A stretch of DNA of 46,525 bases, taken from NCBI RefSeq assembly GCF_003060865.1, contig NZ_CP028919.1:237501-284025 (forward strand), written 5' to 3'. The notes beneath the pieces were generated by a model. That model did not search any database. It was given only the letters and a program-made list of their open reading frames with translations, and was not told the DNA's origin. The stretch comes from Gemmobacter aquarius. Its GTDB lineage: Bacteria > Pseudomonadota > Alphaproteobacteria > Rhodobacterales > Rhodobacteraceae. The position numbers and the translations under genes are program-made. Positions 1 through 46,525 of the stretch are shown one piece after another. Numbering within the stretch: position 1 is the first letter of the stretch; every line of letters begins with the position of its first letter.

Positions 1-1163
<1,163 letters not shown>

Positions 1164-1318
1164 GATCCAGAAACAGCAAGGCTAACATAAGCCCCGAAAC
1201 GGATCGTCAAAAGCAACACGAAATGACTTGGAACAATCAACATGATGTAAGCTGCGGTGAAAAAACAGGCCAAATCCTTACGGATAAACGCCAACGCCGC
1301 AGCCTGTTTCTTCCTCGG

Positions 1319-1434
1319 TTTGGTGGTCATAGCACGAGCAAAACACCCGGTCCCATCCCGAACCCGGCCGTTAAGTGCCGTCGCGCCAATGGTACTCCGT
1401 CTCAAGACGTGGGAGAGTAGGTCACCGCCAAACC
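1319..1434 (+). rRNA. rrf: 5S ribosomal RNA
   Basis: A 5S rRNA of about 116 nt with complementary ends (TTTGGTGG against CCGCCAAA) and the conserved core CCCATCCCGAAC. It lies about 155 nt after the 23S gene and before an initiator tRNA, the usual Rhodobacterales rRNA operon order. Confidence 0.95.
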
Positions 1435-1503
1435 TAGAAAGAAACAGATCTCTCTAAACCTTGACATACCCCCGATCGCAAACAAAAAGCTCTCGGGAAC
1501 GGA

Positions 1504-1580
<77 letters not shown>

Positions 1581-1608
1581 AAATATTACAGCTTTATCAA
1601 AGACATGC

Positions 1609-1633
1609 GCCCCGCCTCACTGCGGGGCTTTTT
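1609..1633 (+). terminator. Intrinsic terminator of the rRNA operon
   Basis: A 7-bp perfect stem (GCCCCGC / GCGGGGC) with a 6-nt loop, followed directly by a run of T. It sits 28 nt after the tRNA and is well placed to end the rRNA transcript. Confidence 0.85.
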
Positions 1634-1765
1634 GCGTTTGGGCCAAGCAAATAAGGGCAGTGAGGGTGACGTTGCCCCCTCCGCCTAATCCAGTTTGAGG
1701 TGGACTCTGGCCCAACCGAGAGGATCAGAGATCAAGCGCAGCAGGTTCACCCAAGAACTGATCAT

Positions 1766-1779
1766 TGAGGTGCCCCTAG
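1766..1779 (+). repeat. Left terminal inverted repeat of IS3-family element
   Basis: TGAGGTGCCCCTAG, the exact reverse complement of 2758-2771. Similarity continues inward with mismatches for roughly another dozen bases. Confidence 0.88.
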
Positions 1780-1783
1780 TTTC

Positions 1784-2712
1784 CTAGACACCTGCCTCGT
1801 TCAGTTTCTGCTGCCTGATTTCGAAGTCAACTGGCGACAGCATGCCATTGTTCGTGTGTTTGCGCTTCTGGTTGTAGAACATCTCGATGCACTCGAAGAC
1901 GTCCTGCCTTGCGGCATCGCGGGTCAGGTAGGTGTGGCGTCGGATGCGTTCCCGCTTCAAGAGCTGGAAGAAGCTTTCGGCCACCGCATTATCATGGCAG
2001 TTCCCGCGGCGGCTCATGCTGGGCTCAAGATTGTGCCGGGCAAGGAACACCTGCCACTCGCGGCTGGTGAACTGCGATCCCTGGTCAGAATGGATCATCA
2101 CCTTGGCCGTGGGTTTGCGCCGCCAGACGGCTGCAAGCAGGGCCTGCAGCGCCAGGTCGGTTGTCATGCGGGGCTGGGCGGACCAGCCCACCTCGAGCCA
2201 TGGTGCCGCCACTGGTCCGAGGCCCATGGCGAGGGGCGCGAGAAGAGGTCGATGACGACAGACAGGTATAGCCAGCCCTCGTGGGTCTCGATGTAGGTGA
2301 TGTCGGTCACCCGGACCTTGTCGGACGCATCGACCTCGAACTGGCGGCCCAAGGTGTTGGACGCGACCACAGCAGGCTTCCCGCCATATCGTCCCGGGCG
2401 GCGCTTGTAGCCGATCTGGGCGGCGATGCCCGCAAGGCCAGCCAGCCGGGCGACCCGGTTCCCGGAGACCTGCTCCCCCTGATCGCGCAGATCGTCAGCC
2501 AGCTTGCGATAGCCGTAGACCTTGCCGCTCTCGGACCAGGCCTGCACGCCGACGACCTTCGCCGAAGGCTCGGCAAACAGTCGAAGCCACTTGTAAAGCG
2601 AGTGCGAACTCACCCCGAGGCGCTGCGAAACCTCACGAACCGGATACCCACGCACCCGGATCTGCTGCACCGCGTCACGCTTGAACTCGTCGCTGTAATT
2701 GCTCGTCCCCAT
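1784..2712 (-). pseudogene. IS3-family transposase, internally deleted and frameshifted
   Basis: The N-terminal 50 residues are an OrfA-type helix-turn-helix (start MGTSNYSDEFKRDAV). They run, apparently through an in-frame deletion, straight into the middle of an OrfB integrase (YGYRKLADDL, then the rve core with DITYIETHEGWLYLSVVIDL). After DLFSR near 2240 the frame is lost through an apparent insertion of about 40 nt. The rest of the catalytic core (HSDQGSQFTS, then NCHDNAVAESFFQLLKRE) continues in another frame at 1784-2227. The three acidic catalytic segments still exist but not in one frame, so the product should be inactive. Confidence 0.85.
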
Positions 2713-2757
2713 GTCGGCCTCCTAGCCTCAAAGTTAGGCGGCAAAGCGTCTACAAAT

Positions 2758-2771
2758 CTAGGGGCACCTCA
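2758..2771 (-). repeat. Right terminal inverted repeat of IS3-family element
   Basis: CTAGGGGCACCTCA, the exact reverse complement of 1766-1779. It lies 46 bp upstream of the transposase start and marks the promoter-proximal end of the IS. Confidence 0.88.
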
Positions 2772-2876
2772 AAGTGGCCGTGCTTGAGGCCGTCCAACAC
2801 AATGGACTCGAGGCTTTGCAATGCTTCCGCGAACGCGCCCGCTTGGCGGGAAGCGAAAGATAGTAAGGTGCAGCGG

Positions 2877-4352
2877 ATGGCGGAATTGAACGATGCGGCT
2901 GGAGCAAGCATTGTGCGGCTTTATGGCGTGGCCATCGAGGCTGCGTGGAATTTCTTTAAGGCGCGACTTTTCATGCACGATGCCAGCATCCGGCCACACC
3001 CTTCACTCGGGGCGCGCCTTCACGCGGTGTTCCATCTTCATGATCCCGCCGATCCGGTTGCCCGTTTTGTGGATCGATCCGTGGTCGCCGTGGTTTGCGG
3101 TGCGTCGCTTGCGGCGTGGTTCGATCTTGGCGGGGTGATCGGTTCGAGTGCCGCGCGCTGGATGCGCGGGCTGGATCTGCTGGCAACGGTGCTGCTGACA
3201 CTGGAATATCTGGTGCGGATTGCCGTTGCCCGACACGGCCCGCAACAGGGCGGGAAAAGGCCGGGCGTCATGCGATATATCCTGTCGCCCATGGCTCTGG
3301 TCGATCTTGTCGCGATCCTGCCTGCGTGGTTGTCGCTGGTCTTTCCTGTCGATCTTGGCGTTTCGCGCTTGTTGAGGTTGTTTCGGCTGGCGTCGGCGCT
3401 GCATGTTTTCAGGCCGCAATGGGCCGAGTTCCATTCGGCAAACCGTGACGAAAGCCTGCAAAGGAAAGTCTACAATCTGTTGTTTTCGCCCGAAGGGGGT
3501 GGGCGTCTGCATGATCTGGTCGAGCGGTTCCTGATCTGGAGTGTCGCGGCGTCGGTGCTGATCGTCACGCTCGAGACTGTCGCGTCGTTGCAGTTGCGCT
3601 TTCATCGGCAGTTTGCCTCGCTGGATGTGCTGATCGGGGCTGTGTTCCTGCTGGAATACGGGCTGCGGCTGTATTCCGTACCCTGCGATCCGCGTTTCGC
3701 CCGTCCCTTGATGGGCAGGTTGCGCTACGGGTTCACGCCGGGGGCGTTGATCGATTTGCTGGCTTTGCTGCCGCTGTTGTTCTTCTTTGCGGGCTGGGAT
3801 CTGGCGCTGTTTCCGGTCTTGCGCCTGTTCCGCATGCTGAAACTGGTGCGGCACTCGAAGGCGCTGGCGCTGATCGTGGATGTTGTCCGCGACGAAAGGC
3901 AGACGTTGCAAGCGGCGGTGTTTATCCTGTTTGTCCTGACGACGCTTGCCGGAACCGGAGTGTATTTCGCCGAGCATTCCGCCCAGCCGGACCGGTTCAG
4001 TTCCATTCCGGCGTCGATGTATTGGGCGGTAGTGACGTTAAGCTCTATCGGTTACGGCGATGTGTATCCGGTGACTGTGGTGGGGCGCGCGATGACGATG
4101 GTACTGGCGATTGCCAGTCTGGGCATGGTGGCGCTGCCTGCGGGAATCATCGCTACGGCCTTTTCCGAGCGGTTGCGCCAGACCGTGGCGGGACGCCATG
4201 CGCCAAAAGCGGAAGCGGGCGAAAGCGTAACGGGCACGGTGGCGCGGATCGAGGCGCTCTGGCGCGGTATGGGGGCCGAGGATCGCGCGATCCTGCGTGC
4301 GATGCTGGACGCCGAGGCGTCAGGCATCGCCAGTCAGGGCGGGCGCGGCTGA
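2877..4352 (+). CDS. Voltage-gated-type potassium channel with two voltage-sensor domains
   Basis: Predicted inner-membrane K+ channel of about 491 residues. Residues about 60-190 form a first S1-S4 bundle ending in an arginine-spaced helix (VSRLLRLFRLAS) with no pore after it. A second S1-S4 bundle follows (about 225-330, S4 VLRLFRMLKLVR), then S5, a pore loop with the selectivity filter TLSSIGYGD near residue 391, and S6. The C-terminal tail of about 60 residues is short and soluble. Two S1-S4 units before a single pore is unusual; ordinary bacterial Kv channels have one. The chosen ATG follows AAGG. An in-frame ATG lies upstream at 2784 and another downstream at 2974. It overlaps convergently by 33 bp with the carrier gene at 4320. 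Confidence 0.82.
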   Translation: MAELNDAAGASIVRLYGVAIEAAWNFFKARLFMHDASIRPHPSLGARLHAVFHLHDPADPVARFVDRSVVAVVCGASLAAWFDLGGVIGSSAARWMRGLDLLATVLLTLEYLVRIAVARHGPQQGGKRPGVMRYILSPMALVDLVAILPAWLSLVFPVDLGVSRLLRLFRLASALHVFRPQWAEFHSANRDESLQRKVYNLLFSPEGGGRLHDLVERFLIWSVAASVLIVTLETVASLQLRFHRQFASLDVLIGAVFLLEYGLRLYSVPCDPRFARPLMGRLRYGFTPGALIDLLALLPLLFFFAGWDLALFPVLRLFRMLKLVRHSKALALIVDVVRDERQTLQAAVFILFVLTTLAGTGVYFAEHSAQPDRFSSIPASMYWAVVTLSSIGYGDVYPVTVVGRAMTMVLAIASLGMVALPAGIIATAFSERLRQTVAGRHAPKAEAGESVTGTVARIEALWRGMGAEDRAILRAMLDAEASGIASQGGRG

Positions 4353-5660
4353 GATGCGTTTTGCCCGCGCCGTGCTTGCCGATACGACCTCGACCAGCGC
4401 ATGGGTAACGGCAACGGAGACCGGAATGAGCAGCAATTCGAGCAATGGTTCCAGCACGATGACGAGCACGGCCAAAGCCTCGACCGGCAGGCCGAGTTCC
4501 ATTCCGCAAAAGGCAATCGAGGCGGCGAACACGCCCGGACCATTCAGGCCCGAGATCAGCACCGCGGCGAGGACCGACAGGGCAACGACACTGGCAAGCA
4601 TGGAAAGACTGGCGGGCAGATCATACAGCGCCAAGGTGTAGGTGAGAACACTGGCCAGAATGGCGATCATGCCAAAGCGTCCGATCGACAGGCCGAGTGA
4701 CGCCACGATTTCCTGCGTGTCGTCATCTTCGGAGTCGGCCGAGTGCCGCCGGATACGGCGCAGCATTTCGGGCAATGCGGCTTCTTCCGTCATGGCGAGG
4801 ATGCCTGCCAGTGCCGAGGCTTTCAGGTCGGATGCCACGGCAAGTGGTGATTTCAGGGTCAGCACGGCCACAAGCAGGACCGCAGCCAGAAGCACGGCCA
4901 GCGATGCGGCGGCAACAACGCCGAACAGCAGTTTCAGCGCCGAGAAATCGGCGGCGGAAACGGCATGCGATGCGTGGATGGCATACATGAAGACCGCGAC
5001 CGGAACAAAGTATTGCATCGCCTCCATCAAATGCTCGAAGGGCCGTCTTGCTGCGCCGACGACTTCGAGAAATCCGGCGCTGTAACCGGGGGCGAGATTG
5101 AGGATGGCGATGGAGAAGATGATCAGAAAGACGATCATCTGACCGATATTGGCGGTGGCCAAAGCGTGGAAGATGTTTTCGGGAATGAACCCCGTTACGA
5201 GGCGGGCAAGCAGCGATGGCTCGACAGAGTCGGGGGCTGCAAGGGAGACCTCGACAAAGTTGGCATCCGCCTTGTCGAAAGCTGCGATCAAGGGGCCTAT
5301 GCCGTTGGCGACCGCCGTATCGGCCGCGGCACAGATGACCCATGAAACCGCAATCGATACGACCGCTGCAAGCACCATTGCCAGCGGAAGATAGACCATA
5401 ATGCGCAGGCTGGTCGGGTTCGCGCCGGTTTCGTCGCGCCTGAGGCTGATGATGGAATGGACGATGGTCAGCGCCAGAAAGGGCAGGGCCATGGTGCGGT
5501 AGATCGTGGAGTAAATCTGCTGGAACCTGTCCGGCAGATCGTCGAAGGCAAAGAGCGTTCCGAGCCAGACCCCGAGTATGGCAGCGGCTAGCACTCCCGG
5601 ACCCGAGGTGAGCAAGCGAAGCATTGTGTGGCGGTGCTTATCGGCGTGGGAATGGGTCAT
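4320..5660 (-). CDS. SDF/DAACS-family carrier, divergent substrate site (second copy)
   Basis: Multi-pass inner-membrane protein of 446 residues related to dicarboxylate/amino-acid:cation symporters (family motif GFIPENIFHAL; eight-helix-plus-hairpin pattern). By eye, the conserved substrate and sodium motifs are not kept. The serine-rich HP1 tip reads AMTEEAALPE, the NMDGT loop of TM7 is replaced (SIGRFGM), and the TM8 acidic/arginine motif reads EPLLELLLIPVSV. It is therefore likely to carry something other than Glu/Asp, or to act as a partner of the carrier at 6378. It is the last gene of the leftward operon, 11 nt after the racemase-like gene, and its 3' end overlaps the convergent channel gene. 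Function is inferred only at family level. Confidence 0.78.
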   Translation of the reverse strand: MTHSHADKHRHTMLRLLTSGPGVLAAAILGVWLGTLFAFDDLPDRFQQIYSTIYRTMALPFLALTIVHSIISLRRDETGANPTSLRIMVYLPLAMVLAAVVSIAVSWVICAAADTAVANGIGPLIAAFDKADANFVEVSLAAPDSVEPSLLARLVTGFIPENIFHALATANIGQMIVFLIIFSIAILNLAPGYSAGFLEVVGAARRPFEHLMEAMQYFVPVAVFMYAIHASHAVSAADFSALKLLFGVVAAASLAVLLAAVLLVAVLTLKSPLAVASDLKASALAGILAMTEEAALPEMLRRIRRHSADSEDDDTQEIVASLGLSIGRFGMIAILASVLTYTLALYDLPASLSMLASVVALSVLAAVLISGLNGPGVFAASIAFCGMELGLPVEALAVLVIVLEPLLELLLIPVSVAVTHALVEVVSASTARAKRISAAPALTGDA

Positions 5661-5671
5661 GGATCAGGCCG

Positions 5672-6376
5672 TCAAAATCTGGGAATGCGTCCGAGCCTGC
5701 GGAGCAGCGCACGGGCGAGGGAAAGATTGCTGTCATACAGGCGGACGCCCTGACTTTCGGTTTCCAGCCCGAAGGCTACCGAAATTTCCGTGCAGCCGAG
5801 GATGGCATTGGTGCAGCCGGACGCGGCAAGCAGGCGAAGGCCCTTTTCCAGACTGTCACGGCCCCGGGCGATATGTCCTGCTTTGACCAGACGGATGCCG
5901 CCTTCGATGAACCGGTCATGGGTTGGCTGGTCCAGAACGACAGGTACATAGCCGGCGGCGACAAGCGGCCTTTGGTAGATGCCGGATGCGATTGTGCCGG
6001 GGGTCGCAAGCACGCCGATCAGGGCCTTTGTTGCCACGGCTTCGCTCAGGTCGGAAAGCGTGGACTCGACGATTGACAGGATCGGGGGCGCGACTGCCTT
6101 TTGCAGCGCATCGAACCAGTAGTGCGCCGAATTGCAGGGGATGACGATGATCCCCGCACCGGCGCGCTCAAGCAGCCGCAGGCGATCACACAGCGCGGCT
6201 TCGGGGCTGGCGCCTTGTCCTGCTATGGCGGCCGAGCGGTCGGGGATGTCGGGGTCGGACAGAGTCAGGACGCGCACATGGTTCTGGTCGACATCCGCCA
6301 CCGTCAAGCGTGTCAGTTTGTCGAGGAAGTCGACCGTGGCAGATGGACCCATGCCTCCCAGAACACCTACAAGCAT
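5672..6376 (-). CDS. Aspartate/glutamate racemase-superfamily enzyme
   Basis: Cytosolic protein of about 234 residues. It begins with the family signature GVLGGMGPSATVDF and has both catalytic-cysteine motifs: IPCNSAHYWF near residue 80 and ILGCTEISV near residue 190. Two cysteines fit a cofactor-independent racemase or isomerase (amino-acid racemase, hydantoin racemase or a relative); the precise substrate cannot be read. The ATG at 6376 is preferred because it sits one base after the previous stop (TGACATG) and directly before the beta strand of the family motif. Upstream in-frame codons would overlap the preceding gene. Its place between two carrier genes suggests it acts on the transported solute. 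Confidence 0.85.
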   Translation of the reverse strand: MLVGVLGGMGPSATVDFLDKLTRLTVADVDQNHVRVLTLSDPDIPDRSAAIAGQGASPEAALCDRLRLLERAGAGIIVIPCNSAHYWFDALQKAVAPPILSIVESTLSDLSEAVATKALIGVLATPGTIASGIYQRPLVAAGYVPVVLDQPTHDRFIEGGIRLVKAGHIARGRDSLEKGLRLLAASGCTNAILGCTEISVAFGLETESQGVRLYDSNLSLARALLRRLGRIPRF

Positions 6377-6377
6377 G

Positions 6378-7703
6378 TCATTTGGCGGCTTGAGCGGTGG
6401 CGGGAGACAGGGCGGCTTGGTGGCCATCGGCGACCGGACGCGGCACGATCAGCGAGGCGAGGGCGCAGTTGCCGTAGACGAGTACCAAGGTGCGGACCAC
6501 GTCGATCACCGGATCGACCGCGATGAAAAGCACGATTGCCGCTTCCACAGGCAATTTCATGGGTTCCGCGACAAGGCTGATCAGCATGACGGCCATTGCG
6601 CCCGTAGCACCGCTGGCGGCCAGACCGGCTGCAATCGAGGCGATGAAGATCGTCGCATAGCCGCGGGCATCGATTTCGACGCCGTAGACCTGGGCGATGA
6701 ACACGGTGCCGATCAGAAGGTAGGAAACGGTCGCGACGCGGCAAAGCGTGATGCCGAGCGGAAGGACAAGATCGACGCCCTTTGGTGCGAACCGCAGGTT
6801 TTCGGTCATTTCGCGCACAGCGATCGGAATGCAGCTAAGGCTTGACCGCGTGCTCACGGCCATGATGATCGTATCTCCGAGTTGGCCGAGGGCGGCCAAC
6901 GGCGATATGCGCGCGCGATACGAGATGACCAGGACCGCAATTGTCAGCAGGACCGCACCCGAAAGGGCTTGCACCTCGATGAACCGGCCCAAGGACAGCA
7001 ATGGCCCGACCCCGACGCTGGCGACCTGTGCCGCAAGCATCGCGAACAGGGCAAAGGGCAGCAACAGGTTGAGCCAGCGGATCACCTGTGTGCAGGCATG
7101 CTGCACGACCGAGAAAAACCCCAAGAGCGCCCCTGTCCCCGAGCCGGAACTGCGCGCTAGGGCCGCGCCGAAGACGATGCAGAATATGACGGTCTTGAGG
7201 CTGTCACCCGAACTGAGGGCGGCGAAGATGTTTTCGGGAATGAACCTGTCCAGGAGACTGATCGCGGGATCGTCGGTTGCCTTTGCGTCCGAGCCGGAAA
7301 GCGTGATTTCGACATCGGTGGCGCTGGCGCCGTTTTCGCTGCCGCTGACGATGCCGCCGAGTGCTTCCATGACCGTGCCGTCAACCGTGCCGCCGGGGGG
7401 CAGGATAAAGGTGCAGGCTAGCGCTACCGAGGCCGACAGCACCATTGCAGCGGGATAGATCAGGACAATGCGCTTGATGTATTGCTTTGCGCTCGGGTCC
7501 GACGCCATGCGGGCCACGCCCGATGTGATGGTGACGAACAGATAGGGCAGGATGATCATCTTCAGCAGGCTGATGTAATAGCCGCCGATCGGTGCGAACT
7601 GCTTGGCCGTCTCGGGGCTTTGGATGCCTGTGAAGATTGCGGTTATGATGACCGCGAGCAGCAGAAGCGGATGAAGCAGGATGCGGCTGATCGTGCTGGA
7701 CAT
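6378..7703 (-). CDS. SDF/DAACS-family carrier, divergent substrate site (first copy)
   Basis: Inner-membrane carrier of 441 residues from the dicarboxylate/amino-acid:cation symporter family. Recognisable parts are RFIPENIFAALSS, an HP1-like STRSSLSCIP and a TM8 with VDPVIDVVRT, which keeps the arginine and acidic positions. By eye it lacks the canonical NMDGT of TM7 (here ITLCRVAT), and the end of the TM8 motif is changed (VLVYGN instead of NVxGD), so cation coupling or substrate may differ. The ATG lies one base after the stop of the binding-protein gene, in the same TGACATG junction found at two other boundaries of this operon. It probably moves the ligand of the adjacent binding protein, although such carriers usually work without one. 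Confidence 0.82.
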   Translation of the reverse strand: MSSTISRILLHPLLLLAVIITAIFTGIQSPETAKQFAPIGGYYISLLKMIILPYLFVTITSGVARMASDPSAKQYIKRIVLIYPAAMVLSASVALACTFILPPGGTVDGTVMEALGGIVSGSENGASATDVEITLSGSDAKATDDPAISLLDRFIPENIFAALSSGDSLKTVIFCIVFGAALARSSGSGTGALLGFFSVVQHACTQVIRWLNLLLPFALFAMLAAQVASVGVGPLLSLGRFIEVQALSGAVLLTIAVLVISYRARISPLAALGQLGDTIIMAVSTRSSLSCIPIAVREMTENLRFAPKGVDLVLPLGITLCRVATVSYLLIGTVFIAQVYGVEIDARGYATIFIASIAAGLAASGATGAMAVMLISLVAEPMKLPVEAAIVLFIAVDPVIDVVRTLVLVYGNCALASLIVPRPVADGHQAALSPATAQAAK

Positions 7704-7704
7704 G

Positions 7705-8574
7705 TCAGTGGCCCCCTTCGGTTTCGGTCGAGGCCCGGTAAAGCGCGATCAATTCGTCTGCCGTTACTTGTGTGGCACGCTCGTCGATCACCTGGTTGAC
7801 GATGCCCAGCAGGCGCGGGCGGTCCCACGGCGCGGCCACGGCGATGGAATCGCGTGCATCGTTGATGGTCACGGTGCGCAGGCTGATCGAGGCATCGGGA
7901 CGGTCGACGGCCACTTTGCGGATTTCGAATTCGTCGCGGTACGAGGCGTCGACCTTGCCGGCGATGGTTGCCTCGATCACCTCGTCCCATGTTTTAAACG
8001 GCACAACGGTCGCGTGGGGGAACCGCTCTTTGGCGAATGTCGCGAAGGAGGAATTTTCGATCACGCCGATAGACCCTTCGAAGTGGCGTACGACTTCTGC
8101 GATGTCGCGGCCTTCGGTCATGCGGGCCAGCTTGAGCCGGTTGAAGATGAGGGCGTGACGCAGCCGCGCGTATGGTTCCGAGAAGGCGACGACCTGCGCC
8201 CGCGCATGGGTGCGGCTGATCTTGGAAATCGCAAGGTCGGCCTGTCCCAGCGCGACCTTTGCAACGACGTCGTTGAAGGTCTCGGCGTCGCGGTTGAATT
8301 CCACCTTGACCCCCAAGGCTTCCGCCACCCGTTCGGCGAGCGTCACGTCGATGCCTTCGAGATGCTTGCCGCTACCGCTATAAAACGGCGGGTTGTCGAA
8401 GGATGTCATCGCAACGATCAGCGTGCCGCGATCGACGATCGCGGCGACATCGGGGGCAAGGGGGAGGGGGGCCGCACCGGATGCAACGACTTGTGCCGAG
8501 GCCGGCGACAGGCCGAACGATACAGTGGCGATGGCAACGGCAACAAAGGCACGCATTGAAGATTTGAATATCAT
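7705..8574 (-). CDS. Periplasmic solute-binding protein, amino-acid type (SBP_bac_3)
   Basis: A 289-residue secreted protein with an N-terminal signal sequence (hydrophobic AFVAVAIATVSFGLS, cleavage probably after PASAQ). The mature part has the family-3 binding-protein pattern: GTLIVAMTSFDNPPF, a GIDVTLAERVAEALG segment, then the ligand-site arginine region ISRTHARAQVVAFSEPY. It is expected to bind an amino acid or related carboxylate in the periplasm. No ABC permease or ATPase is encoded nearby; instead it is followed at 1 nt by an SDF-type carrier. The start is either ATG 8574, coupled to the upstream stop by TGACATG, or the in-frame ATG at 8556. Confidence 0.86.
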   Translation of the reverse strand: MIFKSSMRAFVAVAIATVSFGLSPASAQVVASGAAPLPLAPDVAAIVDRGTLIVAMTSFDNPPFYSGSGKHLEGIDVTLAERVAEALGVKVEFNRDAETFNDVVAKVALGQADLAISKISRTHARAQVVAFSEPYARLRHALIFNRLKLARMTEGRDIAEVVRHFEGSIGVIENSSFATFAKERFPHATVVPFKTWDEVIEATIAGKVDASYRDEFEIRKVAVDRPDASISLRTVTINDARDSIAVAAPWDRPRLLGIVNQVIDERATQVTADELIALYRASTETEGGH

Positions 8575-8575
8575 G

Positions 8576-8905
8576 TCATGACTTTTTCTGAGGGCTGCGT
8601 AGACCGGCCGTAGGGAACGCGGCCAAAGCCACGGGGGCGACTGTTAGCGCCAGATATTCGAGATAGGTCTTGCCCCACATGGTTTCCCACATCGAACAGG
8701 CGAAATCGAAGGGTTCACCGATGCGTTCGGCCAAGGCGATTTCGGTTTGCCAAAGCGTCGTATCGTAGCCGGCTTCGTCGAAGCTGTAGCCGTGGTCGCG
8801 GGCATCGGCGAGCACGACTTCTTTGGGGGCAAGACGCAAGGCCGACAAGCGGGCGTCGTCTTTACCCAAGACAAGGAGATATTCGAAAACAGACTGATCA
8901 ACCAT
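8576..8905 (-). CDS. Nif11-like small protein A
   Basis: A 109-residue protein that I read as related to the Nif11 / Nif11-like leader family. The N-terminal 45 residues match that pattern loosely: a short amphipathic helix, a KEVVLADARDHGYSFDE segment and acidic spacing. The C-terminal half has tryptophans and the motif SMWETMWGKTYLEYL, shared with the neighbour protein B of identical length. There is no GG or GA cleavage motif. ATG 8905 is chosen because it overlaps the stop of protein B by 8 nt (translational coupling) and puts both paralogues at 109 residues. Nif11-like proteins are often precursors or leaders of ribosomal peptide products, but that role is only a hypothesis here. Confidence 0.7.
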   Translation of the reverse strand: MVDQSVFEYLLVLGKDDARLSALRLAPKEVVLADARDHGYSFDEAGYDTTLWQTEIALAERIGEPFDFACSMWETMWGKTYLEYLALTVAPVALAAFPTAGLRSPQKKS

Positions 8906-9227
8906 TTTCGGCCTCTGATACCAGCGTGTTACGCACGACCGCGTCCATTGGAGCCCAGAGTTCATGCACGATGTAATCGAGCCGTGACCGGCCCCACATT
9001 GCCCGCCACAGCCGGCTTTCGCCGTCTATGGGCTGACCGTCGGCAACTGTGATGCGCCAAACCTCCATGCCGCCAATCAGGGTGCCAAAATCACCGGTTC
9101 GCAAATCGAAGCCGTCGCAGCGGGCAGCAAACATCAGGTCGGGAAGTGCCATGCGTTCGTAACGCGCCAGTACGTCGGGCCGGTCCGAGCAGTGTTCGAG
9201 GAACCTCGCGAGTTCAGAGACAGACAT
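8898..9227 (-). CDS. Nif11-like small protein B
   Basis: A 109-residue protein starting MSVSELARFLEHC. Its N-terminal part (SELARFLEHCSDRPDVLARY, then FAARCDGFDLRTGDF) is the better Nif11-like match of the pair. The C-terminal half contains SRLWRAMWGRSRLDYIVHEL, matching the Trp-rich motif of protein A. It carries two cysteines in the leader-like half. It starts 27 nt after the GMC oxidoreductase gene and overlaps protein A. Nif11 domains are known as leaders that guide peptide-modifying enzymes, and as small proteins in nitrogen-fixation loci. No nif genes and no lanthipeptide or radical-SAM enzymes occur in this window, so its job is unknown. Confidence 0.72.
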   Translation of the reverse strand: MSVSELARFLEHCSDRPDVLARYERMALPDLMFAARCDGFDLRTGDFGTLIGGMEVWRITVADGQPIDGESRLWRAMWGRSRLDYIVHELWAPMDAVVRNTLVSEAENG

Positions 9228-9254
9228 AGCGCACCCCGTTGACAGTTTTCGCCA

Positions 9255-10835
9255 TCATGCCTGTCCCAGAATGAAATCGGCCGCGCGTTCGGCGATCATC
9301 ACCGTGGTCGTATGGGTATTTGCCGAAACGATCGTCGGCATGATCGAAGCATCGCAGATCCGCAGCCCGTCGATGCCATGCACTTTGAGCGTCGGATCGA
9401 CCACTGCCATCGCATCGGTGCCCATCTTGGAGGTGCCGACGAAATGGTAATACGAGCCGATGTTTTCGATCACCCACTGGCGCAGCGCGTCACGGGTGGT
9501 GACGGTGGGACCGGGCGACAATTCGACCAGACCCAGACCTTCGGCAAAGGCCTTGGCAGCAAAGATCTTGCGCGAAATCTCGATCATATCGACCGTTCGT
9601 TCAAGGTCGGATGCCTCGCCGAAATAGTTACAATCGACAAGCGGATGCGCGGCAGGATCGGTGCTTTGCAGCCGGATCGACCCGCGCGACAGGGGGCGTA
9701 CAAGACCGGGCAGGGCTAGCACTACATGCGGGTCAACCAGTTCGGTCGCATTTGCGACGGGCTGGCCTGTCTGCACGCGCTTGATCACACTTTCAAAGAA
9801 TTTCGGGCCGAACGGAGCGCGGTGGACGAGGCAAATCTCGAGATCGGGTACGGATTGGTCGTTCGAGCTCGAGCAGAACAATGCGACTTCCGTCACATTT
9901 CCGCGTGGCGGCAGGGCAGGTTCGGCCAGATACCCGATAGGGCCGATGACCAGCGGGTGATCATGCAGGTTTTGTCCGACGCCAGGCAGGACGTGCTTTA
10001 CGTCCAATCCCAGCGCATCGAGATCAGCCTTTGGACCGATGCCCGACAGCATCAGCAACTTTGGTGTCTGGATCGTGCCGGTCGTAACCAGCACTTCGCG
10101 GCGGGCTGTTGCAATGACCGTGCTGCCATCGGCGGAATACTCGACGCCCGTCGCCCGCTTGCCGTCTAGAACGATGCGGTTCGCCATCGCCCGTGTCACC
10201 ACGGTCAGGTTGGCGCGATCTTTCGCCGGAGCGTAATAGGCGGCATAGACACCGACACGTTTGCCGGCTTCCATGTCGACGTGGTGCCAGCCTGCGCCGG
10301 TATTGGAAGCGTTGAAGTCATCGACCTCGGGGTAACCGATTTCGACGCAAGCATCGATGAAGGTGCGCGAAACGGGGTTGCCGGTGTCGCCAGCGTTGCT
10401 GACCGGGATCATTCCAGCCTTGCCAGCGGTCGGGTTGGTGCCGTCAAGCTGGCGCTCTAGCTTTTGCAGGTAGGGCAACACATCGGAATGGGACCAACCC
10501 GACGCGCCTTGGGCCGCCCAGTCGTCATAGTCTTGCGGGCGTCCGCGCGTGTGGATCATGTGAAAGATGTTCGACGTGCCGCCGATGCCGCGACCCGAGG
10601 CGGAATAGACCTGACGGCCCTGGAGTCCTGGTTGGGGCACGCCCATATAGGCCCAGTCCAGATCTGTCAGCAGCAGTTCGTTCCAGCGGAACGGGCTTTC
10701 GACGGCGTCGTTGATCGCGTTGCCGCCCGCCTCGATCATCAGCACGGAAATGGCGGGATCATCGGTAAGCCGGTTCGCCAGCACGCAACCGGCCGTGCCG
10801 CCGCCTACAATGATGTAATCGAATGTGTGGTCCAT
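9255..10835 (-). CDS. GMC-family FAD oxidoreductase (first copy)
   Basis: A 526-residue flavoprotein of the glucose-methanol-choline family. The N-terminal ADP-binding motif (YIIVGGGTAGCVLANRL) is followed by the GMC signature region (GRGIGGTSNIFHMIHTRGRP), the second signature (TTGTIQTPKLLMLSGIGP) and the C-terminal catalytic region (HFVGTSKMG, then ANTHTTTVMI). The catalytic His of HxVGT is present; the second position usually Asn or His reads His. It should oxidise an alcohol to an aldehyde or further. ATG 10835 is preferred since AAGGA lies 7 nt upstream, giving a 20-nt gap to the previous gene; an upstream TTG at 10859 is less likely. It forms a pair with the GMC gene upstream but the two are clearly divergent. 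Confidence 0.9.
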   Translation of the reverse strand: MDHTFDYIIVGGGTAGCVLANRLTDDPAISVLMIEAGGNAINDAVESPFRWNELLLTDLDWAYMGVPQPGLQGRQVYSASGRGIGGTSNIFHMIHTRGRPQDYDDWAAQGASGWSHSDVLPYLQKLERQLDGTNPTAGKAGMIPVSNAGDTGNPVSRTFIDACVEIGYPEVDDFNASNTGAGWHHVDMEAGKRVGVYAAYYAPAKDRANLTVVTRAMANRIVLDGKRATGVEYSADGSTVIATARREVLVTTGTIQTPKLLMLSGIGPKADLDALGLDVKHVLPGVGQNLHDHPLVIGPIGYLAEPALPPRGNVTEVALFCSSSNDQSVPDLEICLVHRAPFGPKFFESVIKRVQTGQPVANATELVDPHVVLALPGLVRPLSRGSIRLQSTDPAAHPLVDCNYFGEASDLERTVDMIEISRKIFAAKAFAEGLGLVELSPGPTVTTRDALRQWVIENIGSYYHFVGTSKMGTDAMAVVDPTLKVHGIDGLRICDASIMPTIVSANTHTTTVMIAERAADFILGQA

Positions 10836-10855
10836 TTGTTTGGTCCTTATCGTCT

Positions 10856-12394
10856 TCAAAGCAAGATCAAGTCGGCGGCTTTGTCACCGATCATGATGGT
10901 TGCGGCATTGGTGTTTCCGGCAGTGATCATCGGCATCACCGAGGCGTCTGCCACGCGCAGGCCGGTGACGCCGCGCACGCGAAGTGACGGATCGACGACA
11001 GCCGTAGGATCATCTGCGGCGCCCATGCGACAGGTGCCGACCGGATGCCAGACCGTCGACGCCGACGCACGCACGTAGGCTGCCAGGGCTTCGTCGCTGG
11101 CGATGTCGGCGCCGGGGGCAAGCTCGCGGTCGCGCAGCACGGTAAACGCGGCATCTTGCGCCAGACGTCGTGCCAGCTTGACGCCCCTGACCAGCACTTC
11201 GACATCGGCGGGGTCGGACAGGTAAGCGGGGTCGACCAGCGGCTTTGTCAGGGGATCGGCGGATGCGAGAGTGACCGAGCCACGACTGCGCGGCTGAGCG
11301 AGGATCGGCACCAGCGTGAAGCCGGGACCACCGTCGACATATTCAGGGTCGGCGTATTGAATCGGTCCAAAGAAGAATTGAAGATCGGGCGAGTTCGTTT
11401 CGCGGTCGAAAACGCCACTGTACGTGAACAGCCCTGCTTCGGACAGCAACTGCGGCGGATCCTGATCTGCCGTTGCACGATAGGCGACGGGCAAAAGAAG
11501 GTGGTCATGCAGGTTTTGACCGACGCCCGGCACATCTGCCACCAAAGCGATGCCATGCGTCCGAAGCGTTTCGGCAGGGCCGATGCCGGAAAGCATAAGA
11601 AGCTGTGGCGACAGGAACGCGCCCGCGCAAAGGATCACCTCGCGCGTGGCGCGGATCGAGGTGGTGACGGAATTGCACACGTACTCTAGGCCAACGGCGC
11701 AACCGTCTTCGATAAGCACGCGAGTTGCCAGCGACCCGGTCAGAACCGTCAATCGCGGATCGCCACGCAGGGGATCGAGAAAGGCCGTGGCTGTACTGCA
11801 GCGTGAACCGGGATCGGCGCGTGTGGACTGGTAGAGGAAGGCGTTGTCTTCCTGCTGTGCGCCATTGAAATCTTCCGCTGCGGTCGACAACCCTGTCGAA
11901 CGGGCAGCCTGCAGGAAGGCCGCCGAGGCGGCAGACGTGACGGGCATGTCGATCACTTGCAAGCCGCCCGATCGCCCGCGATAGGCATCGTCGCCGCCAT
12001 CGAAGGATTCGGACCGCTTGAAATAGGGCAGGACATCGCGGTAGGACCAACCGGTAGCGCCCATTTCGGCCCAGCGATCAAAGTCGCGTGCGTTGCCGCG
12101 CACATACATCATGGCATTGATGGCAGTTCCGCCGCCAAGGCCGCGACCTTGAGCAATATCGACGCGGCGACCGTGCATTCCGGTTTGCGGTGCTGTCTGG
12201 AAGGCCCAGTTCTGCTCGCCCGGTCCCCACATCGAGGTCATCGAGCCGATGTCCGTGGCGTGGATCGCTGGAATGCTGTCGACCGGTCCTGCTTCCAGAA
12301 GGGCGACTCTGGCGTTCCCCATCGTTACCAGACGGTTCGCCAGCACGCAGCCCGCAGCGCCCGCACCTACGACGATGAAATCGAATTCTGTCAT
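10856..12394 (-). CDS. GMC-family FAD oxidoreductase (second copy)
   Basis: A 512-residue GMC flavoenzyme, choline-dehydrogenase-like. The N-terminal FAD motif FIVVGAGAAGCVLANRL, the first signature GRGLGGGTAINAMMYVRG, the second signature CAGAFLSPQLLMLSGIGP and the catalytic VWHPVGTCRMG with TAGNTNAATIMIG are all standard, so the enzyme should be active. The substrate is an unknown alcohol or sugar. It lies between the EthD-fold gene (61 nt upstream) and the other GMC gene in the leftward operon. Two consecutive GMC oxidoreductases suggest stepwise oxidation or two substrates. Confidence 0.92.
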   Translation of the reverse strand: MTEFDFIVVGAGAAGCVLANRLVTMGNARVALLEAGPVDSIPAIHATDIGSMTSMWGPGEQNWAFQTAPQTGMHGRRVDIAQGRGLGGGTAINAMMYVRGNARDFDRWAEMGATGWSYRDVLPYFKRSESFDGGDDAYRGRSGGLQVIDMPVTSAASAAFLQAARSTGLSTAAEDFNGAQQEDNAFLYQSTRADPGSRCSTATAFLDPLRGDPRLTVLTGSLATRVLIEDGCAVGLEYVCNSVTTSIRATREVILCAGAFLSPQLLMLSGIGPAETLRTHGIALVADVPGVGQNLHDHLLLPVAYRATADQDPPQLLSEAGLFTYSGVFDRETNSPDLQFFFGPIQYADPEYVDGGPGFTLVPILAQPRSRGSVTLASADPLTKPLVDPAYLSDPADVEVLVRGVKLARRLAQDAAFTVLRDRELAPGADIASDEALAAYVRASASTVWHPVGTCRMGAADDPTAVVDPSLRVRGVTGLRVADASVMPMITAGNTNAATIMIGDKAADLILL

Positions 12395-12455
12395 GATTCA
12401 GACCCTGTGCCGCATCGAGCGGCGTGTTTGAAATTTCGTATTGGCCAAGTTTGGC

Positions 12456-13151
12456 TTACGCCGTAGCCCGCGCATCCGGCCCGATCAGCCAATATTCCTT
12501 GGTGAGCATCGGAAAGATCTGGCGCGGGTCCAGCGTCGACCCTGCGGCCTTTGGCAGCATCACCGGGCTGGTCGAGCTGGCAAAGGCTGCCTCGGCGGCT
12601 GCGGTGCTTGCAAACCAGTAGTGCGCCACTTCGTCGAAGCGCGCTTCACCGACGGTATAGAGTCCGTCGCGTGCAAAAGCCAAATCGCAGCGGAGAAGGC
12701 CGGGGATCAAGGCCGCACCTGCAACAAGTTCGGCGCGCCGGTTGTCGCGATACGCAGCCACATCAAGCGCAAGATTGCGCTTGGCGAGGACCAGAAGCTT
12801 GACGCCATCCGCAGGGACAGGGCCGTCGAGTACGGTTTGCGTTTCGCAATCGAGAACGGCAGTCATCCAGAAGGCAGCCCAGTTGGGCTCGTCGATCCGC
12901 GCACCCTGAAGGAACTCGGGCGTTTGCATCGAGGCAAGTTGTTCGGCGTCGTTGCGCAGCCAGATTTCGGCACAACCGCTCCAGATCGGCGCGGTGTCTA
13001 TGCTGCACGGGACGCGAAGGGCAAGCCGGTAGCGGGCAATCTGCGGTATCTTGACCGCAAAGCGGACAGCGTGAACGTTCAGCCAATAGTCCTGAAAGTC
13101 GGCCTCGGTCATTCCCGGACGTGGTGTTGCGTAGATGTGCTGATGAATCAC
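12456..13151 (-). CDS. EthD-domain protein, two ferredoxin-like repeats
   Basis: A 231-residue protein with two dimeric alpha-beta barrel halves. The first (IHQHIYATPRPGMTEADFQD, then YWLNVHA) is a clear EthD-type domain; the second (from KLLVLAKRNL to VGEARFDEVAHYWF) is a diverged copy. EthD-like folds include small monooxygenase- and cyclase-like proteins often found beside oxidoreductases; no catalytic role can be proved here. A GTG at 13151 is preferred: GGAG lies six nt upstream and the conserved domain begins at once. The ATG at 13202 would add an unusual AT-rich extension. It is the first gene of the leftward operon, facing the shared intergenic region. Confidence 0.8.
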   Translation of the reverse strand: MIHQHIYATPRPGMTEADFQDYWLNVHAVRFAVKIPQIARYRLALRVPCSIDTAPIWSGCAEIWLRNDAEQLASMQTPEFLQGARIDEPNWAAFWMTAVLDCETQTVLDGPVPADGVKLLVLAKRNLALDVAAYRDNRRAELVAGAALIPGLLRCDLAFARDGLYTVGEARFDEVAHYWFASTAAAEAAFASSTSPVMLPKAAGSTLDPRQIFPMLTKEYWLIGPDARATA

Positions 13152-13551
13152 TGGTGGCTCCAAATTTACATATTTGTCATAATAAGCTGCTTCGACCTGC
13201 ATTCCTGGCAATTGTAAACTGCAAGATATTTATTAGCCATAAGTCAATATGATCTTTTCTTTTTCTTGCAGAAATATTTGCTCCCAAAAGGCTAGGAGCA
13301 GGTATCTAAAGATAGATTGCCCGCACGGCTTTAGCCAACTACTTTCAACAGCGTTCGATTGTCAATCGTCCGCTCAAATTCAGATATCAAGATGCGATCG
13401 AAAGCGGATATCTCAATTCGGCGAGCGTACGCTGCAAACTAGAGTAAATTTCTGTAGTTAAAATGATCCTACCCCTTAAAATCGCCTGCCGTACTGATGG
13501 GTGCGTTGCCGGACTAAGATGTTTTGCTGAAAAACATAAGAAAGCTTTAAA
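13152..13551. promoter_or_regulatory. Divergent AT-rich intergenic region between the two cluster arms
   Basis: A 400-bp gap with clearly lower GC than the flanking genes and no convincing ORF. It must hold the promoters of both arms. It contains CGATTG-T-CAATCG (13356-13368), a perfect 6-bp inverted repeat, and a pair of GATATC palindromes about 24 bp apart (near 13382-13411), all of which could be operator sites. A weak promoter-like TTGTCA-N17-AGATAT (13359-13387) reads rightward. No regulator gene is encoded nearby. Confidence 0.6.
13356..13368. promoter_or_regulatory. Candidate operator, inverted repeat CGATTG-T-CAATCG
   Basis: A perfect 6-bp inverted repeat with a one-base centre, in the middle of the divergent promoter region. 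The size suits a dimeric regulator, but no partner regulator is identified and chance occurrence cannot be excluded. Confidence 0.3.
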
Positions 13552-14568
13552 ATGACTGTCCAGAATGGCGTCTTCGAAATTCAGAACTTCCGGATGCAAT
13601 CGGGAGCGACGTTGCCGGTTGCGCGCATCTCGTATCGGACGCATGGATTGCTGAATGCCGAAAAATCGAACGCAATCCTGTTCCCGTGCTTTCTCGGAGG
13701 CGTTCCTGAAGCGCTTGAGATATGGATCGGCGAGGGACGCCCGCTAGATCCTTCCAAATACTTCATCATCTTGCCGGGACAATTTGGGATCGCCCCGTCT
13801 TCGTCGCCGTCCAACACGCCGGCACCTTATGACGGCGCTTCTTTTCCCCAGTCCACCATCGCCGACGACGTAATCGCGCAGGAGCAGATGCTGCGCGAGG
13901 TGTTCGGTGTAGCCGAGTTGCAACTGGTGCTGGGCTGGTCGGTCGGTGCGTTGCAGACCTATGAGTGGGCCGTGCGTTTTCCCGACGCAGTGAAGCGTAT
14001 GGCGTCGATCGCCGGGGCCGCCAAACCATCCGACTGGACGAAGCTTTGGCTGAAAAGCGTGATCGAAGAGCCGCTGACGACCGATCCGTTCTGGGCCAAC
14101 GGACACTATGCGGATGGCGCTTCCTTGCAGGCGGGGAAGCGTCAGATCGGGCATCTGGCGGCGCTTACCCTGCCGCCGAAGGCCTTTTACAAGATGGGCG
14201 AGGAAGTCTGGCGCAATCTCGGCTTTTCATCGGTTCCCGATTTCGTTGCACGCTTTTGGGAAGCGTTCTGGTTGCCCTATGACCCGAACGATCTGGTCTT
14301 GCAGGCGCGAAAAGCCTGGGCCGCCGATCCCGCGCGGGGTGGCGATATTCGCAAGGCGCAGGCCGGCATCAAGGCCCGCGTGATGGTCGCTGCTTTTACG
14401 GGCGATGCGATGTTTCCGCCGGAAGAAGGTGCGCTTGACGCTGCTGCGACACCCGGTTCGTTGTTCCGGCATCTGGAGGGTTCGTCAGGACACCTCGCTA
14501 CTTTTTCGCTGTCCGAGACGGACCGGACCAATATTGACAGTGTCCTCGCCGAAATTCTGGGGGCCTGA
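13552..14568 (+). CDS. MetX-like alpha/beta-hydrolase (homoserine acyltransferase family)
   Basis: A 338-residue alpha/beta-hydrolase-fold protein of the homoserine O-acetyltransferase family. The nucleophile elbow is GWSVGALQTYEWA (Ser near residue 130). The acid is probably in FTGDAMFPPEE and the histidine in EGSSGHLATFS near the C-terminus, so the triad looks complete. Family members transfer acyl groups to alcohols or hydrolyse esters. This gene is not near methionine genes, so a secondary-metabolism acyltransferase or hydrolase role is more likely than methionine synthesis. It is the first gene of the rightward arm and ends two bases before the next start. The ribosome site (AAGAAAG) is weak. 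Confidence 0.85.
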   Translation: MTVQNGVFEIQNFRMQSGATLPVARISYRTHGLLNAEKSNAILFPCFLGGVPEALEIWIGEGRPLDPSKYFIILPGQFGIAPSSSPSNTPAPYDGASFPQSTIADDVIAQEQMLREVFGVAELQLVLGWSVGALQTYEWAVRFPDAVKRMASIAGAAKPSDWTKLWLKSVIEEPLTTDPFWANGHYADGASLQAGKRQIGHLAALTLPPKAFYKMGEEVWRNLGFSSVPDFVARFWEAFWLPYDPNDLVLQARKAWAADPARGGDIRKAQAGIKARVMVAAFTGDAMFPPEEGALDAAATPGSLFRHLEGSSGHLATFSLSETDRTNIDSVLAEILGA

Positions 14569-14570
14569 CC

Positions 14571-15467
14571 ATGCTGCGTCACGCGCTCGTGCAGCGGCCG
14601 GATTTCCAGATCGATCCTGATAAGGTCGCGCCGGTCAGCGGTGCCGCTTTGCGTTATTTCCAGTGCGGGACGGGGGAACCGGTCCTGATGATCCACGGCA
14701 CGAGTCTGAGCGATAGTCTTGCGATACCGCTTCGACTGTATCCGCCGCTTTATGACGGCTTCGAAGTCATCAGTTACTACCGCGCGGGTTACAACGGCAG
14801 CACCTTTGAAGGGTCTGGTGTGAGCATTGAAGACGGTGCTCGGCATGCGGTCGAACTGTTGGATCACTTGAAGATCGAAAAGGCGCATCTGATGGCCTTT
14901 TCCTTTGGTGGCGTGATCGGCTTCGAGGCGCTGTTGAAGTATCCTGACCGATTTGCATCTGCAGTACTGCTCGAGCCGTACCTGCCGCGCGAGAGCGAGG
15001 CAGCTATCAAGGCCAATACAGACGCCTACATGGCTGCCATCCAGCTGTATCAGGCGGGCGACAAGCTGGGAGCGGGCTTGCGCTACATGGAATTGGTGTG
15101 TGGGCCCGATTTCCTGTCAGCAGTGCAAATGACCGGACCGTTGGACGTATGGGCGCGGGCTGAAGCGTCTATGACCACGACGTTCGAAGTGGATTTTTCA
15201 GCGATTGCCGGTTGGGACTTTCGCCCCTCGCAAGCCGACAGCTATGCGCCGCATAAGACGCCGGTTCCGGTTCTGGCCTGCATGGGCTTGCAATCGGAAG
15301 CCGCCATGCCCGGTTTTCGGGAGACGCAGGACTTTCTGATGCGCTGGCTTCCGAATGTTGAGCGCGCAGGCATCCCGTTTGCCACGCACGGTATGCAGTC
15401 GATGAACCCTATCGCCGTTGGCGAAGCCGCCGTTGATTTTTTCACCCGTCATCCGATCAGGGGCTGA
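14571..15467 (+). CDS. Alpha/beta-fold hydrolase
   Basis: A 298-residue alpha/beta hydrolase. An HG-type oxyanion segment (VLMIHGTSLSDS) is followed by the nucleophile elbow MAFSFGGVIGFEAL (Ser near residue 110) and a late histidine in FATHGMQSMNP. The usual acid position is uncertain: the region around GLQSEAAMP has no clear Asp, so a Glu there may serve. It could be an esterase, lactonase, C-C hydrolase or non-catalytic relative. It is translated directly after the MetX-like gene (2-nt gap), so the two alpha/beta hydrolases are probably co-produced. Confidence 0.85.
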   Translation: MLRHALVQRPDFQIDPDKVAPVSGAALRYFQCGTGEPVLMIHGTSLSDSLAIPLRLYPPLYDGFEVISYYRAGYNGSTFEGSGVSIEDGARHAVELLDHLKIEKAHLMAFSFGGVIGFEALLKYPDRFASAVLLEPYLPRESEAAIKANTDAYMAAIQLYQAGDKLGAGLRYMELVCGPDFLSAVQMTGPLDVWARAEASMTTTFEVDFSAIAGWDFRPSQADSYAPHKTPVPVLACMGLQSEAAMPGFRETQDFLMRWLPNVERAGIPFATHGMQSMNPIAVGEAAVDFFTRHPIRG

Positions 15468-15525
15468 ACCGCAGGTTTTCGGTCCGTCGTAATACAAACT
15501 CGCCGTCAGACGGCACAGGAGCAAA

Positions 15526-16356
15526 ATGAGTACGAAGCGCATTCTCGCGGTAATGTCCGAATATGGTTACTGGGGCATCGAGCTTGTCGGTCCGCTGCGT
15601 AAGCTGGAAGCGGCGGGATACACGTTCGATTTCGTGACTCCCAAGGGGAAACGGTCGCCTTGCCTGCCGCCGAGCCGCGACACGACCTATATTGACCCTC
15701 CGCTGGGCGTTTGCGTGACCACCCCGACCGACAAGGCGCTGGTGGATGCGTTTGAAGCAAGCGGCGCATTGGACGCCACGCTGAACCTGTCGCAGATGTT
15801 CCCCGAACGCCCCTATGTATCGCGTCCTGATTTCCTGCGCGAACTGGAAGCCTATTACGAGGCTCGCAAGGCGGCACAGGCTGCGGCGATCGAGACATAT
15901 GATGCGATCCTGCTGGTGGGCGGGTCGGGGCCGATCATCGACATGGTGAATAACCAGCGCTTGCACGATCTGGTGTTGGGCTTTCACGCGGCAGACAAAC
16001 CGATCGGCGCAATTTGCTACGGCGTTGCCACGCTTGTTTTCGCGCGCGATTTCAACGAGCGCAAATCGCTGCTGCTCGGCAAGCATGTGACCGGCCATTG
16101 CATCGAGTATGATTATCATGACGGCACCGGCTTTATGGGCACAGACCTGAATATGGGACCGCCGCCGTATTGCCTTGAATACCTGCTGGCAGACGCAGTG
16201 GGTGCACATGGTCAGTACCACGGTAATTTCGGGAAAGGCACCTCGGTCATTGTGGATTACCCGTTCATTACGGCCCGCTCGCTGCAATGCTCGCATGAAT
16301 TTGGCGACCGGTTTGTCGATGTCCTTTCAAAAGGCATGAAGCGGTCGGGTTGGTGA
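15526..16356 (+). CDS. DJ-1/PfpI-superfamily protein (Hsp31/glyoxalase-like)
   Basis: A 276-residue cytosolic protein of the class-I glutamine-amidotransferase-like/DJ-1 superfamily. The early acidic motif (MSEYGYWGIEL), an insertion of about 50 residues, and the nucleophile elbow IGAICYGVATL with a reactive cysteine near residue 165 are visible. The length and insertion resemble Hsp31-type members, which act as chaperones, glyoxalases or deglycases. A reactive-aldehyde or keto-acid role would fit the oxidoreductases and ThDP enzyme nearby, but this is inference. A good ribosome site (AGGAGCAAA) precedes ATG. It lies 58 nt after the hydrolase gene and 41 nt before the ThDP gene. Confidence 0.85.
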   Translation: MSTKRILAVMSEYGYWGIELVGPLRKLEAAGYTFDFVTPKGKRSPCLPPSRDTTYIDPPLGVCVTTPTDKALVDAFEASGALDATLNLSQMFPERPYVSRPDFLRELEAYYEARKAAQAAAIETYDAILLVGGSGPIIDMVNNQRLHDLVLGFHAADKPIGAICYGVATLVFARDFNERKSLLLGKHVTGHCIEYDYHDGTGFMGTDLNMGPPPYCLEYLLADAVGAHGQYHGNFGKGTSVIVDYPFITARSLQCSHEFGDRFVDVLSKGMKRSGW

Positions 16357-16397
16357 GGCGCGGCGTGCTGGATCATTTATCAGGAAGAGAATTTTAG

Positions 16398-18107
16398 ATG
16401 ACCCGGACCGGACATTATGCCGTGCTCGACCAGTTATTGGCCGACGGTGTGACAAAGATTTTCGGTAATCCCGGAACCGTCGAGCAGGGTTTGCTCGACG
16501 CTTTGGGCGACAGGCCGGCGTTGAATTACGTTTTGACCTTGCAGGAAAGCATCGCCGTATATGCGGCAGATGCCTATGCGCGGTCGACCGGCGGGCTGGC
16601 TGTGGCGCAAATCCATTCCAGTCCCGGCTTGGGAAATGCCATCGGTGCCATGTATCAGGCAATGCGCGGCCAAAGCCCGATTCTGGTGTTGGGTGGAGAT
16701 GCGGGCATTCGCTATCAGGCGATGGACGCGCAGATGGCGGCCGATCTGGTCAGCATGGCGCGGCCCGTTACCAAGTGGGCGACCATGGTAACCCATCCGG
16801 GATCGCTGCTGCGCATCCTGCGCCGTGCCATAAAGGTTGCGCTGACGCCGCCCATGGGGCCGGTCTATGTGTGCCTGCCCCAGGATATCCTGGACGAGAT
16901 CGTCACCGAAACGGTGCGGCCGACGCAGGTGCCGGACACTCGGGTTGCCCCTTTGGCAAGCCAGATTGCACTGGCCGCCGACATGCTGGTCGCGGCAGAG
17001 CGGCCGACGATCTATATCGGTGACGGTGTCGCGCGGTCGCGCGCGCAAGAGCAGCTCACGCGGGTGGCAGAATTACTGGGCGCGTATGTCTGGGGTGTGG
17101 ACGGCGGCGATCTTAACATGTCGTGGCGCCATCCGCTGTGGCGCGGTCAGACAGGACATATGTTCGGGTCGCACAGCTTGCCCATCGTGCAAAGCGGTGA
17201 CTGCAATCTGGTTGTCGGCACATACATGCTGCCCGAAGTCTTTCCCGAGCTTGGCGACATCTACGCCGAAGGTGCCAAGACCATCCACATCGATCTCGAT
17301 GCGAATGCCATCGGCAAGAACCATCAGGTCGATCTGGGGCTGTTGGGCGACCCTGCAACGGCTTTGGCAGCCTTGGCCGATGCGCTTGCCGAGCGGATGA
17401 CGCCGACCCGCGCGGCGCTTTCGCAACAGCGGATGAAACAGGGTCAGGTGCGGTCGACACAAGACAACGAAAGTGCCCGCGCCAATGCGACCCTTGGCGA
17501 CCGGACAATTCCGGGCGGTCTGCACTTCGGGCATTTCGCGCAGGAACTGGTCCGGCTTGCACCGCAGGATACGATCATTTTCGACGAGGCCCTGACCAAT
17601 TCACCGGCCCTGACGGCGTTCGTCCAGCCCGATGTTCCCGGACAATACTTTCAGACCCGTGGCGGCTCGCTTGGCACGGCTTTGGCGGGCGGTATCGGTT
17701 TGCAGGCGTCGGCACCGCACAAGACCGTCTTTGCCATCTCGGGCGACGGGGGCGGCATGTATGTGCTGCAATCGCTGTGGAGTGCGGCGCGGCACAACAT
17801 GCCAATCAAGTTTGTTATCTGTAACAACCGGTCTTACCGGCTGTTGCAGGCCAATATCAGCCAATACTGGGCCGAGCGGGGGATCACCGACCGCCCCTTT
17901 CCGATCAGCTTCGATCTGTCAAAGCCGGCGCTCGATTTCGCGCATATCGCGCGCGGGTTCGGCGTGCAAAGCGCGCAGGTCGAGACCGGCGACCAGATCA
18001 TCCCCGCCATCGAACGCGCCCTCGCCCATCCGGGCCCCTTCGTGATCGACGTCTTGCTCGAGTCGAACGTCCATCCCGAACTTATCGGAGTGAAATGCGG
18101 ACAATGA
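16398..18107 (+). CDS. Thiamine-diphosphate enzyme, benzoylformate-decarboxylase-like
   Basis: A 569-residue three-domain ThDP-dependent enzyme. The N-terminal Pyr domain has FGNPGTVEQ and the cofactor-activating glutamate at LQESIAVYAADAY (Glu50). A histidine in VAQIHSSPGLGNA matches the catalytic His70 region of benzoylformate decarboxylase. The PP domain carries the ThDP/Mg motif ISGDGGGMYVLQSL to VICNNRSY. It should decarboxylate or ligate a 2-oxo acid, perhaps aromatic or branched; acetolactate-synthase-like chemistry is the alternative. Its 3' end overlaps the start of the glgX-like gene, so the two are translationally coupled, an odd pairing. Confidence 0.88.
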   Translation: MTRTGHYAVLDQLLADGVTKIFGNPGTVEQGLLDALGDRPALNYVLTLQESIAVYAADAYARSTGGLAVAQIHSSPGLGNAIGAMYQAMRGQSPILVLGGDAGIRYQAMDAQMAADLVSMARPVTKWATMVTHPGSLLRILRRAIKVALTPPMGPVYVCLPQDILDEIVTETVRPTQVPDTRVAPLASQIALAADMLVAAERPTIYIGDGVARSRAQEQLTRVAELLGAYVWGVDGGDLNMSWRHPLWRGQTGHMFGSHSLPIVQSGDCNLVVGTYMLPEVFPELGDIYAEGAKTIHIDLDANAIGKNHQVDLGLLGDPATALAALADALAERMTPTRAALSQQRMKQGQVRSTQDNESARANATLGDRTIPGGLHFGHFAQELVRLAPQDTIIFDEALTNSPALTAFVQPDVPGQYFQTRGGSLGTALAGGIGLQASAPHKTVFAISGDGGGMYVLQSLWSAARHNMPIKFVICNNRSYRLLQANISQYWAERGITDRPFPISFDLSKPALDFAHIARGFGVQSAQVETGDQIIPAIERALAHPGPFVIDVLLESNVHPELIGVKCGQ

Positions 18108-20227
18108 ATATCGTTGCCAAAAAACCCGCCTCCAAGTCGCGTCGCAAGGGAACAGATGCTTCCGGCTTTGTGACCCGTGCAGGACAGCCGCACCCGCTGG
18201 GTGCTACCGTCTATCCGGACGGCGTGAACTTTTCGGTGTTCTCGCAGCACGCGCTGTCGATGGAACTGCTGTTTTTCGCATCGGAAGACGATCTTGAACC
18301 GATGCAGGTTATTCCGATGACCTCTGAAGCCAATAAATCGTTCCACTTCTGGCACGTCTTTGTCGTGGGTGCGAAACCGGGGCTACACTATGCATATCGC
18401 GTGGCGGGTCCCGATCTGACCGATCTTGGTATGCGCTATGATCCGCACAAAGTGCTGATCGACCCCTATGCCTATGGCAATTCGATGAAGCTTTGGAACC
18501 GTGGCGATGCCTGCGTTCCCGGTGACAACGTGGCAAGCGCGATGCGTTCGGTCGTGATCGATCCGCTGGCTTACGACTGGCAAGGCGACCAGCCGTTGAA
18601 CCGTCCGATGCAGGACACCGTGATCTACGAGATGCATGTCGGGGGCTTTACCCGTTCGGGGACTTCCGGCGTTGCCAGCCCCGGCACGTTTCGCGCGGTG
18701 ATCGAAAAGATCCCCTATCTGAAATCGCTGGGCGTTACGGCTGTAGAATTGCTGCCGGTGTTCCAGTTCGACGACACCGAAGCACGCGAACATGACGGCA
18801 ACAGGCTGACCAACTTTTGGGGCTATTCGACCATGGCCTATTTCGCGCCCCATCCGGGGTATTGCGAAGAGCCGGGCGAGGCGTCGCATCTGGATGAATT
18901 CCGCGACATGGTCAAAGCCCTGCACAAGGCGGGGATCGAAGTCATCCTCGATGTGGTCTTCAACCACACCGACGAAGGCAACCATCAAGGCCCGACCTTC
19001 AGCTTTCGCGGGTTCGACAACCTGAATTATTATTACCTCGTTCCCGAAAATCAGGCGTTCTATTTCGACTACACGGGCTGCGGAAACACGTTCAACTGCA
19101 ACCACCCCGTCGGATCGAAGATGATCGTCGAGGCCCTGCGGTTCTGGGTCGAGCATATGCATGTCGATGGCTTCCGCTTCGACGAAGGCTCGGTCCTGTC
19201 GCGCGGGCCGGACGGAGCGCCGATGCAGTTTCCGCCGGTGTTGTGGCAGATCGAACTGGACGAGGTTCTGGCCAAGAGCAAGGTCATCGCCGAGGCGTGG
19301 GATGCGGCGGGCCTGTATCAGGTTGGCCATTTTCCGGGCTTTCGCTGGGCGGAATGGAACGGGCTTTACCGCGATACGATGCGGAATTTCGTGCGTGGCG
19401 AGGCAGGTATCATCGGCCATGTCGCCGACCGTCTGTCGGGCAGTGCCGAACTTTATCAGGCAAACGACCATCTGCCGGTAAACAGCGTCAACTTCATCAC
19501 CGCCCATGACGGGTTCACGATGAATGACCTTGTCAGCTACAACGGCAAGCACAACGATGCGAACGGCGAAGGCAACCGTGACGGCGTAGACGACAACATG
19601 TCGTGGAACTGCGGTGTCGAAGGCGCGACCGACGATCCGGCGGTCGATGCGCTGCGCGAACAACAGATCCGCAACTTTGCGGCCCTGCTGATGCTGTCGC
19701 AGGGTGTGCCGATGTTCGTGATGGGCGACGAAGTGCGCCGGTCGCAGGGCGGCAACAACAACGCCTGGTGTCAGGACAATCCTATCGGCTGGTTCGACTG
19801 GACGCTGCCCGAAAAGCACAGCGGCATGTTCCGGTTCTGGCAGCGCATGATCGCGTTCCGCGCGGCGCATCCTGCGGTGCATCGCAGCCGCTTCTTCGAC
19901 GGCAAGATCAACGAGCGCGGCCTTGCCGATATCAGTTGGCACGGCACCGAGTTGAATGCGCCCGGTTGGGATGACGCCCATGCCCGCGCCCTTGCGTGGA
20001 CCGTTGCGGACTTTGACGGCATCGCTGACATCCACGTCATGGCGAACATGTATTGGGAGCCGCTGAGCTTTGCTGTTCCGGAAGTTCAGGGTCGCAAGTG
20101 GCACCATGCCGTCGACACGTCCAAACCCTCGCCGGACGACATCGCCGATGCCGGCACGGAACGCCCTGTCCAGTCCGATCGCGTCACCGTGAACGGTCGC
20201 AGCATCGTCGTCCTCATTTCCAAATGA
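18095..20227 (+). CDS. glgX: GlgX-type glycogen debranching enzyme (GH13 isoamylase)
   Basis: A 710-residue GH13 enzyme. It has an N-terminal CBM48-like domain (GATVYPDGVNFSVFSQ), then the (beta/alpha)8 barrel with DVVFNHTDEG, the nucleophile Asp in VDGFRFDEGSVL, the acid/base Glu in KVIAEAWDAAG and the third Asp in FITAHDGFTMND, so all three catalytic acids are present. The family hydrolyses alpha-1,6 branch links in glycogen or limit dextrin. The nucleophile segment reads FDEGS where typical GlgX has FDLAS. Start is ATG 18095 (GGAG 4-5 nt upstream) or ATG 18104, which overlaps the previous stop as ATGA. Coupling to a ThDP enzyme rather than to glgB/glgA is unusual. Confidence 0.92.
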   Translation: MRTMNIVAKKPASKSRRKGTDASGFVTRAGQPHPLGATVYPDGVNFSVFSQHALSMELLFFASEDDLEPMQVIPMTSEANKSFHFWHVFVVGAKPGLHYAYRVAGPDLTDLGMRYDPHKVLIDPYAYGNSMKLWNRGDACVPGDNVASAMRSVVIDPLAYDWQGDQPLNRPMQDTVIYEMHVGGFTRSGTSGVASPGTFRAVIEKIPYLKSLGVTAVELLPVFQFDDTEAREHDGNRLTNFWGYSTMAYFAPHPGYCEEPGEASHLDEFRDMVKALHKAGIEVILDVVFNHTDEGNHQGPTFSFRGFDNLNYYYLVPENQAFYFDYTGCGNTFNCNHPVGSKMIVEALRFWVEHMHVDGFRFDEGSVLSRGPDGAPMQFPPVLWQIELDEVLAKSKVIAEAWDAAGLYQVGHFPGFRWAEWNGLYRDTMRNFVRGEAGIIGHVADRLSGSAELYQANDHLPVNSVNFITAHDGFTMNDLVSYNGKHNDANGEGNRDGVDDNMSWNCGVEGATDDPAVDALREQQIRNFAALLMLSQGVPMFVMGDEVRRSQGGNNNAWCQDNPIGWFDWTLPEKHSGMFRFWQRMIAFRAAHPAVHRSRFFDGKINERGLADISWHGTELNAPGWDDAHARALAWTVADFDGIADIHVMANMYWEPLSFAVPEVQGRKWHHAVDTSKPSPDDIADAGTERPVQSDRVTVNGRSIVVLISK

Positions 20228-20256
20228 CCAATCCACAGCAAACCCAAAAGGCTGCC

Positions 20257-22392
20257 ATGAACGCCCTTGATTTTACCTTTTCGGACCTCATCGCCGGGTA
20301 TGTCACCCGCTATGATGCTGCCACCGACCGCTTCGGGCTGAAAACCAGCGACGGTCGAGAATATGACATCGGCATGACGCCGAATACCTATGCCGAGGTG
20401 ATCCGCAACCTTGGCGAAGGGTTCAACAATGCGTCCGACCACATGCGCGACATGCTGGTTCCCGGTCGTTTCGTGTTCGCTTACGGGGTGTTCTATCCCG
20501 ATGGACCGAAAGGTTCGATCCAGTTCGACGTTAAGCATATCGTGTTTGCCGGTCGGTCGGAGACGATGTACGATTTTGAACGCCCCGACTGGTGGATCAA
20601 GCAGATCGACCAGCTTGGCAAGTTCTACATCAATGCCGAATTCGGTGACGGGCCGATCGACTATGCCAATTACCGCACCAACCTGTCGTCGTCAGGTGCA
20701 CACCAGCAAAGCGGGCGTCAGGAGACCGACACGATCTCGCGTCTGGTTTACGGGTTCTCGTCGGCCTATCTGCTGACGGGAAAGGACGAGTATCTGGAAG
20801 CCGCAGAGAAGGGCACGCAGTATCTGCGCGACCATCTGCGCTTTTCGGATGCGGGCGAGGATATCGTTTATTGGTATCATGCGGTCGACATCAAAGCCGA
20901 TGGCAAGGAGCACAAGGTGCTCGCCTCGGAATTCGGTGACGATTACGATGCGCTCCCTTGCTACGAGCAGATCTATGCGCTTGCCGGTCCGGTGCAGACC
21001 TACCGTGTCACGGGCGACAAGGCGATTTACGATGACGCTCGCCGCACGATCAACCTGTTCAACCGCTTTTACAAAGACCAAAGCGCTGCGGGCGGCTATT
21101 ACAGCCACATCGACCCGATCACGCTGGACGCCCATGCCGAAGGGCTGGGCCACAACCGTGCACGCAAGAACTGGAATTCGGTTGGCGACCACGCGCCGGC
21201 GTATCTGATCAACCTGTGGCTGGCCACGGGCGAGAAGTCGCATGCCGATTTCCTCGAATACACCTTTGACACCATCGCCGAACATTTCCCAGATTACGAA
21301 AACAGCCCATTCGTTCAGGAAAAGTTCTTTGACGACTGGTCCAAGGATCAAAGCTGGGGTTGGCAGCAGAACCGTGCGGTCGTCGGGCATAACCTGAAGA
21401 TCGCGTGGAACCTGATGCGGATGAACAGCCTGAAGGGCAAGGAATCCTACGTCGCCCTGGCCGAGAAGATTGCGGCGCTGATCCCCGAACATGGCGCCGA
21501 CCGCCAGCGTGGCGGCTGGTATGACGTGGTCGAACGCGTGTTGGAACCGGGTCAAAAATTCCACCGCTATGCATGGCACGACCGCAAGGCGTGGTGGCAG
21601 CAAGAGCAGGGTATTCTGGCCTATCTCATCCTGAACGGGGTGCTGGGCAAAGAGGAATACCTGAAATACGCGCGCGAGGGGTCGGCGTTCTACAACGCAT
21701 GGTTCCTCGACGTGGAAGAGGGCGGAATCTATTTCAACGTGCTTGCGAACGGTCAGCCCTATTCGCTGGGCACCGAGCGCGGCAAAGGCAGCCACTCGAT
21801 GGCGGGCTATCACTCGTTCGAGTTGTGCTATCTGGCGGCGACCTACACCAACCTCTTGATCCACAAAGAGCCGATGGACTTCCACTTCCGGCCCAAGCCC
21901 GGTGGGTTTGCCGACGGCATCCTGCGCGTCCAGCCGGATATCTTGCCGGAAGGGTCGATCCGGATCGACGAAGTCTGGATCGATGGCCACGCTTACGAGG
22001 ATTTTGACGCGCAGGCGCTTACGGTCAAATTGCCCGCAGGGCACGGCGACATCCGCGTTCGCGTGCGGCTGGTGCCGAATTCGGTGCGGTTCGATGCCGA
22101 TCTTTTGTCGGTGAAGGACGGGATCGGGCAGATCGTGCTGTCAGGCAAGATGACACCGCTTGATCTCAAGTATCTCGACGAAGCCGTGTCCGGCGCGATG
22201 TCGCAAGGTGTGACGGGTCTGGCGATCGATGCGACCAAGCTGGAAAGCATCTGTGCCGAGGGCCTGCGCTACCTGATCTTCCGCAAGCAGAAAGCGGGCG
22301 AGGATTTCGCCGTGTCGATCTCGGGTGCGAACGACACGATTTCGGGTGCGATCAAGGCGTCGGAATTCGACGAAGAGATCACGCTGAACTGA
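20257..22392 (+). CDS. AGE/six-hairpin-fold protein fused to a STAS domain
   Basis: About 711 residues. An N-terminal segment of about 120 residues (LDFTFSDLIAGYVTRYDAA) is followed by an (alpha/alpha)6 domain of the N-acylglucosamine-2-epimerase or glycosidase type (segments DHLRFSDAGEDIVYWY, YYSHIDPITLDAHAEG, QNRAVVGHNLKIAWN, with the conserved tryptophans and histidines). The last 100 residues are a STAS domain (IVLSGKMTPLDLKYLDEAV, then GLRYLIFRKQKAG). By eye the usual phospho-acceptor motif DSxG reads CAEG, so the serine is missing. A soluble sugar isomerase or glycoside-active enzyme is likely. AAAAGG lies 5 nt before ATG 20257; an upstream in-frame ATG at 20224 overlaps the glgX stop as ATGA. 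An intrinsic terminator follows. Confidence 0.8.
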   Translation: MNALDFTFSDLIAGYVTRYDAATDRFGLKTSDGREYDIGMTPNTYAEVIRNLGEGFNNASDHMRDMLVPGRFVFAYGVFYPDGPKGSIQFDVKHIVFAGRSETMYDFERPDWWIKQIDQLGKFYINAEFGDGPIDYANYRTNLSSSGAHQQSGRQETDTISRLVYGFSSAYLLTGKDEYLEAAEKGTQYLRDHLRFSDAGEDIVYWYHAVDIKADGKEHKVLASEFGDDYDALPCYEQIYALAGPVQTYRVTGDKAIYDDARRTINLFNRFYKDQSAAGGYYSHIDPITLDAHAEGLGHNRARKNWNSVGDHAPAYLINLWLATGEKSHADFLEYTFDTIAEHFPDYENSPFVQEKFFDDWSKDQSWGWQQNRAVVGHNLKIAWNLMRMNSLKGKESYVALAEKIAALIPEHGADRQRGGWYDVVERVLEPGQKFHRYAWHDRKAWWQQEQGILAYLILNGVLGKEEYLKYAREGSAFYNAWFLDVEEGGIYFNVLANGQPYSLGTERGKGSHSMAGYHSFELCYLAATYTNLLIHKEPMDFHFRPKPGGFADGILRVQPDILPEGSIRIDEVWIDGHAYEDFDAQALTVKLPAGHGDIRVRVRLVPNSVRFDADLLSVKDGIGQIVLSGKMTPLDLKYLDEAVSGAMSQGVTGLAIDATKLESICAEGLRYLIFRKQKAGEDFAVSISGANDTISGAIKASEFDEEITLN

Positions 22393-22402
22393 CGGTTTCC
22401 TG

Positions 22403-22430
22403 AAAGGGCGGCTTCGTGCCGCCCTTTTTC
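22403..22430 (+). terminator. Intrinsic terminator inside the rightward arm
   Basis: A 10-bp perfect stem (AAAGGGCGGC / GCCGCCCTTT) with a TTCGT loop, ending in five T. It lies 11 nt after the AGE-STAS gene and splits the rightward arm into two transcription units or lowers expression of the distal genes. Confidence 0.88.
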
Positions 22431-22470
22431 AATTTCCGCCGCGTTGCGCGGCAATAACAGAGTATGTCCC

Positions 22471-23037
22471 ATGGCCGCTCCCAAGATCGCCATCCTGATC
22501 GAAAGCGACTTCTACGAACACGAGATCTGGTATTATCACTATCGCTTTCTTGAAGCCGGTTACGACGCGCAATTCGTCACGCGGCTTTGGGGCAACGATG
22601 CCATCACTTTTAAGGGGCACGAATACCACGCGCCTTTTGAGTGCCGTGGCGACCTTGAAAAGCTCGATGATGCCACGCTGGACCAATATGCCGCGTTGAT
22701 CGTGCCGTCGGGCATGGTTTCGGACCGACTGCGCTATACCGAGGATCTTGGCCGTATCCCGCCCGCGTCAGACCTGTTGAAGCGGGCCTTTGCCAAGCCG
22801 AACCTGCTTAAGGGGATGATTTGTCACAGCCTGTGGCTTGCGGCTCCGGTTGTCGAGATCGTCAAGGGTCGCCGACTGACCTGCCACCCCAACCTGCACG
22901 GCGATGCCTTGGCTTACGGGGCCTCCTTTGTGGACGAGGATGTGGTTGTGGACGGTGATCTGGTGACGGCGCGGACCGGCGGGCATGCGCATCTTCTGGC
23001 AGCGAAGCTGATACAGATGATCGAAGGCAAAGGCTGA
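22471..23037 (+). CDS. PfpI/DJ-1-family protein
   Basis: A compact 188-residue PfpI-type protein: early acidic motif LIESDFYEHEIWYY, nucleophile elbow LKGMICHSLWLAAP with the Cys-His pair typical of PfpI-like deglycase/protease members, and the C-terminal VDEDVVVDGDLVTART segment. It is a paralogue at superfamily level of the 276-residue DJ-1 protein at 15526, but closer to the short PfpI subgroup. It opens the second unit of the rightward arm, after the terminator, and ends one base before the GlgC-like start. It is probably a protective or repair enzyme for carbonyl-modified molecules; the exact substrate is unknown. Confidence 0.88.
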   Translation: MAAPKIAILIESDFYEHEIWYYHYRFLEAGYDAQFVTRLWGNDAITFKGHEYHAPFECRGDLEKLDDATLDQYAALIVPSGMVSDRLRYTEDLGRIPPASDLLKRAFAKPNLLKGMICHSLWLAAPVVEIVKGRRLTCHPNLHGDALAYGASFVDEDVVVDGDLVTARTGGHAHLLAAKLIQMIEGKG

Positions 23038-23038
23038 T

Positions 23039-23947
23039 GTGACCGTGAGCTTGCTTGCACAAACCGGGATGATCGGTGCCGGCCCCGACGGGCTTGTCGC
23101 GGTATTGTTGGCGGGGGGACGGGGGTCGCGACTTGGCGATTTGACCGCGCGCCAATCCAAGCCTGCCGTCGAATTTACCGGCGGGCGACGGATCGTCGAT
23201 TTCGTGATGGGCAATGCCATCCAATCGGGCATCGACGCGATGATCGTCTGCACCCAATGGCAACCCGACACGCTGGTCGCGCATCTGCGTGCGCATTGGG
23301 CGGCAGGTTTTGCGCGCGGACTTGTGTTTCGGGACGGAGCGGATGTTGCGCAATCGGGCGGGTATCTGGGCACCGCGCATGCGGTGGCGTGCAATGCGGC
23401 CGAATTGGATGGCGCAGGCGCGCGCGAGGTGCTGGTTCTGGCGGCAGACCACATCTACGCGATGGACTACCGCGAGATGGTTGCCGTGCATCGCGCGGTC
23501 GGATTGCCGGTGACGGTCGCAGCCCTGCCGGTTGCCCGCGAGGCGGCGCGCAGCTTTGGCGTGTTCGAGACGCGTGGTCCCTGCCATGCGGTGCGGTTTC
23601 TGGAAAAGCCCGACGATCCGCCAGCGATGTTCGGCAATCCCGATCGCGCCCTGATCAGCATGGGCATCTATATTTTCAACTGGGCATGGTTGCGCGACGT
23701 GATTGGACAGGACGCTACGGGTTCCTGTCAGGTACCGCTGGACTTTGGCAACGACTTGCTGCCGAGGGCGGTCGAGCGGGGCGAAGTCGGGGTGTATTGT
23801 TTCAGCACGCCCGGAGTCGAGGAACCGCCCTATTGGCGCGATGTCGGCACGGTTTCTGCCCTGACCGATGCCCGCGCCGATCTGGCGGGGGACAACCCTC
23901 CGATACCGCTGCCCGTCTATCCGGTTGCCGCGTCGGGATCGGGCTGA
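23039..23947 (+). CDS. GlgC-like nucleotidyltransferase lacking the C-terminal beta-helix
   Basis: A 302-residue nucleotidyltransferase resembling the catalytic domain of ADP-glucose pyrophosphorylase. The N-terminal loop is LLAGGRGSRLGDLTARQSKP, followed by AADHIYAMDYREM, a GIYIFN strand and PYWRDVGTVSAL near the C-terminus. GlgC is normally 400-430 residues with a left-handed beta-helix that carries allosteric control; here the protein stops just after the catalytic domain. It may activate a sugar 1-phosphate with ATP or another NTP. The start is GTG at 23039, overlapping the previous TGATG. With the debranching enzyme it suggests glucan or nucleotide-sugar chemistry in the cluster, but no glycogen synthase is present. 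Confidence 0.85.
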   Translation: MTVSLLAQTGMIGAGPDGLVAVLLAGGRGSRLGDLTARQSKPAVEFTGGRRIVDFVMGNAIQSGIDAMIVCTQWQPDTLVAHLRAHWAAGFARGLVFRDGADVAQSGGYLGTAHAVACNAAELDGAGAREVLVLAADHIYAMDYREMVAVHRAVGLPVTVAALPVAREAARSFGVFETRGPCHAVRFLEKPDDPPAMFGNPDRALISMGIYIFNWAWLRDVIGQDATGSCQVPLDFGNDLLPRAVERGEVGVYCFSTPGVEEPPYWRDVGTVSALTDARADLAGDNPPIPLPVYPVAASGSG

Positions 23948-23993
23948 ACTCTTTGGCGATGCGGATGATTTTCCCCGTAAGGACAGACGACAG

Positions 23994-26252
23994 ATGAATG
24001 CGCCGAAGACCTATGACGACATTACCGCGCTTTGGCAAAGCTGGTGCGACGCGCGGGGTGCATCGGGGCAGGGTGATCCGGCGGTCGCGCTAAAGCATGT
24101 GCTTGCGGAGCGGCGGATACCGGCGGGGCTGGCCGACCTGCGGCGGGCTTTGGCCCTGTGCGGGCCGGTTGCAACAATTGACCGGCAGGGGTTTATCGAT
24201 GCCATCCTGCCGGTGGTGGCCGCGCCTGCTTTGCGGCTGGAGCATGCCTTTGCATATTTTGGTGCCACGGATGCCGAACTGCCGGTCGAGCGGGTGCGCG
24301 ATGTGCTGGGGCATCTGTTTCATGATGGCGATATGCTGGATGCAATGCTGGCTGACCTTGACGCCAATGGCGACCGCTGCGTGACGTTTGACGATTTTCT
24401 TGAATTCTATCCCGAGAAGGCGGCGGCTGAGCCGGATGGAGTGGCCGTTTCCGCCCCGCTTTCGCAAGCTGCGGTCGCGGCACCGCGTCCGGTGTCGCGT
24501 GCGCATTTCGGCGATGTCGCCACTTCGCCCCTGCAAATGCAGACGGGATTTTTCCGTTTGCTGCAGGGGGCGGCTTACCGGACATTCCGTGAAAGTTATT
24601 CCGCCAATTCCGAGAGCCATCTGCGCGCCCGTGATTTGCCCTATACCGTGTCTGACTTCGCGGTGTTCGTGCGCGCCGCGACCGAGTTCTACCTGTCGCT
24701 GGGCCTTGTCGAAGGCGACCGCGCGGTGGCCGAGTTTCATCGGCTGGTGGCACTGGTCGAGGCGCAGCACCAAAGCCTGTGCGTCCGGATCGCCACTTGG
24801 GACAAAGTCGCCAAGACCGATGCGATGCTGGCGGCAGAAGCCGTGCTGGAAGGTGAGCTTGCCGCTTTGGCAGACCACCGAGAAAGGTTTGCGGAAGCTG
24901 TGGAATACCTGCTTGCCCTGCGTGCACATCGGATTTCGCCTACCGAGGTGCGCGCCGACAGCCTGACGCGCCACGAGATGGACCGCCTGCGGCATGGCGA
25001 ATTGAATGCGGAACACGGCCATGTCGCACCGCGCGGCGGGCGTGCGCGGCCCGGACCCTATCATGACAGCTGGAGCCCTGTCGTGCTGGCGGCCGGTGAA
25101 CCGCGCGCGGCTGGAACGATCATGCCGGTGGCGTTCTGGTACGACGATTTCATGCCGCAATTGTTGCTGTGTGTATCGATCCTGACAGACGCCGATCTGG
25201 ACGCCGAAACATCATGTGCCGAGTTGGAGCTTGACGCATGGCATGCCGGATACGCAGGTCTTGGAGCGTTTGACCGTTACGGAACCGATCTGCGCGACGG
25301 GTTCGCCGCCTGTCCGGTGCGCGTAAAGCTGGCGCTGCGGCAGGCGTGGCGTTTGTCGGAACATTACCTCAACAGCCTGCAAAAGCGCCGAGAACGCGCA
25401 GAGTTCGGCCGCGAGACCGGATATCTGAGCCAGTATGTGTCGTTCATCGACCTGCATCTGGGGCGGACGGATGTTGCCGATGCGGAAATGCGGATCAGCT
25501 TTCCCTATTTCATCGGACCCGCCGTCTGGTGCTTGTTGCATACGGCTGCCAATCTGGTCGAGGATATGTCGGGTGCAGCCAAGAGTGCGGCGGTGGACCG
25601 CTTCAAGGCGTTTTTCCGGGCCTTTGCCACAATGTATCCGTGCCCCTACTGCCGCTACCACCTGAACCGCTACGTCGTCCGCAACCGCGAGGTCAATTTC
25701 TATCCGGTCGAATTCTTGTTGCTGGGCCAACGCGAGGACCGCGATTGGTTCGACATCTCGCTCGACGACAGGCTGGCAACGATTTCCGCCGACAAAAGCG
25801 GTTCTTTTGCGCTGTTCGTTTGGAAATTGCACAATGCGGTCTCGTCGTCGATTGCTCGGACCGAAGAGTGGTATCACCGCGAGGAGCATCCGCTTTACAC
25901 CACCCGTTTCTGGCCCGGATTGGATACCGAAATCGCGCGGATGCGAAGCAGCGGTATCGAGCAAATGCCGGTCGGACGGCTGGCGGCCATTTACGGGGTC
26001 ATCAAACCGTCGGTCGAACTGGCGACGCTGCGGGATGAAATCCAGCTGGCCTTGCACGGCGAAAAGGCAACCGGACTAGACGCTATTACGGCGCGTGCCG
26101 CCGACTGTGTGTCGCGTCTCGAAACGGCAATGACCGAGGCTGACCTATTGCGACAGACCTATGTGTTCGACAGCACCAAATTCGATCCGCCGCCGCATAT
26201 TTCCGAGCAGGAAGAAAGCTATGCGCGGAGCGGGTATTATGTCGAACGATAA
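23994..26252 (+). CDS. EF-hand protein with C-terminal Erv1/ALR-like sulfhydryl oxidase domain
   Basis: A 752-residue protein with an uncommon domain order. Residues about 75-145 have EF-hand-like helices, the clearest loop being DANGDRCVTFDDF near residue 122. A middle helical region of unknown fold (about 170-490) follows. Residues about 505-625 match the Erv1/ALR FAD-linked sulfhydryl oxidase pattern: FPYFIGPAVWCLLHTAANL, the redox pair YPCPYC, and FVWKLHNAVSSSI. No signal peptide or membrane helix is seen, so it should be cytosolic unless exported otherwise. It probably forms disulfides in a partner using O2. ATG 23994 is preceded by AAGGA at a long spacing. It lies 46 nt after the GlgC-like gene. 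Confidence 0.75.
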   Translation: MNAPKTYDDITALWQSWCDARGASGQGDPAVALKHVLAERRIPAGLADLRRALALCGPVATIDRQGFIDAILPVVAAPALRLEHAFAYFGATDAELPVERVRDVLGHLFHDGDMLDAMLADLDANGDRCVTFDDFLEFYPEKAAAEPDGVAVSAPLSQAAVAAPRPVSRAHFGDVATSPLQMQTGFFRLLQGAAYRTFRESYSANSESHLRARDLPYTVSDFAVFVRAATEFYLSLGLVEGDRAVAEFHRLVALVEAQHQSLCVRIATWDKVAKTDAMLAAEAVLEGELAALADHRERFAEAVEYLLALRAHRISPTEVRADSLTRHEMDRLRHGELNAEHGHVAPRGGRARPGPYHDSWSPVVLAAGEPRAAGTIMPVAFWYDDFMPQLLLCVSILTDADLDAETSCAELELDAWHAGYAGLGAFDRYGTDLRDGFAACPVRVKLALRQAWRLSEHYLNSLQKRRERAEFGRETGYLSQYVSFIDLHLGRTDVADAEMRISFPYFIGPAVWCLLHTAANLVEDMSGAAKSAAVDRFKAFFRAFATMYPCPYCRYHLNRYVVRNREVNFYPVEFLLLGQREDRDWFDISLDDRLATISADKSGSFALFVWKLHNAVSSSIARTEEWYHREEHPLYTTRFWPGLDTEIARMRSSGIEQMPVGRLAAIYGVIKPSVELATLRDEIQLALHGEKATGLDAITARAADCVSRLETAMTEADLLRQTYVFDSTKFDPPPHISEQEESYARSGYYVER

Positions 26253-26314
26253 AGTCGTTTGCCGCCGATGGCGGATTTGCTGCCCCACGCTTTTATGGAA
26301 AACCGGAGACTGTA

Positions 26315-26788
26315 ATGAAAAGACTTTCACTGCTGGCTACCCTCTTTGCGACCGCTTTCACGCCCGCGTTCGCAGCGTCTACCGTGACCGTCATCCACGG
26401 CAAGACCCCTGATCCGGTCTATCTCGACCTCGGGGTCGAGGGCGCCTCGGTCGGCGACCAGCGCATTTTCGAATTTGGCGGCGCGACGACCGAGGGCGAA
26501 GCCGTTACTCTGGATTTCCTTATGACCACGACAGGGTTGCCCGAGGACGGGTCGGAGTTGGAAAACCGCATGACGGTTGCGGTTTTTACCTTTGGTAACG
26601 GGTCGGGCGACCGTGTGATGATCGAAGGCTTGGGCCAATATCCGCAGGCGGGATCGACTGTAAAGGTCGATGCGGCGCTGGAACGGGCAATCGTCGGCGG
26701 GACCGGAAAATATGCCGGAGCGCGCGGCACGGTGGTATCGACGCATCTTGCGGACGGAAGCTGGCAGCACGTGCTGAACCTAGACTGA
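26315..26788 (+). CDS. Secreted allene-oxide-cyclase/dirigent-like barrel protein
   Basis: A 157-residue protein with a Sec signal peptide (MKRLSLLATLFATAFTPAFA, cleavage likely after AFAA). The mature part is beta-rich: VGDQRIFEFGG, then VMIEGLGQYPQAGSTVKVD and an AIVGGTGKYAGARGTV segment, which is the typical barrel motif of allene-oxide-cyclase/dirigent-like proteins (GGTGxFxxARG). In plants this fold steers cyclisation or coupling of reactive intermediates; bacterial members have no agreed role. It has a good ribosome site (GGAGACTGTA). It is the last gene of the rightward arm, 62 nt after the Erv-domain gene, and would act in the periplasm or outside the cell. Confidence 0.82.
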   Translation: MKRLSLLATLFATAFTPAFAASTVTVIHGKTPDPVYLDLGVEGASVGDQRIFEFGGATTEGEAVTLDFLMTTTGLPEDGSELENRMTVAVFTFGNGSGDRVMIEGLGQYPQAGSTVKVDAALERAIVGGTGKYAGARGTVVSTHLADGSWQHVLNLD

Positions 26789-26822
26789 TACGGTCGGGCC
26801 GATTTGCGCGACAGGATACAGG

Positions 26823-26848
26823 CGCGGGCTTTGCAAGTGGAGCCCGCG
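26823..26848 (+). terminator. Possible terminator hairpin after the rightward arm
   Basis: An 8-bp perfect stem (CGCGGGCT / AGCCCGCG) with a 10-nt loop, followed by TTCAACTT rather than a strong T-run. It lies 34 nt after the last cluster gene. Confidence 0.5.
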
Positions 26849-26904
26849 TTCAACTTAAAAAACGAGTGAATCAACCGGGTCACGTTCGTCAAGCTGGTGT
26901 AATT

Positions 26905-27307
26905 TCATGGATGGCCTGAGGTCAAGCCTCGGGCGGCTTTCGTGGTTATGCTGAGTATGGGGTCGATCACCTCCTTGTCGATCTGGGCGAAGGCTTCGAC
27001 CATCATGTAGCGGTCCGAGGTCTGCCATTCGTCATTCTGGTCGAACAGGACGGCGCGGATCAGGCGCAGGATGGACGCCTTGTTCGGGAAGATCCCGACG
27101 ACATCTGCCCGTCGTTTCACCTCCTTGTTCAGGCGCCCGATCGGGTTGGTGCTGTCCAGCTTGGTGCGACGCTGACGCGGAAAGGACATGTAGGCCAGCA
27201 CGTCGTGCTCGCTGGCGTCCATCAGATCGGCCAGCGCGGGCGCAGCTGTTCGGCGACCTTGCGCCAGGTCTCGCCGGCATGGGCGCGGTCGGGCTGGTCG
27301 AAGGCCT
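26905..27307 (-). pseudogene. IS256/mutator-type transposase, C-terminal fragment with frameshift
   Basis: The minus strand encodes a typical C-terminal part of IS256-family transposases (DVLAYMSFPRQRRTKL, STNPIGRLNKEVKRRADVVG, FPNKASILRLIRAVL, NDEWQTSDRYMM). Upstream on the same strand, WRKVAEQLRP continues the family sequence but in another frame; about one base is missing near 27240. The N-terminal two thirds of the gene are absent. It is a transposon relic at the boundary between the enzyme cluster and the low-GC island. Confidence 0.85.
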
Positions 27308-27784
27308 GAGCGCTGCCATCCTTGGGGTTATGATCCGACCCCCGACTTTGGGCCGCCCGAAGGCAGAGGTTTCCGGCTTCGCTAAGGGTGACGGGCTGGT
27401 GACGCCCTTCAAGGGACGGTGTGCGGGTCGTCCCCAGTTTACCAGTCAGGAAAGCGTAGCGGAAAACTCCAGCTTCAACCGGGCTAGTTTGCGGGGATCA
27501 GATCAAACTCCGACGAGCTGGCGTCTGGATGTCAAGTTTAAGGGCAACAAATGCCGCTCAACGCGCCCCGTGTGCCGGATTTAAAGGCAACGCGGCAGTC
27601 AGCGCGTTATCGCGAAGGACTTCGGCCGTCAGGTGTCCGAATTTCAGGTCTGTGTTGCGCCCAGAACTGCTTCACGGCGCTTGGTATCCCGGTCACCGAA
27701 GCCTTAGCATAAGTTTGTCCCGGTGAGGGGGAAGCTTTGGCCGTCAACCGATTTGTGCAAGATAGCCAAGCAGAGTATAATCAT
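27308..27784. other. Non-coding junction with possible IS relics
   Basis: About 480 bp without a convincing gene. Two related direct repeats, GTTTAAGGGCAAC (27536-27548) and ATTTAAAGGCAAC (27579-27591), resemble the multiple end repeats of IS21-type elements, but no transposase is attached. Read as a rearranged junction; nothing else is visible. Confidence 0.4.
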
Positions 27785-28822
27785 TCAGTCGTCATTAATG
27801 AAAAGATGCCTGAAGGATGCCTGATTATCTATAATTTGGTTAAGACCGCGCGCCATGGATCTATCAGGCTCATCAGCAGCATGGACAGATATTCCAATAC
27901 GCTCAGATAACGACGAAGCAATGAAATTCATGCGAGCTATTCCCCCGATCAACACACCTCCGGCTTGAATAACGTCTGACATTACATCTGGCGGCGCCTG
28001 TTCAATCGTATCACGAATTGCATCGGCAATAACATCAATAATCGGCATTATTGCACCGATTATGCCTTCTTCCAACACGGTTATCTCGGTAGGCATACCT
28101 GAAACGGAATGACGCCCTTTGACCCTGATCGAGGAAACGACATCTACACCTCTCGACTCATTGCCCAACCTTTCTCTGATCGCCTCGGCAACTGCGAAAC
28201 TCACAACCATGCAATGAACTCTTCTTAAATAATTTACAATTTCTTCATCCATGTCCTCCCCACCTATCCGTAAGGAACGGGAAACGATTAGATCGCTCAA
28301 CGAGATGATAGAAATCTCACTTGTTCCGCCGCCGATATCAACAACAAGCTGGCCCATCGGTTTTTCAACGTTCACACCTGCGCCAATCGCAACAACAATC
28401 GGCTTACGCAAAAGAACGACCCTGCTCGCACCAGCGCAAAGCAAGGACTGTTTAATCATCCGCTTCTCAACGTCAGTCGCCGCATCTGGCACACATGCGA
28501 AAACGCTTAAATTGCGCCATTTCATCAAGAAGGATTTTTTTTTAACTTTGTCAAGAAGATCGATTACCAGATGCGCGACAGATTCAAAGCTGGCAATATT
28601 TCCTTTCCTGAGCGGTCGAACAACCCGGATTGAAGGTGGAGCCTTTCCATCCATTGCTTTGGCGGTATTGCCGAATGCCATAGGCCTGGATGCACCGCGC
28701 CGGTTAACAACGTAAGCGACGAAAGTGGGTTCAAACAAGATTTCCGACCTGTTGCCGGCCACCAGTGTGGTGTTTGATGAACCTATATCGATTCCTACTG
28801 CATTTCGCCGCAGCCTAAACAT
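27785..28822 (-). CDS. MreB-like actin-family protein with altered catalytic loop
   Basis: A 345-residue bacterial actin homologue: phosphate-1 loop VGIDIGSSNTTLV, phosphate-2 loop VVDIGGGTSEISII and the adenosine-site VLIGGIARM are recognisable, and the length equals MreB. The segment usually reading LIEEPMAAAIGAG is VLLRKPIVVAIGAG here, so the acidic residues tied to ATP hydrolysis are replaced by Arg-Lys. A nucleotide-binding but slow or non-hydrolysing filament protein is therefore likely. AAGGA lies 8 nt before ATG. It is 52 nt downstream of a bactofilin gene, probably the same operon. Base composition is clearly lower in GC than the neighbouring cluster, suggesting transfer. The usual partners mreC and mreD are absent. 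Confidence 0.87.
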   Translation of the reverse strand: MFRLRRNAVGIDIGSSNTTLVAGNRSEILFEPTFVAYVVNRRGASRPMAFGNTAKAMDGKAPPSIRVVRPLRKGNIASFESVAHLVIDLLDKVKKKSFLMKWRNLSVFACVPDAATDVEKRMIKQSLLCAGASRVVLLRKPIVVAIGAGVNVEKPMGQLVVDIGGGTSEISIISLSDLIVSRSLRIGGEDMDEEIVNYLRRVHCMVVSFAVAEAIRERLGNESRGVDVVSSIRVKGRHSVSGMPTEITVLEEGIIGAIMPIIDVIADAIRDTIEQAPPDVMSDVIQAGGVLIGGIARMNFIASSLSERIGISVHAADEPDRSMARGLNQIIDNQASFRHLFINDD

Positions 28823-28874
28823 TAGACTAGTCCTTTATTCGGTCACACATACATTTACTAATTAAAACTTAACC

Positions 28875-29516
28875 CTACGGGTTGATGACTGTATAAGCCT
28901 CTGGCGATGAAGTCATCTGTGCTTCCTCGATGCGCTCGTCAAATGTGGGAGCCATCGCTTCAATCATGCGATCAGAGCGAAACACCGTACCCTCGATTAT
29001 TGCGCCAGCTTCAACTACTAGAATACTGTGGTGGATTTCGCCAGAGATTGAACCGGTCGTGTTTACTTGTAATTTGAGGCAGCGGATTACTCCCTCGACA
29101 ACACCGTCAACGACGATCGTAGTGGCGGAGACAATGCCAGACAAGCTGGCTCCAGCTGATATGGTAATGCTGTTTGCGCTTACCTCTCCTCTGACTGAAC
29201 CTTCCAGAAGTACATCGTTGGCCGTGCGAATGTTCCCCTCAAGGTGCAGGCCGGCACGAATAACAGTGGGTTCGCTGGACGATGTAGTGGCCTGGACTGG
29301 CATGCGTGTTGAGGAATTCACTGTAATTTTCTCCGTAGATATACTGATCGACTCATTGACGGCTGCCGGTTTATGAAGCTCATCGACTTCGACAGCGCTG
29401 GAAGTTTCGGAGCGCAAACTAGCGACGCCCAGTTCGTTATTATCTATGGGTTTTTCAATTTCCGACCTGCCATCGTTCCGCGTGCCATCTTGCCTCGTAC
29501 CCCACCATCTTCCCAT
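28875..29516 (-). CDS. Bactofilin-family cytoskeletal protein
   Basis: A 213-residue protein with a disordered, charged N-terminus of about 85 residues and a central beta-helical bactofilin domain (about 86-175: IRAGLHLEGNIRTANDVLLE, GSVRGEVSANSITISAGASL, GVVEGVIRCLKLQV, GEIHHSILVVEAGAIIEGTV). The repeated hydrophobic/glycine spacing is the mark of the right-handed helix that self-assembles without nucleotide. It would form cytosolic or membrane-near filaments. It lies upstream of the MreB-like gene in the same direction, and a joint scaffold is plausible. The low-GC codon use matches its neighbours. Confidence 0.9.
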   Translation of the reverse strand: MGRWWGTRQDGTRNDGRSEIEKPIDNNELGVASLRSETSSAVEVDELHKPAAVNESISISTEKITVNSSTRMPVQATTSSSEPTVIRAGLHLEGNIRTANDVLLEGSVRGEVSANSITISAGASLSGIVSATTIVVDGVVEGVIRCLKLQVNTTGSISGEIHHSILVVEAGAIIEGTVFRSDRMIEAMAPTFDERIEEAQMTSSPEAYTVINP

Positions 29517-29740
29517 AGTGCCTCACCGCTCTTCGCCGGGTTACCTCGTAACTTTTCGGCTTGTAAGGTGTCAATTCATCAATGGTGCGATTCGCACCTG
29601 AAGACGGCGCAATTTCTGTCGTTCGAGTAAGTTTTACACTTTAGTTATGTTAATTATCCTTCGTATGCCTGTACTACCAGCTTTCGAAGGGTCAGTTTCG
29701 ATTTGAAATTTTCGGACCTTCAAATTAATTACAACGTGTA
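29517..29740. promoter_or_regulatory. Divergent intergenic region of the low-GC island
   Basis: 224 bp of AT-rich sequence between the bactofilin gene (leftward) and the unknown gene at 29741 (rightward). It must carry both promoters; no clear -35/-10 pair or operator stands out by eye. Confidence 0.5.
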
Positions 29741-30451
29741 ATGGCCTTCGCAAAGACAGGGAGGCATCTAAGGAAAAGCGCGCGCGCCATGCGAAATCTG
29801 ATCCCTCAAATCCAAATATCGGTCGCCCGCGACCGACAGCGCGCAAACCGAGTCATCGCAGAGCTTGTATTAGGACAAGAGGTGTTTTTGACACGACTGA
29901 CAGACGACTTGTTGAAGGTAACCGACAGCAACGACCCTAACACAGCCCGTGTCTTAGGAGTTGTCTTTGCGGAGTGGTCGGACCGCATCGTTGCTGCTGA
30001 AACCTCTGGCCGTCAGTGCCGCGCTTGGTATGTCGGCGAACTTCCTCTCGAAAAATCGGTGGATGGTACTTACCGTATTTTGCTGACTGTTTGGTGCTCG
30101 ACATCTGGCCAGACTGGATGGCGCGAAATAGGTGTCGAAGAGCTTTTGCGAACAGCACGAGTTCATTTCGATATGCCGATCCGTTCGCGTCGGCAACGCC
30201 GACCTGTTTTTAATTCGCGTATTCACGAAACCGGAACGCAAAGCCAGCCTCTGGCAGCTCATGACTACGGATCGGTCAACGCGGTAGGAAAGTCTGGACC
30301 CATAGCTATGGGCACAAGCACTTCTGCTTTACAGACAGAAGGCGCAATATTGAGCGCTGAGGATACATCTGGTGCAGCACTAAGCGTGCAGCGAATCAGT
30401 TTGATAAAAGATGCGGTTCTTCGGAAGTTCGACAAGCTAAAGTCTGAATGA
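29741..30451 (+). CDS. Protein of unknown function
   Basis: A 236-residue protein that I do not recognise. The N-terminus is basic and helical (FAKTGRHLRKSARAMRNLIP), followed by a mixed region with several tryptophans and a conserved-looking stretch (RVLGVVFAEWSDRIVAAE, CRAWYVGELPLEKS). The last 90 residues are low in hydrophobics and probably disordered. There is no signal peptide or membrane helix. It shares the lower GC of the bactofilin/MreB-like pair and faces them, so it probably belongs to the same acquired module. The start is uncertain: ATG 29741 has no good ribosome site; ATG 29789 is an alternative. Confidence 0.6.
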   Translation: MAFAKTGRHLRKSARAMRNLIPQIQISVARDRQRANRVIAELVLGQEVFLTRLTDDLLKVTDSNDPNTARVLGVVFAEWSDRIVAAETSGRQCRAWYVGELPLEKSVDGTYRILLTVWCSTSGQTGWREIGVEELLRTARVHFDMPIRSRRQRRPVFNSRIHETGTQSQPLAAHDYGSVNAVGKSGPIAMGTSTSALQTEGAILSAEDTSGAALSVQRISLIKDAVLRKFDKLKSE

Positions 30452-30616
30452 ACGGGGTGCGGCCTATTTTGTCGAAGACGGGTTTTAGGAGTGATCTGAA
30501 CCCCGCAAAATGTAACTGACCTGCCGGGGGATTCTATTCACACCGCTGATCTGCGGATGGGTCACTCGTCTTGCCGAACCTGCTTTTTGTGTGCTTTCTG
30601 CGACGCCGCGTTTAGT

Positions 30617-30641
30617 CTGACGGTCCGGGCCGGACCGTCAG
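30617..30641 (-). terminator. Hairpin after the metal-related operon
   Basis: An 11-bp perfect inverted repeat (CTGACGGTCCG / CGGACCGTCAG) with a 3-nt loop, 12 nt beyond the stop of the anchored protein gene. There is no T-run on the minus strand, so termination is likely but not classic. Confidence 0.55.
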
Positions 30642-30653
30642 GCGTTTGGCGTT

Positions 30654-31526
30654 TTACGGCAGTTTCATCTCGGCATAGTCGCCCGCGGTCTTTAGAGTGA
30701 CGGTGACGGGCACTTCGGTGCGATTGCGCCAGAACCAGCCGTGGTTGCCGGTGAAGGCGGCAGTCAGTTCGCCGGTCTGGTCGGGCACGGCGCGGCCGGT
30801 TTCGTAGCTGATCTTCTGGCCGCTGCCGTCGCCGTGGGTGTCGTAGTTGACGACCGATCCGCCTGCGTTCCATTCGAAGCGGGCGGTCTGGCCCTTCTGC
30901 ATGACGAGCTTTACCTCGATCCCTTCGCCGGGAGCGAGTGTGTAGCTGACTTCGTCGCGCCAATCGGCGGGCGCTTCGGCGATGGCGGCTTGGACGGCGG
31001 GACCGGAGGGTTCGGCTGCCGGTTCAGCAGGGGTTTCCGCCACAGGTTCGGATGCAGGCCCCGTAACTGCGTTGGTCGCTGGCCCCGGTTCAGGTTCCGG
31101 CCCGGTGGCCAGAGGCGCGGGCATCGGCATTGCTACGACCGGCGCACCGATCACTGCGCCGATGTTGGCAAGCTGCGCTTCGATCCTGTCGAGCCGTGCC
31201 ATCGTGTCGGGATCGAGCGTGGCCACCTGCGGGGCTGCGGCATCTGCTTCTGCCTCGGCATAGAGTTGCTGCTTGATCTGGCCCATCTCGGTCAGGCCCA
31301 GAACAGCGCCGAGACCTGTCGGGTCGATGCCGTATTCCGAGGGCAGGTAGACCACCGCCAGAATGGCAAGGGCAGCACCACCGGACAGAAGGGTGGATCG
31401 GACGAGACCGCCGGATGTAGCGGTGACGCCGCGTATATGGCCCGTGGTGTCGATGGTCTGGCCAGCGGGTGCGCCGCGTGTCGCGCGGGGGCTTTGCGGG
31501 GCGCGGTTGATATCGAACTTGTCCAT
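30654..31526 (-). CDS. Membrane-anchored envelope protein
   Basis: About 290 residues. A cytosolic N-terminus (MDKFDINRAPQSPRAT), one membrane helix (LVRSTLLSGGAALAILAVVY), a short coiled-coil-like region (LDPDTMARLDRIEAQLANIG), a long Pro/Ala/Glu-rich spacer and a C-terminal beta-rich domain (YTLAPGEGIEVKLVMQKGQT, FTGNHGWFWRNRTEVPVTV) that should lie in the periplasm. Proteins like this accompany HupE/UreJ-type genes in alphaproteobacteria. ATG 31526 is preceded by GGAG and lies 14 nt after the HupE-like gene. A longer reading frame reaching to 32246 exists but overlaps the HupE gene out of frame and is rejected. Confidence 0.75.
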   Translation of the reverse strand: MDKFDINRAPQSPRATRGAPAGQTIDTTGHIRGVTATSGGLVRSTLLSGGAALAILAVVYLPSEYGIDPTGLGAVLGLTEMGQIKQQLYAEAEADAAAPQVATLDPDTMARLDRIEAQLANIGAVIGAPVVAMPMPAPLATGPEPEPGPATNAVTGPASEPVAETPAEPAAEPSGPAVQAAIAEAPADWRDEVSYTLAPGEGIEVKLVMQKGQTARFEWNAGGSVVNYDTHGDGSGQKISYETGRAVPDQTGELTAAFTGNHGWFWRNRTEVPVTVTLKTAGDYAEMKLP

Positions 31527-31540
31527 TTCATGTACTCCGT

Positions 31541-32269
31541 TCAGGCCAGCGCCAGACCGACGAGCTGCAAGCCCATCAGGTAAAAGCCGAGACCCATCAT
31601 GATGACGTTGGCGGTATAGGCCTGACGGCCAAAGGCGGGCTGGGCGCGCCAGCGGCGCATCACCACAAGAATGGCGGCAAGCGCCGTCAACTGCCCGAGC
31701 TCGACACCCACGTTGAAGGCGATGAGGTTGGTCAAAAGCCCGTCGGGCGAGATGTTGTATTCGATGATCTTCGAGGCGAGGCCGAAGCCGTGCAGCAGTC
31801 CGAAGACCAGCGTCGCGGTGCGTGTATCGGGTTGCACCCCGAACCACGTCTTGAATGCGCCGAGGTTGTCGAGCGCCTTGTAGACCACGGAAAAGCCGAT
31901 GATGGCGTCGATGATATAGGCGTTGATGCCGAAGTTGAACCAGACGCCCGCCAGCATCGTCACCGAATGGCCGATGGCGAAGAGGGTGACGTAAAGCCCG
32001 ATCTCTTTCATCCCGTAAAGAAAGAAGATCACGCCGAACAGAAAGAGGATGTGGTCGTATCCCGTCACCATGTGCTTGGCCCCGAGATAGAGGAAGGGGA
32101 TGATCTGCGGGCCGGTGATTTCCTGGATATAGCCCTTGTCGCCAAGGGTGACGGCATGGGCAAGGGCGGCTTCGGCCCAGAGCAGGGAAAGGGCGAACAG
32201 GGCCAGCAGGATCAGCGCCCGAAGGTGCGGGATCGTGCCAGGCCACCGCAGGTGCGGAGGGGTTTGCAT
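31541..32269 (-). CDS. HupE/UreJ-family membrane protein
   Basis: A 242-residue inner-membrane protein with a signal-like first helix and about six further helices. The family marks are HMVTGYDHILFLFGVIFF, the FAIGHSVTML segment and GLLHGFGLASKII, with the membrane histidines and aspartate expected of metal-binding members. HupE and UreJ relatives are thought to move nickel or other divalent metals. No hydrogenase or urease genes are here, so a different metal or a regulatory role is possible. AGGA lies 7 nt before ATG. It is the middle gene of a three-gene operon between a His-rich secreted protein and an anchored partner. Confidence 0.88.
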   Translation of the reverse strand: MQTPPHLRWPGTIPHLRALILLALFALSLLWAEAALAHAVTLGDKGYIQEITGPQIIPFLYLGAKHMVTGYDHILFLFGVIFFLYGMKEIGLYVTLFAIGHSVTMLAGVWFNFGINAYIIDAIIGFSVVYKALDNLGAFKTWFGVQPDTRTATLVFGLLHGFGLASKIIEYNISPDGLLTNLIAFNVGVELGQLTALAAILVVMRRWRAQPAFGRQAYTANVIMMGLGFYLMGLQLVGLALA

Positions 32270-32324
32270 GGAAATGTCCTGTTGTTGCGACTGACTGGCG
32301 ATCGGCCCGCGCGGGGCCGGATGG

Positions 32325-32657
32325 TCAGGCCGCTGCGCGTGGCGGTCGCAACAGGTTGCCCCTCTCGCGCCCGTCGGAAAGCTGCGGGGCGGGGCGGGGA
32401 AGGTCGGGCAGGGGCGGCAGCGCCGTTGCAGGCTGCGGCGGGATCAGCGCGACGGAGGGATGGTCATGGTCGGTGCTGTCGTGGTGGCCCGTGGGGGTGT
32501 CTGCGTCGTGACCGTGGCCATGGGAGAGATCTTGCGTGACACTTGCAGCCGCTTCCGGGTGGGCTGCGGGGCCATGTGTGAAGCTGTTGGTCACGGGGGA
32601 AAGTAAAAGCGCAACCACGAGTGCCAGCATGGCGCAGGCGCGTACCCAGCCTTGCAT
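32325..32657 (-). CDS. Small secreted histidine-rich protein
   Basis: About 110 residues with a signal-like N-terminus (MQGWVRACAMLALVVALLLS) and a His/Asp-rich stretch (LSHGHGHDADTPTGHHDSTD) suited to binding metals, then a Pro-rich tail. Small His-rich envelope proteins next to HupE-type carriers may buffer or deliver metal. The start is uncertain: ATG 32657 gives a clean signal peptide; an upstream GTG at 32735 would add 26 residues. It is the first gene of the operon read to 30654. Confidence 0.62.
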   Translation of the reverse strand: MQGWVRACAMLALVVALLLSPVTNSFTHGPAAHPEAAASVTQDLSHGHGHDADTPTGHHDSTDHDHPSVALIPPQPATALPPLPDLPRPAPQLSDGRERGNLLRPPRAAA

Positions 32658-32876
32658 CCGCCACGTCTGCACCGATACCGCCACTGCCCGCCCTGTCTTG
32701 TTCTGCTGTGTCAGGTTCCTGCCGGATATAGGCACCCTGCCGCAGCGATCAACCGGCTCGGGTGGAAAACTGCACAGATGCCGAGCTATCTCCGATCCGT
32801 CGACCGTTTCCGGCGAGCCTCAGAAAACAAGAAAGTCGGAATAGGCCAGCACCGCTGGATGACTTAGACGAGCATC

Positions 32877-33083
32877 ATGACGATCGGAAGCGCAAGGCCG
32901 CTGGAAGATGCTGCGCGTATTGCCTATCGCGAATTGGTGCGCTGGATCGATCAGGAGACGGGTATGGGTCAGGAAGAGGCCTATATGCTGCTTATGATGG
33001 CGGGCAAGGCGCGTCTCGGCAACATGGTGGACCCGAAATACACGATCGGGACCGGAATAGCCAAAAAGATCATCGGGTTGTGA
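32877..33083 (+). CDS. Small protein like an acetamidase/formamidase C-terminus
   Basis: A 68-residue reading frame. The segment LEDAARIAYRELVRWIDQET followed by GMGQEEAYMLLMMAGKARLG resembles the C-terminal helical part of FmdA/AmdA-type acetamidases. A complete-looking acetamidase gene starts 123 bp downstream but lacks this kind of ending. It may therefore be a separate small subunit, or the tail of an earlier copy whose front was deleted. A stop codon precedes it in frame and the ribosome site is weak. A strong hairpin follows. Confidence 0.55.
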   Translation: MTIGSARPLEDAARIAYRELVRWIDQETGMGQEEAYMLLMMAGKARLGNMVDPKYTIGTGIAKKIIGL

Positions 33084-33093
33084 TCTTCACGCA

Positions 33094-33126
33094 GGCGGTC
33101 ATTGCGGTAGCCCCGCAATGACCGCC
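33094..33126. terminator. Strong hairpin between the small ORF and acetamidase gene
   Basis: A perfect 14-bp inverted repeat (GGCGGTCATTGCGG / CCGCAATGACCGCC) with a 5-nt loop and no T-run. It could end transcription of the small ORF or act as an RNA structure in the acetamidase leader. Confidence 0.6.
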
Positions 33127-33206
33127 GCTTGCCTGTGCATGCCCTTGTACGACTGCGGAGGCGTGCTAACCTTTCATCACAATGCACAAATCTACAGGGG
33201 GTTATC

Positions 33207-34523
33207 ATGCCGGATGGCAGCAACACGCCGTCGAGCCGCAGCGTCGTGGTTTCGCAATTTACCAACAGTGTGCTCGATCCCGATGCGCCCATGCTGGGGC
33301 CGGTCGAGAATGGCGGGACGATCATTGCCAATACGGCGCCGGGGTGCTGGGGGCCGATGATCACCCCTTCGTTGCGGGGCGGACATGAGGTGACGCGTCC
33401 GGTCTTTGTCGAGGGGGCCGAGGTAGGAGATGCCGTGGCGATCCGCATCCGCGACATCACCGTGACCTCGATTGCCACGGCTTCGGGGCATGACAGCTCG
33501 CCGGAAGGGTTTTGTCTTGGCGACCCCTATGTCGCGGCGCGCTGCCCGGTCTGCGATACGGTCTGGCCGGAAACCCATGTCGAGGGGATCGGGCAGGATG
33601 CCGTGAAGTGCAACGCCTGCGGAAATGCGGTGACGCCCTTTGCAATCGTGCACGGGTACACCGTGACCTTCGACGAGACACGCTCGGTCGGGTTGACCCT
33701 GCCGAAGGCCGCGGCGGAAACCATCGCGCGGGATGCCAACCATTACGCAGCATTGCCTGACCAGAGCCGCCAGCATTCGATCCTGACCTTTGCGCCGTCG
33801 GATATGCCCGGAACGCTGGTACGCATGCGTCCCTTTATGGGGCAGCTTGGCACCTGCCCGTCGATGGCGATGCCCGACAGCCACAATGCGGGCGATTTCG
33901 GAGCTTTCCTTGTCGGCGCTCCGCATGACTATGCGATCACCGCCGAGCAGTTGGTGCAGCACAAGACAGATGGTCACATGGACATCGACGCCGTGCGGGC
34001 GGGGGCGATCATCGTCTGTCCCGTCAAGGTGCGCGGCGCGGGTGTCTATATGGGCGACATGCACGCCGGGCAGGGCGATGGCGAGATTGCCGGCCACACG
34101 ATGGACGTGGCGGGCAGCGTGACCTTGCAGATCGAGGTGGTGAAGAATTACCCCATCGACGGCCCCGTGCTGTTCCCGCTGGAAGAGGACCTGCCGCCCA
34201 TGGCGCGTCCGTTCTCGGCGGCCGAAAAGGCCAAGGGGCAGCGGCTGGCGGCCAAGTGGGGCGTGGCGGAGATCGAGGCGCTGGCTCCGGTCAGCGTGAT
34301 CGGTACAGCTGCGAACCTGAACCTTGCCATCGAGAACGGTCTAACCCGCGCTGCAAAGCTGCTGGGCATGACCGTGGCCGAGGTGCGAAACCGCGCCACG
34401 GTGAACGGCGCGATCGAGATCGGACGCGCGCCGGGAGTGATTCAGGTGACGTTCCTTGCGCCGCTGGCACGGCTGGATGCGGTGGGCCTCGGGGATTATG
34501 CGCGCGAGCAGTATAATCTTTGA
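33207..34523 (+). CDS. Acetamidase/formamidase family protein with four-cysteine insert
   Basis: A 438-residue FmdA/AmdA-family protein expected to hydrolyse a short amide to acid and ammonia. Family features include the ANTAPGCWGPMITP region, VRMRPFMGQLGTCPSM, the DFGAFLVGAPHDYAIT stretch and GVYMGDMHAGQGDGEIAG. At about residues 110-140 there is a zinc-ribbon-like insert with two CxxC pairs (RCPVCDTVW and KCNACGN). The C-terminus (LLGMTVAEVRNRATVNGAI) differs from the usual helical ending. ATG 33207 has AGGGGG five nt upstream. It stands alone, followed by a GC-rich hairpin. It could supply nitrogen together with the ureohydrolase at 38131. Confidence 0.87.
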   Translation: MPDGSNTPSSRSVVVSQFTNSVLDPDAPMLGPVENGGTIIANTAPGCWGPMITPSLRGGHEVTRPVFVEGAEVGDAVAIRIRDITVTSIATASGHDSSPEGFCLGDPYVAARCPVCDTVWPETHVEGIGQDAVKCNACGNAVTPFAIVHGYTVTFDETRSVGLTLPKAAAETIARDANHYAALPDQSRQHSILTFAPSDMPGTLVRMRPFMGQLGTCPSMAMPDSHNAGDFGAFLVGAPHDYAITAEQLVQHKTDGHMDIDAVRAGAIIVCPVKVRGAGVYMGDMHAGQGDGEIAGHTMDVAGSVTLQIEVVKNYPIDGPVLFPLEEDLPPMARPFSAAEKAKGQRLAAKWGVAEIEALAPVSVIGTAANLNLAIENGLTRAAKLLGMTVAEVRNRATVNGAIEIGRAPGVIQVTFLAPLARLDAVGLGDYAREQYNL

Positions 34524-34550
34524 AGCAGGGGCCGCGTCAGGCCGAAAGTG

Positions 34551-34579
34551 CGTGCGCCTCGGGTGGAGCGAGGCGCACG
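34551..34579 (+). terminator. Hairpin after the acetamidase gene
   Basis: An 11-bp stem (CGTGCGCCTCG / CGAGGCGCACG) with a 7-nt loop, 28 nt after the stop. There is no T-run, so strength is uncertain. Confidence 0.55.
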
Positions 34580-34702
34580 GACCGACATCGCAACGTCAAG
34601 CAGGAGAGCTGGTCGTGAACGGAACCGATCGCCTGGGCATCGGCGGCATCACAGCTGTGCGGAATCCGGATAATGGCTGCCTGAGTTCTATCGATGCAGT
34701 GG

Positions 34703-34742
34703 TTAAGAACGGGGGTTAAGAACGGGGGTTAGGAACGGGGGG
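34703..34742 (+). repeat. Short tandem repeat, 13-bp unit, three copies
   Basis: Two exact copies of TTAAGAACGGGGG followed by TTAGGAACGGGGG. It lies in non-coding sequence at the edge of an accessory region and may reflect slippage. No function is evident. Confidence 0.8.
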
Positions 34743-34847
34743 ATTACCGGTTATAGGCGAGGGCGATCGAACGGCGCGGCATCGGCATCGCCGGTTTGCA
34801 ACCGCGCCAGCAGATCGGCGTCCCAAAGGGACCCCCTCCATCGGGGC

Positions 34848-34976
34848 GATCTGGCCCGCTGGCACTACCGCCAGCTTGAGGCCGAATACGACCAACTGGC
34901 CTCGGACGAGGCCATCGAGGAGAGGATCATCGTGAACGAGTATACGTTCACGGAAGCCGGGCGGCGGTTCGGGTGA
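34848..34976 (+). pseudogene. C-terminal fragment of a plasmid/ICE-associated gene
   Basis: A 42-codon frame ending at TGA (34974-34976), beginning DLARWHYRQLEAEYDQL and ending with NEYTFTEAGRRFG. From memory this resembles the conserved C-terminus of an accessory protein found beside DUF2493 genes on alphaproteobacterial plasmids and integrative elements, sometimes named an antitoxin of a stability system. No start and no N-terminal part remain. Confidence 0.6.
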
Positions 34977-35046
34977 GAGCGCACGCAGTTCATTTGATCT
35001 TTACAATAGGACCATATGAACTATGCTGCGGGCAGTGGAGGACGAT

Positions 35047-35436
35047 ATGCAAGTCGCAGAGAAAATCCGGACACCCGCACAGATCAACGCTGTCGCGCTG
35101 AAAGCCTATGCTCGCGTGGCTGATGCCTGGCGTCTCAGCCTCAAGGAAGCGGCTGGCCTTGCCGACATGTCGGAGAGCACCTGGAAGCGCGCCAAGAAGC
35201 CGGATTTCGCGGGGGAGCTTACCAAAGACCAACTGCTGCGACTCAGCGCTGTAATTGGAATCTACAAATCGCTCGAACTCTACTTCTCGGAGCCTCTGGC
35301 AAGAAGCTGGTTCACCCGACCGAATAGGGGGCCGCTGTTTGGGGGCAGCCGTCCAGTCGACACCGCCATCGACGGGGGCTTGCCGCAGATTCTCGCGGTG
35401 CGGACCTATCTAGATGCCCTGCGTGGTGGGGCATGA
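35047..35436 (+). CDS. Xre/MbcA/ParS-type antitoxin
   Basis: A 129-residue antitoxin of the RES-Xre module. An N-terminal helix-turn-helix (LSLKEAAGLADMSESTWKRA) is followed by the MbcA/ParS-like toxin-binding part (LSAVIGIYKSLELYFSEPLA, FTRPNRGPLFGGSRPVD, QILAVRTYLDALRGG). It should bind the RES protein and repress its own promoter. ATG 35047 is chosen because GGAG lies 6 nt upstream; an earlier in-frame ATG at 35023 lacks such a site. The end overlaps the toxin start as ATGA, typical of coupled toxin-antitoxin genes. It is flanked on both sides by fragments of plasmid/ICE backbone genes. Confidence 0.92.
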   Translation: MQVAEKIRTPAQINAVALKAYARVADAWRLSLKEAAGLADMSESTWKRAKKPDFAGELTKDQLLRLSAVIGIYKSLELYFSEPLARSWFTRPNRGPLFGGSRPVDTAIDGGLPQILAVRTYLDALRGGA

Positions 35437-36134
35437 AGCAGACCGAGGTTTCCGATCGCGGTCTCGTTCGTCTCCTGCCCGCCACCTACCACAAACCGCC
35501 ATCGCTGCGCGGTCTCGTCGATAGCGATGACGAGATGGCGATCTTGGCAGAGGTTGAGGGGCTGACGAGTGGCCGTCTCCTGGCCGAACGCGGGCGCAAC
35601 CCGCATCTGGACCCTCGCGAGCTTGCCTGGCAGCGCCGCAGCCGCGATCTGCGCATCTATGGCGACAGTCATGTTAACGCCGGCTTCACCTACACCCGCG
35701 CCAGCGGAAACCGCTTCAACACCGAGGAGCGCGGCGCCTGGTATTGCGCATGGGATGTGATGGTTTCTGTCAGCGAAGTGGCCTGGCACCGCACACGTGA
35801 ACTTGGCTTTACCGGCAGCTTCCATGACAGCGCGCGCTATGTGGAACTGCTGGCGGATTTCATCGGGATCTTCGATGATCTGACCGATGAGCCGGAACAT
35901 CCCGCACTGCATTCCGATCCGGCCGTTGGATATCCCGAGGGGCAAAGCTTGGCGCAACGTCTGCGGCGAGCCGGGTCCCGTGGTCTGATCTACCCTTCGG
36001 TCCGGGCGCCTGCACCTGGCGGAAATTGTCTGGTCTGCTTCGCGCCACATGCGATCCAGAACGTCCGTCCGGGCGCGTCATGGGATCTTGTTTGGGATGG
36101 GACGCCGCACTACTCGATTACTGCTGTCGGCTGA
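35433..36134 (+). CDS. RES-domain toxin
   Basis: A 233-residue RES-family toxin. The family residues are visible: an arginine in FTYTRASGNRFNTEERGAWY, a glutamate in VSEVAWHRTRE and a serine in YPSVRAPAPGGNCLVCF. RES toxins lower cell NAD+ by cleaving or transferring it, and are blocked by the Xre partner. Length fits the longer RES group. The start overlaps the antitoxin stop by 4 nt (ATGA). The catalytic positions look intact, so the toxin should be active unless neutralised. Confidence 0.92.
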   Translation: MKQTEVSDRGLVRLLPATYHKPPSLRGLVDSDDEMAILAEVEGLTSGRLLAERGRNPHLDPRELAWQRRSRDLRIYGDSHVNAGFTYTRASGNRFNTEERGAWYCAWDVMVSVSEVAWHRTRELGFTGSFHDSARYVELLADFIGIFDDLTDEPEHPALHSDPAVGYPEGQSLAQRLRRAGSRGLIYPSVRAPAPGGNCLVCFAPHAIQNVRPGASWDLVWDGTPHYSITAVG

Positions 36135-36431
36135 CCAGTCAGATTTCATGCGCCATTGGAGGTGTTGAGAAATGAAAGCGCCTGGCGACAACAGCCCCGA
36201 CGTGACGAACTGAGGCCATGCGACTATCAGGCGGTCTTTGAGGCTTTGGATTCCCCGGCTTCACCGACTGAGGCGTTGCGTGCCGCTTTTCGTCGGCGGA
36301 ATGAATTCCCTGCGGGTATTCACGATATCGAGCAAGCTGACGACTGATAGTACTCACTTGTTCCCGTCGATCCACTTGGACATCAACTGCATGGACATGA
36401 TGCGCGATCACGCCGCGACCGAGGTCGTTCA
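36135..36431. other. Gene-free spacer after the RES toxin
   Basis: About 300 bp. A short possible frame starting at 36171 (after AGGTGTTGAGAA) ends within nine codons. A second frame (DYQAVFEALDSPASPTEALR) is open but short. Probably decayed element sequence; nothing firm is seen. Confidence 0.4.
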
Positions 36432-36672
36432 AACACGGGCTTCACCTGGCGCCCCCGCACCGGCTCGATGGTGAACCGCCAGCACATGATAGCAGCGCTG
36501 ATCGACAGCCGCGATTTCTTGGCCGCCAAGCGGCGCGCGGAGACCGAAGTGATGCTCCCCGCAGGCCCCAAGGTCGCCCTCACCGGTGGGACCGGCTTCA
36601 ACGATCACCGCTTGATCTGGGGCAAGCTCGATCAGGTCCGGACCAAACATCCCGATACGAAGACCTTCGGGG
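36432..36672 (+). pseudogene. DUF2493 (SLOG-type) gene fragment
   Basis: Encodes FTWRPRTGSMVNRQHMIAAL, then IDSRDFLAAKRRAETEV and the Rossmann start KVALTGGTGFNDHRLIW, matching the middle of DUF2493 proteins common on alphaproteobacterial plasmids and integrative elements. It stops matching after KHPDTKTF, where an IS21-type transposase fragment begins. Both ends are missing. Confidence 0.8.
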
Positions 36673-36680
36673 GCTTGGTC

Positions 36681-36900
36681 ATGGCGGGGGCTACGATGCG
36701 GTCAGGCGCTATGCCGCGACCTGGAAGCAGGCGCAGGGATCGGGCGCGGCAGCCCCTTCGTGCCGCTGACCTTCGCGCCGGGGGAGGCCTATCAATCCGA
36801 CTGGAACCACGAGGTGGTGTTGATCGACGGCGTCACCGTGACGGTGAAGGTGGCGCATGTCCGGCTTTGCCACAGCCGAATGTTCCTCGTCCGTGCCTAA
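36681..36900 (+). pseudogene. IS21-family IstA transposase fragment
   Basis: Encodes YDAVRRYAATWKQAQ, then after a frameshift near 36755 continues FVPLTFAPGEAYQSDWNHEV and VTVKVAHVRLCHSRMFLVRA, a standard central piece of IstA including the first catalytic Asp of the DDE core (QSDW). A TAA at 36898-36900 ends it early. The join with the DUF2493 fragment suggests insertion followed by deletion. Confidence 0.82.
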
Positions 36901-37165
36901 GTGCAAAGTCCGACGGGATGGCCGGATGAACTGACGGGATGCGATGGCCCGCTTTCATCCCTTGGGGCCGAAATAACACTCTCGGCGCTGAACAGCCGTG
37001 CGGCGATGCGGTCGTTGCTTTACGCGGATTTCTGGGCCCAACCGTTCCGGACAAGCTCGCCATCAGGCTTTGCAAATGTCGGCGCCCGAGACCGGCGGCG
37101 AACGCAGCCTTCTTGCATTTGGTCGACGGCCACACGATGGATAACGCATCGATCGGAGGTTCACC
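36901..37165. other. Intergenic end of accessory region
   Basis: 265 bp between the transposase fragment and the TIM-barrel gene. No recognisable coding sequence. It ends in a strong ribosome site (GGAGG) for the next gene. Confidence 0.5.
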
Positions 37166-38131
37166 TTGACCAGCCACGACGCCGCGCGACTGATCGCGCG
37201 TATCGCAGACATTCGACTCTTTGCGCATGCCTATTCCTGGCATCTGAATTTTCGGTTTGGCGCGGCAGTGCCGAGCGATCTGCTGGGATTTGCCCATCGG
37301 CACGGGATGGCAGGCGTCAAGATCCATGTCGAGGACGGGGAAGAGCGGTCTTTGCTGCATGCGCCCGAAACGCGCGCCGCCTTTGGCCGCTTGGCGCAGT
37401 CGCTTGGCCTTGAAGTCCATATCGAAACCTCTGCCACGGACGAGGCGACACTGCGGGCCGCGATCAGGGTGGCGCGCGAAACCGGGGCGACCTCGGTGCG
37501 CTGCTATCCGCGCTATGCCGGGCCGGTGTCGCAAATCATCGCGCAGACCATTCGCGACCTGCGGCTTTTGCCGCAGCTTGACCCTGATGGCCAGTTGGAT
37601 TTCCTGCTAGAGCAGCACGAAGACCTGAAGTCCCATGAGCTGGTCCATATTCTTCAGGCGGTGCGGCACCCCCGCCTGACCTTGCTGTTCGATTTTGCCA
37701 ATATGATCAACGCAAATGAAACACCCGAGGCGGCTTTGGCAATAATGGCACCCTATGTGACCGATGTTCACATCAAGGATGCAAACATCCTGCCGGATCG
37801 CGGTGGTTTTGCCCATCGCGCCTGTCGTTCAGGCGAAGGCGACATCGATTTCCGCGGCCTTCTGACCCGGCTTCTGCTGCTGGGCGATCAGCCGCAGGTG
37901 CGCGCTTTCGGGTGTGAGGAAGAGAACGAGATGTTTGCGCCAGCCTACCGCTTTCCCACCGACCCGCCCGACCCGATCATCCCGTCGCGGGATGCGTCCA
38001 CCACCGAGGTTACCCTTGGTGAGGATTTGCAATCGCGCCTTGCCCGCGAAAGGGCCGAGGCGGAAGCCCAGATCATTTATGTCCGCAAGATCCTTGCGGA
38101 CATCAGCACGCAAGCTCGAAAGGCTCTTTGA
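37166..38131 (+). CDS. TIM-barrel sugar-phosphate isomerase/epimerase-like protein
   Basis: A 321-residue protein with the xylose-isomerase-like TIM-barrel pattern: FAHAYSWHLNFRFG, an MAGVKIHVEDGEE strand, TSVRCYPRY, then LLFDFANMINANETPEAALA and YVTDVHIKDANI, whose Asp and His positions suit metal binding. Members act as sugar or hydroxyacid isomerases/epimerases or as AP-endonuclease-like enzymes. The start is TTG at 37166 with a strong GGAGG seven bases before it; no better ATG is found. The end overlaps the ureohydrolase start by one base (TGATG), so the two are coupled and may act on the same compound. Confidence 0.8.
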   Translation: MTSHDAARLIARIADIRLFAHAYSWHLNFRFGAAVPSDLLGFAHRHGMAGVKIHVEDGEERSLLHAPETRAAFGRLAQSLGLEVHIETSATDEATLRAAIRVARETGATSVRCYPRYAGPVSQIIAQTIRDLRLLPQLDPDGQLDFLLEQHEDLKSHELVHILQAVRHPRLTLLFDFANMINANETPEAALAIMAPYVTDVHIKDANILPDRGGFAHRACRSGEGDIDFRGLLTRLLLLGDQPQVRAFGCEEENEMFAPAYRFPTDPPDPIIPSRDASTTEVTLGEDLQSRLARERAEAEAQIIYVRKILADISTQARKAL

Positions 38132-39060
38132 TGACCTATTGGCCCGCCTCTTCGTCCACGACGCCGCGTTATGCCGGCCCTGTCAGTTTCTTTCGCCTGC
38201 CTATGCTGTCAAATCCGGCGGATACCGATATTGCGCTGATCGGTCTACCCTACGATGGCGGCACGACCAACCGGTCCGGCACCCGCCATGGCCCACGCGA
38301 GATGCGCGCCATGAGCATGTTCATCCGGCCCTTCCATCATGTGACCAAGACCTCGCCCTATACCACGCACAGGGTGGCGGATTACGGGGATTGTCCGATG
38401 AATCCCATCGACATCACTGAAAGCCTGGCGATGATCACCGGCTTTTATGAAAGCTTCCGCGCCGCCGGGGTCAAACCTTTGACGGCGGGTGGTGATCATC
38501 TTGTCTCGCTGCCCATTCTTCGGGCTTTGGCCAAGGACGGGCCAGTTGGGTTGATCCAGTTCGACGCGCATTCGGACACCAACGATTCCTATTTCGGGGG
38601 CCATAAATTCACCCACGGGACTTGGCTGCGACGCGCGATCGAAGAGGGGCTGGTCGATGCCAAACGCTGCGTGCAGATCGGCGTTCGCGGCACGCGCTAT
38701 GCGCCGGACGGCAATGACTTTGCCGAGAACGCCGGCGTGACGACGCTTTACGTCGAAGACGTCTACCGCATGGGCATTCCGGGCGTGATTGCCGAGGCCC
38801 GACGTATTGTCGGCGAGCACGCTACCTATCTTACCTTTGATGTCGACGGCATCGATCCGGCGTATACACCCGGAACCGGCACCCCCGAAGTCGGAGGTTA
38901 TACCGTGTTCGAGGCGCAGCAGATGGTGCGCGGCCTGAAAGGGCTGAACCTGATCGGCGCAGATGTTGTCGAAGTCGCACCGCCCTATGATCCGAGCGGA
39001 AATACAGCCCTTGTCGGAGCTACCATCATGTTCGAAATCCTCTGCAATCTGGCCAATTGA
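38131..39060 (+). CDS. Ureohydrolase (agmatinase/guanidino-acid hydrolase family)
   Basis: A 309-residue Mn-dependent ureohydrolase. The metal motifs are complete: GGDHLVSLPIL, FDAHSDTND and TFDVDGIDPAYTPGTGTPE. It should release urea from a guanidino compound; agmatine, guanidinobutyrate, guanidinopropionate or proclavaminate-type substrates cannot be told apart by eye. An N-terminal segment (RYAGPVSFFRLPM, then ADTDIALIGLPYDGG, and GTRHGPREMRAM) is typical of the agmatinase-like branch. ATG 38131 overlaps the stop of the TIM-barrel gene. Confidence 0.92.
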   Translation: MTYWPASSSTTPRYAGPVSFFRLPMLSNPADTDIALIGLPYDGGTTNRSGTRHGPREMRAMSMFIRPFHHVTKTSPYTTHRVADYGDCPMNPIDITESLAMITGFYESFRAAGVKPLTAGGDHLVSLPILRALAKDGPVGLIQFDAHSDTNDSYFGGHKFTHGTWLRRAIEEGLVDAKRCVQIGVRGTRYAPDGNDFAENAGVTTLYVEDVYRMGIPGVIAEARRIVGEHATYLTFDVDGIDPAYTPGTGTPEVGGYTVFEAQQMVRGLKGLNLIGADVVEVAPPYDPSGNTALVGATIMFEILCNLAN

Positions 39061-39254
39061 CCTTGGCCATGGGCTGCCGGCGACCCGGTAGGAAAGAAGG
39101 CGAAAACCCATGGCTTCCACGGAACCAGAGACGGGTCGTCAGACAGAAACGCCGCCCGGCTCGGGGCAGCGGGCTGCGACCTGTTCTTTGACCCGGATTG
39201 GCAGTTCGCGCAGCCGGGATGTTGTTTATCCGCGCGCCTGCCCGGTGGGCGGGA

Positions 39255-39638
39255 TCAGGCAACGAGCTGCGTTGCCTTGCGCTTTGCGTAACGAAGGTTC
39301 CGCGCGGTTTGGCGTGCGGCTTCATCGGACAGGACAAGCGCGATCCGTCTGTCCTGAGCAGACTGGCTTGCTTCGATTTCTGCGGCTTCCGCAGCCTGTC
39401 GACGCATTTCTTCGGCAATAACAGCGGCCGCTTCGTCAGCCACACGCTGCCGCTCTGCGAGTTTCTCTGCGTCACGTGCTGCGTGGCGGAGGTCGCGGGC
39501 TCGCGCCACCTCGGCATGGGCAGCCAGCTTTGCCGACAGATCGGTCGCAGCCGACGCCGTCCGGAATTTTTCCAGAAGGGCGGCCTTGGCTTTGTTCGCG
39601 TCGCTTTGGGGATTGGAGTATTCTTTGAGTTTGGCCAT
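39255..39638 (-). CDS. DUF6481-like alanine/glutamate-rich coiled-coil protein
   Basis: A 127-residue cytosolic protein, very rich in Ala, Glu, Arg and Lys, predicted as one long helix or coiled coil (KAKAALLEKFRTASAATDLS, EMRRQAAEAAEIEASQSAQD). It begins MAKLKEYSNPQSDANKAKAA, the usual start of the DUF6481 family in alphaproteobacteria. GAGGAAACGAC precedes the ATG. Its function is unknown; the family often lies near cold-shock genes, as here. Confidence 0.8.
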   Translation of the reverse strand: MAKLKEYSNPQSDANKAKAALLEKFRTASAATDLSAKLAAHAEVARARDLRHAARDAEKLAERQRVADEAAAVIAEEMRRQAAEAAEIEASQSAQDRRIALVLSDEAARQTARNLRYAKRKATQLVA

Positions 39639-39763
39639 TTTTATTGTCGTTTCCTCGGATATGAAATGGGTGTGGACCTGTTTGGTCGGAGGGACAGGCA
39701 TCTGATTTTCCGGATGAGCACGGGGTCAAGACCGATCAAGGATTGCTCTTTCCCACCGGATCG

Positions 39764-40039
39764 TCAGGCTGCGCGTCTGGCCGTATGGACCACCAGATTT
39801 TCGGGAATGAAGCCTGCCGATCTGGCCGCCGCGGCAAAGGCACGTCGCGCCACGCCGACAGGAACAAGACAGTCCATGGCGGCTTCGACCTGTTTCAGAG
39901 CGTTCGCACGTGCTTCGTCTGCAACCGGCCATTGCTTCAGCAACCAGTATTTCACTTGTTCGATCGTGCTGAATTTCTGCACATCCCCGTCAGACGACAG
40001 GACAAGGGTAAGGGGTTGCCCCCAGAGGATTTCGATCAA
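39764..40039 (-). CDS. DUF982-family protein
   Basis: A 91-residue protein of the DUF982 pattern: WGQPLTLVLSSDGDVQKFST, then VKYWLLKQWPVADEARANAL and CLVPVGVARRAFAAAARSAG. Function is unknown. The start appears to be TTG at 40039; I find no ATG upstream in frame before the cold-shock gene. It lies between the cold-shock protein and the DUF6481 gene, all leftward. Confidence 0.72.
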   Translation of the reverse strand: MIEILWGQPLTLVLSSDGDVQKFSTIEQVKYWLLKQWPVADEARANALKQVEAAMDCLVPVGVARRAFAAAARSAGFIPENLVVHTARRAA

Positions 40040-40149
40040 CCAGATATCTTTCTTGAGAGATGAACGGTATGCGCGGTTCGCATCTTCGCCGTTCAGGGTA
40101 ATGCAGGCCCGGTTCGAACCGGTCCCGCATCCGATGTTAGAGCCTGACG

Positions 40150-40356
40150 TCAGACGAGCACGAGATTTATGGCAGACTCGCGACCATTGCGATCACGTTC
40201 CAGATCGAACGAGACAGCCTGTCCGTCATCGAGCCGGTTGATTCCGGCGCGTTCCAGCGCGGAAACGTGGACGAAAACGTCCTTCGACCCGCCTTCGGGT
40301 GCGATAAAGCCAAAACCTTTGGTAGCGTTAAACCATTTCACGGTGCCAGTGGTCAT
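40150..40356 (-). CDS. Cold-shock protein (CspA family)
   Basis: A 68-residue single cold-shock domain with both RNA-binding motifs intact: KGFGFI and [12 protein letters not shown] (RNP1 and RNP2 positions). It binds single-stranded RNA or DNA and acts as an RNA chaperone. AAAGGA lies 8 nt before ATG. The 370-bp upstream gap to the RTX pseudogene may include a long 5' leader, as is common for csp genes. Confidence 0.96.
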
Positions 40357-40732
40357 CGTGATGTTCCTTTCATGGGTGCCGCCCGCAAAATGCGACGGCC
40401 CGGCAAAGCTGAAGATCTAAAGCTGAGCCGAAAGGGACAGGTCCGAAAAACAGAAAGCTTCTGCGTACATAGAACAATACAGGCACGATTACTATCGGAA
40501 GATTCCCGAAGCTGGCCGCCTGCGGGGTTAACCGTTGTTATCGTTACAAAGTATCCATCAGCGGCTATGCTTAGCGAGAGAGGTAGTCCGGTTGATCTGA
40601 ACCGGTTCCCGGGATTTCACTAGTCGATTTCCGTTTCGGTTACGCCGTCACCGTTTCGGGCATCGGCAGGTTGAAGCGGTCCTGAGACTATGGGGGCAGT
40701 GCCCCCATAGTGCTGTCTTATCGCCGCTTTCC
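40357..40732. promoter_or_regulatory. Upstream region of the cold-shock gene
   Basis: About 375 bp, lower in GC than its surroundings near 40450-40560. It should carry the csp promoter and leader. It contains the hairpin at 40687-40711. No gene is seen. Confidence 0.5.
40687..40711 (-). terminator. Perfect hairpin after the RTX pseudogene
   Basis: An 11-bp perfect stem (ACTATGGGGGC / GCCCCCATAGT) with a 3-nt loop, 22 nt past the RTX reading-frame end. There is no T-run on the minus strand. A terminator is the simplest reading. Confidence 0.6.
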
Positions 40733-43700
40733 TTAGAACAGGAAGAAGTCCGCAGAGGTCAGGCCGGAAACGCCGGTCAAGCGGGCAAGTAGAACGGCAT
40801 TGTCCGAGGCGCCGCCGTCATTATCCCAGCACAGATTACCACCGGTAGCATTGGTTTCGAAGATAAACTGCGCGTCAGTGGCACTGGACACGTCACCTAC
40901 GTTCTGCACCGATGCCGAGCCGCCAGCCACCAATTCGCTGCCAAAGCCCGCAACCGAAATGCCGATGTCGTCTACGCCCGAGGCGAAGTCGGTGATGGTA
41001 TCGACCCCATCGTCGGGGCTGTTGAACACGAACATATCGGTGTCGTTGCCGCCCGAGACCGTGTCATCCCCCGCGCCGCCTGTGATCTGGTCGATCAAGT
41101 TGGTGGTCACTGCGCCATCCCGCACTTCGAGCACGTAAATGCCCGTGCGGCCAGTGTTTCCGGCAACGCTATCCCAGTCCAAGCTTGCCCTGGTTCCCGA
41201 TCCGTCAATTTCAAAAACTTCGGGCGTTGCGCCGCCACTGGTATAGCCAGCGCGCGCCGAGTCGAAGTAATTCCAGTTCACGCTTTCGTAGCGCAGGATG
41301 ATGTCGAAGTTTCCGTTGTCACGGTCGACCAGCATCAACTGCGTGGCGTTCGGGACACTTCCCGCCGTGTATTGGCCGACATCGTTCAGCGTCATGGTGA
41401 ACACGCCATTCACCGTATCGACGTCATAGGTGATCAGGTTGGCGCCCGTGGATGTGCCCATTTACCGCAACGCTGATCTCCTCGCTTGCGCTGCCATCTG
41501 CCGAAACCACGATCAGACGGTCATTCACCGTTTGCCCGGTGACCAGCGCCTGAACGTCGGGGCTGCTGTTGCTAAGCTGGTAGGTCCAGTTTCCATTTGC
41601 ATTCACGTTGAACGTGCCAAGCCCGGCCGAGCCAAGGACATTGCTTTGCGCGGTCACGGAGGACTGACCCGCGTCTGCATCCACGACCTGCAACGTGCCT
41701 GAAGCCAGACTGTTGGATGGATCGTCTTCGGATGTGACGCCAGTGCTCAGGACTGTGATGGTGGCAACATCGTTTGTGCCGACAAGCGTAACCGTAACCG
41801 CCTTGGTGGCAGAGCCGCCCTTTCCGTCATTCAGTGTCAGGTTATAGACCTGATCCCGCGTCTCGCCTTCGGCAAGGGCCGCAAAATCGCTCGCGTCGAA
41901 GTCGAAGGCCCAGTCGATCCGGCCTGACCCCTCGCCGGTGGCTGCGTTGCCGATCCCCGCCGTCAGTGTGCCGACATAACCCAAGGCTTGCTCTTGCACC
42001 GAAACCGTGTGGCTATCGGCCAGATCGACGTCGGCAAAGGCCACGCTTCCGGTCGGCCGCTGCTCGGCTATTCCGATCCGGACATCGTCAAAGTTGAACC
42101 GGGCCGGCGTTGCGCCGGTGTTTTGGAATTGTAGCGTTACCACCGACACACCGGCGACATAGCCCTGCACGGTCGACAGGTCGAACACCTCGCGCACCTG
42201 AAGCGTCTGGGCTTGGTTAGGTCCGACATTGATGCTTTGCAGGCCGACCGACTGGCCGTCGACCAGTACCTCGATCCGGTAGGCCGCGCCCACCGGATTG
42301 TCCGCGCGTGTAATCACATCGAAGGTTACGGCAAACTGGTCGTCCGGCACTTGAATGTTTTGCTGCATCGACGCGCCGGGGTTGAGGAACCCCACGAGGT
42401 CGCCTCAGGGAACCGACACCGACGTCGTGAAGAAATTGCTCCCCACGTTCAGGACGCCTGCATCCCCCTGTCAGCGTCCAGCCGTTTGCCGCGCCCAGAC
42501 GGTGGCTGTTGCCGAAATCGGGCGTCGGGTTGCCCTCGAAGTTACCGAAGGGGATCAAGTCACCGTCTCCCGGCACAACTGTTGCGTCGGTCGTCGAGCC
42601 GACTGACGGGGAAACGGCAACCGTCGGCGCGTCGTTGGTGCCTGTGATGGTGACGACAACCACCTGACTGGCCGTACCATCCTGCGACGTCACGGTGATG
42701 CGATCACTGACGGTTTCGCCGGCGCGCAGAGCCTGCACATTGGCGGCTGCGTCGTTCAGGTCATAGGTCCATGCGCCGGAAACGGCGTTGAATGTAAAGC
42801 TGCCATAGGTGCCGGTCAGCCCGCTGGCGGCTTTGAAAACGGCCTCGCCATTATCGACGTCGCTAACGGTCAAACTGCCCGAGACCAGCGCGGTGCTATC
42901 CTCGGCTACTGCGCCCGTCGAGATGCCCGAAATCGTCGCGCCGTCGTTTTGGCCGACCACCGTGATCGTGATGGACGCCGTCGATGTATCGCCGTCGGCA
43001 TCGGTCACGCGATAGGAAATTGTTTCCGAGACGCTTTGCCCCGCCGCGAGGCTTTGCAGGGCGGCATTCGGGGCAAAGGTCAGCGTAGCACTTTGCGCCG
43101 CGCCGCCCAGAGCGGGCGTGAGCACCAAAGTTCCCAAGGTCGAATTCGAGAACAACTGCACCGAAACCGCGCGATCCGGCACGGCGTCGTTGGCCAGCAG
43201 ATCCACCGAAACCGAGGCGCTGTATTCGGTCGCATTGATCCGGTCCAAAACGGCGGTGACAGCCTCGTCTCGCGGATCGAGCAGGACGCCGTTCACGGAA
43301 ATCTGCAGGTTTTCGATGTTGAAAACCGTAAGGCTGGTCACGCTGAAGCTAAAATGGGTCGCAAGACCCAGCGGGTTCAGAAACTGGTTCAAAGGCTGTG
43401 CCAGATGCACCAGGAACGCAGCGACATCGGACTGCACATCAGCGCGCGCCCATTCTGCGCTGGTCAACTCGAGCCGCAGCGTGTCGCGGCCGAAGCCACC
43501 CTCGTAACTGTCGCGAAGTCCGTTAGACAGGGTGTTGCCAGACAAACGATGGATGAAGACATCGCTGCCGGAACCCGTGGCGACCACATCGTATCCCGCG
43601 CCTGCATCGATGACGCTGTTGCCGTTTCCGGCATTTACGACATTGTTTCCAAACCATGTCCAAATGACGTCATTTCCCGCACCGGCCGTTACAGTGTCAT

Positions 43701-43793
43701 CGCCATTGCCTTCGCCAGCCGAGATGACGTCGCGGCCCGAACCTGCGCGACCCGAACCTGCGCGACCTGATTCGAGGCGTGCCAGAAGACGTC
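40733..43793 (-). pseudogene. RTX/VCBS-repeat secreted protein with several frame lesions
   Basis: A large type-I-secreted adhesin-like gene in pieces. From 43793 downward: RTX-like glycine/Asp repeats (GNGDDTVTAGAGNDVIWTW), then VCBS-like repeats (DADGDTSTASITITVVGQND; VTVTLVGTND), a NIDO-like region (LMLVDRDNGNFDIILRYESV) and a C-terminal RTX segment (GGAGDDTVSGGNDTDMFVF) ending SADFFLF, typical of type I substrates. By eye the frame is lost by an extra G near 42475, an in-frame TGA at about 42408, and a change of frame near 41440-41461. The start is also disturbed upstream of 43790. The N-terminus cannot be placed. Sequencing errors in the G-run are possible for one lesion but do not explain all of them. 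Confidence 0.82.
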
Positions 43794-43966
43794 ACCACCC
43801 GCTATGATTGCAACCGGTCGCGCAGGACGGCCTCGGACATGTACCAACATGAGAACATCTGATGAAAAATGCTTTGCATCGGCGGGGCCGGGTGGTGGCA
43901 GGAGACCGCCGAGAGCGCGGCGCCAGTTCTGGCGGAGAGGTCGAAGCCTTTGCTGCGCCGCGCAGG
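43794..43966. other. Short gap between SapC-like gene and RTX pseudogene
   Basis: 173 bp without a convincing gene. It may include the lost 5' part of the RTX gene; ATG-initiated frames here run into early stops. Confidence 0.4.
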
Positions 43967-44710
43967 CTAGCCTGCGGCGCGGCTTTCGGCGCGGGCCAGC
44001 AGGGCGGGCATCTGATGCATGGACTGCAGGTGTATCTGGATCAGGGCCAACATGCCGTTGCGGAACATATCGAGCGCTGTCGCGTCGGGCAGTTGGGCAA
44101 GCTTTTCGGTCGAAACCCGCGAGAAACCGCCCAAAGTCAGCTGGTTTCCGTCTGCGAGTGTTGCGTTTGCCGTTGCCGGTTCGAGCAGGTCCAGGTCGAC
44201 CAGCCGTTCGATAAAGGCCCGCGTCACCGCGTGTTGGGTCTGATAGTCCGAAGTGAAGCGGAGCGTCGATTCAAGGAATTGCGTCCGGTTGCCTGCCGTG
44301 TCGAAAAGCCGTTCACCCTTTCCCGTCGTGTCGAGGCCTTGATAGGTCGTATCGATGCACAGCGTCAGACTGGATTGATCTGGGCTTTCGGCAAAGACGA
44401 AGGGGTAGCGGCGCAGAAAGGCGGGAATGTAGCGCCCTGACCAAGCGCCGTTGCCATCGACGAACAGGTTCTCACCGTCGCGCAACCCCACGATCGCCGC
44501 CGGTGTGATTGCCCAGGCCCCGGCGGTCACATCGCCTGCAAAGACCACGGGATATTCCGCGGCGGCCTTTTCGAATTCGGCCAGAACCAGCGGAACGGAG
44601 TTCAGGTCGGAACTGAAGCCATAGCCGCCATCCTGCCGTACGGAAAGGTTGCGATGGTCGTCAGCCGACAACGGAACCGCGTTTGCATAGATCATCAACT
44701 GCTTGGACAC
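43967..44710 (-). CDS. SapC-family protein (first copy)
   Basis: A 247-residue protein of the SapC family (start VSKQLMIYANAVPLSADDHR; core WSGRYIPAFLRRYPFVFAES; C-terminal LQSMHQMPALLAR). There is no signal peptide or membrane helix. SapC proteins were named for an S-layer/secretion link and are often near type I secretion or RTX genes; their biochemical role is unsettled. The start is GTG at 44710, preceded by GGAG with 5-6 nt spacing. It faces away from the second SapC gene at 44948 and lies next to the RTX pseudogene. Confidence 0.87.
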   Translation of the reverse strand: MSKQLMIYANAVPLSADDHRNLSVRQDGGYGFSSDLNSVPLVLAEFEKAAAEYPVVFAGDVTAGAWAITPAAIVGLRDGENLFVDGNGAWSGRYIPAFLRRYPFVFAESPDQSSLTLCIDTTYQGLDTTGKGERLFDTAGNRTQFLESTLRFTSDYQTQHAVTRAFIERLVDLDLLEPATANATLADGNQLTLGGFSRVSTEKLAQLPDATALDMFRNGMLALIQIHLQSMHQMPALLARAESRAAG

Positions 44711-44947
44711 TGGTTTCTCCTTTACGCACCCAAACCAGACTGGGGCGCTGCCGGTCTTTGTGCAAGCCCCGCCTTGCGGCCAACGGACGGGCTGCGCGCG
44801 GTTCCGGCGGCAGCGCAGGCCTGCGCGGTCCCACGACCGATGTACCGCGCGACCGTCAAAAAATTGACAAAAGATTGACTTAAGTATGGGTCCGGACAAC
44901 TATCGCGCTTTAGTGCCGGGTTGCCGTAACGATGATTGGAGTAAGAT
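44711..44947. promoter_or_regulatory. Divergent region between two SapC-family genes
   Basis: 237 bp that must hold the promoters for both SapC genes. The part nearest the rightward gene is richer in A/T (GACAAAAGATTGACTTAAGT, about 44866-44885), and TTGACT there is a candidate -35. No operator is clear. Confidence 0.45.
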
Positions 44948-45700
44948 GTGTCCGATGTTTCGGCTAACCCCTTGTTTTACAAGAGCGTTACGCCTTTAGA
45001 TTCGCAGCGGCACAAATCCTTGCGCTTGGGTCGGCCGGACCGGGCTTTTGGCTATGCGTCACTTTCCAATCTGATTCCTGCCGTGGTCGACGAGTTCGAA
45101 CTCGCTGCACCCGAGCTTTGCATTGCCTTTCTGCCAACGCCTGCCGGTGCTTCTGCTGTTTTTGTGACCGGCACCGCGCCGGGGCAGAATTGCTTTGTAT
45201 CGGACACGGGAAACTGGACCGGTGCCTATGTTCCGGCCTATCTGCGCCGCTACCCCTTTATCATCGGCGACATCGCCGGATCGGAGTCGGTGCTGTGCTT
45301 TGACGAAAGCTATGCCGGTTTTGGCGATCCAATGGGGCAGCCGCTGTTTGAGGCAGATGGCAACCGGACCGAGGCGCTGGCAAAGGCGTTGGCCTTTTCG
45401 CAGACCTATCGTGATGCGGCCAAGCGGACGGAAAGCTTTTGCCGGATGCTGACCGATTTTGCCCTGCTGCAAGCCGCCACGCTGGACATCACGGCGGCCG
45501 ACGGGTCGCGGTCTACGGTTCACGGTATCGAGATCATCGATGAAGCAGCCCTTGCCGCTTTGTCGGGTGACCGGTTGGCGCAGTTGAATGGCGCAGGCTT
45601 TCTGCGGGCGATCTATGCCCAGATCACCAGCTTGCGGGCGATTTCCCGCCTTACCGTGCCTGCCGCCCCTGCACCTGCACTGGAAGAAGCGACGAACTGA
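44948..45700 (+). CDS. SapC-family protein (second copy)
   Basis: A 250-residue SapC-family protein, paralogue of the divergent gene at 43967 with the same core (WTGAYVPAYLRRYPFIIGDI, then EALAKALAFSQTYRDA) and similar length, but only moderately alike in sequence. The start is GTG at 44948, with GGAG followed by TAAGAT. It is followed by a secreted protein of unknown function (52-nt gap) and the next gene, likely one operon. Confidence 0.87.
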   Translation: MSDVSANPLFYKSVTPLDSQRHKSLRLGRPDRAFGYASLSNLIPAVVDEFELAAPELCIAFLPTPAGASAVFVTGTAPGQNCFVSDTGNWTGAYVPAYLRRYPFIIGDIAGSESVLCFDESYAGFGDPMGQPLFEADGNRTEALAKALAFSQTYRDAAKRTESFCRMLTDFALLQAATLDITAADGSRSTVHGIEIIDEAALAALSGDRLAQLNGAGFLRAIYAQITSLRAISRLTVPAAPAPALEEATN

Positions 45701-45752
45701 ATGATCTGACCGTCAGGCGAGGGATTTTTCCGCCTATGTCTGGAGAGTAGCC

Positions 45753-46418
45753 ATGATGAAACGTGCCCTTGTCCTCGCGCTGCTGCTCGCCTTTGGGCCG
45801 CTGCTGTATCAGGGTAGCGCTTCTGCCGAGACTGCTCCGGCCACGGCGACGGTTCCTGCCGAAACCAAGGCCGCTACCGACCTGCAGGGGTTCCGCTCGG
45901 CCCGTTTCGGCATGACGGAAGACGAGGTGCTTGCCGCGATCAAGACCGATTTCGCGCTGTCGGGCGATGCCGTGCAGATCGGCGAGAACACCGCCGAGCG
46001 CACGCGGGTTATCACCATTACCGTAAAGGACGTGCTGCCCGATGGCGGGGCGAGCCAGATTTCCTACATTTTCGGATACAAGTCCAAGACCCTGATCCAG
46101 GTCGGTCTGCTTTGGTCGGCTGCGGTCGACCCCGACCTGACCGATGCGATGATCTATGCCAACGGCGACACGTTGCGCGCCTTTTTCGAAACTGCGGGCT
46201 ACCTGCCGGAGACGATCACCCGAAACGCCGTGGTGGACAGCGGCATCTTGCTGTTTCGCGGAGCGGATTCGCAGGGGCATACGGCGATCTTGCTGCTTCA
46301 GGGCAGCTTTGCCGAGCGTGACGGAAAGCGCGAGTTGACGCCGCAAGCCCTGACCCTGCTTTACGCCGAGAACCCTGACAAACCCGACGTTCTTCAAATC
46401 GAAAGCGGAGATTTCTGA
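45753..46418 (+). CDS. Secreted protein of unknown function
   Basis: A 221-residue protein with a clear Sec signal (MMKRALVLALLLAFGPLLYQ, cleavage likely after SASAE), then a mostly mixed alpha/beta periplasmic domain (GFRSARFGMTEDEVLAAIKT, SQISYIFGYKSKTLIQVGLL, TLRAFFETAGYLPE, GHTAILLLQGSF). I do not recognise the family. It follows the SapC gene and overlaps the next start by one base (TGATG), so all three are probably in one operon linked to cell-envelope export. Confidence 0.75.
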   Translation: MMKRALVLALLLAFGPLLYQGSASAETAPATATVPAETKAATDLQGFRSARFGMTEDEVLAAIKTDFALSGDAVQIGENTAERTRVITITVKDVLPDGGASQISYIFGYKSKTLIQVGLLWSAAVDPDLTDAMIYANGDTLRAFFETAGYLPETITRNAVVDSGILLFRGADSQGHTAILLLQGSFAERDGKRELTPQALTLLYAENPDKPDVLQIESGDF

Positions 46419-46525
46419 TGGGCAAGCACAGCAGCCATTTCCATCCCGAAATCCTGCCGCTTGTGCAGATATGGCAGCGCCGGCGCCACGCACGGCAGTT
46501 CCTGACCGGGGCAAGCCCGGTTGTG
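46418..46525 (+). CDS. Partial gene, start only
   Basis: The first 36 codons of a gene cut by the window end. It begins MGKHSSHFHPEILPLVQIWQ and continues with a basic stretch (RRRHARQF). It is translationally coupled to the secreted protein gene (TGATG). A function cannot be assigned from this length. Confidence 0.55.
   Translation, partial: MGKHSSHFHPEILPLVQIWQRRRHARQFLTGASPVV

Follow-up and report, generated by a model that had tools for sequence, protein, structure and literature searches.

A conserved, horizontally distributed metabolic cluster joining DJ-1-family, ThDP-dependent and glycogen-debranching enzymes in Gemmobacter aquarius and its distant relatives

The mandelate pathway proceeds from mandelate via benzoylformate to benzaldehyde. 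For the DJ-1 family the true substrates are debated. DJ-1 has been described as a hydrolase of cyclic 3-phosphoglyceric anhydride, cPGA (PMC10915168), and HchA as requiring a Glu, a Cys and a Gly-Gly pair (PMC11301059). GlgX of Streptomyces venezuelae has been described as activated by c-di-GMP (PMC9530166). The cluster analyzed here ties glycogen breakdown to DJ-1-family proteins, and this link provides a bacterial setting in which genetics can test the substrate of a DJ-1 subfamily. Searches of open-access full text yielded no description of this cluster, which agrees with the original prediction that no described pathway combines such a set.

Organization of the locus in Gemmobacter aquarius

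The window, that is the whole stretch of 46,525 nucleotides analyzed, comes from a marine-type bacterium. Its genes between 4320 and 26788 had been predicted to read outward, tightly spaced, in two arms from one intergenic region. This layout was confirmed, with gaps of -50 to +62 bp within the arms and a sole divergent gap of 340 bp (13212..13551). Likewise, profile matches recovered at their predicted places the two SDF carriers, the racemase, the SBP_bac_3 protein, both GMC enzymes, the EthD protein, the hydrolases, both DJ-1/PfpI proteins, the ThDP enzyme, GlgX, AGE, the GlgC-like protein and Erv1/ALR. For comparison, 85 further loci were fetched using the ThDP enzyme as seed, with about 10 kb to each side of it; together with the window they make up 86 loci, many of them cut by contig ends.

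The minus-strand arm starts with the EthD-fold protein (12456..13211; 17/86 loci), followed by a choline/alcohol oxidase-like GMC flavoenzyme with conserved His450 (10856..12394), whose own GMC family occurs in 38/86 loci, and by another GMC flavoenzyme (9255..10859). A member of the two GMC families was present in 47 of the 86 loci, and neither family was seen within about 10 kb to each side in the remaining 39. Next come two small Nif11-domain-like proteins (8898..9227 and 8576..8905), which occur as pairs in 5/86 loci. The window proteins, putatively of Nif11 type, gave no Pfam match even at an E-value of 10, but a Nostoc homologue scores 42.6 bits. We rejected the reading of the pair as RiPP precursors, because the C-terminal part, including an LWxxMWG(K/R) stretch found in 10 sequences, is conserved and does not form a hypervariable core. 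The arm ends with an SDF carrier, a CuyB-like racemase, a second SDF carrier and an SBP_bac_3 protein (4320..8574), a separate uptake module in which the Asp/Glu-type racemase, at 213 bits, exceeds the 190 bits that NCBIfam requires for the cysteate racemase CuyB.

On the plus strand, a MetX-like alpha/beta hydrolase (13552..14568) and a second alpha/beta hydrolase (14571..15467) precede DJ-1a (15526..16356), a PF17124 ThiJ-like protein present in 85/86 loci. Its model (pLDDT 90.0) has the Hsp31/glyoxalase III fold, with GLO3, Hsp31 and SAV0551 among the Foldseek matches, and E19, G132, G133 and C164 are invariant in 24 sequences; H191 is likewise invariant. DJ-1a is thus a putative glyoxalase III-type protein with predicted oxoaldehyde chemistry. 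The adjacent ThDP-dependent enzyme (16398..18107) has benzoylformate decarboxylases as its closest PDB relatives. E50 and H73, which we take to be the ThDP Glu and the active-site His of benzoylformate decarboxylase, align with the solved 6a50, and at least 95% of 87 sequences share each of them. The protein scores below the NCBIfam benzoylformate decarboxylase cut-off (PRK07092, 266 of 493 bits), and the active-site Ser of the GNPGS motif is replaced by Thr27.

The GlgX/isoamylase-type debranching enzyme (18095..20227; 48/86 loci) exceeds the TIGR02100 cut-off (716 versus 640.9 bits). Presumably, D363, E400 and H471/D472 represent the GH13 nucleophile, acid and HD motif; all are intact in the window, and in the family D363 is kept in 46/46 sequences and E400, H471 and D472 in 40/46 each. 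This GlgX is a second copy in the host genome, the higher-scoring one being located on C1 near a full-scoring glgC. The GlgC-like nucleotidyltransferase of the cluster (23039..23947), found at the same place in Roseicyclus, reaches 239-240 bits against a cut-off of 424.9, and its match covers the N-terminal 266 of 364 GlgC positions. Between them lie DJ-1b, a DJ-1/PfpI protein with C127-H128 (22444..23037; 60/86 loci), and the AGE-family epimerase (20224..22392; 55/86 loci), whose start at 20224 gives an ATGA overlap with GlgX. AGE is above the PF07221 cut-off (60 versus 23.4 bits). The GHxxE motif appears as GHAIE and GHNSE in two solved members; here it is GHNLK, and all of 19 sequences share its Lys392. 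Of 8000 candidates scored, 4116 are relatives at E <= 1e-100, which shows that public genomes and metagenomes commonly contain this type of AGE. Of the predicted AGE-STAS fusion, the epimerase stands, and its C-terminal STAS-like region stays below the Pfam cut-off in the window (PF13466, 14.2 of 29.2 bits), but an 85% identical relative (P0126) is listed with a STAS domain call.

The arm is closed by an accessory Erv1/ALR sulfhydryl oxidase with a CPYC motif (23994..26252; start at 23994), whose EF-hand-type part is called by Pfam in relatives but not in the window protein, and by a secreted barrel (26315..26788). For the latter, predicted to be allene-oxide-cyclase (AOC)-like, we obtained only a sub-threshold Dirigent match (22.9 bits versus 29.1).

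Distribution and modularity of the core

Relatives of the ThDP enzyme at 49-78% identity were found in the 85 fetched loci, which belong to 13 named phyla. DJ-1a lies within 200 bp of the ThDP gene in 70/85 loci, on the same strand in 70/70, and AGE and GlgX are at most 1 kb apart in 41 of the 46 loci having both. AGE was not seen in 31/86 loci; a genome-wide check covering 26 of these 31 found it elsewhere in 20 genomes and did not find it in 6. In a set of 398 Pseudomonadota genomes, independent AGE and DJ-1a seeds each matched 4; these were identical for the two seeds, and the two genes lie close to each other in every case. In three of these four the ThDP enzyme is missing, and AGE, DJ-1b, DJ-1a and GlgX lie together in all three. 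A ThDP match in one genome (G235) was rejected as a second cluster, since it shows 37% identity (blastx) and an internal stop, with only GMC- and Fer2-type matches nearby. One locus labelled Alphaproteobacteria (L051) carries a ThDP enzyme identical to that of a Runella locus (L052); it is probably mis-binned and was kept in the counts.

The surroundings vary. A 147-aa family with an NTF2/SnoaL-like fold, which does not fix its function, belongs to the core of the relatives, occurring in 56/86 loci and not in the window, and other loci carry genes for aldehyde oxidase, AKR, ADH and metallo-beta-lactamase-fold proteins. Both arms are collinear with the window in Roseicyclus, where the divergent layout is kept, and the alignment contains no aligned stretch inside the intergenic region. 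On a Nostoc plasmid, AGE, DJ-1b, DJ-1a, the ThDP enzyme, EthD, two Nif11, two GMC, the MetX-like protein, the hydrolase and a GH13 protein form one same-strand run. The MetX-like and second hydrolases were found, among the 85 other loci, only in Roseicyclus and one Nostoc; an Erv1-type gene next to the cluster was also seen in Roseicyclus and in a Rhizobium MAG.

We were able to show that 8576-23947 is part of a metabolic cluster that is conserved and horizontally distributed. Its core consists of DJ-1a, the ThDP enzyme, DJ-1b, AGE and GlgX, and the accompanying oxidoreductases and small isomerase-like folds (GMC, EthD, NTF2/SnoaL, VOC) change. The core is modular, as indicated by the three genomes without the ThDP gene and the rarity of the Nif11 pair. 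The ThDP enzyme was not found in 18 genomes of the same genus, which implies that the cluster moves. An insertion site could not be defined from same-genus synteny, since in the stretches compared the formamidase, present in 8/19 genus genomes (own included), was the only match to the window.

Cross-phylum recurrence means that the grouping exceeds chance, although not for every gene listed. That the genes accumulated by chance in a hotspot of horizontal transfer, downstream of an rRNA operon, would fit the proximity to rRNA and the absence of the ThDP gene from same-genus genomes. For the core, however, this is contradicted by the recurrence of the set in 13 named phyla and by two families, seeded independently, that co-occur exactly, and we consider it extremely improbable. 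The original prediction of a single pathway for all 19 genes of 4320-26788, with amino-acid-type uptake and the secreted barrel as parts of it, appears very unlikely. Tight spacing throughout speaks for it, as does the cyanobacterium Leptolyngbya Heron Island J, where a racemase-SBP-SDF set (with one clear SDF) precedes DJ-1a-ThDP; however, the remaining 84 loci, Roseicyclus included, did not show this set, and in one genome (G073) an SBP-SDF pair lies apart, the 15 kb fetched around it revealing no gene of the cluster. Moreover, no relative of the AOC-like gene turned up in the 85 loci at E 1e-5 or among 100 related genomes at E 1e-10, and this gene is probably an unrelated neighbour. Neither the SDF/racemase/SBP block nor the barrel is core. 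The predicted unity of the two arms is supported for 8576-23947, given the Roseicyclus collinearity and the Nostoc run, while independent occurrence of blocks, named in the original prediction as speaking against it, applies to the edges and, in part, to the core itself.

A possible relay from glycogen and its alternatives

That the gene set has stayed together in 13 named phyla despite horizontal movement strongly suggests a single function under selection. We tentatively propose, as the best reading but one that may well prove wrong, that glycogen debranching feeds 2-oxoaldehyde/2-oxo-acid chemistry. Stored glycogen would yield linear glucan through the action of GlgX, and AGE would rearrange the reducing-end sugar. 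The two DJ-1 proteins might convert sugar-derived 2-oxoaldehydes (R-CO-CHO) into 2-hydroxy acids by glyoxalase III chemistry, a GMC enzyme might oxidize these to 2-oxo acids, and the ThDP enzyme would decarboxylate the latter to a shorter aldehyde, which in other loci could be taken further by a Mo-aldehyde oxidase, an aldo-keto reductase or an alcohol dehydrogenase. This relay is supported by the recurrence, the DJ-1a-ThDP and AGE-GlgX proximity, the matches in the same four genomes, the AGE copies elsewhere and the Roseicyclus collinearity, as well as by the DJ-1a fold and residues, the PDB likeness of the ThDP enzyme, the intact GlgX site and the aldehyde-handling genes. It is weakened by the sub-threshold ThDP score with Thr for Ser, by Lys for Glu in AGE, and by the loci lacking ThDP or AGE. 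Since neither GMC family was seen in 39/86 loci as fetched, GMC is not an obligatory step unless replaced by another enzyme. The substrates that the relay assigns to its members are all predicted ones, and it does not account for the role of NTF2/SnoaL/EthD.

Control of the cluster seems to differ among relatives. Free STAS genes occur in 29/86 loci (raw 34/86, before 12 ORFs read in a wrong frame, including that of the window, were removed), RsbW-like genes in 24 and SpoIIE-like genes in 11, and all 55 of 55 free STAS proteins retain the second Ser of the SSAGLR motif. In many relatives STAS, RsbW-type kinase and SpoIIE phosphatase genes are interspersed with those of the enzymes and probably gate the cluster. 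In the window no RsbW or SpoIIE family member was found and the AGE tail reads SICAEGLR, without phosphorylatable serine, so that partner-switch control is apparently not operating and only a degenerate STAS-like tail remains.

It is conceivable, if doubtful, that the cluster makes a specialized sugar-derived small molecule, for which GlgX and AGE would supply sugar, ThDP carboligation would join two pieces and GMC, EthD, SnoaL, NTF2 and VOC proteins would tailor the product, accessory variety across phyla yielding differing products. The strongly differing accessory sets (one Runella locus has five SnoaL and two NTF2 members), the confinement of the Nif11 pairs and the two hydrolases to few loci and the patchy horizontal spread are in line with this, but the recurrent families showed neither a conserved scaffold-building synthase nor an exporter common to the loci, and two DJ-1 proteins and GlgX would be unusual for biosynthesis. 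A stress-regulated assembly without shared substrate, for which we see a rather low probability, would unite glycogen mobilization with damage control of glycolytic by-products (DJ-1 acting on cPGA or oxoaldehydes), co-inherited as needed at one moment, such as drying and rewetting. Here the partner-switch genes with their conserved Ser and the cPGA hydrolase activity described for DJ-1 (PMC10915168) are in favour; nevertheless, the window cluster has no regulators, the enzyme core persists in all 30 cyanobacterial loci, which lack RsbW as fetched, and damage control leaves the ThDP and GMC enzymes unexplained. Returning to the relay from glycogen, its furthest extension, which we regard as unlikely but worth stating, would be a widespread new pathway in which glycogen-derived dicarbonyl sugars (osones) undergo glyoxalase III-type hydration, oxidation and ThDP decarboxylation, a mandelate-like chain shortening of storage sugar that is partner-switch-gated in many bacteria.

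Comparison with known systems

With the canonical glycogen operon the cluster has GlgX and a GlgC-like protein in common. However, its GlgX is accompanied by AGE, DJ-1 and ThDP enzymes, its annotated genes include no GlgB, GlgA or GlgP, and its GlgC-like protein is far below the GlgC cut-off. The GlgX of S. venezuelae, described as signal-controlled (PMC9530166), is a candidate parallel to the cluster GlgX. Partner-switching modules are present inside many relatives' clusters, but with STAS placed between metabolic enzymes or as an AGE tail, and the window has no phosphosite, kinase or phosphatase.

The proposed relay would share with the mandelate pathway hydroxy-acid oxidation, a benzoylformate-decarboxylase-type ThDP step and aldehyde oxidation. 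In contrast to that pathway, sugar enzymes are attached, the ThDP enzyme is below the benzoylformate decarboxylase cut-off, and neither mandelate racemase nor FMN hydroxy-acid dehydrogenase is among the Pfam matches of the window cluster. DJ-1a shares its fold with the glyoxalase III Hsp31/HchA and with the cPGA hydrolase DJ-1, and has Glu, Cys and Gly-Gly of the same kind as HchA, their equivalence being judged by position in the fold. The residue following the Cys is Tyr in DJ-1a, whereas it is His in HchA and Ala in DJ-1, and, unlike in the Hsp31/HchA and DJ-1 systems, two members of the DJ-1 family are found here in one cluster.

Recurrence and smallest core of the cluster

The cluster is a selected unit. 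Its benzoylformate-decarboxylase-like ThDP enzyme (16398..18107, + strand) was the seed of the locus search. Among plasmids, relatives in Nostoc, Runella, Deinococcus and Streptomyces share 45-58% identity and the next 31% (tblastn, 20 records listed of 1549), and five neighbourhoods from this search were examined. A scan of species genomes gave at least 593 pattern matches, 526 of them confirmed relatives (E <= 1e-3); the analysis went on with the 80 best (52-78% identity). The nearest relative among the fetched loci is that of Roseicyclus mahoneyensis (Roseobacteraceae, 78%), which makes it probable that the host belongs to the same neighbourhood. De novo clustering of ORFs from the 85 fetched loci and the window (n = 86) placed ThDP in 86/86 loci and DJ-1a (15526..16356, +) in 85/86, the sole miss (L025) beginning at a contig end. 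The other families were DJ-1b (22444..23037, +; 60/86), an unknown 147-aa family (56/86), the epimerase AGE (20224..22392, +; 55/86), GlgX (18095..20227, +; 48/86), NTF2-like and VOC proteins (45/86 each), GMC (38/86, or 47/86 including a second GMC family), free STAS (29/86, 12 wrong-frame ORFs excluded), RsbW-like (24/86), SnoaL (21/86), EthD (17/86), SpoIIE-like and nSTAND1 (11/86 each), ParA (7/86) and Nif11 (5/86).

Gene orders vary widely among the loci, yet the members remain neighbours. DJ-1a lies within 200 bp of ThDP in 70/85 loci, on the same strand in 70/70, and AGE and GlgX are at most 1 kb apart in 41 of the 46 loci having both. The loci span 13 named phyla, seven of which have one labelled locus each in the genome collection; many come from metagenome bins, and the label of L051 is probably wrong. 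The ThDP of this contig, labelled Alphaproteobacteria, is identical to that of Runella L052, which suggests mis-binning. The family of the nSTAND1 NTPase of L004 directly follows the RsbW-like gene in clusters L004, L046, L049, L050, L055, L057, L058, L061, L063, L071 and L077.

An independent-seed test covered 398 evenly sampled Pseudomonadota genomes. AGE (E <= 1e-50) was found in four of them and DJ-1a (E <= 1e-40) in the identical four, a coincidence with a chance of about 1e-9 under independent placement, although two of the four belong to the same genus. The three genomes other than that of the window share the order AGE, DJ-1b, DJ-1a, GlgX; in one of them 3 kb separate GlgX from the gene before it, and in another the contig ends inside GlgX. 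Since none of these three genomes yielded a ThDP match (E <= 1e-120), this enzyme lies outside the smallest core of the cluster. AGE is out of view in 31 ThDP loci; among 26 of their genomes searched, it occurs somewhere in 20 and was not found in six.

Gene layout and outer genes

The window, on contig C2 of the 4.2-Mb host genome, includes the terminal part of an rRNA operon and a tRNA-Met gene at its left end. The genes listed in the original prediction are indeed present. Within each arm, neighbouring genes either overlap, as GlgX and AGE do by 4 bp, or are separated by no more than 62 bp, and a 340-bp gap separates the two divergent arms. The proposal that both arms belong together is supported for the middle block: window 8.6-23.7 kb is collinear in Roseicyclus (69-74% DNA identity, divergent layout kept), and on a plasmid of Nostoc ATCC 53789 the genes of both arms form a single run on one strand. 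The outer genes behave differently. The GlgC-like protein has a clear counterpart in Roseicyclus only (65%), the match in L006 being just 28%. A ThDP search (E <= 1e-100) of 100 related genomes, including 18 from the host's genus, found no copy, which points to mobility of the cluster. Host contig C1 carries full-scoring GlgX and GlgC, so the cluster copies are extra.

The SDF/racemase/SBP genes (4320..8574, -) occur in one of the 85 other loci, that of Leptolyngbya Heron Island J, immediately before DJ-1a, and genome G073 has an SBP-SDF pair without any cluster gene in the 15 kb fetched. SBP_bac_3 adjoins SDF carriers in the window (4320-8574), G073 and Leptolyngbya; no ABC component was called in this window block, and the pair is a candidate binding-protein-assisted SDF transporter. 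The racemase scores above the NCBIfam cysteate racemase cut-off (213 vs 190 bits).

A search of 36 cluster-bearing genomes recovered the Erv1/EF-hand gene (23994..26252, +) in four: it adjoins the cluster in Roseicyclus and a Rhizobium MAG and lies outside the fetched stretches in two cyanobacteria. Its product (~760 aa) combines an EF-hand-type part, a large central region and an Erv1/ALR sulfhydryl oxidase, and has 118 relatives (E <= 1e-3), the named ones in Rhodobacterales, Rhizobium and Nostocales. The AOC-like gene (26315..26788, +) had no relative in the 85 loci or in 100 related genomes. Adjacent MreB-like and bactofilin genes (27785-29516) occupy a low-G+C stretch, with a GC3 of 0.46 for the MreB gene vs 0.60 and 0.77 in two flanking genes, and are possibly another foreign insert. 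An ion channel gene (PF00520, 2784-4352) stands beside the cluster region; loci L007, L013, L045 and L074 of relatives share a family that is represented in L007 by a TMEM175-like channel.

Enzyme features and proposed chemistry

GlgX has its catalytic residues. The DJ-1a model shows an Hsp31/glyoxalase III fold (pLDDT 90.0), and E19, G132-133, C164 and H191 are invariant. According to one study, oxoaldehyde hydration by HchA requires C185, E77, G153 and G154, and H186 is dispensable in an end-point assay (PMC11301059); a Tyr follows the Cys in DJ-1a, whereas HchA has H186 after C185. A second report describes DJ-1 as a hydrolase of a reactive glycolytic anhydride, with an efficiency far above that for methylglyoxal (PMC10915168). 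The nearest PDB entries to the ThDP enzyme are benzoylformate decarboxylases; Glu and His align with the solved enzyme, but Thr replaces Ser.

AGE has an additional N-terminal region and a STAS-like, sub-threshold C-terminal tail, and in its GHxxE motif Lys replaces the Glu present in two solved relatives. In the relatives' loci, free STAS proteins carry Ser at the second position of SSAGLR in 55/55 cases, and the window AGE tail reads CAEGLR. Among 120 listed AGE relatives, 109 tails fit a loose motif, and 65 of the 109 have Ser or Thr at one of two motif positions. The Nif11-like pair represents two paralogue types whose C-terminal stretch is conserved, so that they are not obvious RiPP precursors.

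From these families we infer that GlgX and AGE would act on a sugar and DJ-1a and DJ-1b on oxoaldehydes, that GMC would oxidise a hydroxy-acid or alcohol, and that the ThDP enzyme would decarboxylate a substrate or act as a carboligase. In other loci, genes for an aldehyde oxidase, AKR or ADH may contribute a further step. Against this chemistry, GMC was not seen in 39/86 loci, ThDP was not seen in three clusters and AGE was not found in 6/26 genomes. It also gives the many NTF2, SnoaL and EthD proteins no role, which counts against it too. Two close rivals are that the cluster serves the biosynthesis of a sugar-derived product, or that it is a stress bundle whose members share no common substrate.

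No description of the gene set was found in the literature that is open-access in full text. As far as could be seen, the combination, its spread and the arrangement of STAS with enzymes are undescribed, while each of the named parts belongs to a known family.
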